From: Owenia fusiformis
Taxonomy: Eukaryota; Annelida; Polychaeta; Sabellida; Oweniidae
Assembly (NCBI GenBank): GCA_903813345.2
Contig: CAIIXF020000001.1
Coordinates: forward strand, 46,269,885 to 46,333,884
DNA length: 64,000 nt
Reading direction: 5' to 3'
Shown: one piece after another, positions 1 through 64,000 of the stretch
How positions within the stretch are numbered: the first letter of the stretch is position 1
Layout of the letters: every line of letters begins with the position of its first letter
Position numbers and translations under genes: made by a program
The notes under the pieces: model-generated
The model's input: the letters and a program-made list of their open reading frames with translations, nothing else
What the model was told of the DNA's origin: nothing
The model's database searches: none

Positions 1-59
1 TACAGGGTGGGCCAAAAACCAAAACTCAAGTTTAAAGATGAATATGATATGATACAACA

Positions 60-835
60 TGATAAATCATGCCATGTATTATATAGAAACAATTGTGATA
101 ATTACAAGCAACAATCATTTTAAATAAATAAATAATTTCTTAACAATATGACACCATCCGTTTGAAAACCAGTGTTTTCTTGTGGAGTTAAAAGCTAAAA
201 TTGACAACAAGGGTGTCATTGGAGAGACCAAAAATTATTCACTGCAGATTTCCGAATTGTGGGAAATGGAGGGAAATTTGAACTCTGTCACCTCATCAAA
301 AGAGGTACACTTATGCAAGTTTAGTGCAAAATTCACCTATAATACTTATATCTTTTGAATTGACCATCAATTATATACAATATATGTATTATATATATAA
401 TTTATAATGATTCAGTCAAGCATATTGAGTGCAGCTGTGATTGCAATATGAAGGGACATTCGGGAATTTCAGATTTTTGATTTTTGGTCGTTCATGATAC
501 GCCTGGTGTCAATTTTAGCCTATACATGTTAATATTAACATATTATTCACGGGGGTAAAGCAGACCCGATGATACAATGAGCTTGCTTGGCAGTATTATG
601 ACTGTGTAACGGGTCTTGATGTATAAGTGAGCTCGGCGGTAGGTTCAAACAACGCGGATTCTCAAAGCATCCTCACCATGGTATCATCGTGGCTTAACAC
701 ACCTTAACACTCCACAGTAAAAGAAAAGCTTTTCAATCAAATGGTGTCATATTGTAAAGAAATGATTTATCTTTAAAATGGTATATAATACATGGCATTG
801 TTTAAGATATATATGAATCAATCAAATCGAAGTTG
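60..835. repeat. Old foldback (inverted-repeat) element
   Basis: ATGCCATGTATTATATA near 69-85 recurs inverted near 781-797. The sequence between them also pairs: ACAATATGACACCAT at about 145-159 with ATGGTGTCATATTGT at about 741-755, and GTGGAGTTAA at about 183 with the inverse near 705. A second, inner pair involves GCTAAAATTGACA (193) and TGTCAATTTTAGC (about 509). The arms are diverged and imperfect. No coding content. Confidence 0.5.
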
Positions 836-1910
836 ACACAACTGGGACCAAATCATCTTGATTTTTTGAGAGGTGTTTTTTATTGGTCAGATGCTTAAAT
901 GAAACTGTTGGGCGCCAACTGTCATTGGCCTCGACTGTTCATTTGATTTGTTTGATTATGATTGGAAATTGATGGAAAATAACTCTTCAGCTTCGTAACT
1001 GCATGATCGCTAGAATAACCTAAATCAAGAAATATGTTTGCTGCGGATATTGAGAAAAAAGCTGATTGATGAGAGAGATATTAATGTCCAAGTATCAGAT
1101 TCAGCTGACACATGTATTATTTTCAAGTGTTTACTAATACATTTGTGAAACTTCAAGACAGCCTATAATATAAGATTAATAAATACATGGTAATCACATT
1201 TTCCCTATTCCATGGTATATCCTCTAAAAAAGTCTTCCCACATACAAGTTTTACTGTAATCAGGACATTTGTCCATCTAGTGTTCCAAAACCATGTTCTG
1301 CCAAAGTATAATAATATGACATGGCCCCAAGAGCAATGTAATCAATGTTATTAGACATAAAAGGTACTCGTTAGAATCAAATCGCTTTTTTCACCATTGA
1401 TTCATAATGACTTACCGATTATGTCATTTAAGGTGAACTCATTAACATACAGCACAATCTCTAGAATTCTCAAATAGAGAAGAATTGATCTGCACTCCGA
1501 AACTGGCATATGTGGCTGACATTACAGACCACTTTCTAGAATATTATCAAGCTCATTTTTCGAAGCACGCATTATTGAAACACATGCAGTAATAGTATTG
1601 GACATAAAGTCTAGAAATAACAATGATCATTAGCAGGTATGAAACTAATAAAGTTAAACATGAGAATATAAGAGATAATGAGTTATTAGTAACATACGTC
1701 AGTGCGTTCAACACAAAGATGTTAGAAATAGACTGTCAATCAACTTTAGAAACAAAAGTCATACAAATTAATTTTAAAAAAATTTTACGAAGAAGCACAT
1801 GTTATTTGATATTTTAAAATAATTTGTACAGAAAAATGAATTATCAGAAATTAAAGATTACTCTGAAGGATTTCTTAACACACATTGGAACCAACAGGGT
1901 TTTCGGTCAT

Positions 1911-2058
1911 TTTTATGTCACCACTAGCCAGAACTGGTGACATATTGTTATAATCTCAAACTTTTTTGTGGATGGCAGTTGGCATACGGCAGTTAGCGTT
2001 TCGTGTTTGGCATCTGTAACAAATGGCATGTGGCGACATTTTGCATGTTAATGCCTTG
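1911..2058 (+). mobile_element. TGGTGACAT-family MITE, copy A
   Basis: Begins TTTTATGTCACCAC, with a short hairpin to GGTGACATATTGTTATA, then AACTTTTTTGTGGATGG, TCTGTAACAAATGGCATG, and ends GACATTTTGCATGTTAATG. The same head and tail recur in at least seven other places here. It ends about 160 bp before the first C1 exon. Non-coding. Confidence 0.65.
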
Positions 2059-2217
2059 TAATTTCTATGTCATCACCTTGAACTATCAAGGATCAGTATT
2101 GGGATTCATAACAATTGTTACACCTTTATAACTGGGTGGTGACTTTTTATATTTTGTTTATCGTGTATAATTGTGTTTTATTTAAGGTTGCTATGGTTAT
2201 TTACTATTTACTTGCAG

Positions 2218-2280
2218 TTCCGCCAAGAGTTCACAGACTTGTAGATGCTTTCTTCCTGAAACCTATACTCTGCTCACATT
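2218..2280 (+). CDS. PIK3R1: p85 exon a: start of first C1 domain
   Basis: Exon between acceptor TTTACTTGCAG and donor GTAAGT. It enters with two bases of a split codon and leaves with one (phase 1). It encodes the first C1 ligands: His at residue 5, 12 residues, Cys, two residues, and the first base of the next Cys codon. Pro sits at C1 position 11. The preceding exon is not visible in 1-2217. The next exon completes the Cys codon exactly, which supports the join across a 9.2 kb intron. Confidence 0.85.
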
Positions 2281-5200
2281 GTAAGTATATTTTAAAAATT
2301 ACTTTCATGATTTGAATCTTTTTTTTATTCCAAAATAATAGAAAATACAATTTTCCCCAAAGATTGGATAGTGGGGCTTAAAGGTCTGCCTGAGACTGCG
2401 GCATGAACACCTCATTCTTTTAATTTTTGTATATATGATTTAAATTTTTGATTTCATAGGTTGACTTGATTTGAATCTTGATACCCTGGGGTTCAAAGGC
2501 TACAGATAATTACACTGTAGATAAGGCTCTCTTACATAAATGTATTATCAAGCAATTGAAACTGGTATATTCCAGATATAAGCATTTTGGATTTCTGTGG
2601 TCAAAAGGTGGGTTTTGGATGATTGTATGACTTTTATTATCATTAGGATTCTGTAAGCAGTAAAGGTGGATTATTTCATGATTTTGTCATGTTAATAGCA
2701 TTTATATAATAACATTATACTTTTGGAATGGCTGATTTAATCTTTTGTGGCTACAATTTTGAAAATCAAAACAGAACATATGTTTTTTACATTGAAAAAT
2801 ATTGCCTTCTATGTTTAGAAATATAGTTAAGACTATAAAATGCACCTATAGCATGTTGTTCAATTCAAATATATACTTAAGAAAGGCGGAGGGAAATTAG
2901 TGCAACAGATTTCGGATAGTCATATGTTAGATTTTGGCTATTCTCTGAGGATTTAAACGGGTGCATATTTTAGATCAATGCATTACCTCCAGGAAAAGCA
3001 CTCATAGAGATGATAAAATATTTTCGACTCTGAGACCGGGGAGGTGCAAACAATCCACCCACATGTTTTTTCTGAAATGTTGTTCTGATTTTCAACCCCT
3101 TCCACCCCTGCTTTTTAATTTTTGTTGCATCATTATGTTGTGTTTTGACACACAGTTAACCACTTTTAAGGAATAGGTAATTCCTACAGGGGTTTTAAAG
3201 ATATCCATTATGGGTGACCAAAATTAGCTGAAAGCAATGGATCGCGTGAGTTTTCCCTATGGGAAAATAACATGGGAAATGTTGTTTTCCACTTTATCTA
3301 AAAGGAATCACTTATTCCTTTAAAGGGGTTAATTGTTTTTCAAAACGCAATATATTTATGCAAGAAAAAATGTAAAAACCGGAGTGGAAGGGGTTGAAAA
3401 TCAGGAAAACACTTCAGGAAAAAACATGTTGGTGGGTTGTTTGCATCTACCCTGTCTCAAGGTCGAAATTATTTTATCTTTAGAAGTGCTTTCCCTGGAG
3501 GTAATGCATTGATCTAACATATGCACCTGTTTAAATCCTCAGAGAATAGCCAAAATCTAACTGTCCGAAATCTGTTGCGCTAATTTCCCTCCTACTTTGT
3601 CAACTCTATATGGAAGTTATCTTTTTACCATATACATGTGTACATCGTATTTTGTTAGAGCACCAGACAAAGAATAATATAGATCATATTTAGAAAAGAT
3701 GTAATGATTCTAGATAATTAAAAAAAGAAACACCTGATTTATCTATATCTCAAATATATCTGTTTATCAACCCTTCAACAATGGATGATGTAAGGCGTCT
3801 AGAGAATCATAATTCTGGAGCACGTTTGAGACGAATGTACTCTATTGTCTGGTCAGCAGCTACCCTTTATTCAACTTTATCTCACTCTGCATATTACTGA
3901 TAAACCTTTGAACTCATTCAGCCAGTCAGATCATGCTATTTTAAAGATGAGATTTGATGGATGTAAACGTAGGATGAGTCTGCAGTGCTATCTAATAGGT
4001 TCATTTAGCAAACTGTAAAATGATGACCCTTTGTGAGAGGATAGTAATCTTATTGGAGAGCTCAGGGTTGTCAGTAGTGTTAATATAGCTGGTAAGTGCT
4101 GCCACACATTCAATGACTAACAAGGCTATTGATAGAGCAGATATAGCTGAAAGGAAATTAAAAGAAATGCTTTTCACTTATTTATTAAAGTACTGGTATG
4201 TAGAGTCCAAGGTTTCAGTGAACTCTGCTTAACCTTATGCAGAAGAATAATTAATCATCCATGGTCAGTTTTATTGGATTGAACATTACATTCAATAATA
4301 CTTCTATGTGGCCTTTATTTATTGCTGGCTTTCAATGAATGATATGTGTCTTAATAAGGGAGCAATTGTTTCGATCTTTATTAGATCTGACTGAACCACA
4401 TTAGCACTTGAAGGGATGTAAAGCAAAGGACGGGTGACATTATAGATGATGAAATCCAATGCACTTCATTTTGATTTTATTCATTGATACCTTTTTGTTG
4501 CAACCCTAAGCTAATGCATTGGGATGAGAAGAGGAGGAAAACAATCCCATCAATCCCCAAATGTATATATTTTATGATGATTTATAATATGTATTATAAC
4601 AATATAACTTTTGATTTATATAAAAATGTAATTTATTTTGGGAATGTAATTTTGCTAATTTGGAAGTAGAGGGGAGGGGGGGTAATGCTCACCTTAAAAG
4701 TAAAAAGATTCAAGTTCGTATGGGGGGCATATCAATGCCACTTAAATGTGTATATGTTTTTACCATTAATACTAAAACCTATGGAAACCCATCCATTTTT
4801 AATGGAAGAGTGTAAATGAAATAAGATGTTGTTCCTGGGATATATGTAATGTCTATAATGGTCTGGTAGGCCTTGTATTGGTCCTATTTGACATAAACCA
4901 AAATGACAGCTCCACATTTAAGAATTGGTCAGTTTTATTTATCTCACTTCTTTACCATTAAGAAAAAACAGACACAGGAGTAAGAAAGATAAAAATAAAA
5001 AATCACTAATTTTAGCAAAGCTGTTTCGACAATTTTGTATATTTTGGCCTGGCCCCTTTACCAAAGTATATTTAATGGCAATTGGCATATCAGCTAGATA
5101 ATGTAAGAACTTGGGATAAAGGCTTCAATGATCTGGGAGAGTCACATCAGGATAACCTGGGCCATTTAGCTTACCCTGAATTCCCATCCACCAACTATGC

Positions 5201-8200
5201 CACACTCTGACTATTTCTGATGATTTTACAGTTTTGATCCATATAAGATCTTTAAAATCTCAAACGTAGCTTCAAAGGTATTTTATGGGAGTTTGAGTAT
5301 GAATTAAGGAATAAGGAATTATGATGTGATGAATTTTTACTTCATAGTCTGATTTGGTGATAGATTCTTATTGAGAATGTGCAGGTGAAATCAATTTCTG
5401 ACAAAGAGTATTTTAACCTGGACCATGTAGACCTTTCATCTTTACTTAGGCTACTGCCAAATACTGACCAGACTTTACCCTGGTGAGTTAAAACATGTGC
5501 ATATAGAGGAGCCCCTTAAGTTCCTCTAATTGATTGAGTTAAAGGTATTTTGGATATTTGCCTTTCATCAAGGTTGGCTGCCTTTACAGCTTATCAAAGT
5601 GATTCTTATAAGAAATTGGCATCAATGATTTGGCATGTCAGGAGTTCAGCATTACATTATGCAGAATATATCTGGAGAATTGCAACTGGGTGGAAATCCT
5701 GTTGTACATTTACATTCAGAGATCAAGCAAGATGAACATAAGTCAGGTACAGTTTGCTTTGAATATACAATATTAATGGAGTGCTTTAATCGAGTGCTTT
5801 ATCAAATTGTACTTTATGTTACATAATTCAGAATCAGGGAGCTATTCATTATTACTAAAAGAAGGAAACGAAACAGACTTGTACTCACAATTTATTTTTT
5901 GAAAATACAAGAAATTACAAATAATTCTGATACTTCCGTCTTTTGAGAGACTAAATCATTATATAATTTTACAACTTGTATTTCATTTAGAAGCAATGTC
6001 TTAATATTGCTGTATGTAAAGTTATTATCCTGATTTAGTCTTGACAGTAATAATTCTGCTCTAAGGATGATTAATCATGTTGATGATGGTTATTTTGATG
6101 ATTATGATGATGATGATGATAGTGGTGATAATATTCCTTGGCATTTTGATCATACTTCAAGGACAAGTTTTATAACCAATAACATTTTTAGAGATTTTAT
6201 ACATGTTTATTTATTATTTTAGTATTGAAATCCTCGAATGATTTCTACTTTAAAAGGGTGCAATTTCTAAATCTGATCTAATATATATATTAAGCAAATA
6301 AATTATAACAGCCTATGAATTGAATGATCAATAGCCTTTAAAGGCTTTGATACAAATCTTTGATGCAATAATACTAAAGCAAGAAAGAATTCTATTGTAA
6401 TACTAAAGCAAGAAAGAACAACAAATTCTTACAACTTCCAATAACTTAAGAAATACTGTTTAGACTGACTTCAATTTTTTTCAAAATCATCTACAAGTTT
6501 TCAAAAGTTCAAATCTGACTTTTATATTTAAGATTTGACCTTCAATGACCTTTTCAAGGTCAAAAAAGGTTAAAAAGGTCAAAAGAATGGTCTTTTTTCA
6601 ACTTGCTTCAAATTGACCAATTTTTTTTTTAAATCATCTAGAAGTTATCATTAGTTCAAATCTGACTTTAGATTTGAGATTTGACCTCCCAACAACCTTC
6701 TCAAGGTCAAAAAAGGTCAAAAAGGTATTTTTTCAATTTGCTTCAAATTGACCAATTTCTTTTTTCAAAATCTTCTACATGTTCTCAAAATTTCAAATCT
6801 GGCTATAGATTTGATCTTTAATGACATTCTCAAGGTCAAAAAAGATTTGACCTTCAATGACCTCAATGTTATAAAGGTCTTGCTTCAAATTGATCAATTT
6901 TGTTCTCAAAATCATCTACAGGTTCCTAGAAGTTCAAATCTGACTTTAGATTTGAGATTTCACATTCAATGACCTTCTCAAGGTCAAAAAGTTTTTTTTT
7001 CAACTTGCTGCAAATTTTCCAATTTATTTTTTCAAAATCATCTACAAGTTCCCAGAAATTCTAATCTTACTTAATATTGTGAGCAACTAGGTGGTGACAT
7101 TTTGTCATGTTAATGCCTTATTGTTATATCTTGTTTTAACATTCTTTAATAGATGGCAGTTATATTTTCCAACAGTTGCTCTTTGCCAAGAATGATGCTC
7201 TTTACAGATATCAGTTGTCAGAGACTTTTCAACTCTCACATTTTGTTTAGTTATGTTTCTATGGTTTCATGTTAAGATACGTAGGAATGACATAAGCTAA
7301 AATTATCAAATCTCATCTCTAATTTGTGATTAAGTCAATATGTATTCAGGTAGTCCGTTTTATGGACATCAAGGAAAAAGGATTACTGGATACATAATTG
7401 TGTATGAAAATGTTGTAAAAGGTAATATATTAGCAATAAAATCTGTTATCTTAATTTCTTCAAATGATTTCCCCATAATTCATCCTTTTTAGGAAAGGTT
7501 GTTGGCCGTACTCTTTCTATTAATAGGTTGATGAGTATAATGACATTGGAATTGCCTAACATCTAAGAGTACAACAATATTTCTACCTCAGTAATTTATT
7601 CATATTAAACATCTGAACCAGTCAGGTTACCTTGTGTTCAAGGGCACTAACCTCTAACTCAGATTAATTACTTTGGCATTGAATCATAAATATGACTGCT
7701 CGAGAAAGATGCTCAATTCAAAATGGCTGCTATTTTCATGAAAAATGCAATTTTAAATAACTTAAATACCAGAAGTTATAGGATTTGATGCAAATTTTAT
7801 GGGCTAATATCATGAGGACCTCTGCTCAAGAACAAATTTCAAGTGTGTTAATTCACAATAGCCAGCCTTTTCATCAAAAAAATGTAATGTTTGATATATT
7901 AAACCCTGTTTACACCATCTTCATTCATTCAGACATTTGCAACAGTCATACCCCTTAAATCATGGATATTTAATGAATGGATGTCCCTTTAAATCCAGGT
8001 AGATATTTCTAATTTATTCCATAATATTACTGTTTTCCCAGGGAAATATGAAGGAATAAAAATCGTATTGAATCGTATTACATGAAAAAATCGTATTGTC
8101 CCCGGGAAAAAAATCGTATTGGAGCGTATCACATGAAAAAAATCGTATTGTCCCCGGGAAAAAAATCGTATTGGAACGTACTAACCTATTTTTGGTTTTC

Positions 8201-11200
8201 CTGTTATTTTTAACCTTAGCTAATTGATAAAAGCTTTTTCAAAATGTAACATTTTAGAGGAATGTATTATGGAATAAATAGGTTATTTCTGGTCGGGATT
8301 GAATATGGGTTTCATTCCTCGGAAAATATGATATTGACCTTGGAAAATATGATATTGACACTCGGTAAATAACCTATATATATTGTGTCAGGATATTCAC
8401 TTCTGAAGTCAATGAACTTAAAATTCTGCATCAATAATTTAAACAAAGATCATGATTAACATGCAATATAATACAAAATGCTGCTTTTTATAGTCTATCC
8501 ATGAAAAAATGTTGCCATGGTAATTAAGTGCCTGGAACTCCAGGTCAGTCACCTTTTTAGATTTAATTATTCTCCCATTTGTGACTTAACATAAAATGCA
8601 TATAAGTTAGCAGCATTTAAGTTAGCAAATCTTACAACAGGATAAACATATTTTCTGAGAAAACAGTACCTTTTGAAGCAAGACTATTGCTACGTGTGTT
8701 GAATTGTAATACCCAGCAACTGAATAAATACTAATTTCAATTTAAGCTTAAAATACCATAAATAATAGATTGGCCTTCAATACGGAGCACCAGCTGCTGT
8801 TTACAAAGAGTAATGAACTTTAAAATTCAAGTTCAATGCTGATCATAAAATAAAGATGAACTTTTACATGTAGGTTTGAAAACATCATATACCAAAAAGC
8901 ATGCTTTAAATTAACCCTCTAGGGACTTTGTAACTTGTGTTAGTTTGAAGATATTTATATTAGAGAGATTTTAGTATAGAATCCAGGAGGAAGAAAATAT
9001 GCATTTCAGGTTAATGACTCAATTGTCTCAAGCTATTGTTATACCTGAGTTTAGCTAGGTTATAACATGTTAAAATTTATTTTTATCACCAAAACATAGG
9101 TAGAAGCATATTATACAAGAAAGCAATAACAAAACATATTTAGATTTTATTGTATTTTTCACTATCTCAAATATATTTTTCATGGTCTTAAATGTGAAAT
9201 AAAAGTTAGTTGAAAACAGAAAATACTGATGTTTTTCTACATATTCTGTTACATCAAGAAATTATGACTGATTTAAAAAGTAGAGTTTAAGCAAGTGGTG
9301 GCAACATTTTACAAGTGATTTCCTGCATGCATTACAGTATAATTCACAATCCTAAATAAACATATGTATGCCAATGAAAGTATGTATACTGTATGAATTG
9401 TAATGTCATAAGAGGGAAGGTTAAATAACGCAAATGCGAGTAGGTAGTTACCAGTTTCACCACCAGGTGGCTTGCTCGGGTCAGATAGCATGGCGGGTAT
9501 AGTAGAAAGTTCCCTTTAACTTAAATTACATCTGTTTTGGTGGTTCAATTTTCATATAGCCCTAATGTATGGAATAGTTATGCAAATTAAAGTATGTCCA
9601 GTAAAAGAAAATGTTATATGTCCAATACAAGAAAAGATATTTCACTTTTTGTGATTTTGTAATATGGGGTCTATGGGGAATCAACCCGAACAAGAAGTCA
9701 CATTTTCAAAAAATATTAAATTTTTAAAGTTGATAAACAATTTTCGAAACCATATTATAGTATTTTTACATGTAGATTTCAAATATGACATCACTTTGAC
9801 TGAATTTTGAATATTTAATGATGTAAATCAAGATCATTTCTACTCGCATCTAGTTTATTGAGAGATCAAACTGTATCATATTCAGTAATAAAACCTGTAA
9901 GTTATGTTTGCCTTACAGTCTCTGTATGGCATGTCCCAGTTTTTATGTCACCACCAAAAAGTGGTGACATATTGTTGTGGTCTCTATTTTTTTTGACGGT
10001 GGTTGGCGGTCGGCGTCTGTAACAAATTCTTACAACTTCAAATAATTTAACAAATATTGTATAAACTGACTTCAATTGTTTTTCAAAATCATCGACATGT
10101 TTTCAGAAGTTCAAATTTGACTTTATATTTAAGATTTGACCTTCAATAACCCTTCAAAAAAGGTAAAAAAGTATCAACTTGCTTCAAATTGACCAATTTC
10201 TTTTCAAAATCATCTATAAGTTATCGGAAGTTCAAATCTGACTCAAGATTTGAGCTTTGACCTTCAAAGACCTTCTTAAGGTCAAAAAGGCCTTTTTTCA
10301 ACTTGCTTCAAACTGACCAATATTTTTTTTCCAAATCATCTACAAGCTCTCAACAGTATAAGTCTGACTCTAGATCTGACCTTCAATGACATTCTCAGGG
10401 TCAAAATAGATTTAACCTTTAATGACCTTCAAGGTCAAAAAGGTATTTTTTCGTCTTGCTCCAATTAGGTGGTGACATTTTGTCATGGCTTGTTTACAAG
10501 CTATAGTCACCAGACTTGCAACACAATTGCCATACAGTTCACGAGCGATTACTTTGCCATCGCAAGTGTGACTGAGGCATTAGAAGATTCCCACTTGCTG
10601 ATGTTTTATTCAACATTTACATTACTGCCCCCAGAATTCTGTGTTTGAAGAGCACAGACAGAATTTGCCTTTGCCCGCGGAATTGCAGAATCAACTATTT
10701 TGTTCAATCTCCGTAAAATTCTCAGCGGAATCGATATATTTTTCAAAAGTTTAAATGGTGTTGCCTGTAACAATTTGACATGGTTTCAGTCAAATCCCTT
10801 GTAGAAATAACCCAAAAATGCGAAGTGAAAATTTTAAACTTCATCTTTTGATTTCTGTCGCTAGATGGCAGCATGTATTGAGTAGTGACGTAGTGACTGA
10901 CTTCGAACTATCACGAAATTTTCCTATTTGTATTATATCTATCACAATATTTTCTAGAGATGTCACGGAACAAAAAAAATCAGAATGGTTCGGTACGGAA
11001 CATTTTGCTTCGGAATGAAACAATTTCGGAATGGTTGGAACAGAGTGACTGTGTGTATTAAAGTAATTTGATCATCTAGGTCTATTTGGTAGCGAAAAGC
11101 TCTTCAAAACTATTCAAAGAGAAGGAGTAAAAAGAACGAACCTCTTTTGGTACAAAATATTAAAAGAAAAATGCTGTTCTGTGGAGATTCAAGGGCCAGA

Positions 11201-14200
11201 AGTTGTGAAAGGGTAAAATGTTCTTGTTCCGGAACCGAACCGAAATTTTTAATTTTTGTTCCGTGTTCTGTTCCGAGGGCATAATTCCGCAGATCGGATA
11301 TCCGTGACACCTCTAATATTTTCCATGGAATTTCTGCAGAATTATCCTCTTCCCCTTGCAGAATTCACTAATTTCACTTGCAGAATTTAGCATTTTAACT
11401 TGCAGAAACCTGGGGGGAGTGATACATGTTAAAAAGTGTTCTACTTACAGAGGTGTTCTACTTGATATATTCACTTCAATTCTTTCCTGTGTATTTCCAG
11501 GCAACGACTACATTTGGGGAACTGGAAAAGTGGGAATGAAGTGCCAAGGTAAAGCTAAGCATTTTAAAAATTCAGTGAACCATAAAGTAATATTATTTTT
11601 CTCAACAGGGTGACTTATTCTTTTTAGATCTGCTCTGTGTTGACTGTGATGATAATTTTGTAGAAATCCTGAGTTTACAAATTGAAATAAAAAAATAAAA
11701 AATGCAGGAATAAATTGCCAAAATGTATCTTTGAAAGTAACTCACAAAGAACGTCAAATAATCCTACAGATTTATGATATTGAAGAAACACTGATTACAT
11801 TTCCATTTTTTATTGCACTTTGAAAAAGTGCTATATTGCTGTTGTCTTGTTTGTTCTCCAGAAATGCTTCATGGTTTGTTTTGTTTTACTCCAGGATGTG
11901 GACGATGCTTTCATGAGAGGTGTGGAAAATTAGTTGCCAAAGAAACCTGTAGAAAAATGGATAGTGCTTCTAGTCCTAAAAGTGAAACCCTTGACACATC
12001 AAAGGTAAGAGTTGAAGTATAATTGTCGAAATTATTATCCCACTAAATGAAGTTCGAGGGGGATATAGAGAAACCATCTGGTCATCAGTCCGTTTGTCTG
12101 TTCGTCCGTGTTTCTGGGCGATAACTCAAATACTGGTTGATGAATATAATACAAATTTTATAGGCTTATACCTTATGGATGTAGGTCGTAGGACCTCTGC
12201 TAGAGGACATATTCGGTTCAAATTTTATATGCTGATTTTATATGTCTGCTTGAGAAAGAATTTTCAAGATGGCAGCCGAATTTCAAAATGGGCGCCATAT
12301 TATTATAAAAGAATGTAAACATTGATAACTCAAATACCAGTTGACGGAGTTGGTTCAAATTTTATATGCTGATGCCTAGGGGCAATGCTCTGTTAAAGAA
12401 GAAATTTTCAAGATGGCTGCTATTTATCAAAACATGTTTTGTTAGGTGGGATTTGCTACTCCTTGGAGTTGCTGTTTTGTAGTTGGTTTATTTGAAATAA
12501 AAAAACTTTATATTTAAAGCCCAATTTAGCCCAATAGGTACACACTAAAATTTATATTTAAAGCACATTTTGCCTAATTTCAAATGAATTAAAACAAAAA
12601 ACATCATCTGTGTAGGTTTTAATTTCAAAATATTTGTGATCAGAAACAATTCTTTTTTGGCCTTACTAGAAATCTCATCCTTGAAAGATATGATTGATAC
12701 AATGTAACCAAGTACAGTGACATCAGTATAGAATATCAATAGAGGACATTGAAGTTAATGTCCATTTATTAGTCTCAGGAGTCTATTTAATGTTGCCTAA
12801 TGTTGTATGGCACCATATGATTGTGTAAGGTGATATAACTTAGAACTAATGCTCTAGAATTGATGGCTATTGGAAATTATATCCTGCCTTGAAGTGGCAA
12901 TTTACAAAGCCACAATACACACTGTTTCACTCCCTCCTACACATTTTCTGATATCAAATGCTTATTTTGGTTCATTTTGGTATTTTAGAATATTTTTGTG
13001 GAATACTATCTATCATTTCCGTATTCCAGTTAAACAACAATGGAAGAAAAACAATGGCAGTTTTTTTTCACCCAGAAATGCTGGTTATTAATCAATAGAA
13101 ATGGATCTCTTGAAACATTTTTCAAATATTAAGGCCTATTTTTCCAAACAGGCACCTTCCGAAAATATGAAGTCTGTTATTGAGAAAAAGCCTCTAAGTA
13201 GTCCCAGATCAACTAGAATATATTTTATAAAATGAGTTAACCCAATTTTTATCATCAAATATCAACATTTCTTTTTCAAACAATGTTTCAGAATCTAGAA
13301 TATTTTCTATCTTTTAGTCCACCATATATATTTAATAGAGTTGAAATTCTGGTCATTCTAAAATCAATGCCTTTCAATATTTATTTTTATCAGCCGGTCA
13401 TACATGTGCCTAGTTGTTGCTCATCTCATCCTTTACAATAGTGCAACATTGAATATTGATCGCCAGCCAGCAGTATAAGTGCATCCTAATAAAATGGCTA
13501 ACAAGTGTAAGGTCATTGATACTTCTCGTGGCTGAATAATCATCATATATCTTCATTGATGAGAGGAAGAACCCTGGATAATTACAAGATATTTCATTCT
13601 CTGAGACTGGAAGGTAATACCTCATTTTTTATTATTATTTTTCCAAGGTGTATTGCCTATAACCCAAAATCTGTCAATGCCTGCAGGCAAGGCTTTTCCC
13701 ATGAGTTTTCAATTCAATTTGTTTATTTCATAAAGTACATATACTATGACATTGAATGGGTGGGTGATACAAGGATTTGTGTATATTCCAAAAGGTGGCA
13801 TGAATGATATACAAAGTATGTTGGAGTGTAATTACTCATCATTTTTCAAAGGACTTCATTTATGCTTAAATTCATGGAAATAAGTGAAATACCCTTTGAC
13901 CAAGGATGGTAATTACAGGGATCTGCTATTACATGCCCTCAACTGAAGAAATATAATGAGTGCCATTAGATTGCCCCTGAATAGAGCTGATTGGTTTATA
14001 TACTGCAGGCCTCCTAGACTTCCAACAACGCGAACATCAGTTCTGATACCGCGAACTACGTTCCTTGCACTCGAACCACGAATCTCATATCGCGAACGTG
14101 AAATCTTATGTCGCGCACCACCATTTCTTTGTTTCCGAACATATTTCTTGTACCTCGCACAGAGATCCGTTACCGCGAACAATTTGTACATAATACATCC

Positions 14201-17200
14201 GGGTGCTTGGGATTCCAAGTTACATGTATATACCAATATGCAACGAAGTGAAACAAGGAAACGAAATTCAGTTTCTCCTCCGCTTTCGCCAGACTTTCGT
14301 TCCTTTGAAAAGCATGCGCAATATTAACATCCACGCCCCGAGTTGGCAGGGCTTTAAATGATATGTATATCACACGCTTGCACCGATGATCATGTTCCCG
14401 ACATCCATTTTTGTGACTCATGTGGATGGCAGAGAGACTCAGCTGATTTCAGGTAGATCTACCGTTTTTGTATAGTTAATTTTTTTTCTTACACTGGTTT
14501 AGGTGCCATGGTAGTTAACAGGAAATGACAAAACAGGAAGTGACAAAACCATGCTGGATTTCAAACGTTTTTTGAACCAAGATATCAGAGTTTTGCTTTG
14601 ACCTCCAGTCAGTTTAACTAGTTCCACATACCATTTACATGACCATGATCACAATGACCATGGTCAGATTGACCCTAGACATGATGAAATTAATTCTTCA
14701 GCCCTCTGAAATTTGTGACTGAAAAATAGATAAAAATAGAGCTTAGGAAAGGTCACTGAACAGAATCTCTTGCATTTTTCAGAAAATGTGCCTAATATAT
14801 TGCTCTCAGTGATACAATCTTGGGAAATTTGATATCATTCGTTGAAAAAGAAAAAAATGAAAAAACTGAATTGAAAAGCGATATTTTTTCCTTTTTAGTA
14901 TGACCGCCATTTTTTCAGACAAGTTTCTGAAATTTTAAAGATTGTATCATTTAGAGCAATATATTGGGCACATTTTCTGAAAAATTCAAAAGATCCTGTG
15001 CATTGACCTTTCCTATGCTCCTACTTAAAGCTATTTACATTGACCTTTTCAGAGGGCTGAAAAAGGTATTTCATCATGTCTAGTAGGGTCATTCTGACCA
15101 TGGTCAGTGTGATCCTGGTCACACTGCATCATGCGACCTTAAACAACAAGGTTTACTTTTATACAGTACACCTACATTGTATTCATCAGTTATATTCTGT
15201 GTAGATGCACTGGCCTGCCCCTCCCTCTGAGATGGGCCCAGAAAAAAGGGTCCGACATTTTAGCGCTCCACATGTCTTGGGTCAGATATCGTCCTGGTTG
15301 CTGAAGTAAGGAATTTTTGGGGAACATGGGGCAAAACGGCCCTCATAATAATTAGATCCGTGCAGAGGTTTTTCTAATCTGTCAATCATCGCGAACTTTC
15401 ATGTTCCATCTTATGAAGGGATTATATTTCACATTTTCTGTGATTTTTCAGAGTGTTCGAAAATAATGTTGAGAGTAGGGCAAAATGGCCCATGGGTGGG
15501 GCAGAACAGCCCACAATTAAAGCTTCAGCTTTAAAACCAAGATTAATTTACTACATGACTCGTCAACACACATTTATCTCAGACGGTCAAAGATTAGACA
15601 GATAAAGTATTCTTAGCCCTTACCCTAAAATTACGATTTAGTAGTCATTTGATATGTTTTGAAACAAAAACCAAGTGTTATGATCTTTATCAGGATGATA
15701 GATTGTTATTTTCCTGTATGTAAACAGTTAATCCCACAAGCCGTAATGGGGGGGGGGGGGGCGCAACATTTAAGTTAAGTTTTCATGGCAAAGGGTAGCA
15801 TCTTCAAATTATCAGTAGCTGGAGCTACAGATATAGCACATCAAGTATTCTATAAAATCAGGAATATTGTACATAGGGTAACTCATTTCTTTATTATGAT
15901 GCAATCATCGGCTCAAATGGACAAAATTGGAAAAAGCTGTCACTAATTTGGCCATACGTGTTGTTACTCAAAAGTGCAGGTTTTTGTTTTTGTTATTACC
16001 CAGCCCTTTCACTGAAAATGTCAAGGTAGTCCCAATATTTTGTGTTTCCTAGGGCTTGAAAATACTGTTATCGTCAATGAGTGGATATTCATTCACATGC
16101 ATGAAAACTGGGAAAATATTTCTTCCGAATTCCATATGAAAACACCTCCTTGGAATTTTACTTATGCGTAATAATACGAACAAAATTACGGACTTTTTTT
16201 CGATCAGATGCTTGGTTCGCGGTAACGGATCTCTGTGCGCGGTATAAGAAATATGTTCGGAAACAAGGAAATGGTGGTGCGTGACATAAGATTTCACGTT
16301 CGCGATATGAGATTCGTGGTTCGAGTGCAAGGAACGTAGTTCGCGGTATCAGAACTGATGTTCGCGTTGTTGGAAGTCTAGGAGGCCTGTACTGCACTAA
16401 TCTGAAAGTTGAAGCCTTATCTATTTTAGAAGCAAAAACAAACTATTTGAAAGGGGAAGAATACTGCACTTGAGTTGATGAATTTTTATGTCTTGGCATC
16501 TTATATGCCCAGGAATATCTTGATGAGACAATTTTTGATTTATATAATGTCACAATTAACAATGTCTAGCACATGTCCTCATGCAAAGGATGAGTCTGGA
16601 TATATGCCCTTTTGGTCCCTCAGTTAAATGTATGTAAAATATGTTTTTTATAACTGTCCAAGTTATATTTACTTTTTCATGAGTTTTGATGCATACATGT
16701 AATTAACCCCCTGCTGAGAGTCAAAATAAGTATCCTTAACGGAAAAAAATGTCTAGTCATTATCATAGAAAAAACACCAATGGCAACATGTATGACATAT
16801 AACGTAGAAATAACTTAATGACCCATGAAGAATTAAAAAGAAAATCATATTTTTTAAATATATTTTAGGATTTAATTTTTTTCAAATGTTTGAATTTCCC
16901 GCCGGTTTAATTTGTAGGGGGAAAAACAAGATGGCTGCCATTTGGTGTTGGAAATTGAAACCAAAATGTTTTGCTCAGCATTAATTTTACTGAAATATGT
17001 ATAATTTCACCAAACTAATTGAAGTGTTAAATCTGGATGCTCAGTAACTTTGAGTGACTATAATCCCTGAATACCCAGATAAACACCAATTCACTTATCA
17101 AGAAACATCATGTTTTGGATGATATGTTTCAAACTTTTTGTATAAATTATTCATTTAATATAATATGCACTTGAATTTTTTTCAATTGTGGCATAGTGAT

Positions 17201-20200
17201 ATGCATTCTTTTTTATGCCAATATTCATCATTAATTGTGATACAAATTGATATTTTTTGTACTCTCAGAAGAAGGAGATATTGAGGTTTATAATATGTGT
17301 GATTGAGTTGGTTTTTCAGACATTACAATTTTCAATATTTTCTAAGTCGATATCCGGACCCATTCCCGGACTCATCCTTTCCAGCCCCCATGTTATTCCA
17401 ATAGGAGTAAAAAAATAACTAATTATGCTAGATTTGTCTAAATCGAATAAAATTCTTTTTTTTCATGAAGTCCATGTGATTTTAATATTATTTCTAATAG
17501 CGATAATTTCGCTAATATCAAAACTATTGCTAATAACGATAATTTTACTTTACATTCAAGTGAAATTAGCATTATTACCACCTTGCCGGGCCTGTTCTAG
17601 GGTGTAAGTGCTAGTTTAGAAGGCTTTTATTTTTTTAACGTATTGACCTGAGCAATATGTGACATCATAGTGGCGTGTCCGCCAATGTTCCCCAGGAAAT
17701 AAGATATAGTTTCGTGTATATGATGTTCATTCTGTGGCAGTTGGTTCTTGCTATTTCAGCCCTGGGCATAAATGGTGATAATAATACTAATAAAGTCATT
17801 TCTTCGGGCAAATTAGTGAAATATTGGACCTTGGGTAAGGCCCTTGGTCCAAGTTTTCACTATATTGCCCTTTGAAATGACATACCATTATCAGATAATG
17901 TCGATATTATCGACAATAGCGAATTTGATGAAAATTGATAATTATTGAAATTAAATCCAGTATACAAACTCAGCTTTTATTGTGCTTTGGAAGCTTTATG
18001 GTCAATTCTTCATGAGGCGTCATTTTTGTAAGTCTTTTTGTAAGTTTTCATTTCAAAATTGTGTGATTTAAAAACAATGTTTGATAAGTAAAATTACATG
18101 TACACCTTGTGTTAGGTGTTAGGTATTTTCACCAATGTTCACTCATTTCACTCTCATTGAAATTTTTTATGGACTTAACATGTCATTACCTGAATATCAG
18201 TCTTGTGCATTAGGTAGATGAAGCTCTCTTTTAAGAAACAAAATTAAACTATTGGAAATGGTAACATGTCATTGTGGTTGCAGAAAATCTATTGCTCCAC
18301 TTTATAGTTTCATGAAAGTCCTTGAATTTTATGTTCACTGGGGTCATCGAGTAGGGACATTTATTATGTAGCCAATAGTATAGTAGGAACAAGGGGTTCC
18401 CATGCACCCATAAGGTGTGAATAAGTTACATACATTTTTGTAATCCCTAGGGTGTCTATTTAATGAATTCATTTGTTAACATTGCCAACTAATGTCCCAT
18501 AGTACTTTTATGGCGGCATTCAGTTACCATGGTTACGCATCTTTAGACATCTTACCTTGGTATCTTAAATCATTTGTAGCTCTGTCATTATTTGGTCTAT
18601 AGAAATGATATTGGTACCAAATTAAACCTCGTTAAATTTCCAATAAATTTCTGATATTCAATTATGCAAATTATCTAATTTGCATAAATTATGACGTCAT
18701 CAATCTATTTTTGGTTCAGAATTTCCAACTATAGCAACGTATCTATTAGAACTGAGGCCGTATGGCAAAATTTCTGAAAGGTTTTGTCCTTTATTCTATT
18801 AGTAGAAGGTATAAGCAACATAAAAGTGAAAACAGATTCAAAATTGAATCAGTATTACGAAAGTTATGTAACTTTCGAGGCAGCTATCGTGAATGTCATT
18901 ATTTGACAATAATATACATACGTCTTACCTTGGAGTCTTGAATCAATGTAGCATCGCCATTATTTGGTCTATAGAGATGATATTGGTATCTGATTAAACC
19001 TTATTAAATTTACTATATGGTTACAATATTAAGTTATGCAAATTAGCTAATTTGCATTAATTGTGACGTCATCAATCCATTTTTTGTTCAGAATATCGTA
19101 GTATAGCAACATATCTATTAGAACTGAGGCCGTATGACAGAATGTGTGCATATTTTTTTGTCCCTTATTTGATGAGTGGAAGATATAAGCAACATTAAAG
19201 AGACAACAAATCTTCAAAATTGGATCAGAATTAACAAAATTATCCAGCTTTGGAGGCAGCTACTGTGAACGTCATTGTTTGACAATTATAAAAAGAATAT
19301 TAAATTAACAAAAAAAGTAACAACCATAGTTGTTTCAATCTTATTGAGTAAAAATGTGCATGTATTGAACTGAACTAATAAGTATGTGGAAAGGTTACAT
19401 GTATTTTGACTATCATTCACAGGGGTCAAAACGGTTATCTCGACACTGTATATTAAAGATCCAATCTTATAATTTACCATGCACTTTCAATGATTCATAT
19501 AAATAGTATACATATAGTCTGATTTTCATCATATTCTTCATATTCTTGATTCTTAAAGCATCTGAAGTATATAGCATGATTAGAAGTGAAGATGATTCAT
19601 CATATGGTTTATGTAATATTTCTAACATTTCAGATGCTATGGTAACATCACTTGATAATGAGGTTTTTACATTTCACGTTCTTAATGAGTTAAAAGGAAG
19701 TTATTCTCCCTTTGCTTTAGAGATAAATAGTCGCATGAATTTGTTTAGAAAAATTATAACTTAATTAATTTAACCCCCCCCCCTGACAGCCCCCATATTT
19801 GAAGATTTTGGTGAAACCTGGCAAAATACATTAATTATTAGGTTCCAGAAGCCCCCAGAAGCTATATGATGGCCTCCAGTGGCCCCAAGAATCTATACAG
19901 GGGCCCCAAGTGGCCCACAGAAGCTATACTATGCTCCCCAGAAGCTATATGTTGGCCCCAAGCAGCTGAATAGTGGCCCCCAGGAGCTATACGGTGGCTC
20001 CCAGAAGCTATACAGGAAACCCTGTGGCCCCCAGGAGCTATACAGTGGCGCCCAGAAGCTATACAGGGGCCCCCAGTGGCCCCAAAAAGCTATACGGTGG
20101 CCCCCAGAAGCTACATGGGGACCCCCAGAAGCTATACTATGGCCCCCAGAAGCTATACAAGGGCCCCCAGAAACTAAACTATGGTCTCCAGAAGCTATAT

Positions 20201-23200
20201 GGTGGCCCCCAGTGACCCTCGGAAGCTATATGATGGCCTCCAGAAGCTAATTAGTGGCCCCCAGGAGCTATACGGTGGCGCCCAGAAGCTATACAGGGGC
20301 CTCCAGTGGCCCCAAAAAGCTATACGGTGGCCCCTAGAAGCTACATGGGGACCCCCAGAAGCTATACTATGGCCCCCAGAAGCTATACAAGGGCCCCCAG
20401 AAACTAAACTATGGTCTCCAGAAGCTATATGATGGCCTCCAGAAGCTAATTAGTGGCCCCCAGGAGCTATACGGTGGCTCCCAGAAGCTATACAGGGGAC
20501 CCCAGTGGCCCCAAGAAGCAAAACGATGGCCCCCAGAAGCTATACAGGAGCCCCAAAAAGCTACATGATGGCCCCAAGAATCTATATGATGGCCCCCAAT
20601 GGCTCCCAGAAGATGTGAAGGGCCTCCAGTAGCCCCTAGAAGCTATACGTTGGCCCCCAGTGGCCCTAATAGGCTATATGATGGCCCCCAGAAGCTAAAT
20701 AGTGACCCTCAGGAGCTACATGGTGGTTCCCAGAAGCTACACAATGGCCCCCAGAATCCATATGGTGGCCCCCAATGGCTCCCAGAAGCTATAAAGGGCC
20801 CCCCAGTAGCCCCTAGAAGCTATACGGAGGCCCTCAGTAGCCCCCAAAGCTATATAGTGGCCCCCAGAAACTATACAGGGGCCCACAAGTGGCTCCAAGA
20901 AGCTATACGATGGCCCCCAGAAGCTATGCAAGGGCCTGCAGAAACTGTACTGTAGCCCCCAGAAGCTATACAAGGGCCCCCAGTGGCTCCCAGAAACTAT
21001 AAGATGGCCCCCAGAAGCTATGCAAGGGCCCGCAGAAACTATACGGTAGCCCCCATAAGCTATACGATGGCCTCCAGAAGATATACAGTGTCTCCCAATG
21101 GGCCACCATATAGCTTTGGTGGCCACCGTATAGCTTCTAGGGGCTACTGGGGGCCATGTATAGCTTCTGGGAGCCATTTGGGGCCATCATATAGATTCTG
21201 GGGGCCATCATGTAGCTTCTGGGGGCTGCTGTATAGCTTCTGGGGGCCATCGTATATCTTCTTGGGGCCACTGGGGTTCCCTGTATAGCTTCTGGGTGCC
21301 ACCATATAGCTCCTGGGGGCCACTAATTAGCTTCTAGGGGCCATCATATAGCTTCTGAGGGCCACTGGGGGCCACCATATAGCTTCTGGAGACCACAGTA
21401 TAGTTTCTGTGGGCCCTTGTATAGCTTTTGGGGGCCATCGTATACCTTCTGGGGGCCACTTGGGGCCCCTGTATAGATTCTTGGGGCCACTGGGGGCCAT
21501 CATATAGCTTCTGGGGGCTTCTGGAACCTAATAATTAATGTATTTTGCCAGGTTTCACCAAAATCTTCAAATATGGGGGCTGTCAGGAGGGGGTTCAATT
21601 AAGTTATAATTTTTTTAAACAAATTCATGTGACTATTTATCTCTAAAGCAAAGGGGGAATAACTTCCTTTTAACTCATTAAGAACGTGAAATGTAAAAAC
21701 CTCATTATCAAGTGATGTTACCATAGCATCTGAAATGTTAGAAATATTACATAAACCATATGATGAATCATCTTCACTTCTAATCATGCTTTATACTTCA
21801 GATACTTTAAGAATCAAGAATATGAAGAATATGATGAAAATCAGACTATATGTATACTATTTATATGAATCATTGAAAGTGCATGGTAAATTATAAAATT
21901 GAATCTTTAATATACAGGGTCAAGATAACCGTTTTGACCCCTGTGAATGATAGTCAAAATACATGTAACCTTTCCACATACTTATTAGTTCAGTTCAATA
22001 CATGCACATTTTTACTCAATAAGATTGAAACAACTATGGTTGTTACTTTTTTGTTAATTTAATATTCTTTTTATAATTGTCAAACAATGACGTTCACGGT
22101 AGCTGCCTCCAAAGCTGGATAATTTTGTTAATTCTGATCCAATTTTGAAGATTTGTTGTCTCTTTAATGTTGCTTATGTCTTCCACTTATCAAATAAGGG
22201 ACAAAACTATGCACACATTCTGTCATACGGCCTCAGTTCTAATAGATATGTTGCTATACTACGATATTCTGAACAAAAAATGGATTGATGACGTCACAAT
22301 TAATGCAAATTAGCTAATTTGCATAACTTAATATTGTAACCATATAGTAAATTTAATAAGGTTTAATCAGATACCAATATCATCTCTATAGACCAAATAA
22401 TGGCGAAGCTACATTGATTCAAGACTCCAAGGTAAGACGTATGTATATTATTGTCAAATAATGACATTCACGATAGCTGCCTCGAAAGTTACATAACTTT
22501 CGTAATACTGATTCAATTTTGAATCGGTTTTCACTTTTATGTTGCTTATACCTTCTACTAATAGAATAAAGGACAAAACCTTTCAGAAATTTTGCCATAC
22601 GGCCTCAGTTCTAATAGATACGTTGCTATAGTTGGAAATTCTGAACCAAAAATAGATTAATGACGTCATAATTTATGCAAATTAGATGATTTGCATAATT
22701 GAATATCAGAAATTTATTGGAAATTTAACGAGGTTTAATTTGGTACCAATATTATTTCTATAGACCAAATAATGACAGAGCTACAAATGATTTCAGATAC
22801 CAAGGTAAGATGTCTAAAGATGCGTAACCATGGTAACTGAATGCCACCATAAAAGTACTATGGGACATTAGTTGGCAATGTTAACAAATGAATTCATTAA
22901 ATAGACACCCTAGGGATTACAAAAATGTATGTAACTTATTCACACCTTATGGGTGCATGGGAACCCCTTGTTCCTACTATACTACAAGAGCAATAATTTG
23001 TGCACTTTGCCAAATAAATTCCCAAACTGGATTTTTCGAGATCTATAGCTGCAGCTGGAACACCATGCGAGATGTTACTTAACAGTTGTTTTTCATGCGT
23101 CTTGTCTACATGTGTGATCGAGTGAATATATAAGGAAAACCTAAGGATACCTTCAGTCCATGTACTGACAGAGTCCATATGTAATCTAGGGACAGCTGGA

Positions 23201-26200
23201 CACAGACCAAGCAAAAAGCATTTTAAGTGTTACAAGGTCACAAAGCAAAAATGGCAAATGACAAGCTCATGTAAATTGAACATTCCAGTGAGTGGACAGC
23301 CACGTTTAAAGTAGATGAGGACACACTTGAAACAGAGTGCTTTGTTGGTGAATGCATTACAGAACTAAACTGTCTTACACATAAGACTTTTGCACAGCCT
23401 AACAGACTTTGTGTTTATTATTAGACCTGGCAGCAATGCTGGGGGCATTCAGCAAGGTTAAAAGCGCTTTTAGACCTTGGTAGAGGTGCCAGTGTAAGGG
23501 AAGCTTTAAAGTAAGTAACATTGTGAATGCCTTGCTCATTACCTTGCACTTGAATCAAGGATAGGTCTTCTCACTAAGTTACAGCATTGAGAAATGCAGA
23601 AACTTGTGATATTCTACAACAGATGTTTAGCATATCAGAAAATCTAGGTATGATTAGTTCAGTAATTTTATGAGCAAAAAATTCTTAAATGGGATAACAG
23701 CATTCAGGAAGCATGCAGAGCAAATTTGTTTAAGGTAAGTTGTAGTTTGTATACATTTAATTACAAGTAGGTTTGTTTCACAAGTTCATCAGTCTCTACT
23801 CCGTTAAGAGGAAATTAGGTGAGACAAACAAATGTATTGTTTTAAGTCAATGGTTGATTAATTACTTACAGTTAGCTCTATGTTATATGACACTCGCAAG
23901 CAGTTTTTTAATCAATAAATGCTATTTAAAATAAACAAAATTATACAAATGTTCTCACCAGTATCCTTAAATGTATGAAAGTTTTCAAATAAAATGCCCA
24001 AAACTGGAAGTCCATCATAGCAGTTCATGAATTTGGTTCAGTTATTTTTGTTATATTCAGCTGGGTGTACTGTAAAGGTAATTTTTAAACTTGCAGCTGG
24101 TTGGTGCAGAGTGCAGCAACTGTAACCGGTAAATACACCATTCAATGCTTCATACTTGGTGAACATTGGTATTTTTCTTTCTTCTAAGTATTTACCACGT
24201 CTTACTCAGAAATTTTTCAATCTATCACTAGTTAAAAAAAACGGGGGGTTACATTGACATGTTTCATACTTGCTTATTGGTTTTAAGAGACACACCTCCT
24301 CAAAATGATATGGGAGATAATTTGAATTTTGGCTTGCAACTTTTTACAATGAGCATTGAATAATTTTGAAAGGAAATTAAGAAAATGTGTAGGTTTAAAT
24401 TGTTTAAAAGAACATTGAATATTTTGAATATGCTACTATTTAATTTGTATTTATGATTTTCTTTTTATTTCTCTAACTATTTCTGTGATCAATATCAATA
24501 TTTAGGTCAAGATGTTGAAAATAACACACTGTCTCTTTCCTGATATTAAACATGTAATCTAGACTGAAATACATAAAGAATTGGTGTAATTTGTAAGGTT
24601 TGAAGTGCTGTTGTGGTTTCCCAGATCCTGTTGGAACACTTTTACCTGTTTGACTTTCAAATGGATGTAGTACCCTGTATGAAATTTCTACATTTAGATC
24701 ATTCCTACCAATAATGTTCATGTTTAAATGAAATATCCTTAAATATGTAGAAATATAGTTTTGTATGCTTGTCTGTGAGGTATGCATCTATAGATTCAAC
24801 ACCTGTTATCCTCTATTTTCTGGACATATTGCCGTTGAAGAAATATTTATTATAGGTTGTGTTTAATGTTTGTAAGGTAAAGGAAGTTCAAGCCTGCTGC
24901 CTGGTAAGTGTACTATTTAAATGATAATTCTGCCCAGATAAAATTTACTTTTATTCCCCAATATACTCGTAATATTATTCAAGAGACGAGACTAGACTCT
25001 GTCTGAATCATTGCCTGTCAAATAACACAATAACACAGGAACAAGATTACTTCTTGTACAGCATGCAGTCTACAGGTGAATACCTGTAAGTAACTTTTAT
25101 ATTCTATTGGTTTAGTTGTGGCCACTGCTCCATCAGGCATTCTCTCACTTACGGAACTGTTTGTCAGATAGGAGAGCATTATCTGACTATGACTGTCTGT
25201 GGTGCTTTAGAGTGAAATGATAAAGGTGATGGAGTGAAATAGGAAGGTGAAGTTAGCGAGGAAGCAATTATTTCCACACTTTGTGTCATATTGTTCTCAG
25301 TAATTACTTCTTTTTATCACATGGAAGTCTTTACCCTTTGCCAAATTAATTGATCTGGGGTTCATCATCCTCCGATGACAGGGCTTCAAAATCCAGAATA
25401 TATTCTTTCTTTTTACCCCCTGTGATAAGCAGTTACCATTTCCCCGATTAAGAGCTCGCAATCTGATTGGCTTTTTGGTCTGATCTTATTCCTGTTTCAA
25501 GAAAACCATTGTTTACTTTTTGAAGAATAATGACTTGTGACCAAATGGTAAGTTACGGACAGTTCCTAAAATGGACCCTGGCCATTATTGTTGAAATTTC
25601 CTGCCAAATAATAATCTCTATATATTTTGGATTATGGTTATTGAACTTTAATACCAGAAATAAAAATATGACAAAAAAATCTCAAGAAACAGATTTTCAG
25701 GAAAATGCAATTTTGCTACACAAAAATGGAATCGAGGATGTACCATCAATATTATCCAAAGGAGATGTTTATATCTCTTAAGAGTGATAATTTCAAGATT
25801 TGGCTTCCCTATGAAGTGTTAGAGTCCTTTTTTGACAATTTTAATAAATAAAGTTTTGATGCCAAAGATACTGAGAAAATTAGATCATGTTACGAAATGA
25901 CAAGCATTCCTGTCAAAAGCCAAAGATTAATTTTTTTGAACAATAAGTTTTAAAAAAATTCCTCAGACATTAAGGTCATTCTGACGTCTTTTGCATAGAG
26001 AGGTCCTGATCTAAAGTATTATATTATAAGTCAGCGACACTGTGTGTCTTACTTGATGTATAATGGTCTAGATGGTTTGTCCCTCGAATGAACCTGTCTC
26101 CCTATATCTGTTACAAAAAAATCATAGCAGGTCTAGATATATTTAGTGCACTTTTTACTCAAAATTTCTTCCCTTTTTCATAAATTATACATCTCACATG

Positions 26201-29200
26201 CCCATATTGGTGAGCACTCATTTTACATTTTGAAACTAAGGAAACTCATGTTTGAAAAAATGAGATATCTGAAGTAAGTTGACAAATGTATGTGAATGTG
26301 GTTTAGTATATATAGCATGACTGTATATGGCGGAGTCTATGGTATGGGTATAAATGAGTATTAAAACAGAAATATGATCGTTAGATGAGTCACTATGCCC
26401 TGCATAACATTAAAGCAAATTTTATGTCAATTTTTGTTCGATTTTACAACCCCTGGATTCTGACTCATTAACTCATCTGCTTTGGATAGAGCTATTCAGA
26501 TTTCATCATCAGTAAATACTTCATTAGGCATGGGGGACCATTTGATTCTTAAAACATCCTGGTTGAGGTCACATTGATATTTAAAGAATCAATTGTAATT
26601 CTGTCAGTGCCAGAGGTATAGAACACAAGTGTTTGCAGTTGCTCTGCAAATATAACTTGTATATCAGTCCACATAAATAGCCGATAACCCAGGATATATC
26701 GAGAGGCTCGCCGTTGTGTGGTTTGTGGTTTGTGCAGGCGGTTTATTAAATCAGACGTATTAATTCAACAGATACCAGGGCAATTGGACCCCTGGTTTCC
26801 ACAGATGTCAAGGGAACTTTTATCAGAAGCCAGCTTCACTCCATCTAGCTGTAACTTGACATAACTAGCAAGACATATTATTATATGAGATATTACAAAT
26901 TTTGAGCACTGATACATGCTAGACTGCATGTAAATTAGTGATGTAGTTACAAGTGCTCATGATTTATGATAGGATTGTGTGAAAAGTTGCATACAAGTCT
27001 CTGATTCAGCAACACAGGCTGTTGCACTCTGTGATATACTAGGTCATTATACTAGACACCTGGATCAAATCCTGCAACAGCTTACTGAGCTAAAAGGAGG
27101 TGAGTTGCTTGAACTTTGGTATTTTACTTACTATCTTCTTGTTTGAAGGAGCGGAAAACTCCATAATTGATAATCAACTCTCTGGTCACTTTTCCCATCC
27201 TTGAGAAAATGTGATGTGGGGCCTGGGGGTATATTTATCCAGCCCCCTCCCATATTGGGTTTAAACATAACACTATACAGTTGTGTGAAGACTGGGTCTA
27301 TTACAGTCTTTTAGGGGGCAATTGAAAGGCTGTTCTTTTGTACATGATGTTGTATATTTCTAAGTAGTTTTTTAAACAATTGGTATAGTACATGTCTTTT
27401 TGCATATAATTACGACTAGTTTTAATGAAGTAGTGTTACTTTTAAGCTCGCTCTGACAACAGACATTTCAGTATGTCTGATTCATTTTAATCAATAAATC
27501 TAGAAGACAAATCGCTTTTTAATTTTTAACATTTGAATAATGACCTTGGTGTATAAGTTATATCAATGATAAATACATACATTGTTCTATTTTGAGGTGA
27601 ATGAATAATGCGTTTTTGAAATAGATTTTTGGATTAAATATGTAAACAACAACAAAGCCAATAGGACATATATTTTTGGGACACGTACTTGAATAAACCT
27701 CTTATCGTAATCATCACCTTTTTGTGACCTCACGATGATTTTGTAATGTGACTTCATTAAGGGAATGTTTCAATATAATGATAGATTGGGTAAAAAACTA
27801 TTTTGGGGGTTCGGGGAAACTCATATAAAAATACTGATATACATGTATCCCATATGCATTTACAAAATGTAATGTCATTTTTTTATTATAAGAAGCAGTT
27901 TAGCAGTTATTTGACCATGGAAAAATACCAGAAATAAGTGAACTTGGTGAACTGAATACACAAACCCTTGGAATATAAAAAGTCAATCTGAGCAAATAAC
28001 AAAACAGGGTTTACCAGAAATCAGTGTTTTGACCCGATTCCTAATGCGATTACAATTTGAATTATAAAGCGGCTATTTTGATATTTAGGCATATTATTGT
28101 TCATCATGAACACATATTGTTCATCAATATATTGACACATTCCCTGAGACATTTGCTGAACGGTTTACGTGAAGAGCAGACATGTAAATTATAGATGATA
28201 GGAGGAGCTATTGATAATTATCATTGAAATTCTGCCAAAAAATATAACCTTCTGAACCCAACTGTCAGTTGATTCTAGAGTGTATATAGGGTATAGTATA
28301 GTGTCCCTTTTATTGAAGGTTTGTACATATAATTTTCTTCAACATATATTTTACATTCCTTTTCGTCGTTGTATTATATAAGTCAAGAGGTCACTTGAAA
28401 ATATTGACATTGTTAAAGTTACATGTTTAGCTATTTTCATGTTAAGTTTCTAAAGCACTTTTTCAGGAAATGAATTAAATTCAGTGATCGAACAAAATAA
28501 AAATAGAATGTTACACTGATGAATATTATTTGTACAGTCATCATTTGGGTCTGGTGTTTGGTTATGGGGCCATATGGTGCCTTATTAAGCCCAATATCAA
28601 CTTTGTCCTATTATTTCCTGAAGGAGAAACTTCTTAGGTAGGATTTGGCCCCTATGACACTGATCTAGTATTCCCCTCTTAACACTATTGTGTCAGTCTA
28701 GGCATTGATTCTATTTTCAGCTCTGTATCTATTGTATTTTATAGAACATTTGGAAATTCTTTTTTAAATAACTCAATAGGTATTGACTTATCTCCAGGCA
28801 TTCTGCCAAATATCCCGTTGAAATGTTGAAAGGATCTGTCTTTTGTAGAGAATTCAACTTGACCTACAATGTTATCTCCTTTTATGTGTTCATAAGGCGC
28901 CGTGAACTACTCGATCATTCTAGAAAAGACCTCAATGGCACTATAACCTGATCATATCAGGTAATTTATAGGATATGGGTGTTTCCATGAGAATGAATAT
29001 ATGGAGTTCCCCTCTAATAGCTCCCATTTGGTGGTCAGACAAGAATCTCAGAACTAATGTGATATCAATCCATTAAGATAAAACACAATATGGCTAGCCT
29101 CTTATGCAATTTTATTTAGATTCAGTGCAATTGTACTAAGGCTCCATTTCATACCAACCCGAGGTTTTTTGTGTGAAATATGAAGTTCAAGTCAATAGCC

Positions 29201-32200
29201 TCTCAGGATGTTTCATATTACCAGATACTCTGGCTAGATCATGCAGCCTAGATTCTGGTATTTTGCGGAAAAGTTCAGGAATATGAATAAAAACATCCTA
29301 CCTATATTGTACTGGAACAAGAATTCATGTCTCTTATATTTTCTAACCATTCATCAGAATACAAGAACTACTGGACATGGAATATCACTTTTTGCCTGAC
29401 CATAAAATATTTTATTTCTTCAATATTTTAAAAGTCCAATGTTACCCTTTTCAATATTTGATTTCACTTCTTCAAGTTAGAGCCTTTAATCAATGGGTAT
29501 CATAATTACTACAGCCTCTTAGTCTCAGGGTTGTCCCAAAGTATTTTCATACCAGTTCGATTTTCAATCAAAACTTCATATCTTGGAAATCCCAGATGGT
29601 GTATTTTCTTGAAGTTCCACAAAGATGTTGTTTGTCACAGTGCAAGACAGCATGCAGTGTCCAAAGTGGCTTGAGGGCACATGCATATGGTTCATATGTT
29701 GCACATATGTTTGAAATAAACTAAATGACCACTGTACTACATGCTACTTGCTATCTTGATCTGTCATGTTATGGATTGCATGTTCCATCCTTCAATGAAA
29801 GCTCACTTTCCAATATTGGAACATATGAAATAACTAGGAAATCAAAAACTTATAAAAAGTTATACATACATAATGAAATAACCTTGGATTATGCATCATC
29901 TTTGCCAGGTTTCACGAAGAGATTTATTTTTCTGTGTTAATTTTTGCGTATATTTTATCACTTTGAACAAAGAAAGCCAAAATTCAGTCAAAAACTTAAT
30001 TTTCAGAAAGAGGTCAGAATCTTTCTACTGGGAATATTAGACACGGTGAAGTTCGTAGATTAACGTTGACCTTGAAACTTATCAAACCCTGTTTGAAGTA
30101 GTCACATGATTAACCCTCTCAGGGGAAAGTGGTTCTATCAGGGTTTACTATTACTCTACTGAGTTTCTACTTGAACAGCCTAAAATAAATGAAAACCTAG
30201 ATTTGTTCTATTGACACATTGTCATTGAGTTTCTTTGGGCACAAGGGTTACTCACTGAACTTACGTATTTATCTTTGATTAACTATAGATGCATAGGCGT
30301 ATGAGCCAGGGGCGGGGAGGGGGTGCGATGGGTGTGATCGCAACAAAACTGTGTAAAATGACTATGTTATCTCAGTTCTACTAATTTGTAACAGTATTAT
30401 ATAACAGACAGATACAAATGTATATGATATGTAATCTTGACTGGAGGAGATAAGTATACATTAGTACATAAGTAACAACAAGGTCATGATTTGAGATCCC
30501 TATCAACTTACAATACTGCCTCTAAGAAGACCAGTTACTGTTCAAATGGTACCCTTTATGTTATTTATTCAGATATGGAAATTGAATTTTAAAAAGGCAG
30601 TTTTTTAAGTTAGTATCAGGTAAAGATGACACGACGTGGTATTTATCTATTGTTGTCGTTAATACTGTATGTCCTTGACACCTTATCTATTAATACCACA
30701 CAGACAAGACAAGAATTGACACACAAACCATTGTTTAGACTATGTATTGAAAAATAATGGTTTGACGACTGTAAACAAAGAAAACAGAAACTTCACAAGT
30801 AACAAAAATGTGGGCTTTTCTATAAACCATTATCAGACCTCTGTGAGCAAGTAGTTTCTTAATTTTGGGCCTCCCTTTAGATTTTCAGAGTGTCAGAATG
30901 GAAATGGTATTTTTGTGGATTACAATATAATGAATGATATAATCAGTCTACCCTAAAGCTGTACACTTTCCAATGGCTTGATTTAGCTTATTTAAAAGAG
31001 AGCTTCGTCAACCTAATTTACAAGGCATTGATACTGGGGCCATAGGAACCTAAAGTCTGGTAGTAATTATCACCATTAATGAAACTCTTTTTAGAAGCGA
31101 AATTGGTCTAATTTTGACAAAACTCAGAAAAATTGAACATTTTGTACATGGTACATGTATTTTCTTTTAATATAATACTTAAAATAACTGAATATTATAT
31201 GCAATTCTTTAGTCCTAATCGATTTCTTAAAAAAATATGATTTAGCAAAACCAGTATCATTTTGAAGAAAAACTATAGCTATCCAGTGGTGCAAGAATTT
31301 TCCAGATTAAGATGACAGTAGCACTGAGAAAAAGCAAAACCTCCAAATCTAGAGTTTTCCACTCATTGAACTTTTGCAAAAATAACATGGCAGCATATGC
31401 ACCTGAACCTGTAGGTTCTAAGTATATCTCAGATCTACAGGTGCATGCACCTAGAATTAGGCAAGCTAGGAAGCAGTTTTAACATTGAATCCAGTGTCCT
31501 CAGAAAACATTAGAGATGTCTATTATATTTGTGTCTCTGGTCAATCACTTGATACCCCTAAGGTATACATGCAAGAGATGAGTACACAAGCCTAATTTTC
31601 ATGATAATTTTTTTTTGATTTCGACTATTTTCTGAGCACAGCATATAGCTGAATGATTATCTTGTACATTGAATAGACCTTGTCCTTAGAGTAAATGTCA
31701 AGTAGGTTCAGTGTTCAATTCAGCATTTATCAGTTGCCAGTCTATCTATTGGCATGTGCTTCACTTAATAAAGCAGATTGAATATATTCAAGTTTATATT
31801 TGATCAGGTCTATTCATAGGTTCATGAGTCTGGAATTTTTTCAATTGGATTTATAATTTTTTGGATCATATTGAGAGGTGCCATTTGGGGCTGTGTTGTA
31901 GGATAAGTTCAGACATTAATCCTTTGGATTAGAACATATCATAGCAATAATATAACTGTAGAAAGAATTTAGGAATATACTGTTAAGAAACTTGAAAAGT
32001 GGATGTATTCATTTTGGATAAGGTGAGTATAATAGGCTAGAAATGTTCTGAGATATATTTGAACTCAGGATTTTTTATTATTATTAGATTTTTATCAACT
32101 AAAAGCTATAAAAGTGGTTGTAATTAATACAAAAAGTGAGTTTCAGGGGTTAAGAAATTCTTTGAAGCAGTCCAGTGTTAAATATCAAAAGAAAAGCACT

Positions 32201-35200
32201 GAAATTACAAACTCACAGATGGATACTTTTCTGTATTTTCAAGACTTGAACAATTTGTAGAATATGACAGAACCCAGGAATTTTTATATTTCTCAATCTG
32301 AATTCAATTGATTTCAAAATATATAATTCTTTTATTTAATGAACATTAAACATGTATGAGCATAATCTTAAGGGATATTTAAAGTCTGGCATGAAAATGG
32401 AGAATGAAATATAATAGATTCAGCCAGTCTTGTAAAGATAGCTTTGTATTTTAAATATAATTGATACTCAATGATTTAAACATCTAGATTTACCGTAATT
32501 GAAATTGAAAGCAGCATTAAGCCCTGGATCCTACATTCTGCATGATAAATACAGAGGCTGTATGCAGTATTTAATAGTACAAACATAATTGCTTCATTTA
32601 GAATGTAGATTGGATTATTCGCATGCTTAACATACATTATTAATGTATGGTGATTAACCTTCATATGCAATACAGTTTGTAGCCACCTGTTGGGACCGAT
32701 TCGTACTAGATATCTCAGACGGTAAATATTGTACATGCCACTAAAGTAGAGCAGTGCGGTTAAAAGTAAATATATCACTGATAACCAACTTATGTTATCT
32801 TAAGTACCAAGTCCCATATCACGCTATACTATAAATCGTTTAGAAAATGTCAAGAAAAGTCTAAAGACGTGGGATGTGATCTGAATTAAAAAAAGTTCAG
32901 TTTGATTCAACTGTGTTCACATGTGAATGATGCAATAAAAATGTTTCATAGAGGACGAGAAAAAAATCAATAGCGAGAAAATATAATTCTAAGGCTGTCA
33001 AGGTTATTTAAGACTAAGGGGAGGGCTTCGATTGAACTACTGACTTTAGAAACGGCAGCTAACAATTTTATATCAGCTTTAGAAATGGTGACATTGTTAT
33101 AGTCTCCAACATTTTTGTGGATGGTGGTTAGTGTTTGGAGTTGGTTGTCTGTGTCTGTAACAAATGACATTGCATCTGTAACAAATGGCAGGTAGTGACA
33201 TTTTGCATGTTAATGCCTTGTTTCTACTCTACTCCCCCCCCCCCCTCCCTAGTTGGCTTCACTCATTTATTCGGATATCAATATCAACTTGTGGATATAT
33301 AAGATATCACTGAAGATCATATGATATCCTATATGCTTGTGAGGTATATTATGTTATTTGAGAAAGGTCTCAATACAGTAAAACCTGCATAGCTGTACTC
33401 CTAATCAGAACACCTCTCAATTTGGTTAGATTTTTATGTCATCGTAACGAGTTGTGACATATTGTTGTGGTCTGTTACTTTTTTGTAGATGGTGTTCAGT
33501 GGCTGGTGTTCAGCACTCAGTGTTTAACAAATGGCATGTGATGATATTGTGCATGTTAATGCCTTGTTATTATCTTTTCTTTCATAGACTTCCATGCTTA
33601 AAAATTTCAAAATATGAATACCTGCTAATCCAATCCCGTATGACTGGTCCCGTTGCATTCAGACTATACAGGTTTTACTGTATTTCAATTTTGATATCAA
33701 CAAGTATGATTTCAGATAGGATTTCTTACGCAGATGAATAAAAACTTCAAAAGACCTGATATGACTACTTACTCTTAGAAGTATGAAACTTCCTTATCAG
33801 ATACAGAAAATAACAACTGTACAAAAATAAACAAGAATCTTGATAATATCGGTCAATGAGCAATAGAAATATTAATGGTTGTAATTTTATGATTATGTGA
33901 AACACCGAAACAACAAAATAACACCGTTCACAACTTCTATCGCAAAAGTAAGATAAGACTAGAATATCAGATTGACACTTCCACGTGTCAAAACAACACT
34001 TCTTGTAGGTGTCCAAAACAATAACTCTTAAAAGGTGACAACTTTATTTTTAATCAGCACCATGAGGCAAAAACATGTATTTTTATTACTATTTACATGT
34101 AATTATTAATTAATTGTTAATATTAATATTTCAAAGATCCTGTTTACTATGAAATCATGCAATGAAATCGTGATCTGGGCTTTTGATTGGCACATTTATG
34201 GCAAATTGAGGTTCAATTTATCCTGTATCAATTTGTAAGAAGTGTTGAAGTATGTGTGTACTTTTCCTTCAGGAAGACCATTTATTATCTTGTGTATGAG
34301 TCAATATCTCAACATTACATATGAAGAACATATAATACCTAATGCCTCACCTAACAAATGGCAGGTGGTGACATTTTGCATGTTGGTGCCTCATAGAATT
34401 TTCATTGGAATTCTATGAGAAATATCTCAAAATCCAAAATATCTATTTTAAAACAATCATAAATAGAGCAATAATTAAGATTTTTAAGATATTTTTGTAT
34501 ATATTGAAAAATAGTGTTACATTAATTTTTTTGATTTAGTGTATCATTCTACTTATTACATGAGTATCTCTTGTCTGATTGAAATGAAAACATTCAAGGA
34601 TATATTAAAAATACTAGTATATATAAACGTTTTGTGAAATTTTGTGTTTTTTCAGCCTTTGGAACAATGGAGCGTCTCAAATGTAACTGAATGGATGGCT
34701 GCTTGCAATCTTTATCCGTACTCACATGTATTCAGCAAATATAGCATCACAGGCAGTCAATTACTCAATCTCAATGACGCACAACTGCAGGTAAGGACAA
34801 ATTTTAGTTAGAATATATGTCATAACATGTCAAATGATGACAATGGAACCTGAACAAAAATGACTAATCAGCTAGAACTACACTAAAGCAGCGGTTTCAC
34901 TAGAATTTCTCACAACAGGCTAAATAAATGAAACCAACAGGCAAAATTAATGGAAATCATGAATTTAACAGGGAAAAGTTGAAAAGTCCCTAAAAACAAC
35001 AGGAGATTTTGTGAAAACAACTGGGGAAAATCGCCTGTTGCCTGCTGCTATTGAAACCCCATGCTCTATCAAGAATTCATTACAGTACATGCTTTGGATA
35101 AAGATGAACTCTGATCATACAAAATGAGCCACGTGTAGAAACACATGATGTTTCAAGCAAGATCACCTGAACACTTATCTTTACATTCATGAATGATTAA

Positions 35201-38200
35201 TACAAAATTGAAATGGATTTTCAATGGCATTTACACTGTACATTGACCTTTGTGAGCCTTCAGTTTACGTTCTATGTTTTATATCTACATTATCATATCT
35301 ATGGCCTAAAATCAGAAAAATACATGTTAAAGAGGAGAATGGCATGGGGCATAGACTTAGCTTGTATTCGCGAATGCAAATAGCAGCTTACGGCTACCGG
35401 ATTAACCTATCATAACCTAACTCATTTTATAATATAAATGGAATAGTGGCAGGTACTATACATATTTAAATGAGTTGCCAATAAAATAGCAAGTTAATCC
35501 GATAGCCGACAGTCGTTAGTTGCATTCGCGAATACAAGCTAAGTCTATGTTGAACAACTTATATTTTTCTCATTGAATTCAGAAAATATTGTGTCTGTAT
35601 ATTTACTTTGAATCATTGAATAACTCGGGTCATGTCTGCCTTACTTCATTTGCATTTTATAAATATACTGATATTTGATGAAGAGCTTGTGGTCTCATTT
35701 CATACATACATGTATAATATATTTATCAACAGATATCAATACTTTTTAAACAATTATTTATCAATATTTTTTTAAACAATTATTCTTTTAAGTTTAATTT
35801 TATGGATATGAGAAAGATGAACACAATACAAAAGTATCATGTGATCAACTCCATTTCCTGATATACTTCTCTTTCATTGTGTTATTTAATATGATCAATA
35901 AAACAGTGTTTGAAAAAGTTCTCGGTGCAGAGGTTGAAGGACAGGCCAAGTGTGCTTCAACAGAAAAATAAGTAGAGAGTTAAATATCTGTGAAGTAATT
36001 GTTGAATTATGAAAAATCATAATTTTCAAATAATTTACACTTTTGTGATAATCAAGTTGATTTATTGTTATTTGAATCCCTATTGTTCTTCTTTGGTGAA
36101 AAATATAGTGTCAAAGTTTACCCTGCGTGCAGAGTTTAGTTATAAACTACCCTCTGCCTTAAGTATAGACTATATTACAGTTTAGCAGCCCCGCCCCACC
36201 CCAAATATTGGTGCCTGTGACGGGTCAGGTCATTTCAAATCTACCACACTGACCCTTTCTCAACCAATAAACGAAGTAGAAGGACCGCATGCTAAATACG
36301 TGCTCATTAACTATGCGGTGATGTCATAGGAAATGACCATATAGAAAGTTGTCCATATTTCAACGACGAACTCTGATTGGCTCGGTGAGATGAGTGATTT
36401 ATTGTAAACTGAAAGAGTGAAGACGAAGCTCTCTTTTAAGAAGTGAAGTCCAATGAATGGAAAGGGTAGTCAAAGTTATACAGTAGAGATAAAATTGTGT
36501 CTCTTGATATTTTTTATTTTATTTGCCTTAGTATTCATCCACTGGAATATTCATCATTAAAAGTATAACGACAGTACTAAATGACTATAGGAAATAGAAC
36601 ATTACAATGCTATAAAGTGCAGTAAAGTACATACAGATATATGATGGCTTTAATATATAAACCTCAGGTTTTTATTGAAGATCAATTTCACTTTATTGGT
36701 ATAAAAAAGTGACTGGAGTATATTATTGATTAAAGAGTGTGTCCTTATACGACCTAGTGAACTATGTGAGTAAGACTACACCTTGTATTGGAATTATACT
36801 TGAGAAAATGCTCAGTCAATTGCAGTTACTAACTGTGGTGCATATAATTTGTCTACCTTTTCAGTATACCCCCCCCCCTCCCCAATAAAGAAAAGGTATT
36901 CATTTGGGATTATTTAGCATTAGTCTCAAACCCTCAAGAAAATCTAAAATATTATTTTTTCAAAACCAAAAATGATGTGATATAAGCCTTAATTGTTTAG
37001 TAACCCACATTAACAACGAGTTACACTTTTAATTGCAACTCAATGTTGATTAATTTATCTTATTTTTGCCTTGTCCTTGTTTACTCATTTTTCAATCTGG
37101 TGATAATATTAATATTTAGACAAATCTTTAGCATAATTAAGGTAGAATTGATGAAGTTAAATGAAACACATTAAGGAAAAAAAGATTTAAAAACATAAAC
37201 CAAGAAACACATCAAAGAAAGTTTTTTATGACCCCTTTCCTTGCCATCCTGGATTATTAAGGAATGACGTTTTTGAAAACCAAAAGCGAATATGTCTTTT
37301 CGCACTGTTGACAAGGTTTTTTTTACAAGAATCCAAGTGTTGTTATTATTCCAATGGAATATGAAGGTGAATGATAATGAAAAAATAATTATTTCAATGT
37401 CAGTTAGATGTATACTGGTATAATGCAGTTTTTCACAGGTGTACACATCCCCTGGAAATGTGACAGTATTCACACTAGGTCATGTATACATGATTAATGT
37501 TGATGTGCGCTTTTCTTTTTAATGGCGCTGAATATGGGGTGGTAGAAAGTGAATAAACTTTCATGATTTATAAAGGTTCCGTATAATGGCAATGAAAAGA
37601 AAAAAGAGACGTGGATGTACTTTAAAAGCATTAGCCAATGACTGCTCGGTGAATCAGGTTTATGAGATAAATGTGCCTGGGTAATCATTGTGAAATACCC
37701 GGCCGATTTAATAGCGAGCAAGCGAGAAAGATACTAGGCCTGATGGGATTGCATAATATGTATATGCCAGTATGATAAACGCCAGAGAATATTGAATTAG
37801 CTTTTGTATGGATGTCCAAGGAGCCTTACAAGTGTTAGCTCATATGACAGTTGACTTGAGTTTGTAAAAATAGCAATTTTACACCTACAAGGAGTAAGAA
37901 CATAAGGAGTTCACGATTATAATGTTTCAGTCAGGAGCAAGCAGAATATGAGACAATGTTTTATAACCAGGTAATAGTTCAACATTTCTATCTTAGAATA
38001 CTTTATTTGTTGCTCATGAAATGTGGCATTATATATTGACAGAATGTCCCAGATATTGGCTAATTAGTATCCAGAATTGAGGATAACCAAAAGAATTTAG
38101 ATTTAATGTCTCCAAAATTTCAATAAATTATACGGATTATTTACCACTTTTTATATGTGTATCATTTGAATTTCTCATATTTTTTATTTTTTAACATTCA

Positions 38201-41200
38201 TCTTATGGGAAAAGGATATAGATAATATTGCAGGTTAAGATATCAGTTAGGAATGTAATAGGCATAAACTTAGTTCATTAACATCTTCATGTTTGCAACG
38301 AGAAGGAAACTCTAACAAGAAATGAAATTGATTGTGTCACGCTGGAGTCCTTTAGAAATAGATACTCATTTTATGAGTAGAATATTAATCAAATGATGAT
38401 CATAAAGAGTGAATAAATTCATAAGTCCTGATCATAATCTAATAGTACAAAGTAATGAGTATATACTAGAGTAAAGCCTATCTGACCTTTGTAATGTTCT
38501 TTTACAGAGCACCATGTACTTTTATGAAAAATCCACAAACGTAATCAACTTATGTTTGGAATGAAAGTAAATAGTCATAACCTTTTTTAAAAAATGGAGA
38601 AATGTTCAATTTGATAAAAATCAGTAGGGTTTATTATATTTTTCAGAGACAACAGTGAATCAATGTGAAATATAATTAATTATTTAGGAGACCATCGGAA
38701 TATTGACCTAGTCTTTGAGGGGGTAAATCATGATTTCAGGGGGTAAATATTGATTTTGGACTTCCTTCATGAGGGGGTGGGGATGGTATCAAATAACTAT
38801 GAAGAAATGAATTTTATTTTCTATATGTGTTGACATTATAGGATATAGGTTAACACAATATTTGGGTTAATACCTTGTTACATCATCTATATATTGATAA
38901 TTTCATTGACGCAGCATATCCCATTGTAATTTTGTCTGGCGATAAGAGCTAACTAAAAGTAGATATCTAACGTCATCAATAATATTGGCTCTGTTTAATC
39001 TTATAAAGAACTGAGGCCCTGCAATTGATTTCTTGAATAACATGACGTCTGGATATGAAATTCCACGTTAAATACCCTGGAGTGTCTTTGTCTGATCATA
39101 TAGTGTTTAAGTAAGAGATGTATAGAATGGTTCTTTATTACTGATTATAAATAACTACTCCGGTCATCAAAAATTCTCTTTGAAAATTCTTCAGATTCTA
39201 TGCCATTTTTGTTGTATAAATGCACTAGACTAGAGAAACTTCAAAAGATGGCAGCACGAATTATACTGAGAGCCAATTTCGATATTTCAAGTGTCACTTT
39301 ATTTCAGTCTCTAAATTGGACTCCAATTCAGGAAATGATTAGATATAGGAAATCAATTTTAATGTACCAGGCTATTTCATGCATCTCTCCCCCATATATT
39401 CAAAACTGTTTCAAAGAGACAAAGTCTGTCCATAATTATGCCACCAGAGCAGTTGTGGAAAATTCACTTTATGTACCAAAACCAAAACTTGAAATATTTA
39501 AGAAAAGCATATCATACAGTGGTTCACATCTTTGGAACAAGCTTGATAAGACCGTCAAAGAGTCTGATTCTGTAAACTCTTTTAAGAAAGCATATAAACA
39601 AGTGTATCAGATCAGAAAATGAAAATCATGTAAATGCATTTTAAAGACATTGTTCCTTATATTTATTATGTTATTCTCTTATAAGTTGTTCTCTATGTTT
39701 CATGTAAATGCATACTTTGAAGATGCATATATATCAAATTGTTCTATATGTCCTATATATCTATTTGTATGTTTCTATATTTATTGTACACATTGTAAAT
39801 AATTGTAAATTATTACTGGGCCTCTAGGAAGACCAGTTTTTGTACTGATAGAGCTACCCAGAATAAATATAGTTTTCAAATCAAATCAAATCAGAATTGC
39901 CGCTGTTTATGCAAATGCTTGTGCATTATATTTAATATTATTTTCCAGTTTCAAGCAAGAATGTTTTTTTATATCACAGGAAAAATTCAAAGAGAAAATG
40001 TTTGTCATTTCTTCAGGTTGTGACCAGCTATGCTCCTTAAGTACTCAAAAAGTACAATATATCACTTATCATTATGGTTGTTCATGTTCATATCTTTGCC
40101 ATCTGGTCAGATATGAAATTCAGCCATAGTTATAATAAAGAACCTTGACCTTTCTCCATGTTGCTCATATCATTCAAACAGTTGATGCACTTTAGCTCGT
40201 ATGTATGTATGTATATATATTTTTGTAAATCCGAGAGAAAATTGATGTTAGAAAATATCTTAAGCAACTTTGCAAAGTATATTATGTCAGTGTATTCAGA
40301 TACAGAGGATATGTTATTTTGCTAAATTATTGAAAAAATGTCTTCAGAATGATAATTATGCAAGTGGTGAAATATTGTTATAGTTTCCAACTTTTTTCTG
40401 GCGGTAGTTGGTGTTTTGCAGTTGTTGTTCAGCGTTTGATGTGTCTGTTACTAATGGCATTTTAGCTTAAGTCATCTAGTTAATAACTGAAAGTCAACTG
40501 TCGTCAAGTGAAGTAGTGGCAAAACTGTATATTTAGAGCCTCACTACCTCTGCTAGTTAGATGAATGTGGTTTTCATGCATGCAAAATGAATAGAGAATA
40601 ATGGTTAAGACGTGCCTTGTTGAGTGCGTGTTGTTTATCAAGCCCTGGGATAATTTATTATGAAAAGGTTATTACATCAATGAATCATTGTAGAATTGAA
40701 ATATTTTTTAAAAGTTATTTTTTGGAATTAAAAATGTTAAATAGCACAGATGATGTTGCGGTTAAATATACACATTATTCTTTGAATATCATTGTAATTC
40801 CTTTCTAACATTCATTTGAAATACTAGATGGACACTTATAAAAGCAAACTTGTTACTCCCTATGTTAGAGGTGTAATTGAAAATGTATTCTACTTAATAG
40901 AAATGGCTAAATTGTTAGGTGCAATTTCTTTGAGGTTTCTTACTTTTTATAAGCAGGCTTTCAGATCTTTGTCAAAACTTGTTATTATTTTTTTTCATTG
41001 AACTCTGATTTGAGAGTTTAATTATATGTTTGAAATGTGTTTCCATAGGATTTATTTCGCATTTACATTCTGTAGAAATCATCATTAAAACTTGAATGAC
41101 TGCCACGACATCTCAATTCCTTAGACTCATGTCACCACCAGAAATGGTGACATATTGTTATAGTCTCCAGATCTGAGTGTGGATGGTGTTTGGTGTTTGG

Positions 41201-44200
41201 AGTCCAGTGGTCGGCGTTTGTAACAAATGTCAGGTGGTGACATTTTACAAGTTAATGCCTTGTATAATTTTGATAAGGCATCATTAAACTTATGGAGGTT
41301 ATATCACCCGTGCCTGTGTTATGACATCTAATGACAGTGACAACAGAATACAATGCCTATTATGTAATAATAATAATTAGGTGATAAACATCACATTTAC
41401 TGGCAGTTGGAACTCTTCCCATTAAATGACAATATATATATGTGTTTCATAAAATCAGAAACAATGTTTTTAGAAGAACAGATAGTGAGTTTCAAGTTGT
41501 ACAATAATCTTCATGATATGAAAGATGATGCTGTTTAAATCTGAACTTATCCTAATTATTATATGCCATTTTTACTTACGACATTTGAAGTCTCAGGATA
41601 AATTTATTTTAAACTTGTCGTGATGTGATATTTATGTATTTCAGGATATGGAAATTCATGATGACTACGACAGGAAAGCGATAATGCTGTGTGTCGATGA
41701 ACTAAGTAAAAGACAATCAATGGTGAGTTTTCTTAGGACAATTTTAGCTTTTAATCGTGATAAAATGAGCCTTGTTATACTCGTATAACTCTTTATTGCT
41801 TTTGCATTCTGTTTTATGGATATGAAAATCTGTGATGCAGTTAAATTAACACTGTTGGTCAATTCCAAGACTTTGCAGTGTGCTCTTCAAGTTTTTTTCA
41901 TTAGATTTCTTTTTGTTCAGTATTTATAAGACCATGTTCTCATAACTTTGGGCAGACTGTAAATTATGCGTACAGTCATAAAAGCTGAATTCAGTTTTCT
42001 TTTTTAGACAACAGGTTTTTGTTGTTAGGTAGAACTAGTGGAATGAAATCATCAATTTTTGTTTACATAACAATTTTTGTTAGAGACATAATGGAAACAT
42101 TGAATTTGTTGCCAACATTTAAATGATATATTACTTTGCCTTGACAAGTATTTATACTGAAATCTCTATATTTGCCATGATACAAATAGGAGCACCTTGA
42201 TTTGAGCTTTTTCGGGCTTAAAATATCAGTTTTATTTCTGCTTGCCAATGCAGTTTGCAATTTCTAAAAAAAGGTTCTTGAAATTCTATAAGTGTTAAAT
42301 GATAAATGTTTGTAGAATTTCTCAAATTCATTGGCCTAGAACTTGAGTGCAGTTGATGGTTGCTAAGTTACCATAACCTATACTGCCAGATTTTTTAGAT
42401 CAAGGTCAGAAGATAAAAAAAACATCTGTCAAGAGTTTTCCCCAGAGCAAAACACCAGGTGCTATTTCAAAAATAAATTAAACTGAGCCAAATTTGAGTT
42501 TTCTCTTAAGATTTTACAGTTAATTGTATAGTGTAAACTAGGTTAATTTGCAGTGTTTTCTTTCAATCTATTTTTGCCTCTTTTATTGGTTGTTTTTATT
42601 ATTCTATGTTGATATCTGTCATGTCACTTTTCAAAACAAAATTTGACTTGTAGGCTTGTAAAAGACCCCTCTGGCATAGGGCGTTGTAATTGATACTTTT
42701 AAAATATTATGAAGATAAAAGTTGTCTTTAAAAACTTTTAAATGAACAATGGAAAGGTTAGATTATTTCTTTCATGTAGTTGGGAGAATTGTAGAATATA
42801 GAAAAACTTGTAAATCCAAACACCATGTGAATCCCACAATGTACACAGGGTCTTTAAATTCATGTTCATGGTTTATGTTTATGAATATACTAAAGCATAC
42901 ATAACATTGGAGAACATCATGACAACCCATGATGGTATCATAATGTTTTTATTGTGAATATCTAATTATCAGTATTAAAAGCCACCACTTATTGTTCAGA
43001 AAGATGATTAATTAATGAGATACAGATGAATATCAATATAAGATATCATTGTGCAAGTTCAAAAGTTTATATTTTTTGACAGTTTTGTAGATTTATAGAA
43101 TGCCCCCTAAGTCAATGTAGACAAATCGTTATAAGACGTTTCATTAAAGAGTCCCCTGATGACACTTTTTAGATTATATCGTGAGCCTATAGAATCACCA
43201 ATGCATCCGTCATCCATATTTTACTAATTTCTTTTAAATCATACATAATATAAATAATTCCCTTTTTACCATGTAAACTCGATGAATGGTGCCTTTTTCC
43301 AATTTGTGAGCTGTTTTGGCACAAAAGAATCACCTTGGGACTTAAAATCAGTGAACTAAATAGAAGGTGAATGCTCTCATACTGCTGGCATGGCATCATC
43401 ACATTCGGAATCACATTCATCATGTACTCAGCATGCATTCTGAATAAAGATTTATATTAATCCATACAGTGATATATATTTAATATATTTCATTGTCGAT
43501 TGTTGTAAATCAGTTAAGTGTCTCTATATTTCAAATCCGTTTCTGCCTGCTACCTTTTTGATATATAAATCTCCCAAAAGGATTAATCAACCCCAGTGCA
43601 TTCATTCTGTCAAACTCAATCAATGTCCAGTCGTAGTCCTTGAACTTACATGGATAAGTTCATTTGGGTTCCTGGAGACCGGCTAAACATTCTTTATAAC
43701 AGTAAATGTGACTATGCAATATCTCATAAAGTTATTATTTGTCAAGGTTGAGGACCAATCGGAATTAGTGAACATATAATGAGCTTACTGGGGTTAAAAT
43801 TTGGGTACCTCCCTCAATTGTATGAAAGGCTTTTAGGTGAAAAACCAGGTATTGCCCAATATCCTATAATAGACCAAAGAGTCCAGGAGATTTAAACAGT
43901 GAAGAAAAGAATCGAATGTTCTATTGAGCAACTAATGAAAGACTCTATTGATTCTATTAAATTCTGCTTGATGCAGTATGTATTTAGTCGATTGTATGTC
44001 GAACATAATCTATAAAGGTCATAGATTCTGCACCATGATTGGGTAGGAGTCTGTCTGCAAACAGAACTCTTCAGACAGAAGAAAGGTTGCACGAGTTGAG
44101 TGATAAGAAAGACTGGACGGAAGTATGAAACATTTATTAAACATGCCCAATATGCAGTACAGTATAAAATATTTCATTAACTAATTACTGGATAGAAAAG

Positions 44201-47200
44201 GATATATGAGCATGAACGTATTTAGAATCAGTGGATAATATGTCTTATGATTCTTGCCAGGATATTGTATTTATACCCCAACAGGTAAGAATAGAATTCA
44301 TTTTCACATGTTACATTCACGTGTTATGTATCCTGACATTCTTTCAGTAATCAGAAAAATAATTGAAGATATTTCCATTAAAAACTGTTCAAGGCCAGAG
44401 TGCACTTTCGAATTTTTTTTTAATTTTGAAAAGTAAACCACTGAATATTCTAGTTATTCAAACATTCTGAAGAATTATCAACCCTCAATTAATAGTCTAG
44501 GAACACCAATGCATCTTTTGTGCAAGAATGAAAGATGTAGATGATGTGTGGAATGAGTTATGTTTATCTGAAAAAAAATAGCACATGTCACAGTGCATGA
44601 AATAAGGATTTTTTTAACCTAGACATTTTGGCAGGCCTGTCAGATTTTAACAAGCCATATCATTTTTTCTCAGGCCAATTTTTGGCAGGCTGTTTCTTCC
44701 TTCTCTGGCCAACAATTTCACTTACCATATTTCTCCACAACCACTCTAAATTGAGATTTAGTTTAGTACAATATTAACAAAGATAAAACTAATTGCATAT
44801 TGCATGTCATGTATCATTCACTATACCGTACTTGATGACTTAACCAACAGCCTGAGTGTGTTGATCCCCCCCCCCCTAGATTCACCTTGCAAAAACATGA
44901 GGAACATGTACATATTGATCAAACTAAATTGTACTGATTTTGGTCGGTTTAGAATTGCTCAGAAATCAGAAGCTTCAAGGTATTCAAAAACACATATTAT
45001 GTACACAGACTCCACTAAAATTCAAGGTATATATTATTGGTGTCACGGTCAAAAAAATTCGGTACGGTTTGGATCGGTACAAATGGTCTCGGGATACGGT
45101 ACTTTCGGGACGGGACGGGACAGACAGAACACTAAAAATGATACAATCGTCTGATGATGACAGTTTCACTTTCACTTTCACTTTCATGCTTTTCAAAATC
45201 ACATTCAGAAATATGTCAATTAAATCAAACATAAAGCATCTGCCGCGAATGTGATCGGCATTTCACATAGTCTGCATGGTGTACTATCACCAATTCGTTT
45301 ACCTTGTGATATCGGAGTCCCAAAATACTTCCAAACTGCCGACTTTTTCGACTTAGATGCCGGCTCGATTTTTCAATTTCTTTCCTACATCCGGCATACT
45401 GATAATGCACTCGATTTGCGAACGACAATTAAGAAATGAGTCATTCATAGCCAATCAAAATCACTGTAATTTCAACAAACAACAACAGCCAATCGAAAGT
45501 CACGTTATATCTTGTGCTTCGGTACCAAACAAAAATATTTTGAAATGTTTTTCAATCTTCAACAAAAGTCATGAAATAAGCCGAAAACGCAGGGAATTCG
45601 GAGGATTTCCGGACTGATATGTAAGTTCTATTCATGGGCAATCTAACGAATGCCACAAATGTCTAGCAGGCCAAAATGTCTTGGTGTTTTTATCAAAACA
45701 AGCCATCCATAATTTTGTCAGGCCAATGGCCGATGTCGGACGTCTATTTCGCGCACTGCCGACATGGTCATGAAATTTCATCAAAGTGTACCTTACAGGG
45801 CCGTAGGGAGAGGGGGTTCGTAGGGCTCGTGCGAACCCCCCCCCCCAAATCTTGCCTAAAAAAAATTCGAACCCACCCTTTCTGGCAATTATGCAAACCT
45901 CCAAACTTTGAGTAAAATTTTTGCAGTCTCAATAATTTATCGTTTTTTATTACCCAAAGACAATTGAGTTATATGTGAAGATGGAAATATGTGAGATTTA
46001 TAGCTTCATTTTGAGTAAAAAAGATTTTAAAAAAAACATAAAAACAAAAAACTTCTTATCAATAATGGGCGATAATAGGTATGCTCTTTGCACTTTAGGC
46101 CTGAAATACTGAAGTAATATCTTCAAAATGAATTCCAATGCACAAACAAAGCATACCTACCAAGTTGAAATTATCTGATTGTTGTACATAACGTCAAAAT
46201 GGTATAATTTTTGATATAAATCTACAGAGAATTTTGTTGTGACACTGGGCCGTGATGCACCAAAATTGTGAACGCTAGAAAATTCTTACTTACAACGTTC
46301 TTATTTTTTCATGCTGTAGCTAGATCAGAGAGCAAGTATAAAGATCACTCACACAGAGTTGTTTACTGATTTTTGGCTCCTATTTATTTATAAAGCTCGT
46401 TGTACAAGCGATTTAAAATTGGGGGGAGGGGCAGGGGGTTCTATGTCTGCTAATTTCTGTGAATTTGTGGTATGTTGGGTCCAAATTTAAAAAAATCTGC
46501 CCAAATAAATGAACTTGGTCTTGGGATATTTTACCTATTTTTTGCTTTTGCAATTGTTTGAGATTTGGTAAACTTGAGAAAATTTGGTAAAATTTTAAAT
46601 TTTAGCGAATGGGCAAAAATTATGAAAATTTGGCAACAATGAAACTTTGGCAAAATTTATCCATTATTTGCATTTAAGTAAAATTGGCAAAATTTAAATA
46701 TAATTTTAGAAACTTGTCAAAAATTAATTAAATTAGACCAAAATTAAGAAAACTGCAAAATTTAAGCAAATTTGGCAAAATTGAGGTAAATTGGCAAACA
46801 TACAGCAAATTTGGCAGAATTTCAGCAAATTTAGCAAAATTTAAGCAAATTTGGGAAAATTTAAGCAAATTTGGCAAAATTTAAGCAAATTTGGCAAGAT
46901 TTAAGCTAATTTGGTAAAATTGAAACAAAATTTAAGCAAATTTGGCAAAATTTAAGCAAATTTGGCAAAACTTAAGCAAATTTGGCAAAATTTAAGCACA
47001 TTTGGCAAATTTGGCAGAAAATATTAGAACCCCCTCCTGACAAATCCTGGCTACGCCACTGCCTTAAACCAGTTGTTAATTTGGTCCTGGATCTATAATC
47101 AATGATAAACTGATAAAATATGATAAATATTTAAATATTTTTCAAAAATCAATAAATCAACTGAAAAATGTTTTTATCCATCCTGAAAACATAAGCACAT

Positions 47201-50200
47201 AGTTATTTTTGTTTGTGTACATGTTGTTGACAGTATATCCTGATCATCACCAATCAAGTTCTGTCTAGAAATGCAACATTAACCCTAAAGCACATTCCAG
47301 AATGTCAAGCCAGGATTATAACTCATCAATTGCATCATGTAGTCGATCCAGATACGAGATACAAAACACAAATACATACAATTAGAAATTCAATCCAAAT
47401 ATGAGACACTGACATTGCCCACACAGATTTGCCTTACATATTAAAATGATAATAATTGCCGTCACTTTGCTATGCTTCATGCATTATAATTGCATATGAT
47501 ATTATTAATTCTGTACATCATGCAGGTACATATCATTGATAAAGATGATGATAGCATGATTATATATGCTAATTCCCAGGGACTTAAATATACTCATATC
47601 CAATAGATGTATTAGCAAAAATTGAAGATACCACCTAGTTTATATCATTTTCTGTAGGTTCGAAAGGTCAATTTCAATCAACATTTAGATTAACAAAATA
47701 ATATGTTCTTTATCACCATTAGAAAAATGAAGAATGATCTATGATTTATCTTTTATTAAGAGCTAGAGGTAGCCATTGAGGTGTTTCTCTTAGGTAAGGT
47801 ATACATATCTAAAGTGATTTTTCGAGAAAAAAAACTTTCTAATCGTTTGATTAAGTTCCTATAAAAGTTAGTATTAGGACTTCTGCATTGTAGAAAATAG
47901 CTTAAGTTGATGAAAGAGGGATACAAAATTTCTGAGATGTGGCAATATTTTTACCTTTAATTATATCATGGGCTTTTAATAGATTACATGGAATTACCTT
48001 GTACTCAATTGTCTATATTATACTGTATCTAAATTGGTGTCAAGTAGAAAGCATATTCATGTTGAATATTTATATAGTATTTATATACATGTCACTTTAA
48101 TTGGTATTAGCCCCCTCGTTTTATATGTAACTCTACCAGGTATATTTTGCTTACAATATAGATATTAATAATAACCAGGAATTTATAGAATATTCATGTG
48201 TGATGTAAAAAGGCAGTAACAATTTTCAAGATTAGAAGAATTGTCTAAAATATGTCATTATCCATTTATGTAAATATTCAATTTTTGTGATTTGTGTTTT
48301 TCAGCAGTCTTACGGATCATCTTTACCTCGTGGAGCTGCTGGGGAAGGTAAGGATATGAATTGAAGAATAAGAGAAAAACCATACTCTTAATTTTACATT
48401 AAAATTTTGTTAGGTTTGTGGGTGGGATGGGAGAGAAGTCGTGTTAAGCAATTTTATTCATGAAAAAATGTGAAAATAAATAATTCATCTTTGTTGGTAA
48501 AATGATAAGGGTTATATCTTTTGGACTTATTGTGTCCAATTTCGTTGGTTGATGCAGTGGCTAAATTACATCAATTTCACTTATTAGTTTACATTCTGTC
48601 ATGGCCATTTATGAGGAGGACATTTTCCATTGGGACAGCTACTTCTGTTACATTTCCTTTGAAGAAAGCAATGGCTGAAACATTGATACCTATTGTTTTC
48701 CTATCGATTGAGTTCAGATTATATGAAATTGCACCTTTTTGTGATCAGTCACTATACTTCACATTCATTTTAAAATCAATTGATTGATGATGAAACATTC
48801 CAAGGTATCTAAACCTGTCATATTATTGAGTGAATTATTTTTCCAGCCAGGATATCCTAGTAATGTTTCATCCAGATCTAATTGAATTGCAATTCTGATG
48901 GCATAACTTAATACTGAAAATATACTCGGTCTATGTATGTTCTGAGAATGTTTTTATGGAAAATCATTCCACTGCAACATTAACATGGATGTTATTGTTA
49001 TGGAAAACCTAACCCATTTTTATTGAATATTTGCTGAATAGAAAAGTTCACCTAGTTTTCTTGGAGCTTTTCTTCATCGATCTGTAAAGTACTTATTAGT
49101 CTCACATGGTATAGAAATTTATCCCATGATTGTAAGGCTGAATATTGAATATCATGTGAAGATATAGCTGATATGAGGGTTAACATATTTTTCAACAAAT
49201 AGATTCCTTTTCATGTGTTTTATTGGATTTCACAGAAACACGAGCAAAATTCCTCAAAACAGGTCTATGTTAGTGAAACAACCAGAAAAAATGCCTCTTA
49301 GCTTTTGTTAATAAAACACATATACCCGTATATAGAATTTACTATTTGCTCTCTCAACTTCATGAAAGCATTTCTGCAATGCTTGGTATTTTGTATATAC
49401 TGTCTATTTTGTATATACTTGAGTATAGCTCAAAGAAAAATAAGTCAATCTTAATGATTCTAGGCTGATCTGTCTGACAAATTAGGCAGATCCTTTTGGT
49501 GTTGAGCCAAATGGCAGATAAAAATAACTCATTTTGGCTATATTTAGCATTGTTAAATATTGGCTCTTTCTTTTAAACCAACATCTCTAAAGCATTCTTT
49601 GAAATCTCAACTTATCTAAATAGGCAATTTCCTGAACCCCAGATTTCAAGCTGCATTCTGGAAATTTCTCTGCTCAAGAGGTATACTGGTGCATTCCACT
49701 TATGACTTACCACCATTATGTTCACCTGGCCTTAAGAAATTTGTTTCAATTGGGGCTATTGTTCATGTATATGTGTTATATAAAGCTATGTAAATTCCTC
49801 TTTGACTGTGGGATTTGTGGTTGAAAGGGCTGTTTCTGTAACCACAAAGTACTATAGGTGTCAAATATTGATATTGGCCATAGACTGAGTATTAGAGTGC
49901 AACCTTGAGGCCCAGTCATAGAGAGCATGCACACTGTCTACAGTCTAATATTATAATACAAATCAATATAGACCCTAAGAATTATCCAGCTTGTCAAGCA
50001 ATTTTCAAGGTTCTTTGATGGATAAGTACAGTAAGACCTATTTAAAGTACGTAAAAACTTTCTAAAGTATTGTAAAACCTATTTAAAGTCAGTAAAACCT
50101 ATCCAAAGAATCGTAAAATCTATGTTAAGTACATTAAAACCTTTCTAAAGTGCGGTCTAAAACTGGGACTGGCCAATCAGGTTGGCAAGAAAAAATGTTC

Positions 50201-53200
50201 AAGTGTATTCCCAACAAAAGTATGATAATTGTATTTATTATTTCCCTGTAGTGATAATCAGTTTGTGATTGGTCAGTCATGTACCATGTGACTAAAAATA
50301 CCACAAGGTATTCCATCCATGTATAAGTCATCGATGTGAAAGGTGTATTTTAAAATAAATAAATACAGATATTCAATGAATGTGACATCACATGTCTAGG
50401 CTATTGAAAACATATGGCATTATTTATCGAATTTTCATTTTTTGAGACACTATATAGTTAATTAATGAATATTGTTCAACTGTAATATGTATTTCTTCTT
50501 TTCTACTCAGATTTTGATATACAAGTAAATGAGTGAAATAATAAAACAAATATTGAATTCAGTTTCGTGCAATACCCGTATATATTTCTGGGGGATGTAT
50601 TCCACTTGCCCTTCGGGCTGCCTGGAATACACCCTCAGAAATATATACAGGTATTACACTCAACATCACTCAATATTTGTATTGTATTCACTCCATATAT
50701 GAAATTGTGTATTCAATCATTACATGTATGATATTATGTATTTCTTACATATTAATACATGTGTATTCCAAATGAAAATATGATATTGTATATATTCACT
50801 ATATATATGAAATTGTGTATTCAGTCATTACATGCATGATATTGTGTATTCCAGCATGCTGTCCTGCAACAGACCACTCATTTGTAGAATACAGCTTCTC
50901 CTCCCTACAACAATGCCATCTATGTGAGAAATTCTTACTCGGCCTTATGCGCCAGGGTTATCAGTGTCAAGGTATGTTATATGCAGAAATTAATTATTTT
51001 TGATGTTCGTAATTTTTGTTACCATTAAATATTTATTACGTGATATTACTTTTTTATTGTCAATGGAAAGTCATGGAAACCAAAATCATTATTCAGAAAC
51101 TGAAATTACATGTTATACAAATATACTTTAAACATCAAACCCAAAATTACATTTTAAATGTCAAGTTTATCAATGGATTTACAATAATGAGTCGATGATG
51201 TACTTGTACAACATACTTGTAAGAAGATATTTTATCAATTTTTGCACTAATACAACAGTCAATGATGACCCCCCTAGAATGGATATACTCGTACATGTAC
51301 TTGATGTACTTTTAATGCCTACCATCGCCATAAAATCTAATCCATAAAATCCATAAAATTATTTTTATTTTGTTTAGATTGATAGAAATGATATTTGTTG
51401 TTTCTTGTATCCTATAATTGTTAGTTGTTACAGTACAAAAATCATTGATGTCATGTGACACATTATGAACATTTGAAAATAATAGAAATAAAATATGAAA
51501 TGTAAAATGAAGCTGTGGTCTATGGGAAAATTTATGTGCAAATAACATGTGAAATTGTTGAATCAGTAACTATATTAAAAATATTTTTAGAACACTTTAA
51601 ATAGCTATATTTTTGTAAAATAGTATGATATAATCCGGGAGCAATTACCAATAAGACAAACTGGGAAAATAGATTTAGAATTTAAATAACTTGCGTGATT
51701 TGATGATTTCAGAGTGTGGCTTGTGTTGTCACCGCCAGTGCTCAGCAGAGCAAGTCCCAGAATGCAGTCGTGAAAAAACAGAGAAGCTCAGACGGGACAG
51801 CTTAAGTTACAGTAAGTACAATCATTTATGATTCTGAAGTACTGTTTTATAAATTTTTTACAAAAAATTGGAAAATATCAGTTTTTTTTTTATTTATCAT
51901 TTTTATTTTACGAAAAATTACCTGAGTTACCATAAAAAATAACCTTTAATCTATTCACCATTTATATAGAGGATATCCTATGATTTATGAGTGATATGAT
52001 TTTTATCCACGAATGGATATGATATCTGCACGAGCGAGCGTAGCGAGAGAGTGTAGATATCAATATCCATGAGTGGATTAAAATCATATCACGAGTAAAT
52101 CATAGGATGTTCTTTTTATTCCATAGTTAAAGTCATCATCAGAATCGTCGAAAATTAAGTTATTTAATTCGAATTTCCAAACGATCCGGCGATGTTGACA
52201 CTTAGCCTCGTTTTGAGTCTGAAGTAGCAAAAATCCATAAACCATCGCATACGACGTCGTATGTCATGGCTAAAAAACCGTATGTTATGGTTAAGTGAAA
52301 ATCTGTCAAAAATATCATATTTTACCACTGATTACAAAAATACCGTTTTTATTTTCACATGTTATCCTATAAATATCATGCTAACTATGGAATAAAACTC
52401 AATATCTGGTTTGGCAGTTGGACATATCAATAATTATCCAGGTTACCTATCAATTCATCATTATTGATGTCTTAGCTTTGTTCAGTAATAACAATCAGGA
52501 ATTGTCTCAGTTATCAACAGTTGTGGAAGGATAAAGAACAAAGATTACAATTATAGATTTACATGTACATACAGTACATGTTGCTTTTAATTACTATTTA
52601 ATTCCTTCTTTAATGGATTTCCAGGTTCAATCTTTGGTATAACATTGGACCAGCAGTTCAGTGTTGAGGCGCAAAGTGCCCCTTCTGTTCTCATCAGATG
52701 TACCCAAGAGATAGAGGAGAGAGGGAAACAAAGTGGAGACGATCTTTTCAATGCTTATAAAGCCACAGCTTCTAGTGATAAGATCAACCAGTTGAAGAGT
52801 CTCTTCAATGAAGGTATGGTGTTCATATATAACTGTTTTTATTACTGGATTGTTTTACTCCAAGATTAAAACCATATCTCATATACTCCCTTCAGTAAGT
52901 GGACATTGAAATGATTTTCTCCCACTTTGATGGCACATGTTAATCATGTATTTAAGTCCTCTCTCATAAACCTAAGTATTCCTTATTCTGTAAAAAAGTC
53001 TAAAGGATCAATAGTATCACTAAATAGTATCATTAAATTAGTACGACATATACCATAATATTAAATTGATTTTTTTCACTATGCTGAAACATAATAATAT
53101 TTTACGAGGTGGCTCAACCTATAATACATTGTACTATACATGTACTATGTGTTTGGATTTTCATAATACAAAGACCAAACTATATATATTTTTGCATTAC

Positions 53201-56200
53201 AGAAAACAATGAAGATTTGAACCTTGAGGGATTCAGCTTACAAAGTATTGCTGGATTAGTAAAGAAGTACCTTAGAGAGTTACCCAGCCCGGTGATACCT
53301 GTCATATTTTATGACAAGTTTATTCATGCTGCTAGTAAGTACAGATTCAATACAATGTTTCCACTCAACACACATTCTGTTCATGTCATAAACTATAACA
53401 TTTCCCAAATATTATGGTACACGATTTCCAGTATGGATTCATCTCAGGCGATATGTAAATAAAAGTCATTACTTTGAAAAAAAAATGTTGCTATTGCTTT
53501 TTCCAAATGAACTCTTGGGTTCACCGTCGTTTGAGAAAAGCAGTCACTAACCATGATTGTACCAAACTAAGCTTCATGATACGTTTTTCTGTATTGATCC
53601 ATTGACCCATATTGTTGTTAGCTCACCTTAATATGTTTGGCTTTACACTAAAATTCTGAACTATATGAAGCTATTTTTCATGCCAATTGAAATTTATTTA
53701 TTTTTATTTATTGATCCTTCTAGTTACTCATTGAGCATACTGTGGTGTATTTCTTTCTTTTATGCTACTGTTGCAATATCATCATCCCCTGTGTTGTCAG
53801 TCTGGGTGTCAGCATTTTGATGTCAGCATTTAACTTGGAGATGTTCAATTGAGTTTATTGACTGAGAATGGGAACACTCAAGATGTTTTCTTCGACTTAT
53901 ATTTCAATCGTGTTTTATTCAATCAATTTCCTTATTATGAAATGTCTAGACAATTCTTTTGTGGTTCAGTATTGTCTTTATAAACAGGCACATGTCAGTG
54001 TGTCTCTCTGCAGTAATGTTTATTGACCATGTACATATTTATGTTTACGATATAAATTTTTATGATGTCTCAATGTATATTGAGTACTTGATCAAGTAAT
54101 TGTTGTCACTTACCATGTACATATACATTTTTAGTATTTTGATTTGTCGAATGTTATGGTTATATGATACATTTTAGGACATTGTACTTGTGTTTTTATT
54201 TGTCTCATATTATGAATATATTTATTTCTCCCTAACCATGTTCATCATATATTTTACAATTTTGATATTTTTTATTCTCCAGGACTATCAGACCCCGAGC
54301 AGTGTAGAAAGTCCCTTGTTGATTTAGTCAGTCAACTACCGCCTCATCATCAGTCAACAATAGCTTACTTAATGGGACATTTCTGTCGTATTTGCCAGCA
54401 CCAGGAGACTATACGTCAACAGAAACCATTTACATTCTTGGCAGAGGTCTTCTGTCATATCCTTCTTCGACCTAGTTGGGAGAAAATCATGTAAGAACTG
54501 GTTTAAACTAGTTTTGTCTAGATAATTACTTTTTCACAGCTAGATCATGTAGACTACAGTCAATATGATTATTAGGGTGTATTGGATTATTTGGTATTTG
54601 GAAACATCTTAAATTCTCAGATTTCCAAGATGTTAAGTATTAAAGTATTAAATTCCCTGCAGTTCCTTGAGAAATACAAACATTTCCCTCAGAATAAAAT
54701 CTGAATAAAACTTCCAGTTCATAACCTTTGTATATTCTATATTGGTGCAATATTTTCAGAGAGATTGTGTACAACACAGAGCTGCATATTGCTATATTTG
54801 AACACCTTCTGCAAGGAGGAGACTGGGGAGAGAAACTGCCTGCACCAAGTAAGAACATAAAAAATAACATTATATGATATTGTTTACTTGTTTCTATAGC
54901 AACAGCTTTGATAATTAATAATGTAGGCAATATTGTTTACTTATATCTATAGCAACAAGTTTAATGCATTTGTATTCAATTCTCCTAAATAGAATACCCT
55001 GGTTATAAGTTTGAGTGCTAATTCTTATAATAAGGATACTCCCATTTTATAAAATTAGCAACTTTATTTTTGATTTGTTATATATGATAAGAGCCTGGTA
55101 ACATCAGACATTTTAGAGCTTACTCAAACATGGAAAAACATTTCAATTCAGCGGTGCCACCAAGACCACCTAAACCTAGACCACTGGACCATGCCCCCTC
55201 ACCTGTGCCAGCTACTACCAGTAGTGCTGCTTCACTCAGTGAAGCAGATTGGTATTGGGGAAATATATCCAGAGAGGAAGTGAATGATAAGCTTCGAGAT
55301 ATGCCCGATGGAACTTTTCTCGTGAGAGATGCATCAACAAAAGCTCATGGGGATTACACCTTGACTTTAAGGTAGGTGATCATAATTTACGATTTTTATT
55401 TTCATTCTCATAAGAAGCAGTCTACTAATATAGAAGAGCATCTTTTTAGCAAATGAAAACTTCCTCTGATGAGTAATCTTTGTAATCATAAATTTGATAT
55501 GGATATCCCTCCTTTAAAATATTTCAATGCGCTTTTATAACTTGTAATGTCACATTCCATATTTTGTATCATTTACAAACATGTTAAACAATTTTTAATG
55601 GAATATAAAACATATATTGTTCTCCAGGATTATTGCTTAAAGGTTATTGAAAATAATTCTAATGCAAACATTATGTTCTTTACAGGAAAGGAGGGAGCAA
55701 CAAGCTGATAAAAATATTCCACGCGAATCAACGGTATGGTTTCGTAGAGCCCTATGAATTCAAATCAGTCGTAGATTTGATTAATCACTATAGGTCCAAC
55801 TCGTTGGCCCAATATAACAAGACACTAGATGTCACTCTGCAACATCCGATTTCACGATTTGATAAGGTAAGTCATTAGAAGATTACGTTTGTTTTTTAAG
55901 TGTGTTTCAAAGTATATTTTAGTTCAATTTGAATAATCAATGTTTTTGCTCATTTAAGATCATTCTCAAACTGGGAGCATTCACTGTATATAAGCAATTT
56001 GATTCCTTTTTGGCACATTTTAGATAGTAGTCTAGAGCCCATTGAAATATTTACAATTAGCAGACATTTGTAACATCAGTTTATTGTTTCTGTTTTTTTT
56101 GGTCCGTGTACAATTATGAATTGAAATTAAACAGAATATACCCTGAAATGGGATGTCTCTGATTAATGTAATGTTTTTAATGTTTCTATGTTTTTTCTAA

Positions 56201-58382
56201 AAACAATATATTTGAATTTTAAAAAGATAGTTCTATTTTCAGGGTGATGAAGTCAATCCAGAGAGTATAGAGGATATGTTTAAAAATATACTTGACATTA
56301 ATGAAAGCTACCTAGAAAAAACTCATCAGTATGATAAACATTTTGAACGGCATTCAAAAACAACTCAAGAGCTTCAGTTGAAACACCAAGCTCTGGATGC
56401 CTTCAAGGAAACTGTCTCCGTGTTCCAAGATCAGATGAACTTACACGAACAATTCCAAAAAGAGGCTGCGCCTAATGAAATACAAAAGTAAGAATTTTCG
56501 AAATTGTTCATTAATCTTATAAGATGTCAAAAAAGATATTAGGAAACTATTATACAATATGGTATCTAATTTGACACATGAAAACACATGATAATGTAAG
56601 AACATTTGATTCCACAATATCTAAAATATTTGGCCATTTTCTTTCCCCCAAGACTTCATGGTAAATGAACCATTAAATTCACCAGGTGTCATAGTAACAA
56701 AAATATGCAATGAAGGTTAATGCATTAATTAAGTTTTAATGTTCTTTATCATAATAAGTTTTATACAAAATTATATTTAAAGAAAAATACTCATATTAAA
56801 TATGGAATTGTTTATCCTCATTAAATGTAATATTCCTATTGTTTCAGATTACAGGATAATTTTCTGTTACTACAAACGCGGCTTAATGATATCATAGAGA
56901 GTAAAAAGCGACTTGAAATTGATTTAAAAAACGAGACAACAGAAATACGTATGCTGATTGCAGAGATGAACAGCTTAAAACCTGAAATTAAAAGACTACA
57001 TAAAAAACGAGAGCAATACAGAAAGTAAGCAAATAAGATTTTTTGATTTTGCAAAAATTACTAAATAACAATCTTCAAATTGTTTTATTTTATAAATGAT
57101 TGTTGAATGATTTTAACTGTTTACTCAATTAGCTGAACATGTTGGAAAGAAGCCGACAGTAATTATTTTTAGAATTCTATCCCAGGCACCAAACTCAGTT
57201 TTTCGATTGCATACTATTGACAAGATTACATGGCATTTTCCATGCAGATGCATATAATTATGCTGATTTGTTCTAATCATTCAGTATAGGTATGGTTCAA
57301 ACATGGGAATTTCTGCTTGATAGAATCCCCATTGTTTAAATGAGAATGACATTAGTAGACATGTTAACAATTCTATTTTCAGATGGCTTATTGACAATGG
57401 TGTTAGGTCTAGTGAGATAGATAAACACCTTGAGGAGAATTACAATGAGGGGGAGAGGAACCTTGTGTCCACCCCCCAGACCACCCTTGAACGCCTCCCC
57501 CACTACGACCAGAGCACATGGCTAGTAGAATGCGGGCGAGAAGATGCAATAAAGTTACTCACTCGGAAACCAAACGGAACATTTTTAATACGCAAAAGTA
57601 AAACTCAACGTGGCTGCTTTGCGCTGTCTATTGTGTAAGTATTTACATTGTCAAACAGTCCTAAATGAACCCTTTGAAATGAAAAAAATAAACCTATTAA
57701 TCGAATAATATTAAAAATGTAGTTCTTAGTGTTTAAAATTGCACTAAACACTGTAAATACCCCAAAATGATAAAGATAACTCAAAATCCTTCCCTCAAAA
57801 ATATGCCATTTTTTAGAATCACGTCAATTCGTCGCCATAGTCTTACATTATACATTATTGTATTGGCACTCATCAGATAACACTGATATAAATAAACATA
57901 ATTTTTGTTATTGGTATTATATATTTATTTCTTCATTAAACATACATTTTTTTCGTAATACGTCTAGACTTATTTTGACTACACAATTAGAATAACATTT
58001 TTAGATATGAAGGCCTGTTACCACGGCAGAGATAGATATGCATAGATGATAGACTATATTTAAATATTACATGGTTACATTTCAATGTTTATAATTGTAG
58101 TGTTAATTAAAATTGAATAAAACTAACACTAAAATAAAATTAAAATAATTTTTTTATTTATATATTTTCAGGCATCAAGGTGGTGAAATAGGGAATTGTA
58201 TTATAAAGAAAACAGAGACTGGGTTTGGATTTACTGAGCCATACTGCATTCACGAAACACTTCTAGACTTAGTGGTTCACTACCAACAGGTGTCACTAGC
58301 TGAACATAATGACCAGTTAGATGTAACATTAGCATATCCAGTATTGGCATCTCAGGAGGTTGTATATGCTCGAATGAATTAA
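2218..58382 (+). CDS. PIK3R1: PI3K class IA regulatory subunit (p85 family), 18 exons, 5' partial, with N-terminal C1-SAM-C1
   Basis: Regulatory (adaptor) subunit of class IA phosphoinositide 3-kinase. In this family the two SH2 domains bind phosphotyrosine on receptors and adaptors, and the iSH2 coiled coil binds and restrains the p110 catalytic subunit. Eighteen exons join in phase to 875 residues plus a stop: 2218-2280, 11501-11548, 11895-12004, 34656-34790, 41645-41722, 48305-48347, 50855-50971, 51713-51811, 52625-52813, 53203-53334, 54283-54490, 54760-54848, 55119-55371, 55686-55866, 56243-56487, 56848-57024, 57383-57634, 58172-58382. Domains, numbered from the first full codon: C1 5-55, SAM about 74-141, C1 166-215, RhoGAP/BH about 233-437, proline-rich 450-458, nSH2 from 481, iSH2 about 582-722, cSH2 from 768. 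It corresponds to vertebrate PIK3R1/2/3 jointly; the symbol is a convenience. The first visible exon begins mid-codon, so the start and any SH3 domain lie upstream. Confidence 0.95.
2883..3599. repeat. Foldback element, ~0.7 kb, arms ~300 bp
   Basis: The left arm starts AAAGGCGGAGGGAAATTAG and the right arm ends CTAATTTCCCTCCTACTTT. Matching inverted blocks run almost to the centre near 3240, for example TTTTCAACCCCTTCCACCC against GGGTGGAAGGGG-type sequence near 3380, and ATGCATTACCTCCAGG against CCTGGAGGTAATGCAT. I saw no clear target-site duplication and no coding capacity. Confidence 0.75.
3600..6417. other. Intron 1 sequence without recognised features
   Basis: AT-rich intronic DNA. It contains a (GAT)n microsatellite near 6087-6128 and a short tandem duplication of ATACTAAAGCAAGAAAGAA near 6370-6418. 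Nothing else was identified. Confidence 0.4.
6087..6128. repeat. (ATG)n / (GAT)n microsatellite
   Basis: Interrupted GATGAT trinucleotide run, inside intron 1. Confidence 0.7.
6418..7120 (+). mobile_element. TGGTGACAT-family element, copy B, 5'-truncated, with ~120-bp internal tandem repeats
   Basis: About five diverged tandem units, each containing TTGCTTCAAATTGACCAATT, TTTCAAAATCATCTACAAGT, TTCAAATCTGACTTTAGATT and CTTCTCAAGGTCAAAAA blocks. It ends GGTGGTGACATTTTGTCATG, the family tail. The head of the family is missing. The open frame that covers part of it is repeat translation, not a gene. Confidence 0.65.
8013..8278. mobile_element. Small element with TTTATTCCATAAT ends and 52-bp tandem repeat
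   Basis: Starts TTTATTCCATAATATTAC and ends GTATTATGGAATAAA, an imperfect inverted terminal repeat. Inside (about 8057-8180) a unit of about 52 bp is repeated, with AATCGTATTG, CATGAAAAAA and GTCCCCGGGAAAA blocks. Confidence 0.5.
9941..10490 (+). mobile_element. TGGTGACAT-family element, copy C, full head and tail with internal tandem repeats
   Basis: Head TTTTATGTCACCACC with inverse GGTGGTGACATATTG-type arm, then GTCGGCGTCTGTAACAAA. Three to four diverged ~120-bp units follow, with the same TCAAAATCATCTACAAG and AAGGTCAAAAAGG blocks as copy B. The tail is GGTGGTGACATTTTGTCATG. This copy shows that the short copies and the tandem-repeat copies belong to one family. Confidence 0.7.
10955..11315. 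mobile_element. hAT-type MITE, 361 bp, with 8-bp target duplication
   Basis: Ends TAGAGATGTCACGGA and TCCGTGACACCTCTA form a 15-bp imperfect inverted repeat. It is flanked on both sides by ATATTTTC (10947-10954 and 11316-11323), an 8-bp direct duplication as expected for hAT transposition. The interior has GGTTCGGTACGG and GGTTCCGGAACC-like motifs and no transposase. It lies 186 bp before the second C1-1 exon. Confidence 0.85.
11501..11548 (+). CDS. PIK3R1: p85 exon b: middle of first C1 domain
   Basis: A 48-base exon, phase 1 in and out, flanked by GTATTTCCAG and GTAAAG. It encodes [15 protein letters not shown], the central C1 segment with the conserved Trp-Gly and the third zinc-binding Cys. 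The spacing from the second to third Cys of the finger is 13 residues, as in canonical C1 domains. C1 position 27, usually Gln, is Val here. Confidence 0.88.
11895..12004 (+). CDS. PIK3R1: p85 exon c: end of first C1 domain and Ser-rich linker
   Basis: Exon between TTTACTCCAG and GTAAGA, entering in phase 1 and leaving in phase 0. It completes the C1 pattern C-X2-C-X4-H-X2-C with [10 protein letters not shown], and the last zinc Cys follows eight residues later (seven is usual). A short Ser/Lys-rich linker ends in ...LDTSK, after which the SAM exon joins in phase. Confidence 0.9.
12041..12470. repeat. Dispersed repeat with CACTAAATGAAGTTCGAGGG head
   Basis: Contains TCAGTCCGTTTGTCTGTTCG, repeated GATAACTCAAATAC and TTCAAATTTTATATGCTGAT motifs, and TTTTCAAGATGGC(A/T)GC. 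A diverged relative of its central part (CAAAATGGCTGC, TAACTTAAATACC, GACCTCTGCTCAAGAACAAA) lies near 7690-7850. Non-coding repeat of unknown class inside intron 3. Confidence 0.5.
14640..15123. repeat. Foldback nested inside the 14-16.4 kb element
   Basis: CAATGACCATGGTCAGATTG and GACCCTAGACATGATGAAAT near 14651-14690 recur inverted near 15075-15115. CAGCCCTCTGAAA near 14700 matches TTTCAGAGGGCTG near 15048. AGAAAATGTGCCTAATATAT near 14782 matches the inverse near 14960. The centre is about 14880. Confidence 0.7.
15744..15765. repeat. Poly-G tract
   Basis: A run of about twelve G followed by GCGC inside the transposon interior. Low complexity. Confidence 0.7.
17774..17892. repeat. Short perfect-style hairpin element
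   Basis: GGGCAAATTAGTGAAA and TTGGACC on the left pair with GGTCCAAG and TTTCACTATATTGCCC on the right. Flanking AAAGTCATTTC pairs with GAAATGACATACC. The centre is GGGTAAGGCCC. Confidence 0.6.
18377..22983. mobile_element. 4.6 kb near-palindromic foldback element with 1.46 kb arms
   Basis: Left arm 18377-19840 begins AGTATAGTAGGAACAAGGGG; right arm 21530-22983 is its inverse, ending CCCCTTGTTCCTACTATACT. The arms differ at only scattered positions, so the palindrome is young or kept identical. Each arm contains a tandem duplication (period about 373 bp, units starting near 18551 and 18924) and a 62-codon open frame present in both arms. The centre (19841-21529) is a minisatellite. I found no target-site duplication and no recognisable transposase. 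It sits in intron 3 of p85. Confidence 0.85.
19841..21529. repeat. CCCAGAAGCTATAC minisatellite at the centre of the palindrome
   Basis: Dozens of units of about 22-26 bp of the form GGCCCCCAGAAGCTATACNN, in one orientation to about 21100 and in the inverted orientation (GTATAGCTTCTGGGGGCC) from there to 21529. A higher-order unit of about 232 bp is visible: the block at about 20040-20200 recurs nearly unchanged at about 20272-20432. Open frames here (Gly-Pro-Gln-Lys-Leu-Tyr repeats) are translations of the repeat. Confidence 0.85.
22984..33080. other. Intron 3 sequence without recognised genes
   Basis: About 10 kb of AT-rich intronic DNA. Only a short repeat fragment near 30290-30345 (GAGCCAGGGGCGGGGAGGGG, then GGTGTGATCGCAAC) was recognised. 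It shares its GAGCCAGGGG/GGGGGTGCGA style with the sequence near 61868. The longest open frames look random in composition. Confidence 0.4.
33081..33220 (+). mobile_element. TGGTGACAT-family MITE, copy D
   Basis: Contains GAAATGGTGACATTGTTATA, GTCTCCAACATTTTTGTGG, a duplicated TCTGTAACAAATG block and the tail GTGACATTTTGCATGTTAAT. A poly-C tract follows at about 33233-33246. Confidence 0.6.
33431..33566 (+). mobile_element. TGGTGACAT-family MITE, copy E
   Basis: Head TTTTTATGTCATC, then GTGACATATTGTTGTGGTCT, and tail GCATGTTAATGCCTTG. It lies 0.2 kb from copy D in the same orientation. Confidence 0.6.
34352..34393 (+). mobile_element. TGGTGACAT-family MITE, copy F (tail only)
   Basis: ACAAATGGCAGGTGGTGACA followed by TTTTGCATGTTGGTGCCTCA. 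Only the 3' end of the family is present, 260 bp before the SAM exon. Confidence 0.5.
34656..34790 (+). CDS. PIK3R1: p85 exon d: N-terminal two thirds of SAM domain
   Basis: A 45-codon exon, phase 0 on both sides, between GTTTTTTCAG and GTAAGG. It encodes a SAM domain start: W-S-V-x-x-V-x-x-W, then a Tyr-Ser-His-Val-Phe segment, Ile-Thr-Gly and a [10 protein letters not shown] helix. This matches the SAM family pattern of Trp, paired helices, I-x-G, then LL-x-L. SAM domains commonly mediate homo- or hetero-oligomerisation. It lies 22.6 kb from the preceding exon. Confidence 0.9.
35350..35549. mobile_element. 200-bp MITE with ~55-bp terminal inverted repeats
   Basis: Starts CATAGACTTAGCTTGTATTC and ends GAATACAAGCTAAGTCTATG. 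The pairing continues inward (CGCGAATGCA; CTACCGGATTAAC against GTTAATCCGATAG). No clear target duplication and no coding content. Intron 4. Confidence 0.8.
39050..39893 (+). pseudogene. Non-LTR retrotransposon 3' fragment (end of reverse transcriptase ORF)
   Basis: An open stretch from 39200 to 39622 (140 codons) carries the usual end of a non-LTR RT protein: [13 protein letters not shown], an [13 protein letters not shown] helix, a P-P-Y-I segment, A-T-R-A, then [11 protein letters not shown] and a final F-K-K-A-Y-K. Just upstream, K-Y-P-G-V-S-L resembles the K-Y-L-G-V motif that precedes it in intact elements, but the frame is broken by stops and deletions. The 3' end has TTTTCAAATCAAATCAAATC, a short tandem tail typical of such elements. 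The clade (CR1/L2/Jockey-like) is not resolved. Confidence 0.8.
40361..40463 (+). mobile_element. TGGTGACAT-family MITE, copy G, diverged
   Basis: CAAGTGGTGAAATATTGTTA, then GTTTCCAACTTTTTTCTGG and GTGTCTGTTACTAATGGCAT. The tail is lost. Confidence 0.45.
41128..41262 (+). mobile_element. TGGTGACAT-family MITE, copy H
   Basis: ATGTCACCACCAGAAATGGT with the head hairpin, ATAGTCTCCAG, GTCGGCGTTTGTAACAAATG, GGTGGTGACATTTTACAAG and TTAATGCCTTG. Head and tail are both complete, with no internal tandem repeat, so it shows the short form of the family. It ends about 380 bp before the second SAM exon. Confidence 0.65.
41645..41722 (+). CDS. PIK3R1: p85 exon e: C-terminal helix of SAM domain
   Basis: A 26-codon phase 0 exon between TATTTCAG and GTGAGT. 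It encodes the end of the SAM fold: an acidic D-M-E-I-H turn, then the final helix with Arg-Lys-Ala-Ile-Met-Leu and Val-Asp-Glu-Leu-Ser-Lys. The split inside the domain after the LxLxxxxL helix joins cleanly to the previous exon. Confidence 0.88.
41723..45790. other. Intron 5 sequence, left part
   Basis: No gene recognised. A (CTTTCA)n microsatellite lies at about 45163-45186. GGTGTCACGGTC near 45040 with GGTTTGGATCGG and GGGACGGGACGGGAC resembles the end of a hAT-type MITE, but no matching right end was found. TAGACATTTTGGCAGGCCTG near 44622 recurs inverted as GCAGGCCAAAATGTC near 45667, perhaps the ends of a larger decayed element. Confidence 0.4.
45796..47061. mobile_element. 1.27 kb CAG...CTG element with 20-bp internal tandem repeat
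   Basis: Starts CAGGGCCGTAGGGAGAGGGG and ends CCTGGCTACGCCACTG. The inverse of the right end (CAGTGGCGTAGCCAGG, then AGGAGGGGGTTC) matches the left end imperfectly. CCTTA directly flanks both ends (45791-45795 and 47062-47066). The right part is a tandem array. No coding capacity was recognised. Confidence 0.65.
46600..47015. repeat. 20-bp minisatellite AAATTTAAGCAAATTTGGCA
   Basis: About ten good copies from roughly 46800 to 47010, grading into diverged copies further left (GGCAAAATTT and AATTTGGCAA spaced by about 20 bp). It lies inside the CAG...CTG element and is AT-rich with a regular two-turn period. Confidence 0.8.
47067..48304. other. Intron 5 sequence, right part, no features recognised
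   Basis: AT-rich intronic DNA up to the linker exon. Nothing supported. Confidence 0.4.
48305..48347 (+). CDS. PIK3R1: p85 exon f: short linker between SAM and second C1
   Basis: A 43-base exon (phase 0 in, phase 1 out) encoding [14 protein letters not shown], followed by GTAAGG. The acceptor is a tandem NAGNAG (TTTTCAGCAG), so the second AG could be used and would remove one Gln without a frameshift. No domain is visible. It is supported by phase agreement with both neighbours and by good splice sites. Confidence 0.75.
50028..50155. repeat. ~28-bp tandem repeat (GTAAAACCTATTTAAAG)
   Basis: Five copies of a unit containing GTAAAACCTATTTAAAGT, with substitutions, inside intron 6. Confidence 0.75.
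50531..50693. repeat. 163-bp hairpin element with GCCCTTCGGGC centre
   Basis: GAGTGAAATAATAAAACAAA on the left pairs with the inverse of ...TTGTATTGTATTCACTC on the right. AATACCCGTATATATTTCTG pairs with CAGAAATATATACAGGTATT, and GATGTATTCCA pairs with TGGAATACACC. The centre is TTGCCCTTCGGGCTG. It could form a long stem. It lies 160 bp before the second C1 exon. Confidence 0.75.
50698..50854. repeat. 108-bp direct repeat ending at the exon g splice acceptor
   Basis: ATATGAAATTGTGTATTCAA followed by TCATTACATGTATGATATT at about 50698 recurs at about 50806, where the copy continues GTGTATTCCAG into the exon. The polypyrimidine-poor acceptor of the C1-2 exon therefore lies inside the repeat. 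Confidence 0.7.
50855..50971 (+). CDS. PIK3R1: p85 exon g: first half of second C1 domain
   Basis: Phase 1 exon between GTGTATTCCAG and GTATGT. It encodes His (residue 166), 12 residues, C-H-L-C, then 13 residues to the next Cys, an exact C1 spacing. C1 position 27 is Gln and position 28 Gly, as in canonical C1 domains. Position 11, usually Pro, is Leu. The 3' splice site lies at the end of a local 108-bp direct repeat. Confidence 0.9.
51713..51811 (+). CDS. PIK3R1: p85 exon h: second half of second C1 domain
   Basis: Phase 1 exon between GATGATTTCAG and GTAAGT. It supplies the remaining zinc ligands, [10 protein letters not shown] and the terminal Cys after seven residues, giving H-X12-C-X2-C-X13-C-X2-C-X4-H-X2-C-X7-C over residues 166-215. 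A basic linker (Arg-Glu-Lys ... Lys-Leu-Arg-Arg-Asp-Ser) leads into the BH domain; RRDS resembles a basophilic kinase site. Confidence 0.92.
51969..52112. repeat. 144-bp hairpin with GAGCGAGCGTAGCGAG centre
   Basis: GGATATCCTATGATTTATGA pairs with CGAGTAAATCATAGGATGTT. GTGATATGATTTTTATCCAC and GAATGGATATGATATCTGCA pair with GTAGATATCAATATCCATG and GTGGATTAAAATCATATCAC. It is built like the hairpin at 50.5 kb but differs in sequence. Intron 8. Confidence 0.75.
52114..52397. mobile_element. 284-bp element with TTTTATTCCATAGTTA ends
   Basis: TTTTATTCCATAGTTA at the left and TAACTATGGAATAAAA at the right form a perfect 16-bp inverted repeat. The interior holds a CATACGACGTCGTATG palindrome. It abuts the preceding hairpin. 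The ends resemble those of the element at 8013-8278. Confidence 0.6.
52625..52813 (+). CDS. PIK3R1: p85 exon i: N-terminal part of RhoGAP/BH domain
   Basis: Phase 1 exon between ATTTCCAG and GTATGG. It encodes the RhoGAP opening ([10 protein letters not shown]..., then a [10 protein letters not shown] helix ending in E-R-G). The loop that carries the arginine finger in active GAPs reads F-N-A-Y-K-A-T, so Lys 276 occupies the position of the p85 Tyr-Arg. A helix with Leu-Lys-Ser-Leu-Phe follows. Confidence 0.92.
53203..53334 (+). CDS. PIK3R1: p85 exon j: RhoGAP/BH domain, central part
   Basis: Phase 1 exon between TTGCATTACAG and GTAAGT. It contains the RhoGAP signature [14 protein letters not shown], very close to the vertebrate p85 segment with L-P-N-P-V-I-P, followed by a Tyr-Asp-Lys-Phe helix. 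The Lys and Arg in KKYLRELP are the residues that contact the GTPase in RhoGAP proteins. Confidence 0.94.
54283..54490 (+). CDS. PIK3R1: p85 exon k: RhoGAP/BH domain, C-terminal helices
   Basis: Exon between TTATTCTCCAG and GTAAGA, entering in phase 1 and leaving in phase 2. It encodes an L-x-x-L-V-S-Q-L-P-x-H-H helix pair, Y-L-M-G-H-F-C-R-I, and the late RhoGAP segment [14 protein letters not shown], where family members have an N-L/S-x-x-F-x-P-x-L stretch. The Asn usual at the start of that stretch is absent. Confidence 0.9.
54760..54848 (+). CDS. PIK3R1: p85 exon l: end of RhoGAP/BH domain
   Basis: Exon between ATATTTTCAG and GTAAGA, phase 2 in and phase 1 out. It encodes the final BH helix and the D-W-G-E-K-L-P-A-P tail. 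This aligns with the vertebrate p85 W-N-E-R-Q-P-A-P that leads into its second proline-rich motif, so the domain order at this junction is the p85 one. Confidence 0.88.
55119..55371 (+). CDS. PIK3R1: p85 exon m: proline-rich linker and first half of nSH2
   Basis: Entered in phase 1 and left in phase 2 (donor GTAGGT). The acceptor is a tandem ATTTTAGAG: only the second AG keeps the frame, and the first would shift it by two bases. It encodes the proline-rich [10 protein letters not shown], a plausible SH3 ligand conserved at this place in p85, then the nSH2 start [11 protein letters not shown] and the phosphotyrosine pocket strand GTFLVRD with the essential Arg at residue 506. Confidence 0.95.
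55686..55866 (+). CDS. PIK3R1: p85 exon n: second half of nSH2
   Basis: Phase 2 in, phase 0 out, between TTCTTTACAG and GTAAGT. It encodes [29 protein letters not shown] and SLAQYN, nearly identical in order and spacing to vertebrate p85 nSH2. This is the exon that fixes the identity of the gene most firmly. Confidence 0.97.
56243..56487 (+). CDS. PIK3R1: p85 exon o: iSH2 coiled coil, first helix
   Basis: Phase 0 in, phase 2 out, between TCTATTTTCAG and GTAAGA. It encodes about 82 residues of charged, heptad-like helix without prolines until near its end: residues of the type [18 protein letters not shown] and [12 protein letters not shown]. In p85 this helix binds the adaptor-binding domain of p110. 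Confidence 0.94.
56848..57024 (+). CDS. PIK3R1: p85 exon p: iSH2 coiled coil, second helix
   Basis: Phase 2 on both sides, between ATTGTTTCAG and GTAAGC. It continues the antiparallel coiled coil ([17 protein letters not shown], then [19 protein letters not shown]). The segment [11 protein letters not shown]-x-R-E-Q-Y corresponds to vertebrate p85 S-I-K-P-D-L-x-Q-L-R-K-x-R-D-Q-Y and ends the iSH2 region. Confidence 0.95.
57383..57634 (+). CDS. PIK3R1: p85 exon q: iSH2-cSH2 linker and first half of cSH2
   Basis: Phase 2 on both sides, between TCTATTTTCAG and GTAAGT. After a Trp-Leu (p85 W-L) and an acidic linker it encodes the cSH2 start [11 protein letters not shown] and the pocket strand NGTFLIRKS with the essential Arg at residue 792. 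Vertebrate p85 has Glu where this protein has Lys after that Arg. Confidence 0.95.
58172..58382 (+). CDS. PIK3R1: p85 exon r: end of cSH2 and C-terminus
   Basis: Terminal coding exon, entered in phase 2 after ATATTTTCAG. It encodes the Y-G-F-type segment [26 protein letters not shown] and LDVTLAYPV. The last matches the vertebrate p85 L-N-V-T-L-A-Y-P-V near its C-terminus. The protein ends in ...VYARMN with a TAA at 58380-58382. Confidence 0.96.
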
Positions 58383-61200
58383 TCTGTTGTGAATGGGAAT
58401 AAGATTGGATAATGAAATCATGTTATACTCCATACTATGTATATACGAAAGTGACAATTTTACACCTGAATGAATGACAGACTAGTTGTAATGTTCCTGT
58501 ACATACTGAGATTATGATCTTATCTGTACGAGATGATCTGGCCATGGACCAACAGCTACATGTAGGCCCTATATGCTTGCTGCATAGCATGATCAGTTTG
58601 GGCTAGAACATTGGCACCTTGGGAGCGCAAGATATGGATTTCATGTATGAGATACTTTGGATATCCTTGTCATCTTGTGTCAATCATCCTAGATTAGCCT
58701 ATTATGTAATGATGGTAAATTATCATGTAATGAAGATAGCCTATCATGTCATCAGGGCAGCTATCTTGTAAAGTAGGCTGCCAGTTATGTAATTAGGAAA
58801 GCGCAGTTGTAAGAGTGGACGCTTTTTCCAATGATATTTGTGTATTTAGTCTTATTGACTGTGATTCTGCATACAGGGTTGAAACGTAATGTATGGCAGC
58901 AGGCTTATATATTCAACTAAGGTAGGCCTAGTGTATAAATATGAGTATGATATTTCATTGTATATGGTCTACCTTACTCTCGGCTGAATAACAGCTTGAC
59001 TTGATTCAACATTATTAACCCTTTCATGCCAGGGATTTTAGTTTTATAATTACTTACATACATGTACTGTAGATAATACTAGATGTAACTTAGATTTGAT
59101 TGTAAGGAACACAATTTAAAACAATAAGCCGAATGTATATTTGATATTTCTTAGTCTATAAAATTATACACCAAAGGGCACAGCAAAAATATGCTGTATC
59201 AGATGAACCTGTCAGCACATAATAAAAAATGAGGTTTTATATATTCATTCACTTATTCAACGGATCAACTTTTTTTAATCTTTTATTTTTCAGTTTGATT
59301 TGACTTTGAATGAGATTATTGAAATATTCTTATCAGACCCAAATACAATGAACATTAAACTAAACTTGTAATTCTAAGAGAGATACTGATTCAGGCAGGT
59401 AATTTGTGTCATTACTGGTGAACCTCATCTATTGAAATACTACCATGGGAATTTATGTACATGTATCAGATTACAAGGACAATCCCTGCTTCATTTCCCA
59501 TATTAATGTGTATATTGTAAATATGGTAAATATACAATTAGCTGTATATGTTCACTTATATGCAAGTTTTCATTCTATTGAGGCGAATGTCTTTTACATA
59601 TTTTAAATGTTTTATGAGTGTGCCACGGATATTCACCAAAAATAGAATGAAATATTTGTTTTATTGTATCACATGAGGAAACTGCACACATGTACTTTTG
59701 TGTCATGTGACCCTGGTTTGACCAATCAAAAATGGGCGTGCTTGGTAGTCGTGATATAATATTTTGTATGTCATTGCCCAATGCCCAACTCAATGACTAA
59801 CTGATTATGGGCCATAATATGGACATCCTCTCCAGAGCGTGTTTCACTTAGTTGAAATACATAACTTTACCTATATTATTAGATCCATTACCTCGTATTA
59901 GCACCTGTAAAATGATACATAATTTGCAGTCACTGATGATGAATAATGTACAGTATTTGTGTAATGTATGCTGAACAATGAACATGGATATGTGATTTAA
60001 AACACAGCAGGGCATTTATGATTCAGATTCCAATGAAATAGATTTTCAATAAGAAGAATATATTTATTTTGTAATATTTTAAAATGTAGAATAAATGAAT
60101 ATTATTTTTAAGGGTTAGCTACTATATAGGCAACTGTGATGTCATAAATCAGTAATGACTAAGTAAATTTTGTAGCGCCACAAAAGTCTACCATTGGATA
60201 TATTTGATTGATTAATCTGGGTATATTTAAAGAACTTTCTGGAATTAGCATGATTAATATTAATCATAGACTGAGACTTTGGAATTTTTATGATCGATTA
60301 AGTTGGTGATAAAAAGAAAAGTGTGAACTATTGTATTTCTAGTACTCTACAGGAAGTACATGTATGTAGAAAAGCTACTAGAGTAGTATTTTTCACGCAT
60401 CTTATTTTTCATTGTAAATACCATATTCATCAAAGAATTATTAACTCCATGTAAATAAGAGTATAACTTGTATTATATGTATGTACAAAGGAATGCTTTG
60501 AAAAATCACTTATTATTTTTTATTGTGTTCTAGTTGATGCTGTATGAGATTGTTTATGCTACGGAGCACACCGATTAAGAGATGCATTGAAATTTCATTG
60601 AAATGTTGCGACTAAGGATTCATTCAATTTGATCATAAACAAACTCTCTAGAGACAGGCTCTAATTACAAAAGTGCAATATTTGCTTATTCGAAGTTTGA
60701 AATTTCTAAAATTTCAACTTTAAAAATGAGAGAATATTTTCAATGTTGTCTACATTCATATCTCATATAGCATCTACTTGGAAACGCAGACATTGTTAAA
60801 ATGTTTTATTCAAAGTGCAAAGCAACAAACATTGTTTTATTTCAAATAGAAAACAACAGGTATTGTTTTATTTCACAAACATAACAACAGGCATTGTTTG
60901 ATTTAACTGTGAAAACAAAACTTAAGCGTTGTTTATGAATATATATTTTTTGTATGTTGACAAGTGAGAATGCAGTATTATTATTATAAAAGTTCCATGG
61001 AACTATAAAATTTGCAAACTTGGTTGATATTAGTGGACATTCAAAAAGTTTTGGGCCTTCTTTGTGTAAATTGTTGATATACTGTATGATTGTTTTACAG
61101 TTATATGAGGAATAATTGCATGTAATGGAACTTACATTCACGAGCAAAATGTCAAAAAACGATATATTGAAGTATGAATAATAAAGTTTATTCTCTGATT
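58383..61200 (+). other. PIK3R1: Probable p85 3'UTR and downstream sequence
   Basis: About 2.8 kb after the stop codon with no coding exon that I can support. Possible polyadenylation hexamers (AATAAA) are at 59221-59226, 60090-60095 and 61180-61185. Which of them is used cannot be decided from the sequence. Confidence 0.5.
61180..61192. terminator. Palindromic bidirectional poly(A) signal AATAAAGTTTATT
   Basis: AATAAA at 61180-61185 on the plus strand and its reverse complement TTTATT at 61187-61192 share one 13-base site between two convergent genes (p85 on plus, Polo-like kinase on minus). A U/GU-rich stretch follows on the plus side (TGATTGTTTATGTT), and the minus-strand side reads into T-rich sequence. 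Use by either transcript is inferred. Confidence 0.4.
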
Positions 61201-63253
61201 TTAACTGATTGTTTATGTTAAGTCAATATATACAGAATATAAAGTTTTATAACAAAAATATACATGTCATACAAAAATTTACAAACATAACGGCTATTTC
61301 ATCAAAATCTTTCTTCAGGAGTGATATAGCCTAATATCAGAAATAAAATAACACTCAATAGAATCCCAAATATTTTGGAATTCTATTTCGAAAAACATAG
61401 GATGCAAAAAACTAACATAATATATCATTTGCACCTTTTGCACATTACTTTAAGCTGCAATTCTTAATGTCAAACCATGAGTCTTATTTAGCAAAAAAAC
61501 TACATAAAGAATGGATTTTTATTTAGCAAGTGCGTAAAAGTACATGTATCAGATCTTTACCTTTTGTATGTTGCACTCGCAGCTATAAATAAAAATGGTA
61601 TAAAAATGCAACATATTTGAAAATAGATATCACCAATAGCAATACCAAATTTCAAAAAAATCCACTGGGTGGAGTGTCCAGTTTTATTAAATGTGGTGGA
61701 ATATATCTTCAGTGGAATGTCAAATCAAATACAAAATGCATGCATGTAAAATACATATTGCTTTCATAAAGTTATTCAAGGCGTAAATACATTGTAGCTT
61801 TGAATACATATTGCTTTTTAAATTGTTCGATGCAATGCATATTGGTAATAATCAAACCCAAAAATGAACATGGGCGTAGCCAGGGGGTGATAGGTGTGCA
61901 ACACCCCAAAAATCGCACCCCCTTGATAATTGCTGAATACGTCCTTGAGGAATGAGCTCACTGCAATGTAATTGGAATTCAGGTTTGTCTCATATAATGT
62001 AAAAAATATAGGAACATGCTTGAATTGTTGATTCCAAAAGGCACAAAAATACTATGGAATGGAACCTCTTCCCCACAGTTAGGTAGGAGTAAGAGAACAT
62101 GTCAAAAAAGATCATTAACCTCCCTAATTTCTTTTTAGCATGCTATCGAATCATTCTAAACAAAAAATATTATTCACTTAGAAGCAAACAGTGGGTGTTC
62201 TTTTTGACACATTCTATGTTGTACTGAACGCTATGTATCAGCATTTTGATTGGATATACACCCCGTACTTGAAACATACATATCAATTGCTATTAAATTG
62301 TGTACATCTTATTTGTGCATTGTTTGTGGCATTGCCTTGTGTTTGAGTATTGCATCCTCCTAATAATTTCTCATATCATTTTTATCTTATATCACTGATT
62401 TATCTGAGGAGACAGATCAGGGAATAACATTAGTGCTACCCTTTGGGCCAGTTAGTTTGATGTAATTTGAATGCATGTGTACAAAATAACATAACACCTA
62501 GACCATTTTGAATTTTGACCAAAAGGTCTAAAGTACAAAAGTATAAAGCAAGCACCCTGGTGCAAGTGCATGTTCGTTCAGCTGTATTTCAAATTGCGAT
62601 TTTTAGTTGAACTGATTATTAACATAATGCAAGTTCACTGCAATGACTTGAATGTTCTTTGAGTTTTTCCCTGAAACGTGCTAGTATCTGTCTGTCTGTG
62701 TAGAGTATGCATCACCATGTAATGCTTTTAGGCAGAATATCTGATTCCTTTAAGGTTTTAGTTCTGTCCAAGGTTAATGCTTAACAAGCTCTTAACATAA
62801 CACATACTAAACTGAGCGAGGGTCATTAACAGAAACTTTGTAAATTCAAAAATTCCTAAATAAATTGTTGTAACCATGGATATAATGACATCATAGTAAG
62901 AGAACAATGAACTTTAGGAATCCTTACCTACACAAAGCTGATGTTAATAACCCCCTGGTCTACAGACTCCTACTTATCTTACTAACGACCATTTTGAACC
63001 ACATTTTGATTTGGTCAATAACCTCATCCTTAGAGTTGGATGAAAAATCAATTTGTAAAGAGATCACATTATTTAACCTAAAACGGCTCCATCTATTGGT
63101 CCACATTCCAATCTGCCAATCACTGTGGCTAGCAGCATCACTTTTGTAATGTTTGAGATGATAAACTCAAAATCCAACTTAATCATACCAGTTAATCACA
63201 CAATTTTGTGATAGCCGCCAAAAGCATTTCGGGGAAACAAAAATGTTGAAATT
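61201..63253 (-). other. Probable 3'UTR / intergenic sequence of the convergent Polo-like kinase gene
   Basis: Two kilobases of AT-rich sequence downstream (on the minus strand) of the kinase stop codon. I see no supported coding exon. It includes a fragment of a GGCGTAGCCAGG-type repeat near 61868-61925. The short open frames in it have no recognisable content. Confidence 0.4.
61868..61930. repeat. GGCGTAGCCAGGGGG-type repeat fragment
   Basis: GGCGTAGCCAGGGGGTGATA, then CAACACCCC and ATCGCACCCCCTTG. It resembles the right end (inverted) of the CAG...CTG element at 45.8-47.1 kb. Confidence 0.45.
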
Positions 63254-63466
63254 TCACACTTCTTCACCTTCAATCTCAATGATATTCAGCAGCATTTCTT
63301 TGGAATAGGACAGTCTATCAACAATCTCACTTGAACAGCCGAGATATTGGAGTTGAGCCATTCGGAATGTAGATGACTGGCGATCCTGGTCAATATACGT
63401 GACAAGGTATTCACTGTGGGGGGTTTGAGTGATGATCACCTTTGTGTGGTCGTCAAAGAAATTGAT
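63254..63466 (-). CDS. PLK2: Polo-like kinase, last coding exon (polo-box 2), PLK2/3 type, partial
   Basis: Minus-strand exon with acceptor TTCTTTCAG just right of 63466 and TGA at 63254-63256, encoding 70 residues. It starts INFFDDHTKVII, which matches the second polo box of Polo-like kinases. The His and Lys of D-H-T-K are the pair that grips the phosphate of bound phosphopeptides in PLK1, so the pocket looks intact. Downstream EYLVTYIDQDR, S-S-T-F-R and L-G-C-S-S-E are closer to PLK2 and PLK3 than to PLK1. The tail after the domain is short and acidic (E-I-E-G-E-E-V). The kinase domain and polo-box 1 lie to the right of this exon, beyond the window. The gene converges on p85. Assignment to PLK2 rather than the PLK2/3 group is from a short stretch only. 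Confidence 0.85.
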   Translation of the reverse strand: MNFFDDHTKVIITQTPHSEYLVTYIDQDRQSSTFRMAQLQYLGCSSEIVDRLSYSKEMLLNIIEIEGEEV

Positions 63467-63869
63467 CTGAAAGAACGAGTGAAAGGTTAAGAAACGGAAT
63501 ACATAGTGTGTGTACATAGATGTATTTATGCTGCTTGAGCTCAAACTATAATAAAGGTGTTAATCAGCTGGTGTTAATTATACACAGTTGACAGTTGGTG
63601 GATACACTGGATCGTTGAGGCATTAAAAAGACATGGGGCTCAGTCAATGAATGAAACTTCTTGTTTCAATTATAAAATCGTTTCATAAAATAATGAGTAA
63701 ATTTGAGGTTAAAATATATAAATTCGGTCAATTGATTTATACGAGACTGGAATTGTGAGGAGATGCCATCCCTAAAAACATGAAAGGTATACTCTTATTT
63801 TGACATTCACAACAAACATAGGCAAACTACTAGTAAGTCAATGAATAAAGTAACTTTCAGCTAAGACCA

Positions 63870-64000
63870 TTAACCTCTTGAATACCCAGAGTGACGGATA
63901 TATCCGTCACAAATGAAATAAGACTGGTGCCCAGAGGGACGAGAAAATTCGTCACAAAATTTTTCACAAAAATTGCTCTCATTTGAACAATTTTCATCCA
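63870..64000 (+). mobile_element. Possible piggyBac-like terminus, cut by window end
   Basis: TTAA is directly followed by CCTCTTGAATACCCAGAGTG and the palindrome GACGGATATATCCGTC, then a related ACGAGAAAATTCGTCAC. TTAA plus CCYTTTGA-like ends with a nearby short palindrome is the style of piggyBac elements and their MITEs. The other end is outside the window. Confidence 0.4.

Follow-up and report, generated by a model that had tools for sequence, protein, structure and literature searches.

Vertebrate p85alpha and p85beta (PIK3R1 and PIK3R2), on which most p85 work has been done, contain SH3, BH, nSH2, iSH2 and cSH2 domains and are without C1 and without SAM. A stretch of the Owenia fusiformis genome (the window: 64,000 nucleotides, positions 46,269,885 to 46,333,884 of contig CAIIXF020000001.1 in assembly GCA_903813345.2) raises the question of whether a single p85 gene may carry a C1-SAM-C1 module as well, which the original prediction placed at the N-terminus of the protein. 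Splicing in silico yielded a model of 18 coding exons and 941 amino acids, with the domains in the order SH3–Pro–C1–SAM–C1–BH–Pro–nSH2–iSH2–cSH2; those shared with the vertebrate proteins keep the vertebrate order. All 17 introns are bounded by GT..AG and the phases are consistent throughout. Since the splice sites were picked for fit, this consistency is partly circular evidence, whereas the domain matches and the p85 exons that flank the module on both sides were not picked in this way. The exon order, the reading frame and the domains can be read directly from the DNA, and taken together these features confirm, at the level of the gene model, that one p85 gene carries C1-SAM-C1.

The module lies inside the protein rather than at its N-terminus. 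Exon 1, which holds a p85-type SH3 domain and the start codon, lies outside the window, 6.3 kb 5' of position 2218, at -4344..-4062 in window coordinates (46265540-46265822 of the contig), and its donor phase fits exon 2. Because this exon had been missing, the residue numbers first assigned to the domains were 95 too low. The other 17 exons are on the + strand. Exon 2 (2218..2280), which is preceded by a phase-1 intron and matches C1_1, encodes the first part of the first C1 domain (C1-1; residues 95-115), exon 3 (11501..11548) encodes its middle, a run of 17 residues, and exon 4 (11895..12004) its end and a linker. The SAM domain is divided between exon 5 (34656..34790; residues 169-213) and exon 6 (41645..41722; residues 214-239), both of phase 0-0. 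A linker exon of 43 bases follows (exon 7, 48305..48347), and then the first part of the second C1 domain (C1-2) in exon 8 (50855..50971) and its end in exon 9 (51713..51811), which has a phase-1 donor. Pfam matches accompany the model for exons 5, 6 and 8, while exons 4, 7 and 9 come from the spliced model. The predicted start at 2218 and the junctions 12004/34656, 41722/48305, 48347/50855 and 51811/52625 coincide exactly with this model. Exon 3 was placed by the model and by a scan for small exons, and is the sole stop-free candidate of its shape within 2281-11894. When 104 kb were scanned for the same shape, two candidates appeared on the + strand and none on the - strand, and exon 3 was the only C1-like one of the two.

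Downstream of the module, the BH domain (a RhoGAP homology domain) begins in exon 10 (52625..52813) and continues through exons 11 (53203..53334) and 12 (54283..54490); all three are placed by the model and the BH alignment, and exon 10 by Pfam as well. Exon 13 (55117..55371, or from 55108 if an alternative in-phase acceptor 9 bases upstream is used) encodes a proline-rich stretch and the start of nSH2, the remainder of which is in exon 14 (55686..55866). An iSH2 search supports exons 15 (56243..56487) and 16 (56848..57024) as the first and second parts of iSH2. Exon 17 (57383..57634) contains the end of iSH2 and the start of cSH2, and exon 18 (58172..58382), taken from the spliced model, contains the rest of cSH2 and the stop codon. 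Exons 13, 14 and 17 are also aligned with p85alpha.

Several comparisons establish what this protein is. The Pfam profile for iSH2 (PF16454) scores 136.6 bits between two SH2 stretches, RhoGAP scores 91.9 bits, and SH3 and BH lie ahead of nSH2, which is the arrangement of a class IA regulatory subunit. The match to p85alpha (478.4 bits) falls into two pieces, residues 6-94 and 334-933, and the C1-SAM-C1 region between them is unmatched, in keeping with the predicted absence of the module from vertebrate p85. C1_1 matches two stretches with 67.9 bits together and 44.6 and 46.6 singly (cut-off 26.5), and SAM_2 matches with 35.9 bits in the spliced protein and 42.2 alone (cut-off 20.5), so that the region is recognized by the SAM profile. 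The nearest solved structures are the SAM domains of Aveugle, DGK-delta, neurabin-1 and CNK2, alike in this domain but with host proteins unrelated to p85. The SH3 domain is less easily detected. SH3_9 gives 29.1 in the full protein against a cut-off of 30 and 35.0 for exon 1 alone, and the top PDB match of exon 1 is p85alpha (E 5.9e-6). SH3_1 (PF00018) fails, with 13.2 against a cut-off of 22.9, and in agreement with this low score, none of the 81 matches listed in a genome search with that profile lies at the p85 gene. Since PF00018 is the SH3 model that the 2015 survey of these proteins names (PMC4617754), the SH3 domains of invertebrate p85 may be undercounted in surveys.

A separate nested or tandem gene, never part of the p85 transcript, could in principle account for the C1 and SAM exons. 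The introns within and beside the module are long (intron 4 is 22.7 kb), and exon 9, if read on unspliced, stops after six codons and could be terminal. However, the cassette is preceded by a p85-type SH3 exon and followed by BH, all on one strand; both cassette junctions join phase 1 to phase 1; and class IA regulatory subunits with C1 or SAM have been published from other animals (PMC4617754). Since p85 exons flank the module on either side, a separate gene is unlikely, and indeed we consider it very improbable; it was set aside once the upstream SH3 exon had been found. Exons 2–9 instead form an internal cassette with a phase-1 intron at each end, and a computed read-through confirms that the SH3–BH frame stays open when they are left out; exons 5-6 alone (0-0) can also be skipped without a change of frame. 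The main product might then be a vertebrate-like SH3-BH p85, with C1-SAM-C1 a regulated insert. This symmetry permits skipping but is no proof of it, and the intact domains suggest that the cassette is used in some transcript; we judge that alternative splicing of this kind is unlikely.

A p85 gene with a built-in C1 pair invites the idea, contained in the original prediction, that the adaptor senses membrane lipid. Inspection of the spliced model by eye finds all eight zinc-ligand positions occupied in both C1 domains, with the last Cys spaced by 8 residues in C1-1 and 7 in C1-2. C1-1 retains the Pro and the Trp, and C1-2 retains the QG motif. These features speak for genuine diacylglycerol sensing, by which PI3K would be brought to membranes once phospholipase C has been activated. 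However, DAG-sensitive C1 domains are reported to share four strictly conserved residues, Pro241, Gly253, Gln257 and Gly258 in PKC-delta numbering (PMC9110374), and the alignments place a Val at the Gln257 position of C1-1 and a Leu at the Pro241 position of C1-2, so that the set is incomplete in each. Canonical DAG sensing is thus rather improbable. Both C1 domains are atypical, and docking to acidic lipid or a protein partner is a more likely role for them than the sensing of diacylglycerol. The two are 30% identical. Their common phase-1 intron had seemed to argue for a tandem duplication, an idea abandoned once that intron was seen in C1 domains elsewhere in the genome. That comparison uses a chosen sample, 13 of the 18 C1_1 matches outside the p85 gene, mostly half-domains. 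Eight of the 13 have a readable 5' half, and seven of these eight have the same phase-1 donor while one is without it; three have a 3' half that reads across the site, and two have neither. Among the other five matches, four (one of them on contig C10) are a single stretch across the site and so are without the intron.

The C1-2 and BH domains together align in one stretch with each of two chimaerins, n-chimaerin at 119.8 bits and beta2-chimaerin at 108.1 bits. The chimaerin layout is SH2-C1-RhoGAP, with no iSH2, SAM or SH3. Alone, the Owenia BH scores 70.9 with n-chimaerin versus 49.0 with the best p85alpha chain. This closeness is not specific, because RICS, ARHGAP15, ARHGAP35 and others also score above p85alpha. 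With the BH of p85alpha as query, p85beta comes first and is followed by myosin IXb (59.3), ARHGAP15 (57.7) and n-chimaerin (57.0), which are nearly level. A search of the Owenia genome with C1-2 plus BH found no chimaerin, and the matches outside the p85 gene included a C1 that we read as Unc13-like and RhoGAP exons of other genes. At the position of the chimaerin Tyr-Arg, the arginine of which we take to be the RhoGAP arginine finger, p85alpha also has Tyr-Arg, whereas the Owenia BH has Tyr-Lys (AYK in exon 10) and so lacks the arginine finger of an active RhoGAP. A chimaerin origin of the BH domain is offered as a suggestion.

Is the cassette old, or an invention of this lineage? CDD holds two models, C1_PIK3R-like_rpt1 and rpt2 (cd20829/cd20830), which presumably describe uncharacterized PIK3R-like proteins with two C1 domains; the one paper found to contain the name appears to deal with another subject. 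A survey of class IA regulatory subunits lists C1 for Mollusca, Cnidaria and Ichthyosporea and SAM for Mollusca, Arthropoda and Choanoflagellida (Philippon et al. 2015, PMC4617754). As in the Owenia gene, the C1 and/or SAM of these published subunits stand ahead of RhoGAP and SH2; unlike it, no gene given in the text of that survey has two C1 domains around one SAM behind an SH3 (PMC4617754). A p85 bearing C1 or SAM is therefore already in print, and the Owenia gene adds a well-formed case to a layout that is known but has been little studied. According to the same text, Cnidaria have C1 without SAM and Arthropoda SAM without C1, with C1, SAM and SH3 assigned to different lineages; no p110-binding domain is present in the proteins of choanoflagellates and ichthyosporeans, and the only one from an ichthyosporean is described as a possible artefact (PMC4617754). 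Because such subunits with C1 or SAM are published from Cnidaria, Mollusca and Arthropoda as well as from unicellular holozoans (PMC4617754), of the two origins first proposed we favor the ancestral layout, reduced in vertebrates, over a lineage novelty, although the vertebrate loss is deduced from published domain lists. Alternatively, a single invertebrate lineage may have acquired C1-SAM-C1 when exon shuffling placed it in the intron between SH3 and BH, the vertebrate layout being older. The 1-1 symmetry of the cassette is a usual form for shuffled modules. The complete set is, moreover, given for no other lineage in the survey text, but the scatter of C1 and of SAM over three groups each (PMC4617754), together with the single stretch that C1-2 and BH form with chimaerin C1-RhoGAP, makes such a gain quite doubtful. 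The ancestral reading can be extended, tentatively and at slightly less than an even chance, to an animal ancestor with SH3–C1–SAM–C1–BH–SH2–iSH2–SH2. Vertebrate p85 would then be a reduced form from which the in-frame cassette was lost, the BH domain the remnant of a chimaerin-like C1–RhoGAP unit, and class IA output in animals that kept the cassette would pass through a SAM-clustered adaptor.

As a whole, these results make it probable that the gene is a p85 orthologue with an ancestral C1-SAM-C1 layout, atypical C1 domains and clustering through SAM. As in vertebrates, p110 would be bound via iSH2 and receptor phosphotyrosine would recruit the adaptor via its two SH2 domains. The phosphotyrosine arginine is present in both (FLVRDAS at residue 569, in exon 13, and FLIRKSK at 855, in exon 17), so that ordinary phosphotyrosine recruitment should remain, contrary to the proposal that the adaptor acts independently of it. 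Between SH3 and C1-1 there are RxxPxxP and PxxPxR motifs, at residues 87 and 93. SAM, SH3 and these neighboring proline motifs may gather several p85/p110 units at the membrane; SAM-driven self-association is plausible, or SAM might instead link p85/p110 units to another SAM protein there. p85alpha is reported to dimerize mainly via SH3–PR1 (PMC7458397). In vertebrates, exons 2–9 would have been lost as a phase 1–phase 1 cassette, leaving the frame unbroken.

In the literature reached, C1 and SAM in a p85 adaptor are listed without functional study. If the cassette works as proposed, clustering of the adaptor would be an ancient element of PI3K regulation, which vertebrates either gave up or exchanged for SH3–proline dimers. 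Outside the p85 gene, a search of the Owenia genome for SAM relatives gave a single weak match. A search with the nSH2 exon gave 592 pattern matches in genome contigs and 79 in viral contigs, and a relative was confirmed in neither. One iSH2 gene was found, and hence one class IA PI3K regulatory subunit, the p85 orthologue described here. The p85-binding domain of p110 (PF02192) has three matches at two loci, one of which comprises two exon matches 0.9 kb apart. These numbers agree with the 1:2 ratio of regulatory subunit to p110 given for Mollusca and Annelida (PMC4617754), and with a single iSH2 gene serving two p110-type loci, the influence of the cassette would extend to the whole of class IA PI3K output in Owenia.

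Translation of chosen regions of the window (contig positions 46269885-46333884) placed the exons of a p85 gene (class IA PI3K regulatory subunit) in order on the forward strand. Assembled, the 18 coding exons form a single open frame of 941 residues, and all 17 introns have GT..AG borders. The start (2218) and the four junctions (12004/34656, 41722/48305, 48347/50855 and 51811/52625) of the original prediction agree exactly with this model. Its placement of the C1-SAM-C1 cassette (exons 2-9) at the N-terminus must be revised, because the gene is cut by the window and a p85-type SH3 exon, found in the 40 kb upstream, precedes the cassette. This exon 1 (window coordinates -4344 to -4062, forward strand) has an open frame that begins MGEILFYIAEYPY and contains GWLFGKNQRTGSVGFFPGTYV, and it ends in phase 1 at its donor, the phase needed by exon 2. 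Its best PDB match is p85alpha (E 5.9e-6), followed by p85beta. The Pfam model SH3_9 scores 35.0 on exon 1 alone and 29.1 in the whole protein, slightly below the cut-off of 30; SH3_1 is also below its cut-off (13.2 vs 22.9). In the spliced protein C1_1 (two stretches), SAM_2, SAM_1, RhoGAP, SH2 (two stretches) and iSH2 exceed their cut-offs, and the domains run in the order SH3, two proline motifs (at residues 87 and 93), C1, SAM, C1, BH (the RhoGAP-homology domain), a proline-rich stretch, nSH2, iSH2 and cSH2. The frame of exon 2 stays open upstream (2193-2217) through an in-frame ATG within the intron, and a transcript that starts there and lacks SH3 is conceivable.

Judged from the sequence, the SH3 exon, the cassette and the BH exon are most probably one gene, because a p85 SH3 exon lies upstream and a p85 BH exon downstream on the same strand, and both cassette junctions are in phase 1. 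Alignment with p85alpha matches residues 6-94 and 334-933, with C1-SAM-C1 as the intervening stretch. The small exon 11501-11548 is the sole stop-free match in its interval to a pattern defined by C1 spacing and splice phase; in 104 kb this pattern has two matches on the forward strand and none on the reverse, and only 11501-11548 is C1-like. Elsewhere splice sites were chosen with phase as a guide, so that agreement in phase is, by itself, less telling than it appears; for exon 13 there is another in-phase acceptor.

Exons 2-9 are flanked by phase-1 introns and the SAM exons 5-6 by phase-0 introns, and splicing exon 1 directly to exon 10 preserves the frame and yields a vertebrate-like SH3-BH sequence. 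According to PMC4617754, class IA regulatory proteins have C1 in Mollusca, Cnidaria and Ichthyosporea and SAM in Mollusca, Arthropoda and Choanoflagellida; those of Cnidaria and Ichthyosporea also have an extra SH2, and SH3 is listed for Choanoflagellida and fish p85alpha. By the same account, the ichthyosporean protein (a single one, possibly an artefact) and the choanoflagellate proteins are without a p110-binding domain. Given the frame, the phases and this distribution, the simplest reading is that the cassette is ancestral and was lost in vertebrates; its gain in one lineage is less likely. The text of PMC4617754 describes the complete SH3/C1/SAM set for no lineage. The SH3 model named there, PF00018, fails on the O. 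fusiformis domain, and SH3 may therefore be commoner in invertebrate p85 than that survey found. A tandem duplication of C1, argued from the phase-1 intron common to both C1 domains, is not proven by it, because the intron recurs in seven of the eight readable 5' halves of other genomic C1 domains (from 13 C1 hits, selected mainly as half-domain matches); at least four more hits run through the site without a break. The first C1 has an additional intron at its CSHC motif, to which the search pattern, demanding an unbroken CSHC stretch, was blind in other C1 domains. In the 498.3-Mb genome iSH2 was found in one gene (two exon hits, both in this p85 gene); with runs of N in the assembly and weak matches liable to be missed, a second gene may exist. 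PF02192, the p85-binding domain of p110, has three hits at two loci, two hits 0.9 kb apart being counted as one. The resulting 1:2 ratio is the one given in PMC4617754 for Mollusca and Annelida.

The first C1 (exons 2-4) is closest to PKC-beta, in particular its first C1, and the second (exons 8-9) to PKC-beta, RasGRP1 and Unc13, then PKC-delta, PKC-theta and the chimaerins. CDD contains C1_PIK3R-like entries. The SAM is closest to Aveugle, then DGK-delta, neurabin-1 and CNK2. Passages of PMC9110374 give Pro241, Gly253, Gln257 and Gly258 as strictly conserved among DAG-sensitive C1 domains. Aligned to PKC-beta, the first C1 retains Pro, Gly and Gly with Val for Gln; the second retains Gly, Gln and Gly with Leu for Pro. 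Since one of the four residues is replaced in each, neither is, by these residues, a textbook DAG sensor, and the lipid sensing originally proposed is not supported in that form. By eye, the QG pair is present in seven of the eight other readable C1 5' halves.

The BH matches n-chimaerin with 70.9 bits, several other RhoGAPs with 53-58 and p85alpha with at most 49.0, and the second C1 plus BH aligns with the chimaerin C1-RhoGAP in a single stretch (119.8 bits). A chimaerin origin is only suggested, because the p85alpha BH itself finds, beyond p85alpha, p85beta, myosin IXb, ARHGAP15 and n-chimaerin. GAP activity seems doubtful, because exon 10 (52625-52813) has Tyr-Lys instead of the chimaerin Tyr-Arg. 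Both SH2 arginines are retained; in iSH2 the p85alpha MNS motif is kept and the Asp four residues ahead of its Asn is Ile, positions that we take to be p110 contacts. With the architecture seen at sequence level, the protein would, like known p85, bind p110 and be recruited by pTyr, and its C1 domains probably make atypical docking contacts with lipid or protein. More tentatively, SAM and SH3-proline contacts might raise p85/p110 valence at the membrane. Passages of PMC7458397 report that vertebrate p85alpha dimerises mainly via SH3-PR1, and that the BH-BH contact seen in crystals is a weak one that cross-linking did not confirm.

Intron 4 contains a GC-rich minisatellite whose units are about 21 bases long (GTGGCCCCCAGAAGCTATACG; 19844-21518) and which flips orientation near 21.1 kb to form a large inverted array. 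The intron also holds ORFs at 13947-14324 (forward; no Pfam match) and 16161-16442 (reverse) that have a long near-identical peptide in common in opposite orientation; they make an inverted repeat pair, perhaps a mobile element. A 155-aa ORF in intron 5 (39155-39619), with no Pfam family above cut-off, resembles by eye the C-terminal part of a non-LTR reverse transcriptase. Roughly 21-22 kb upstream of the window there are ORFs of a repeat resembling, by eye, the intron-4 minisatellite. The region 16-17 kb upstream (contig positions about 46252660-46253890) holds an ORF with a fibronectin type III match (32.0 bits against a cut-off of 25) and, some 0.4 kb further on, a second ORF in which a transmembrane stretch is apparent by eye; together they are probably a neighbouring receptor gene.
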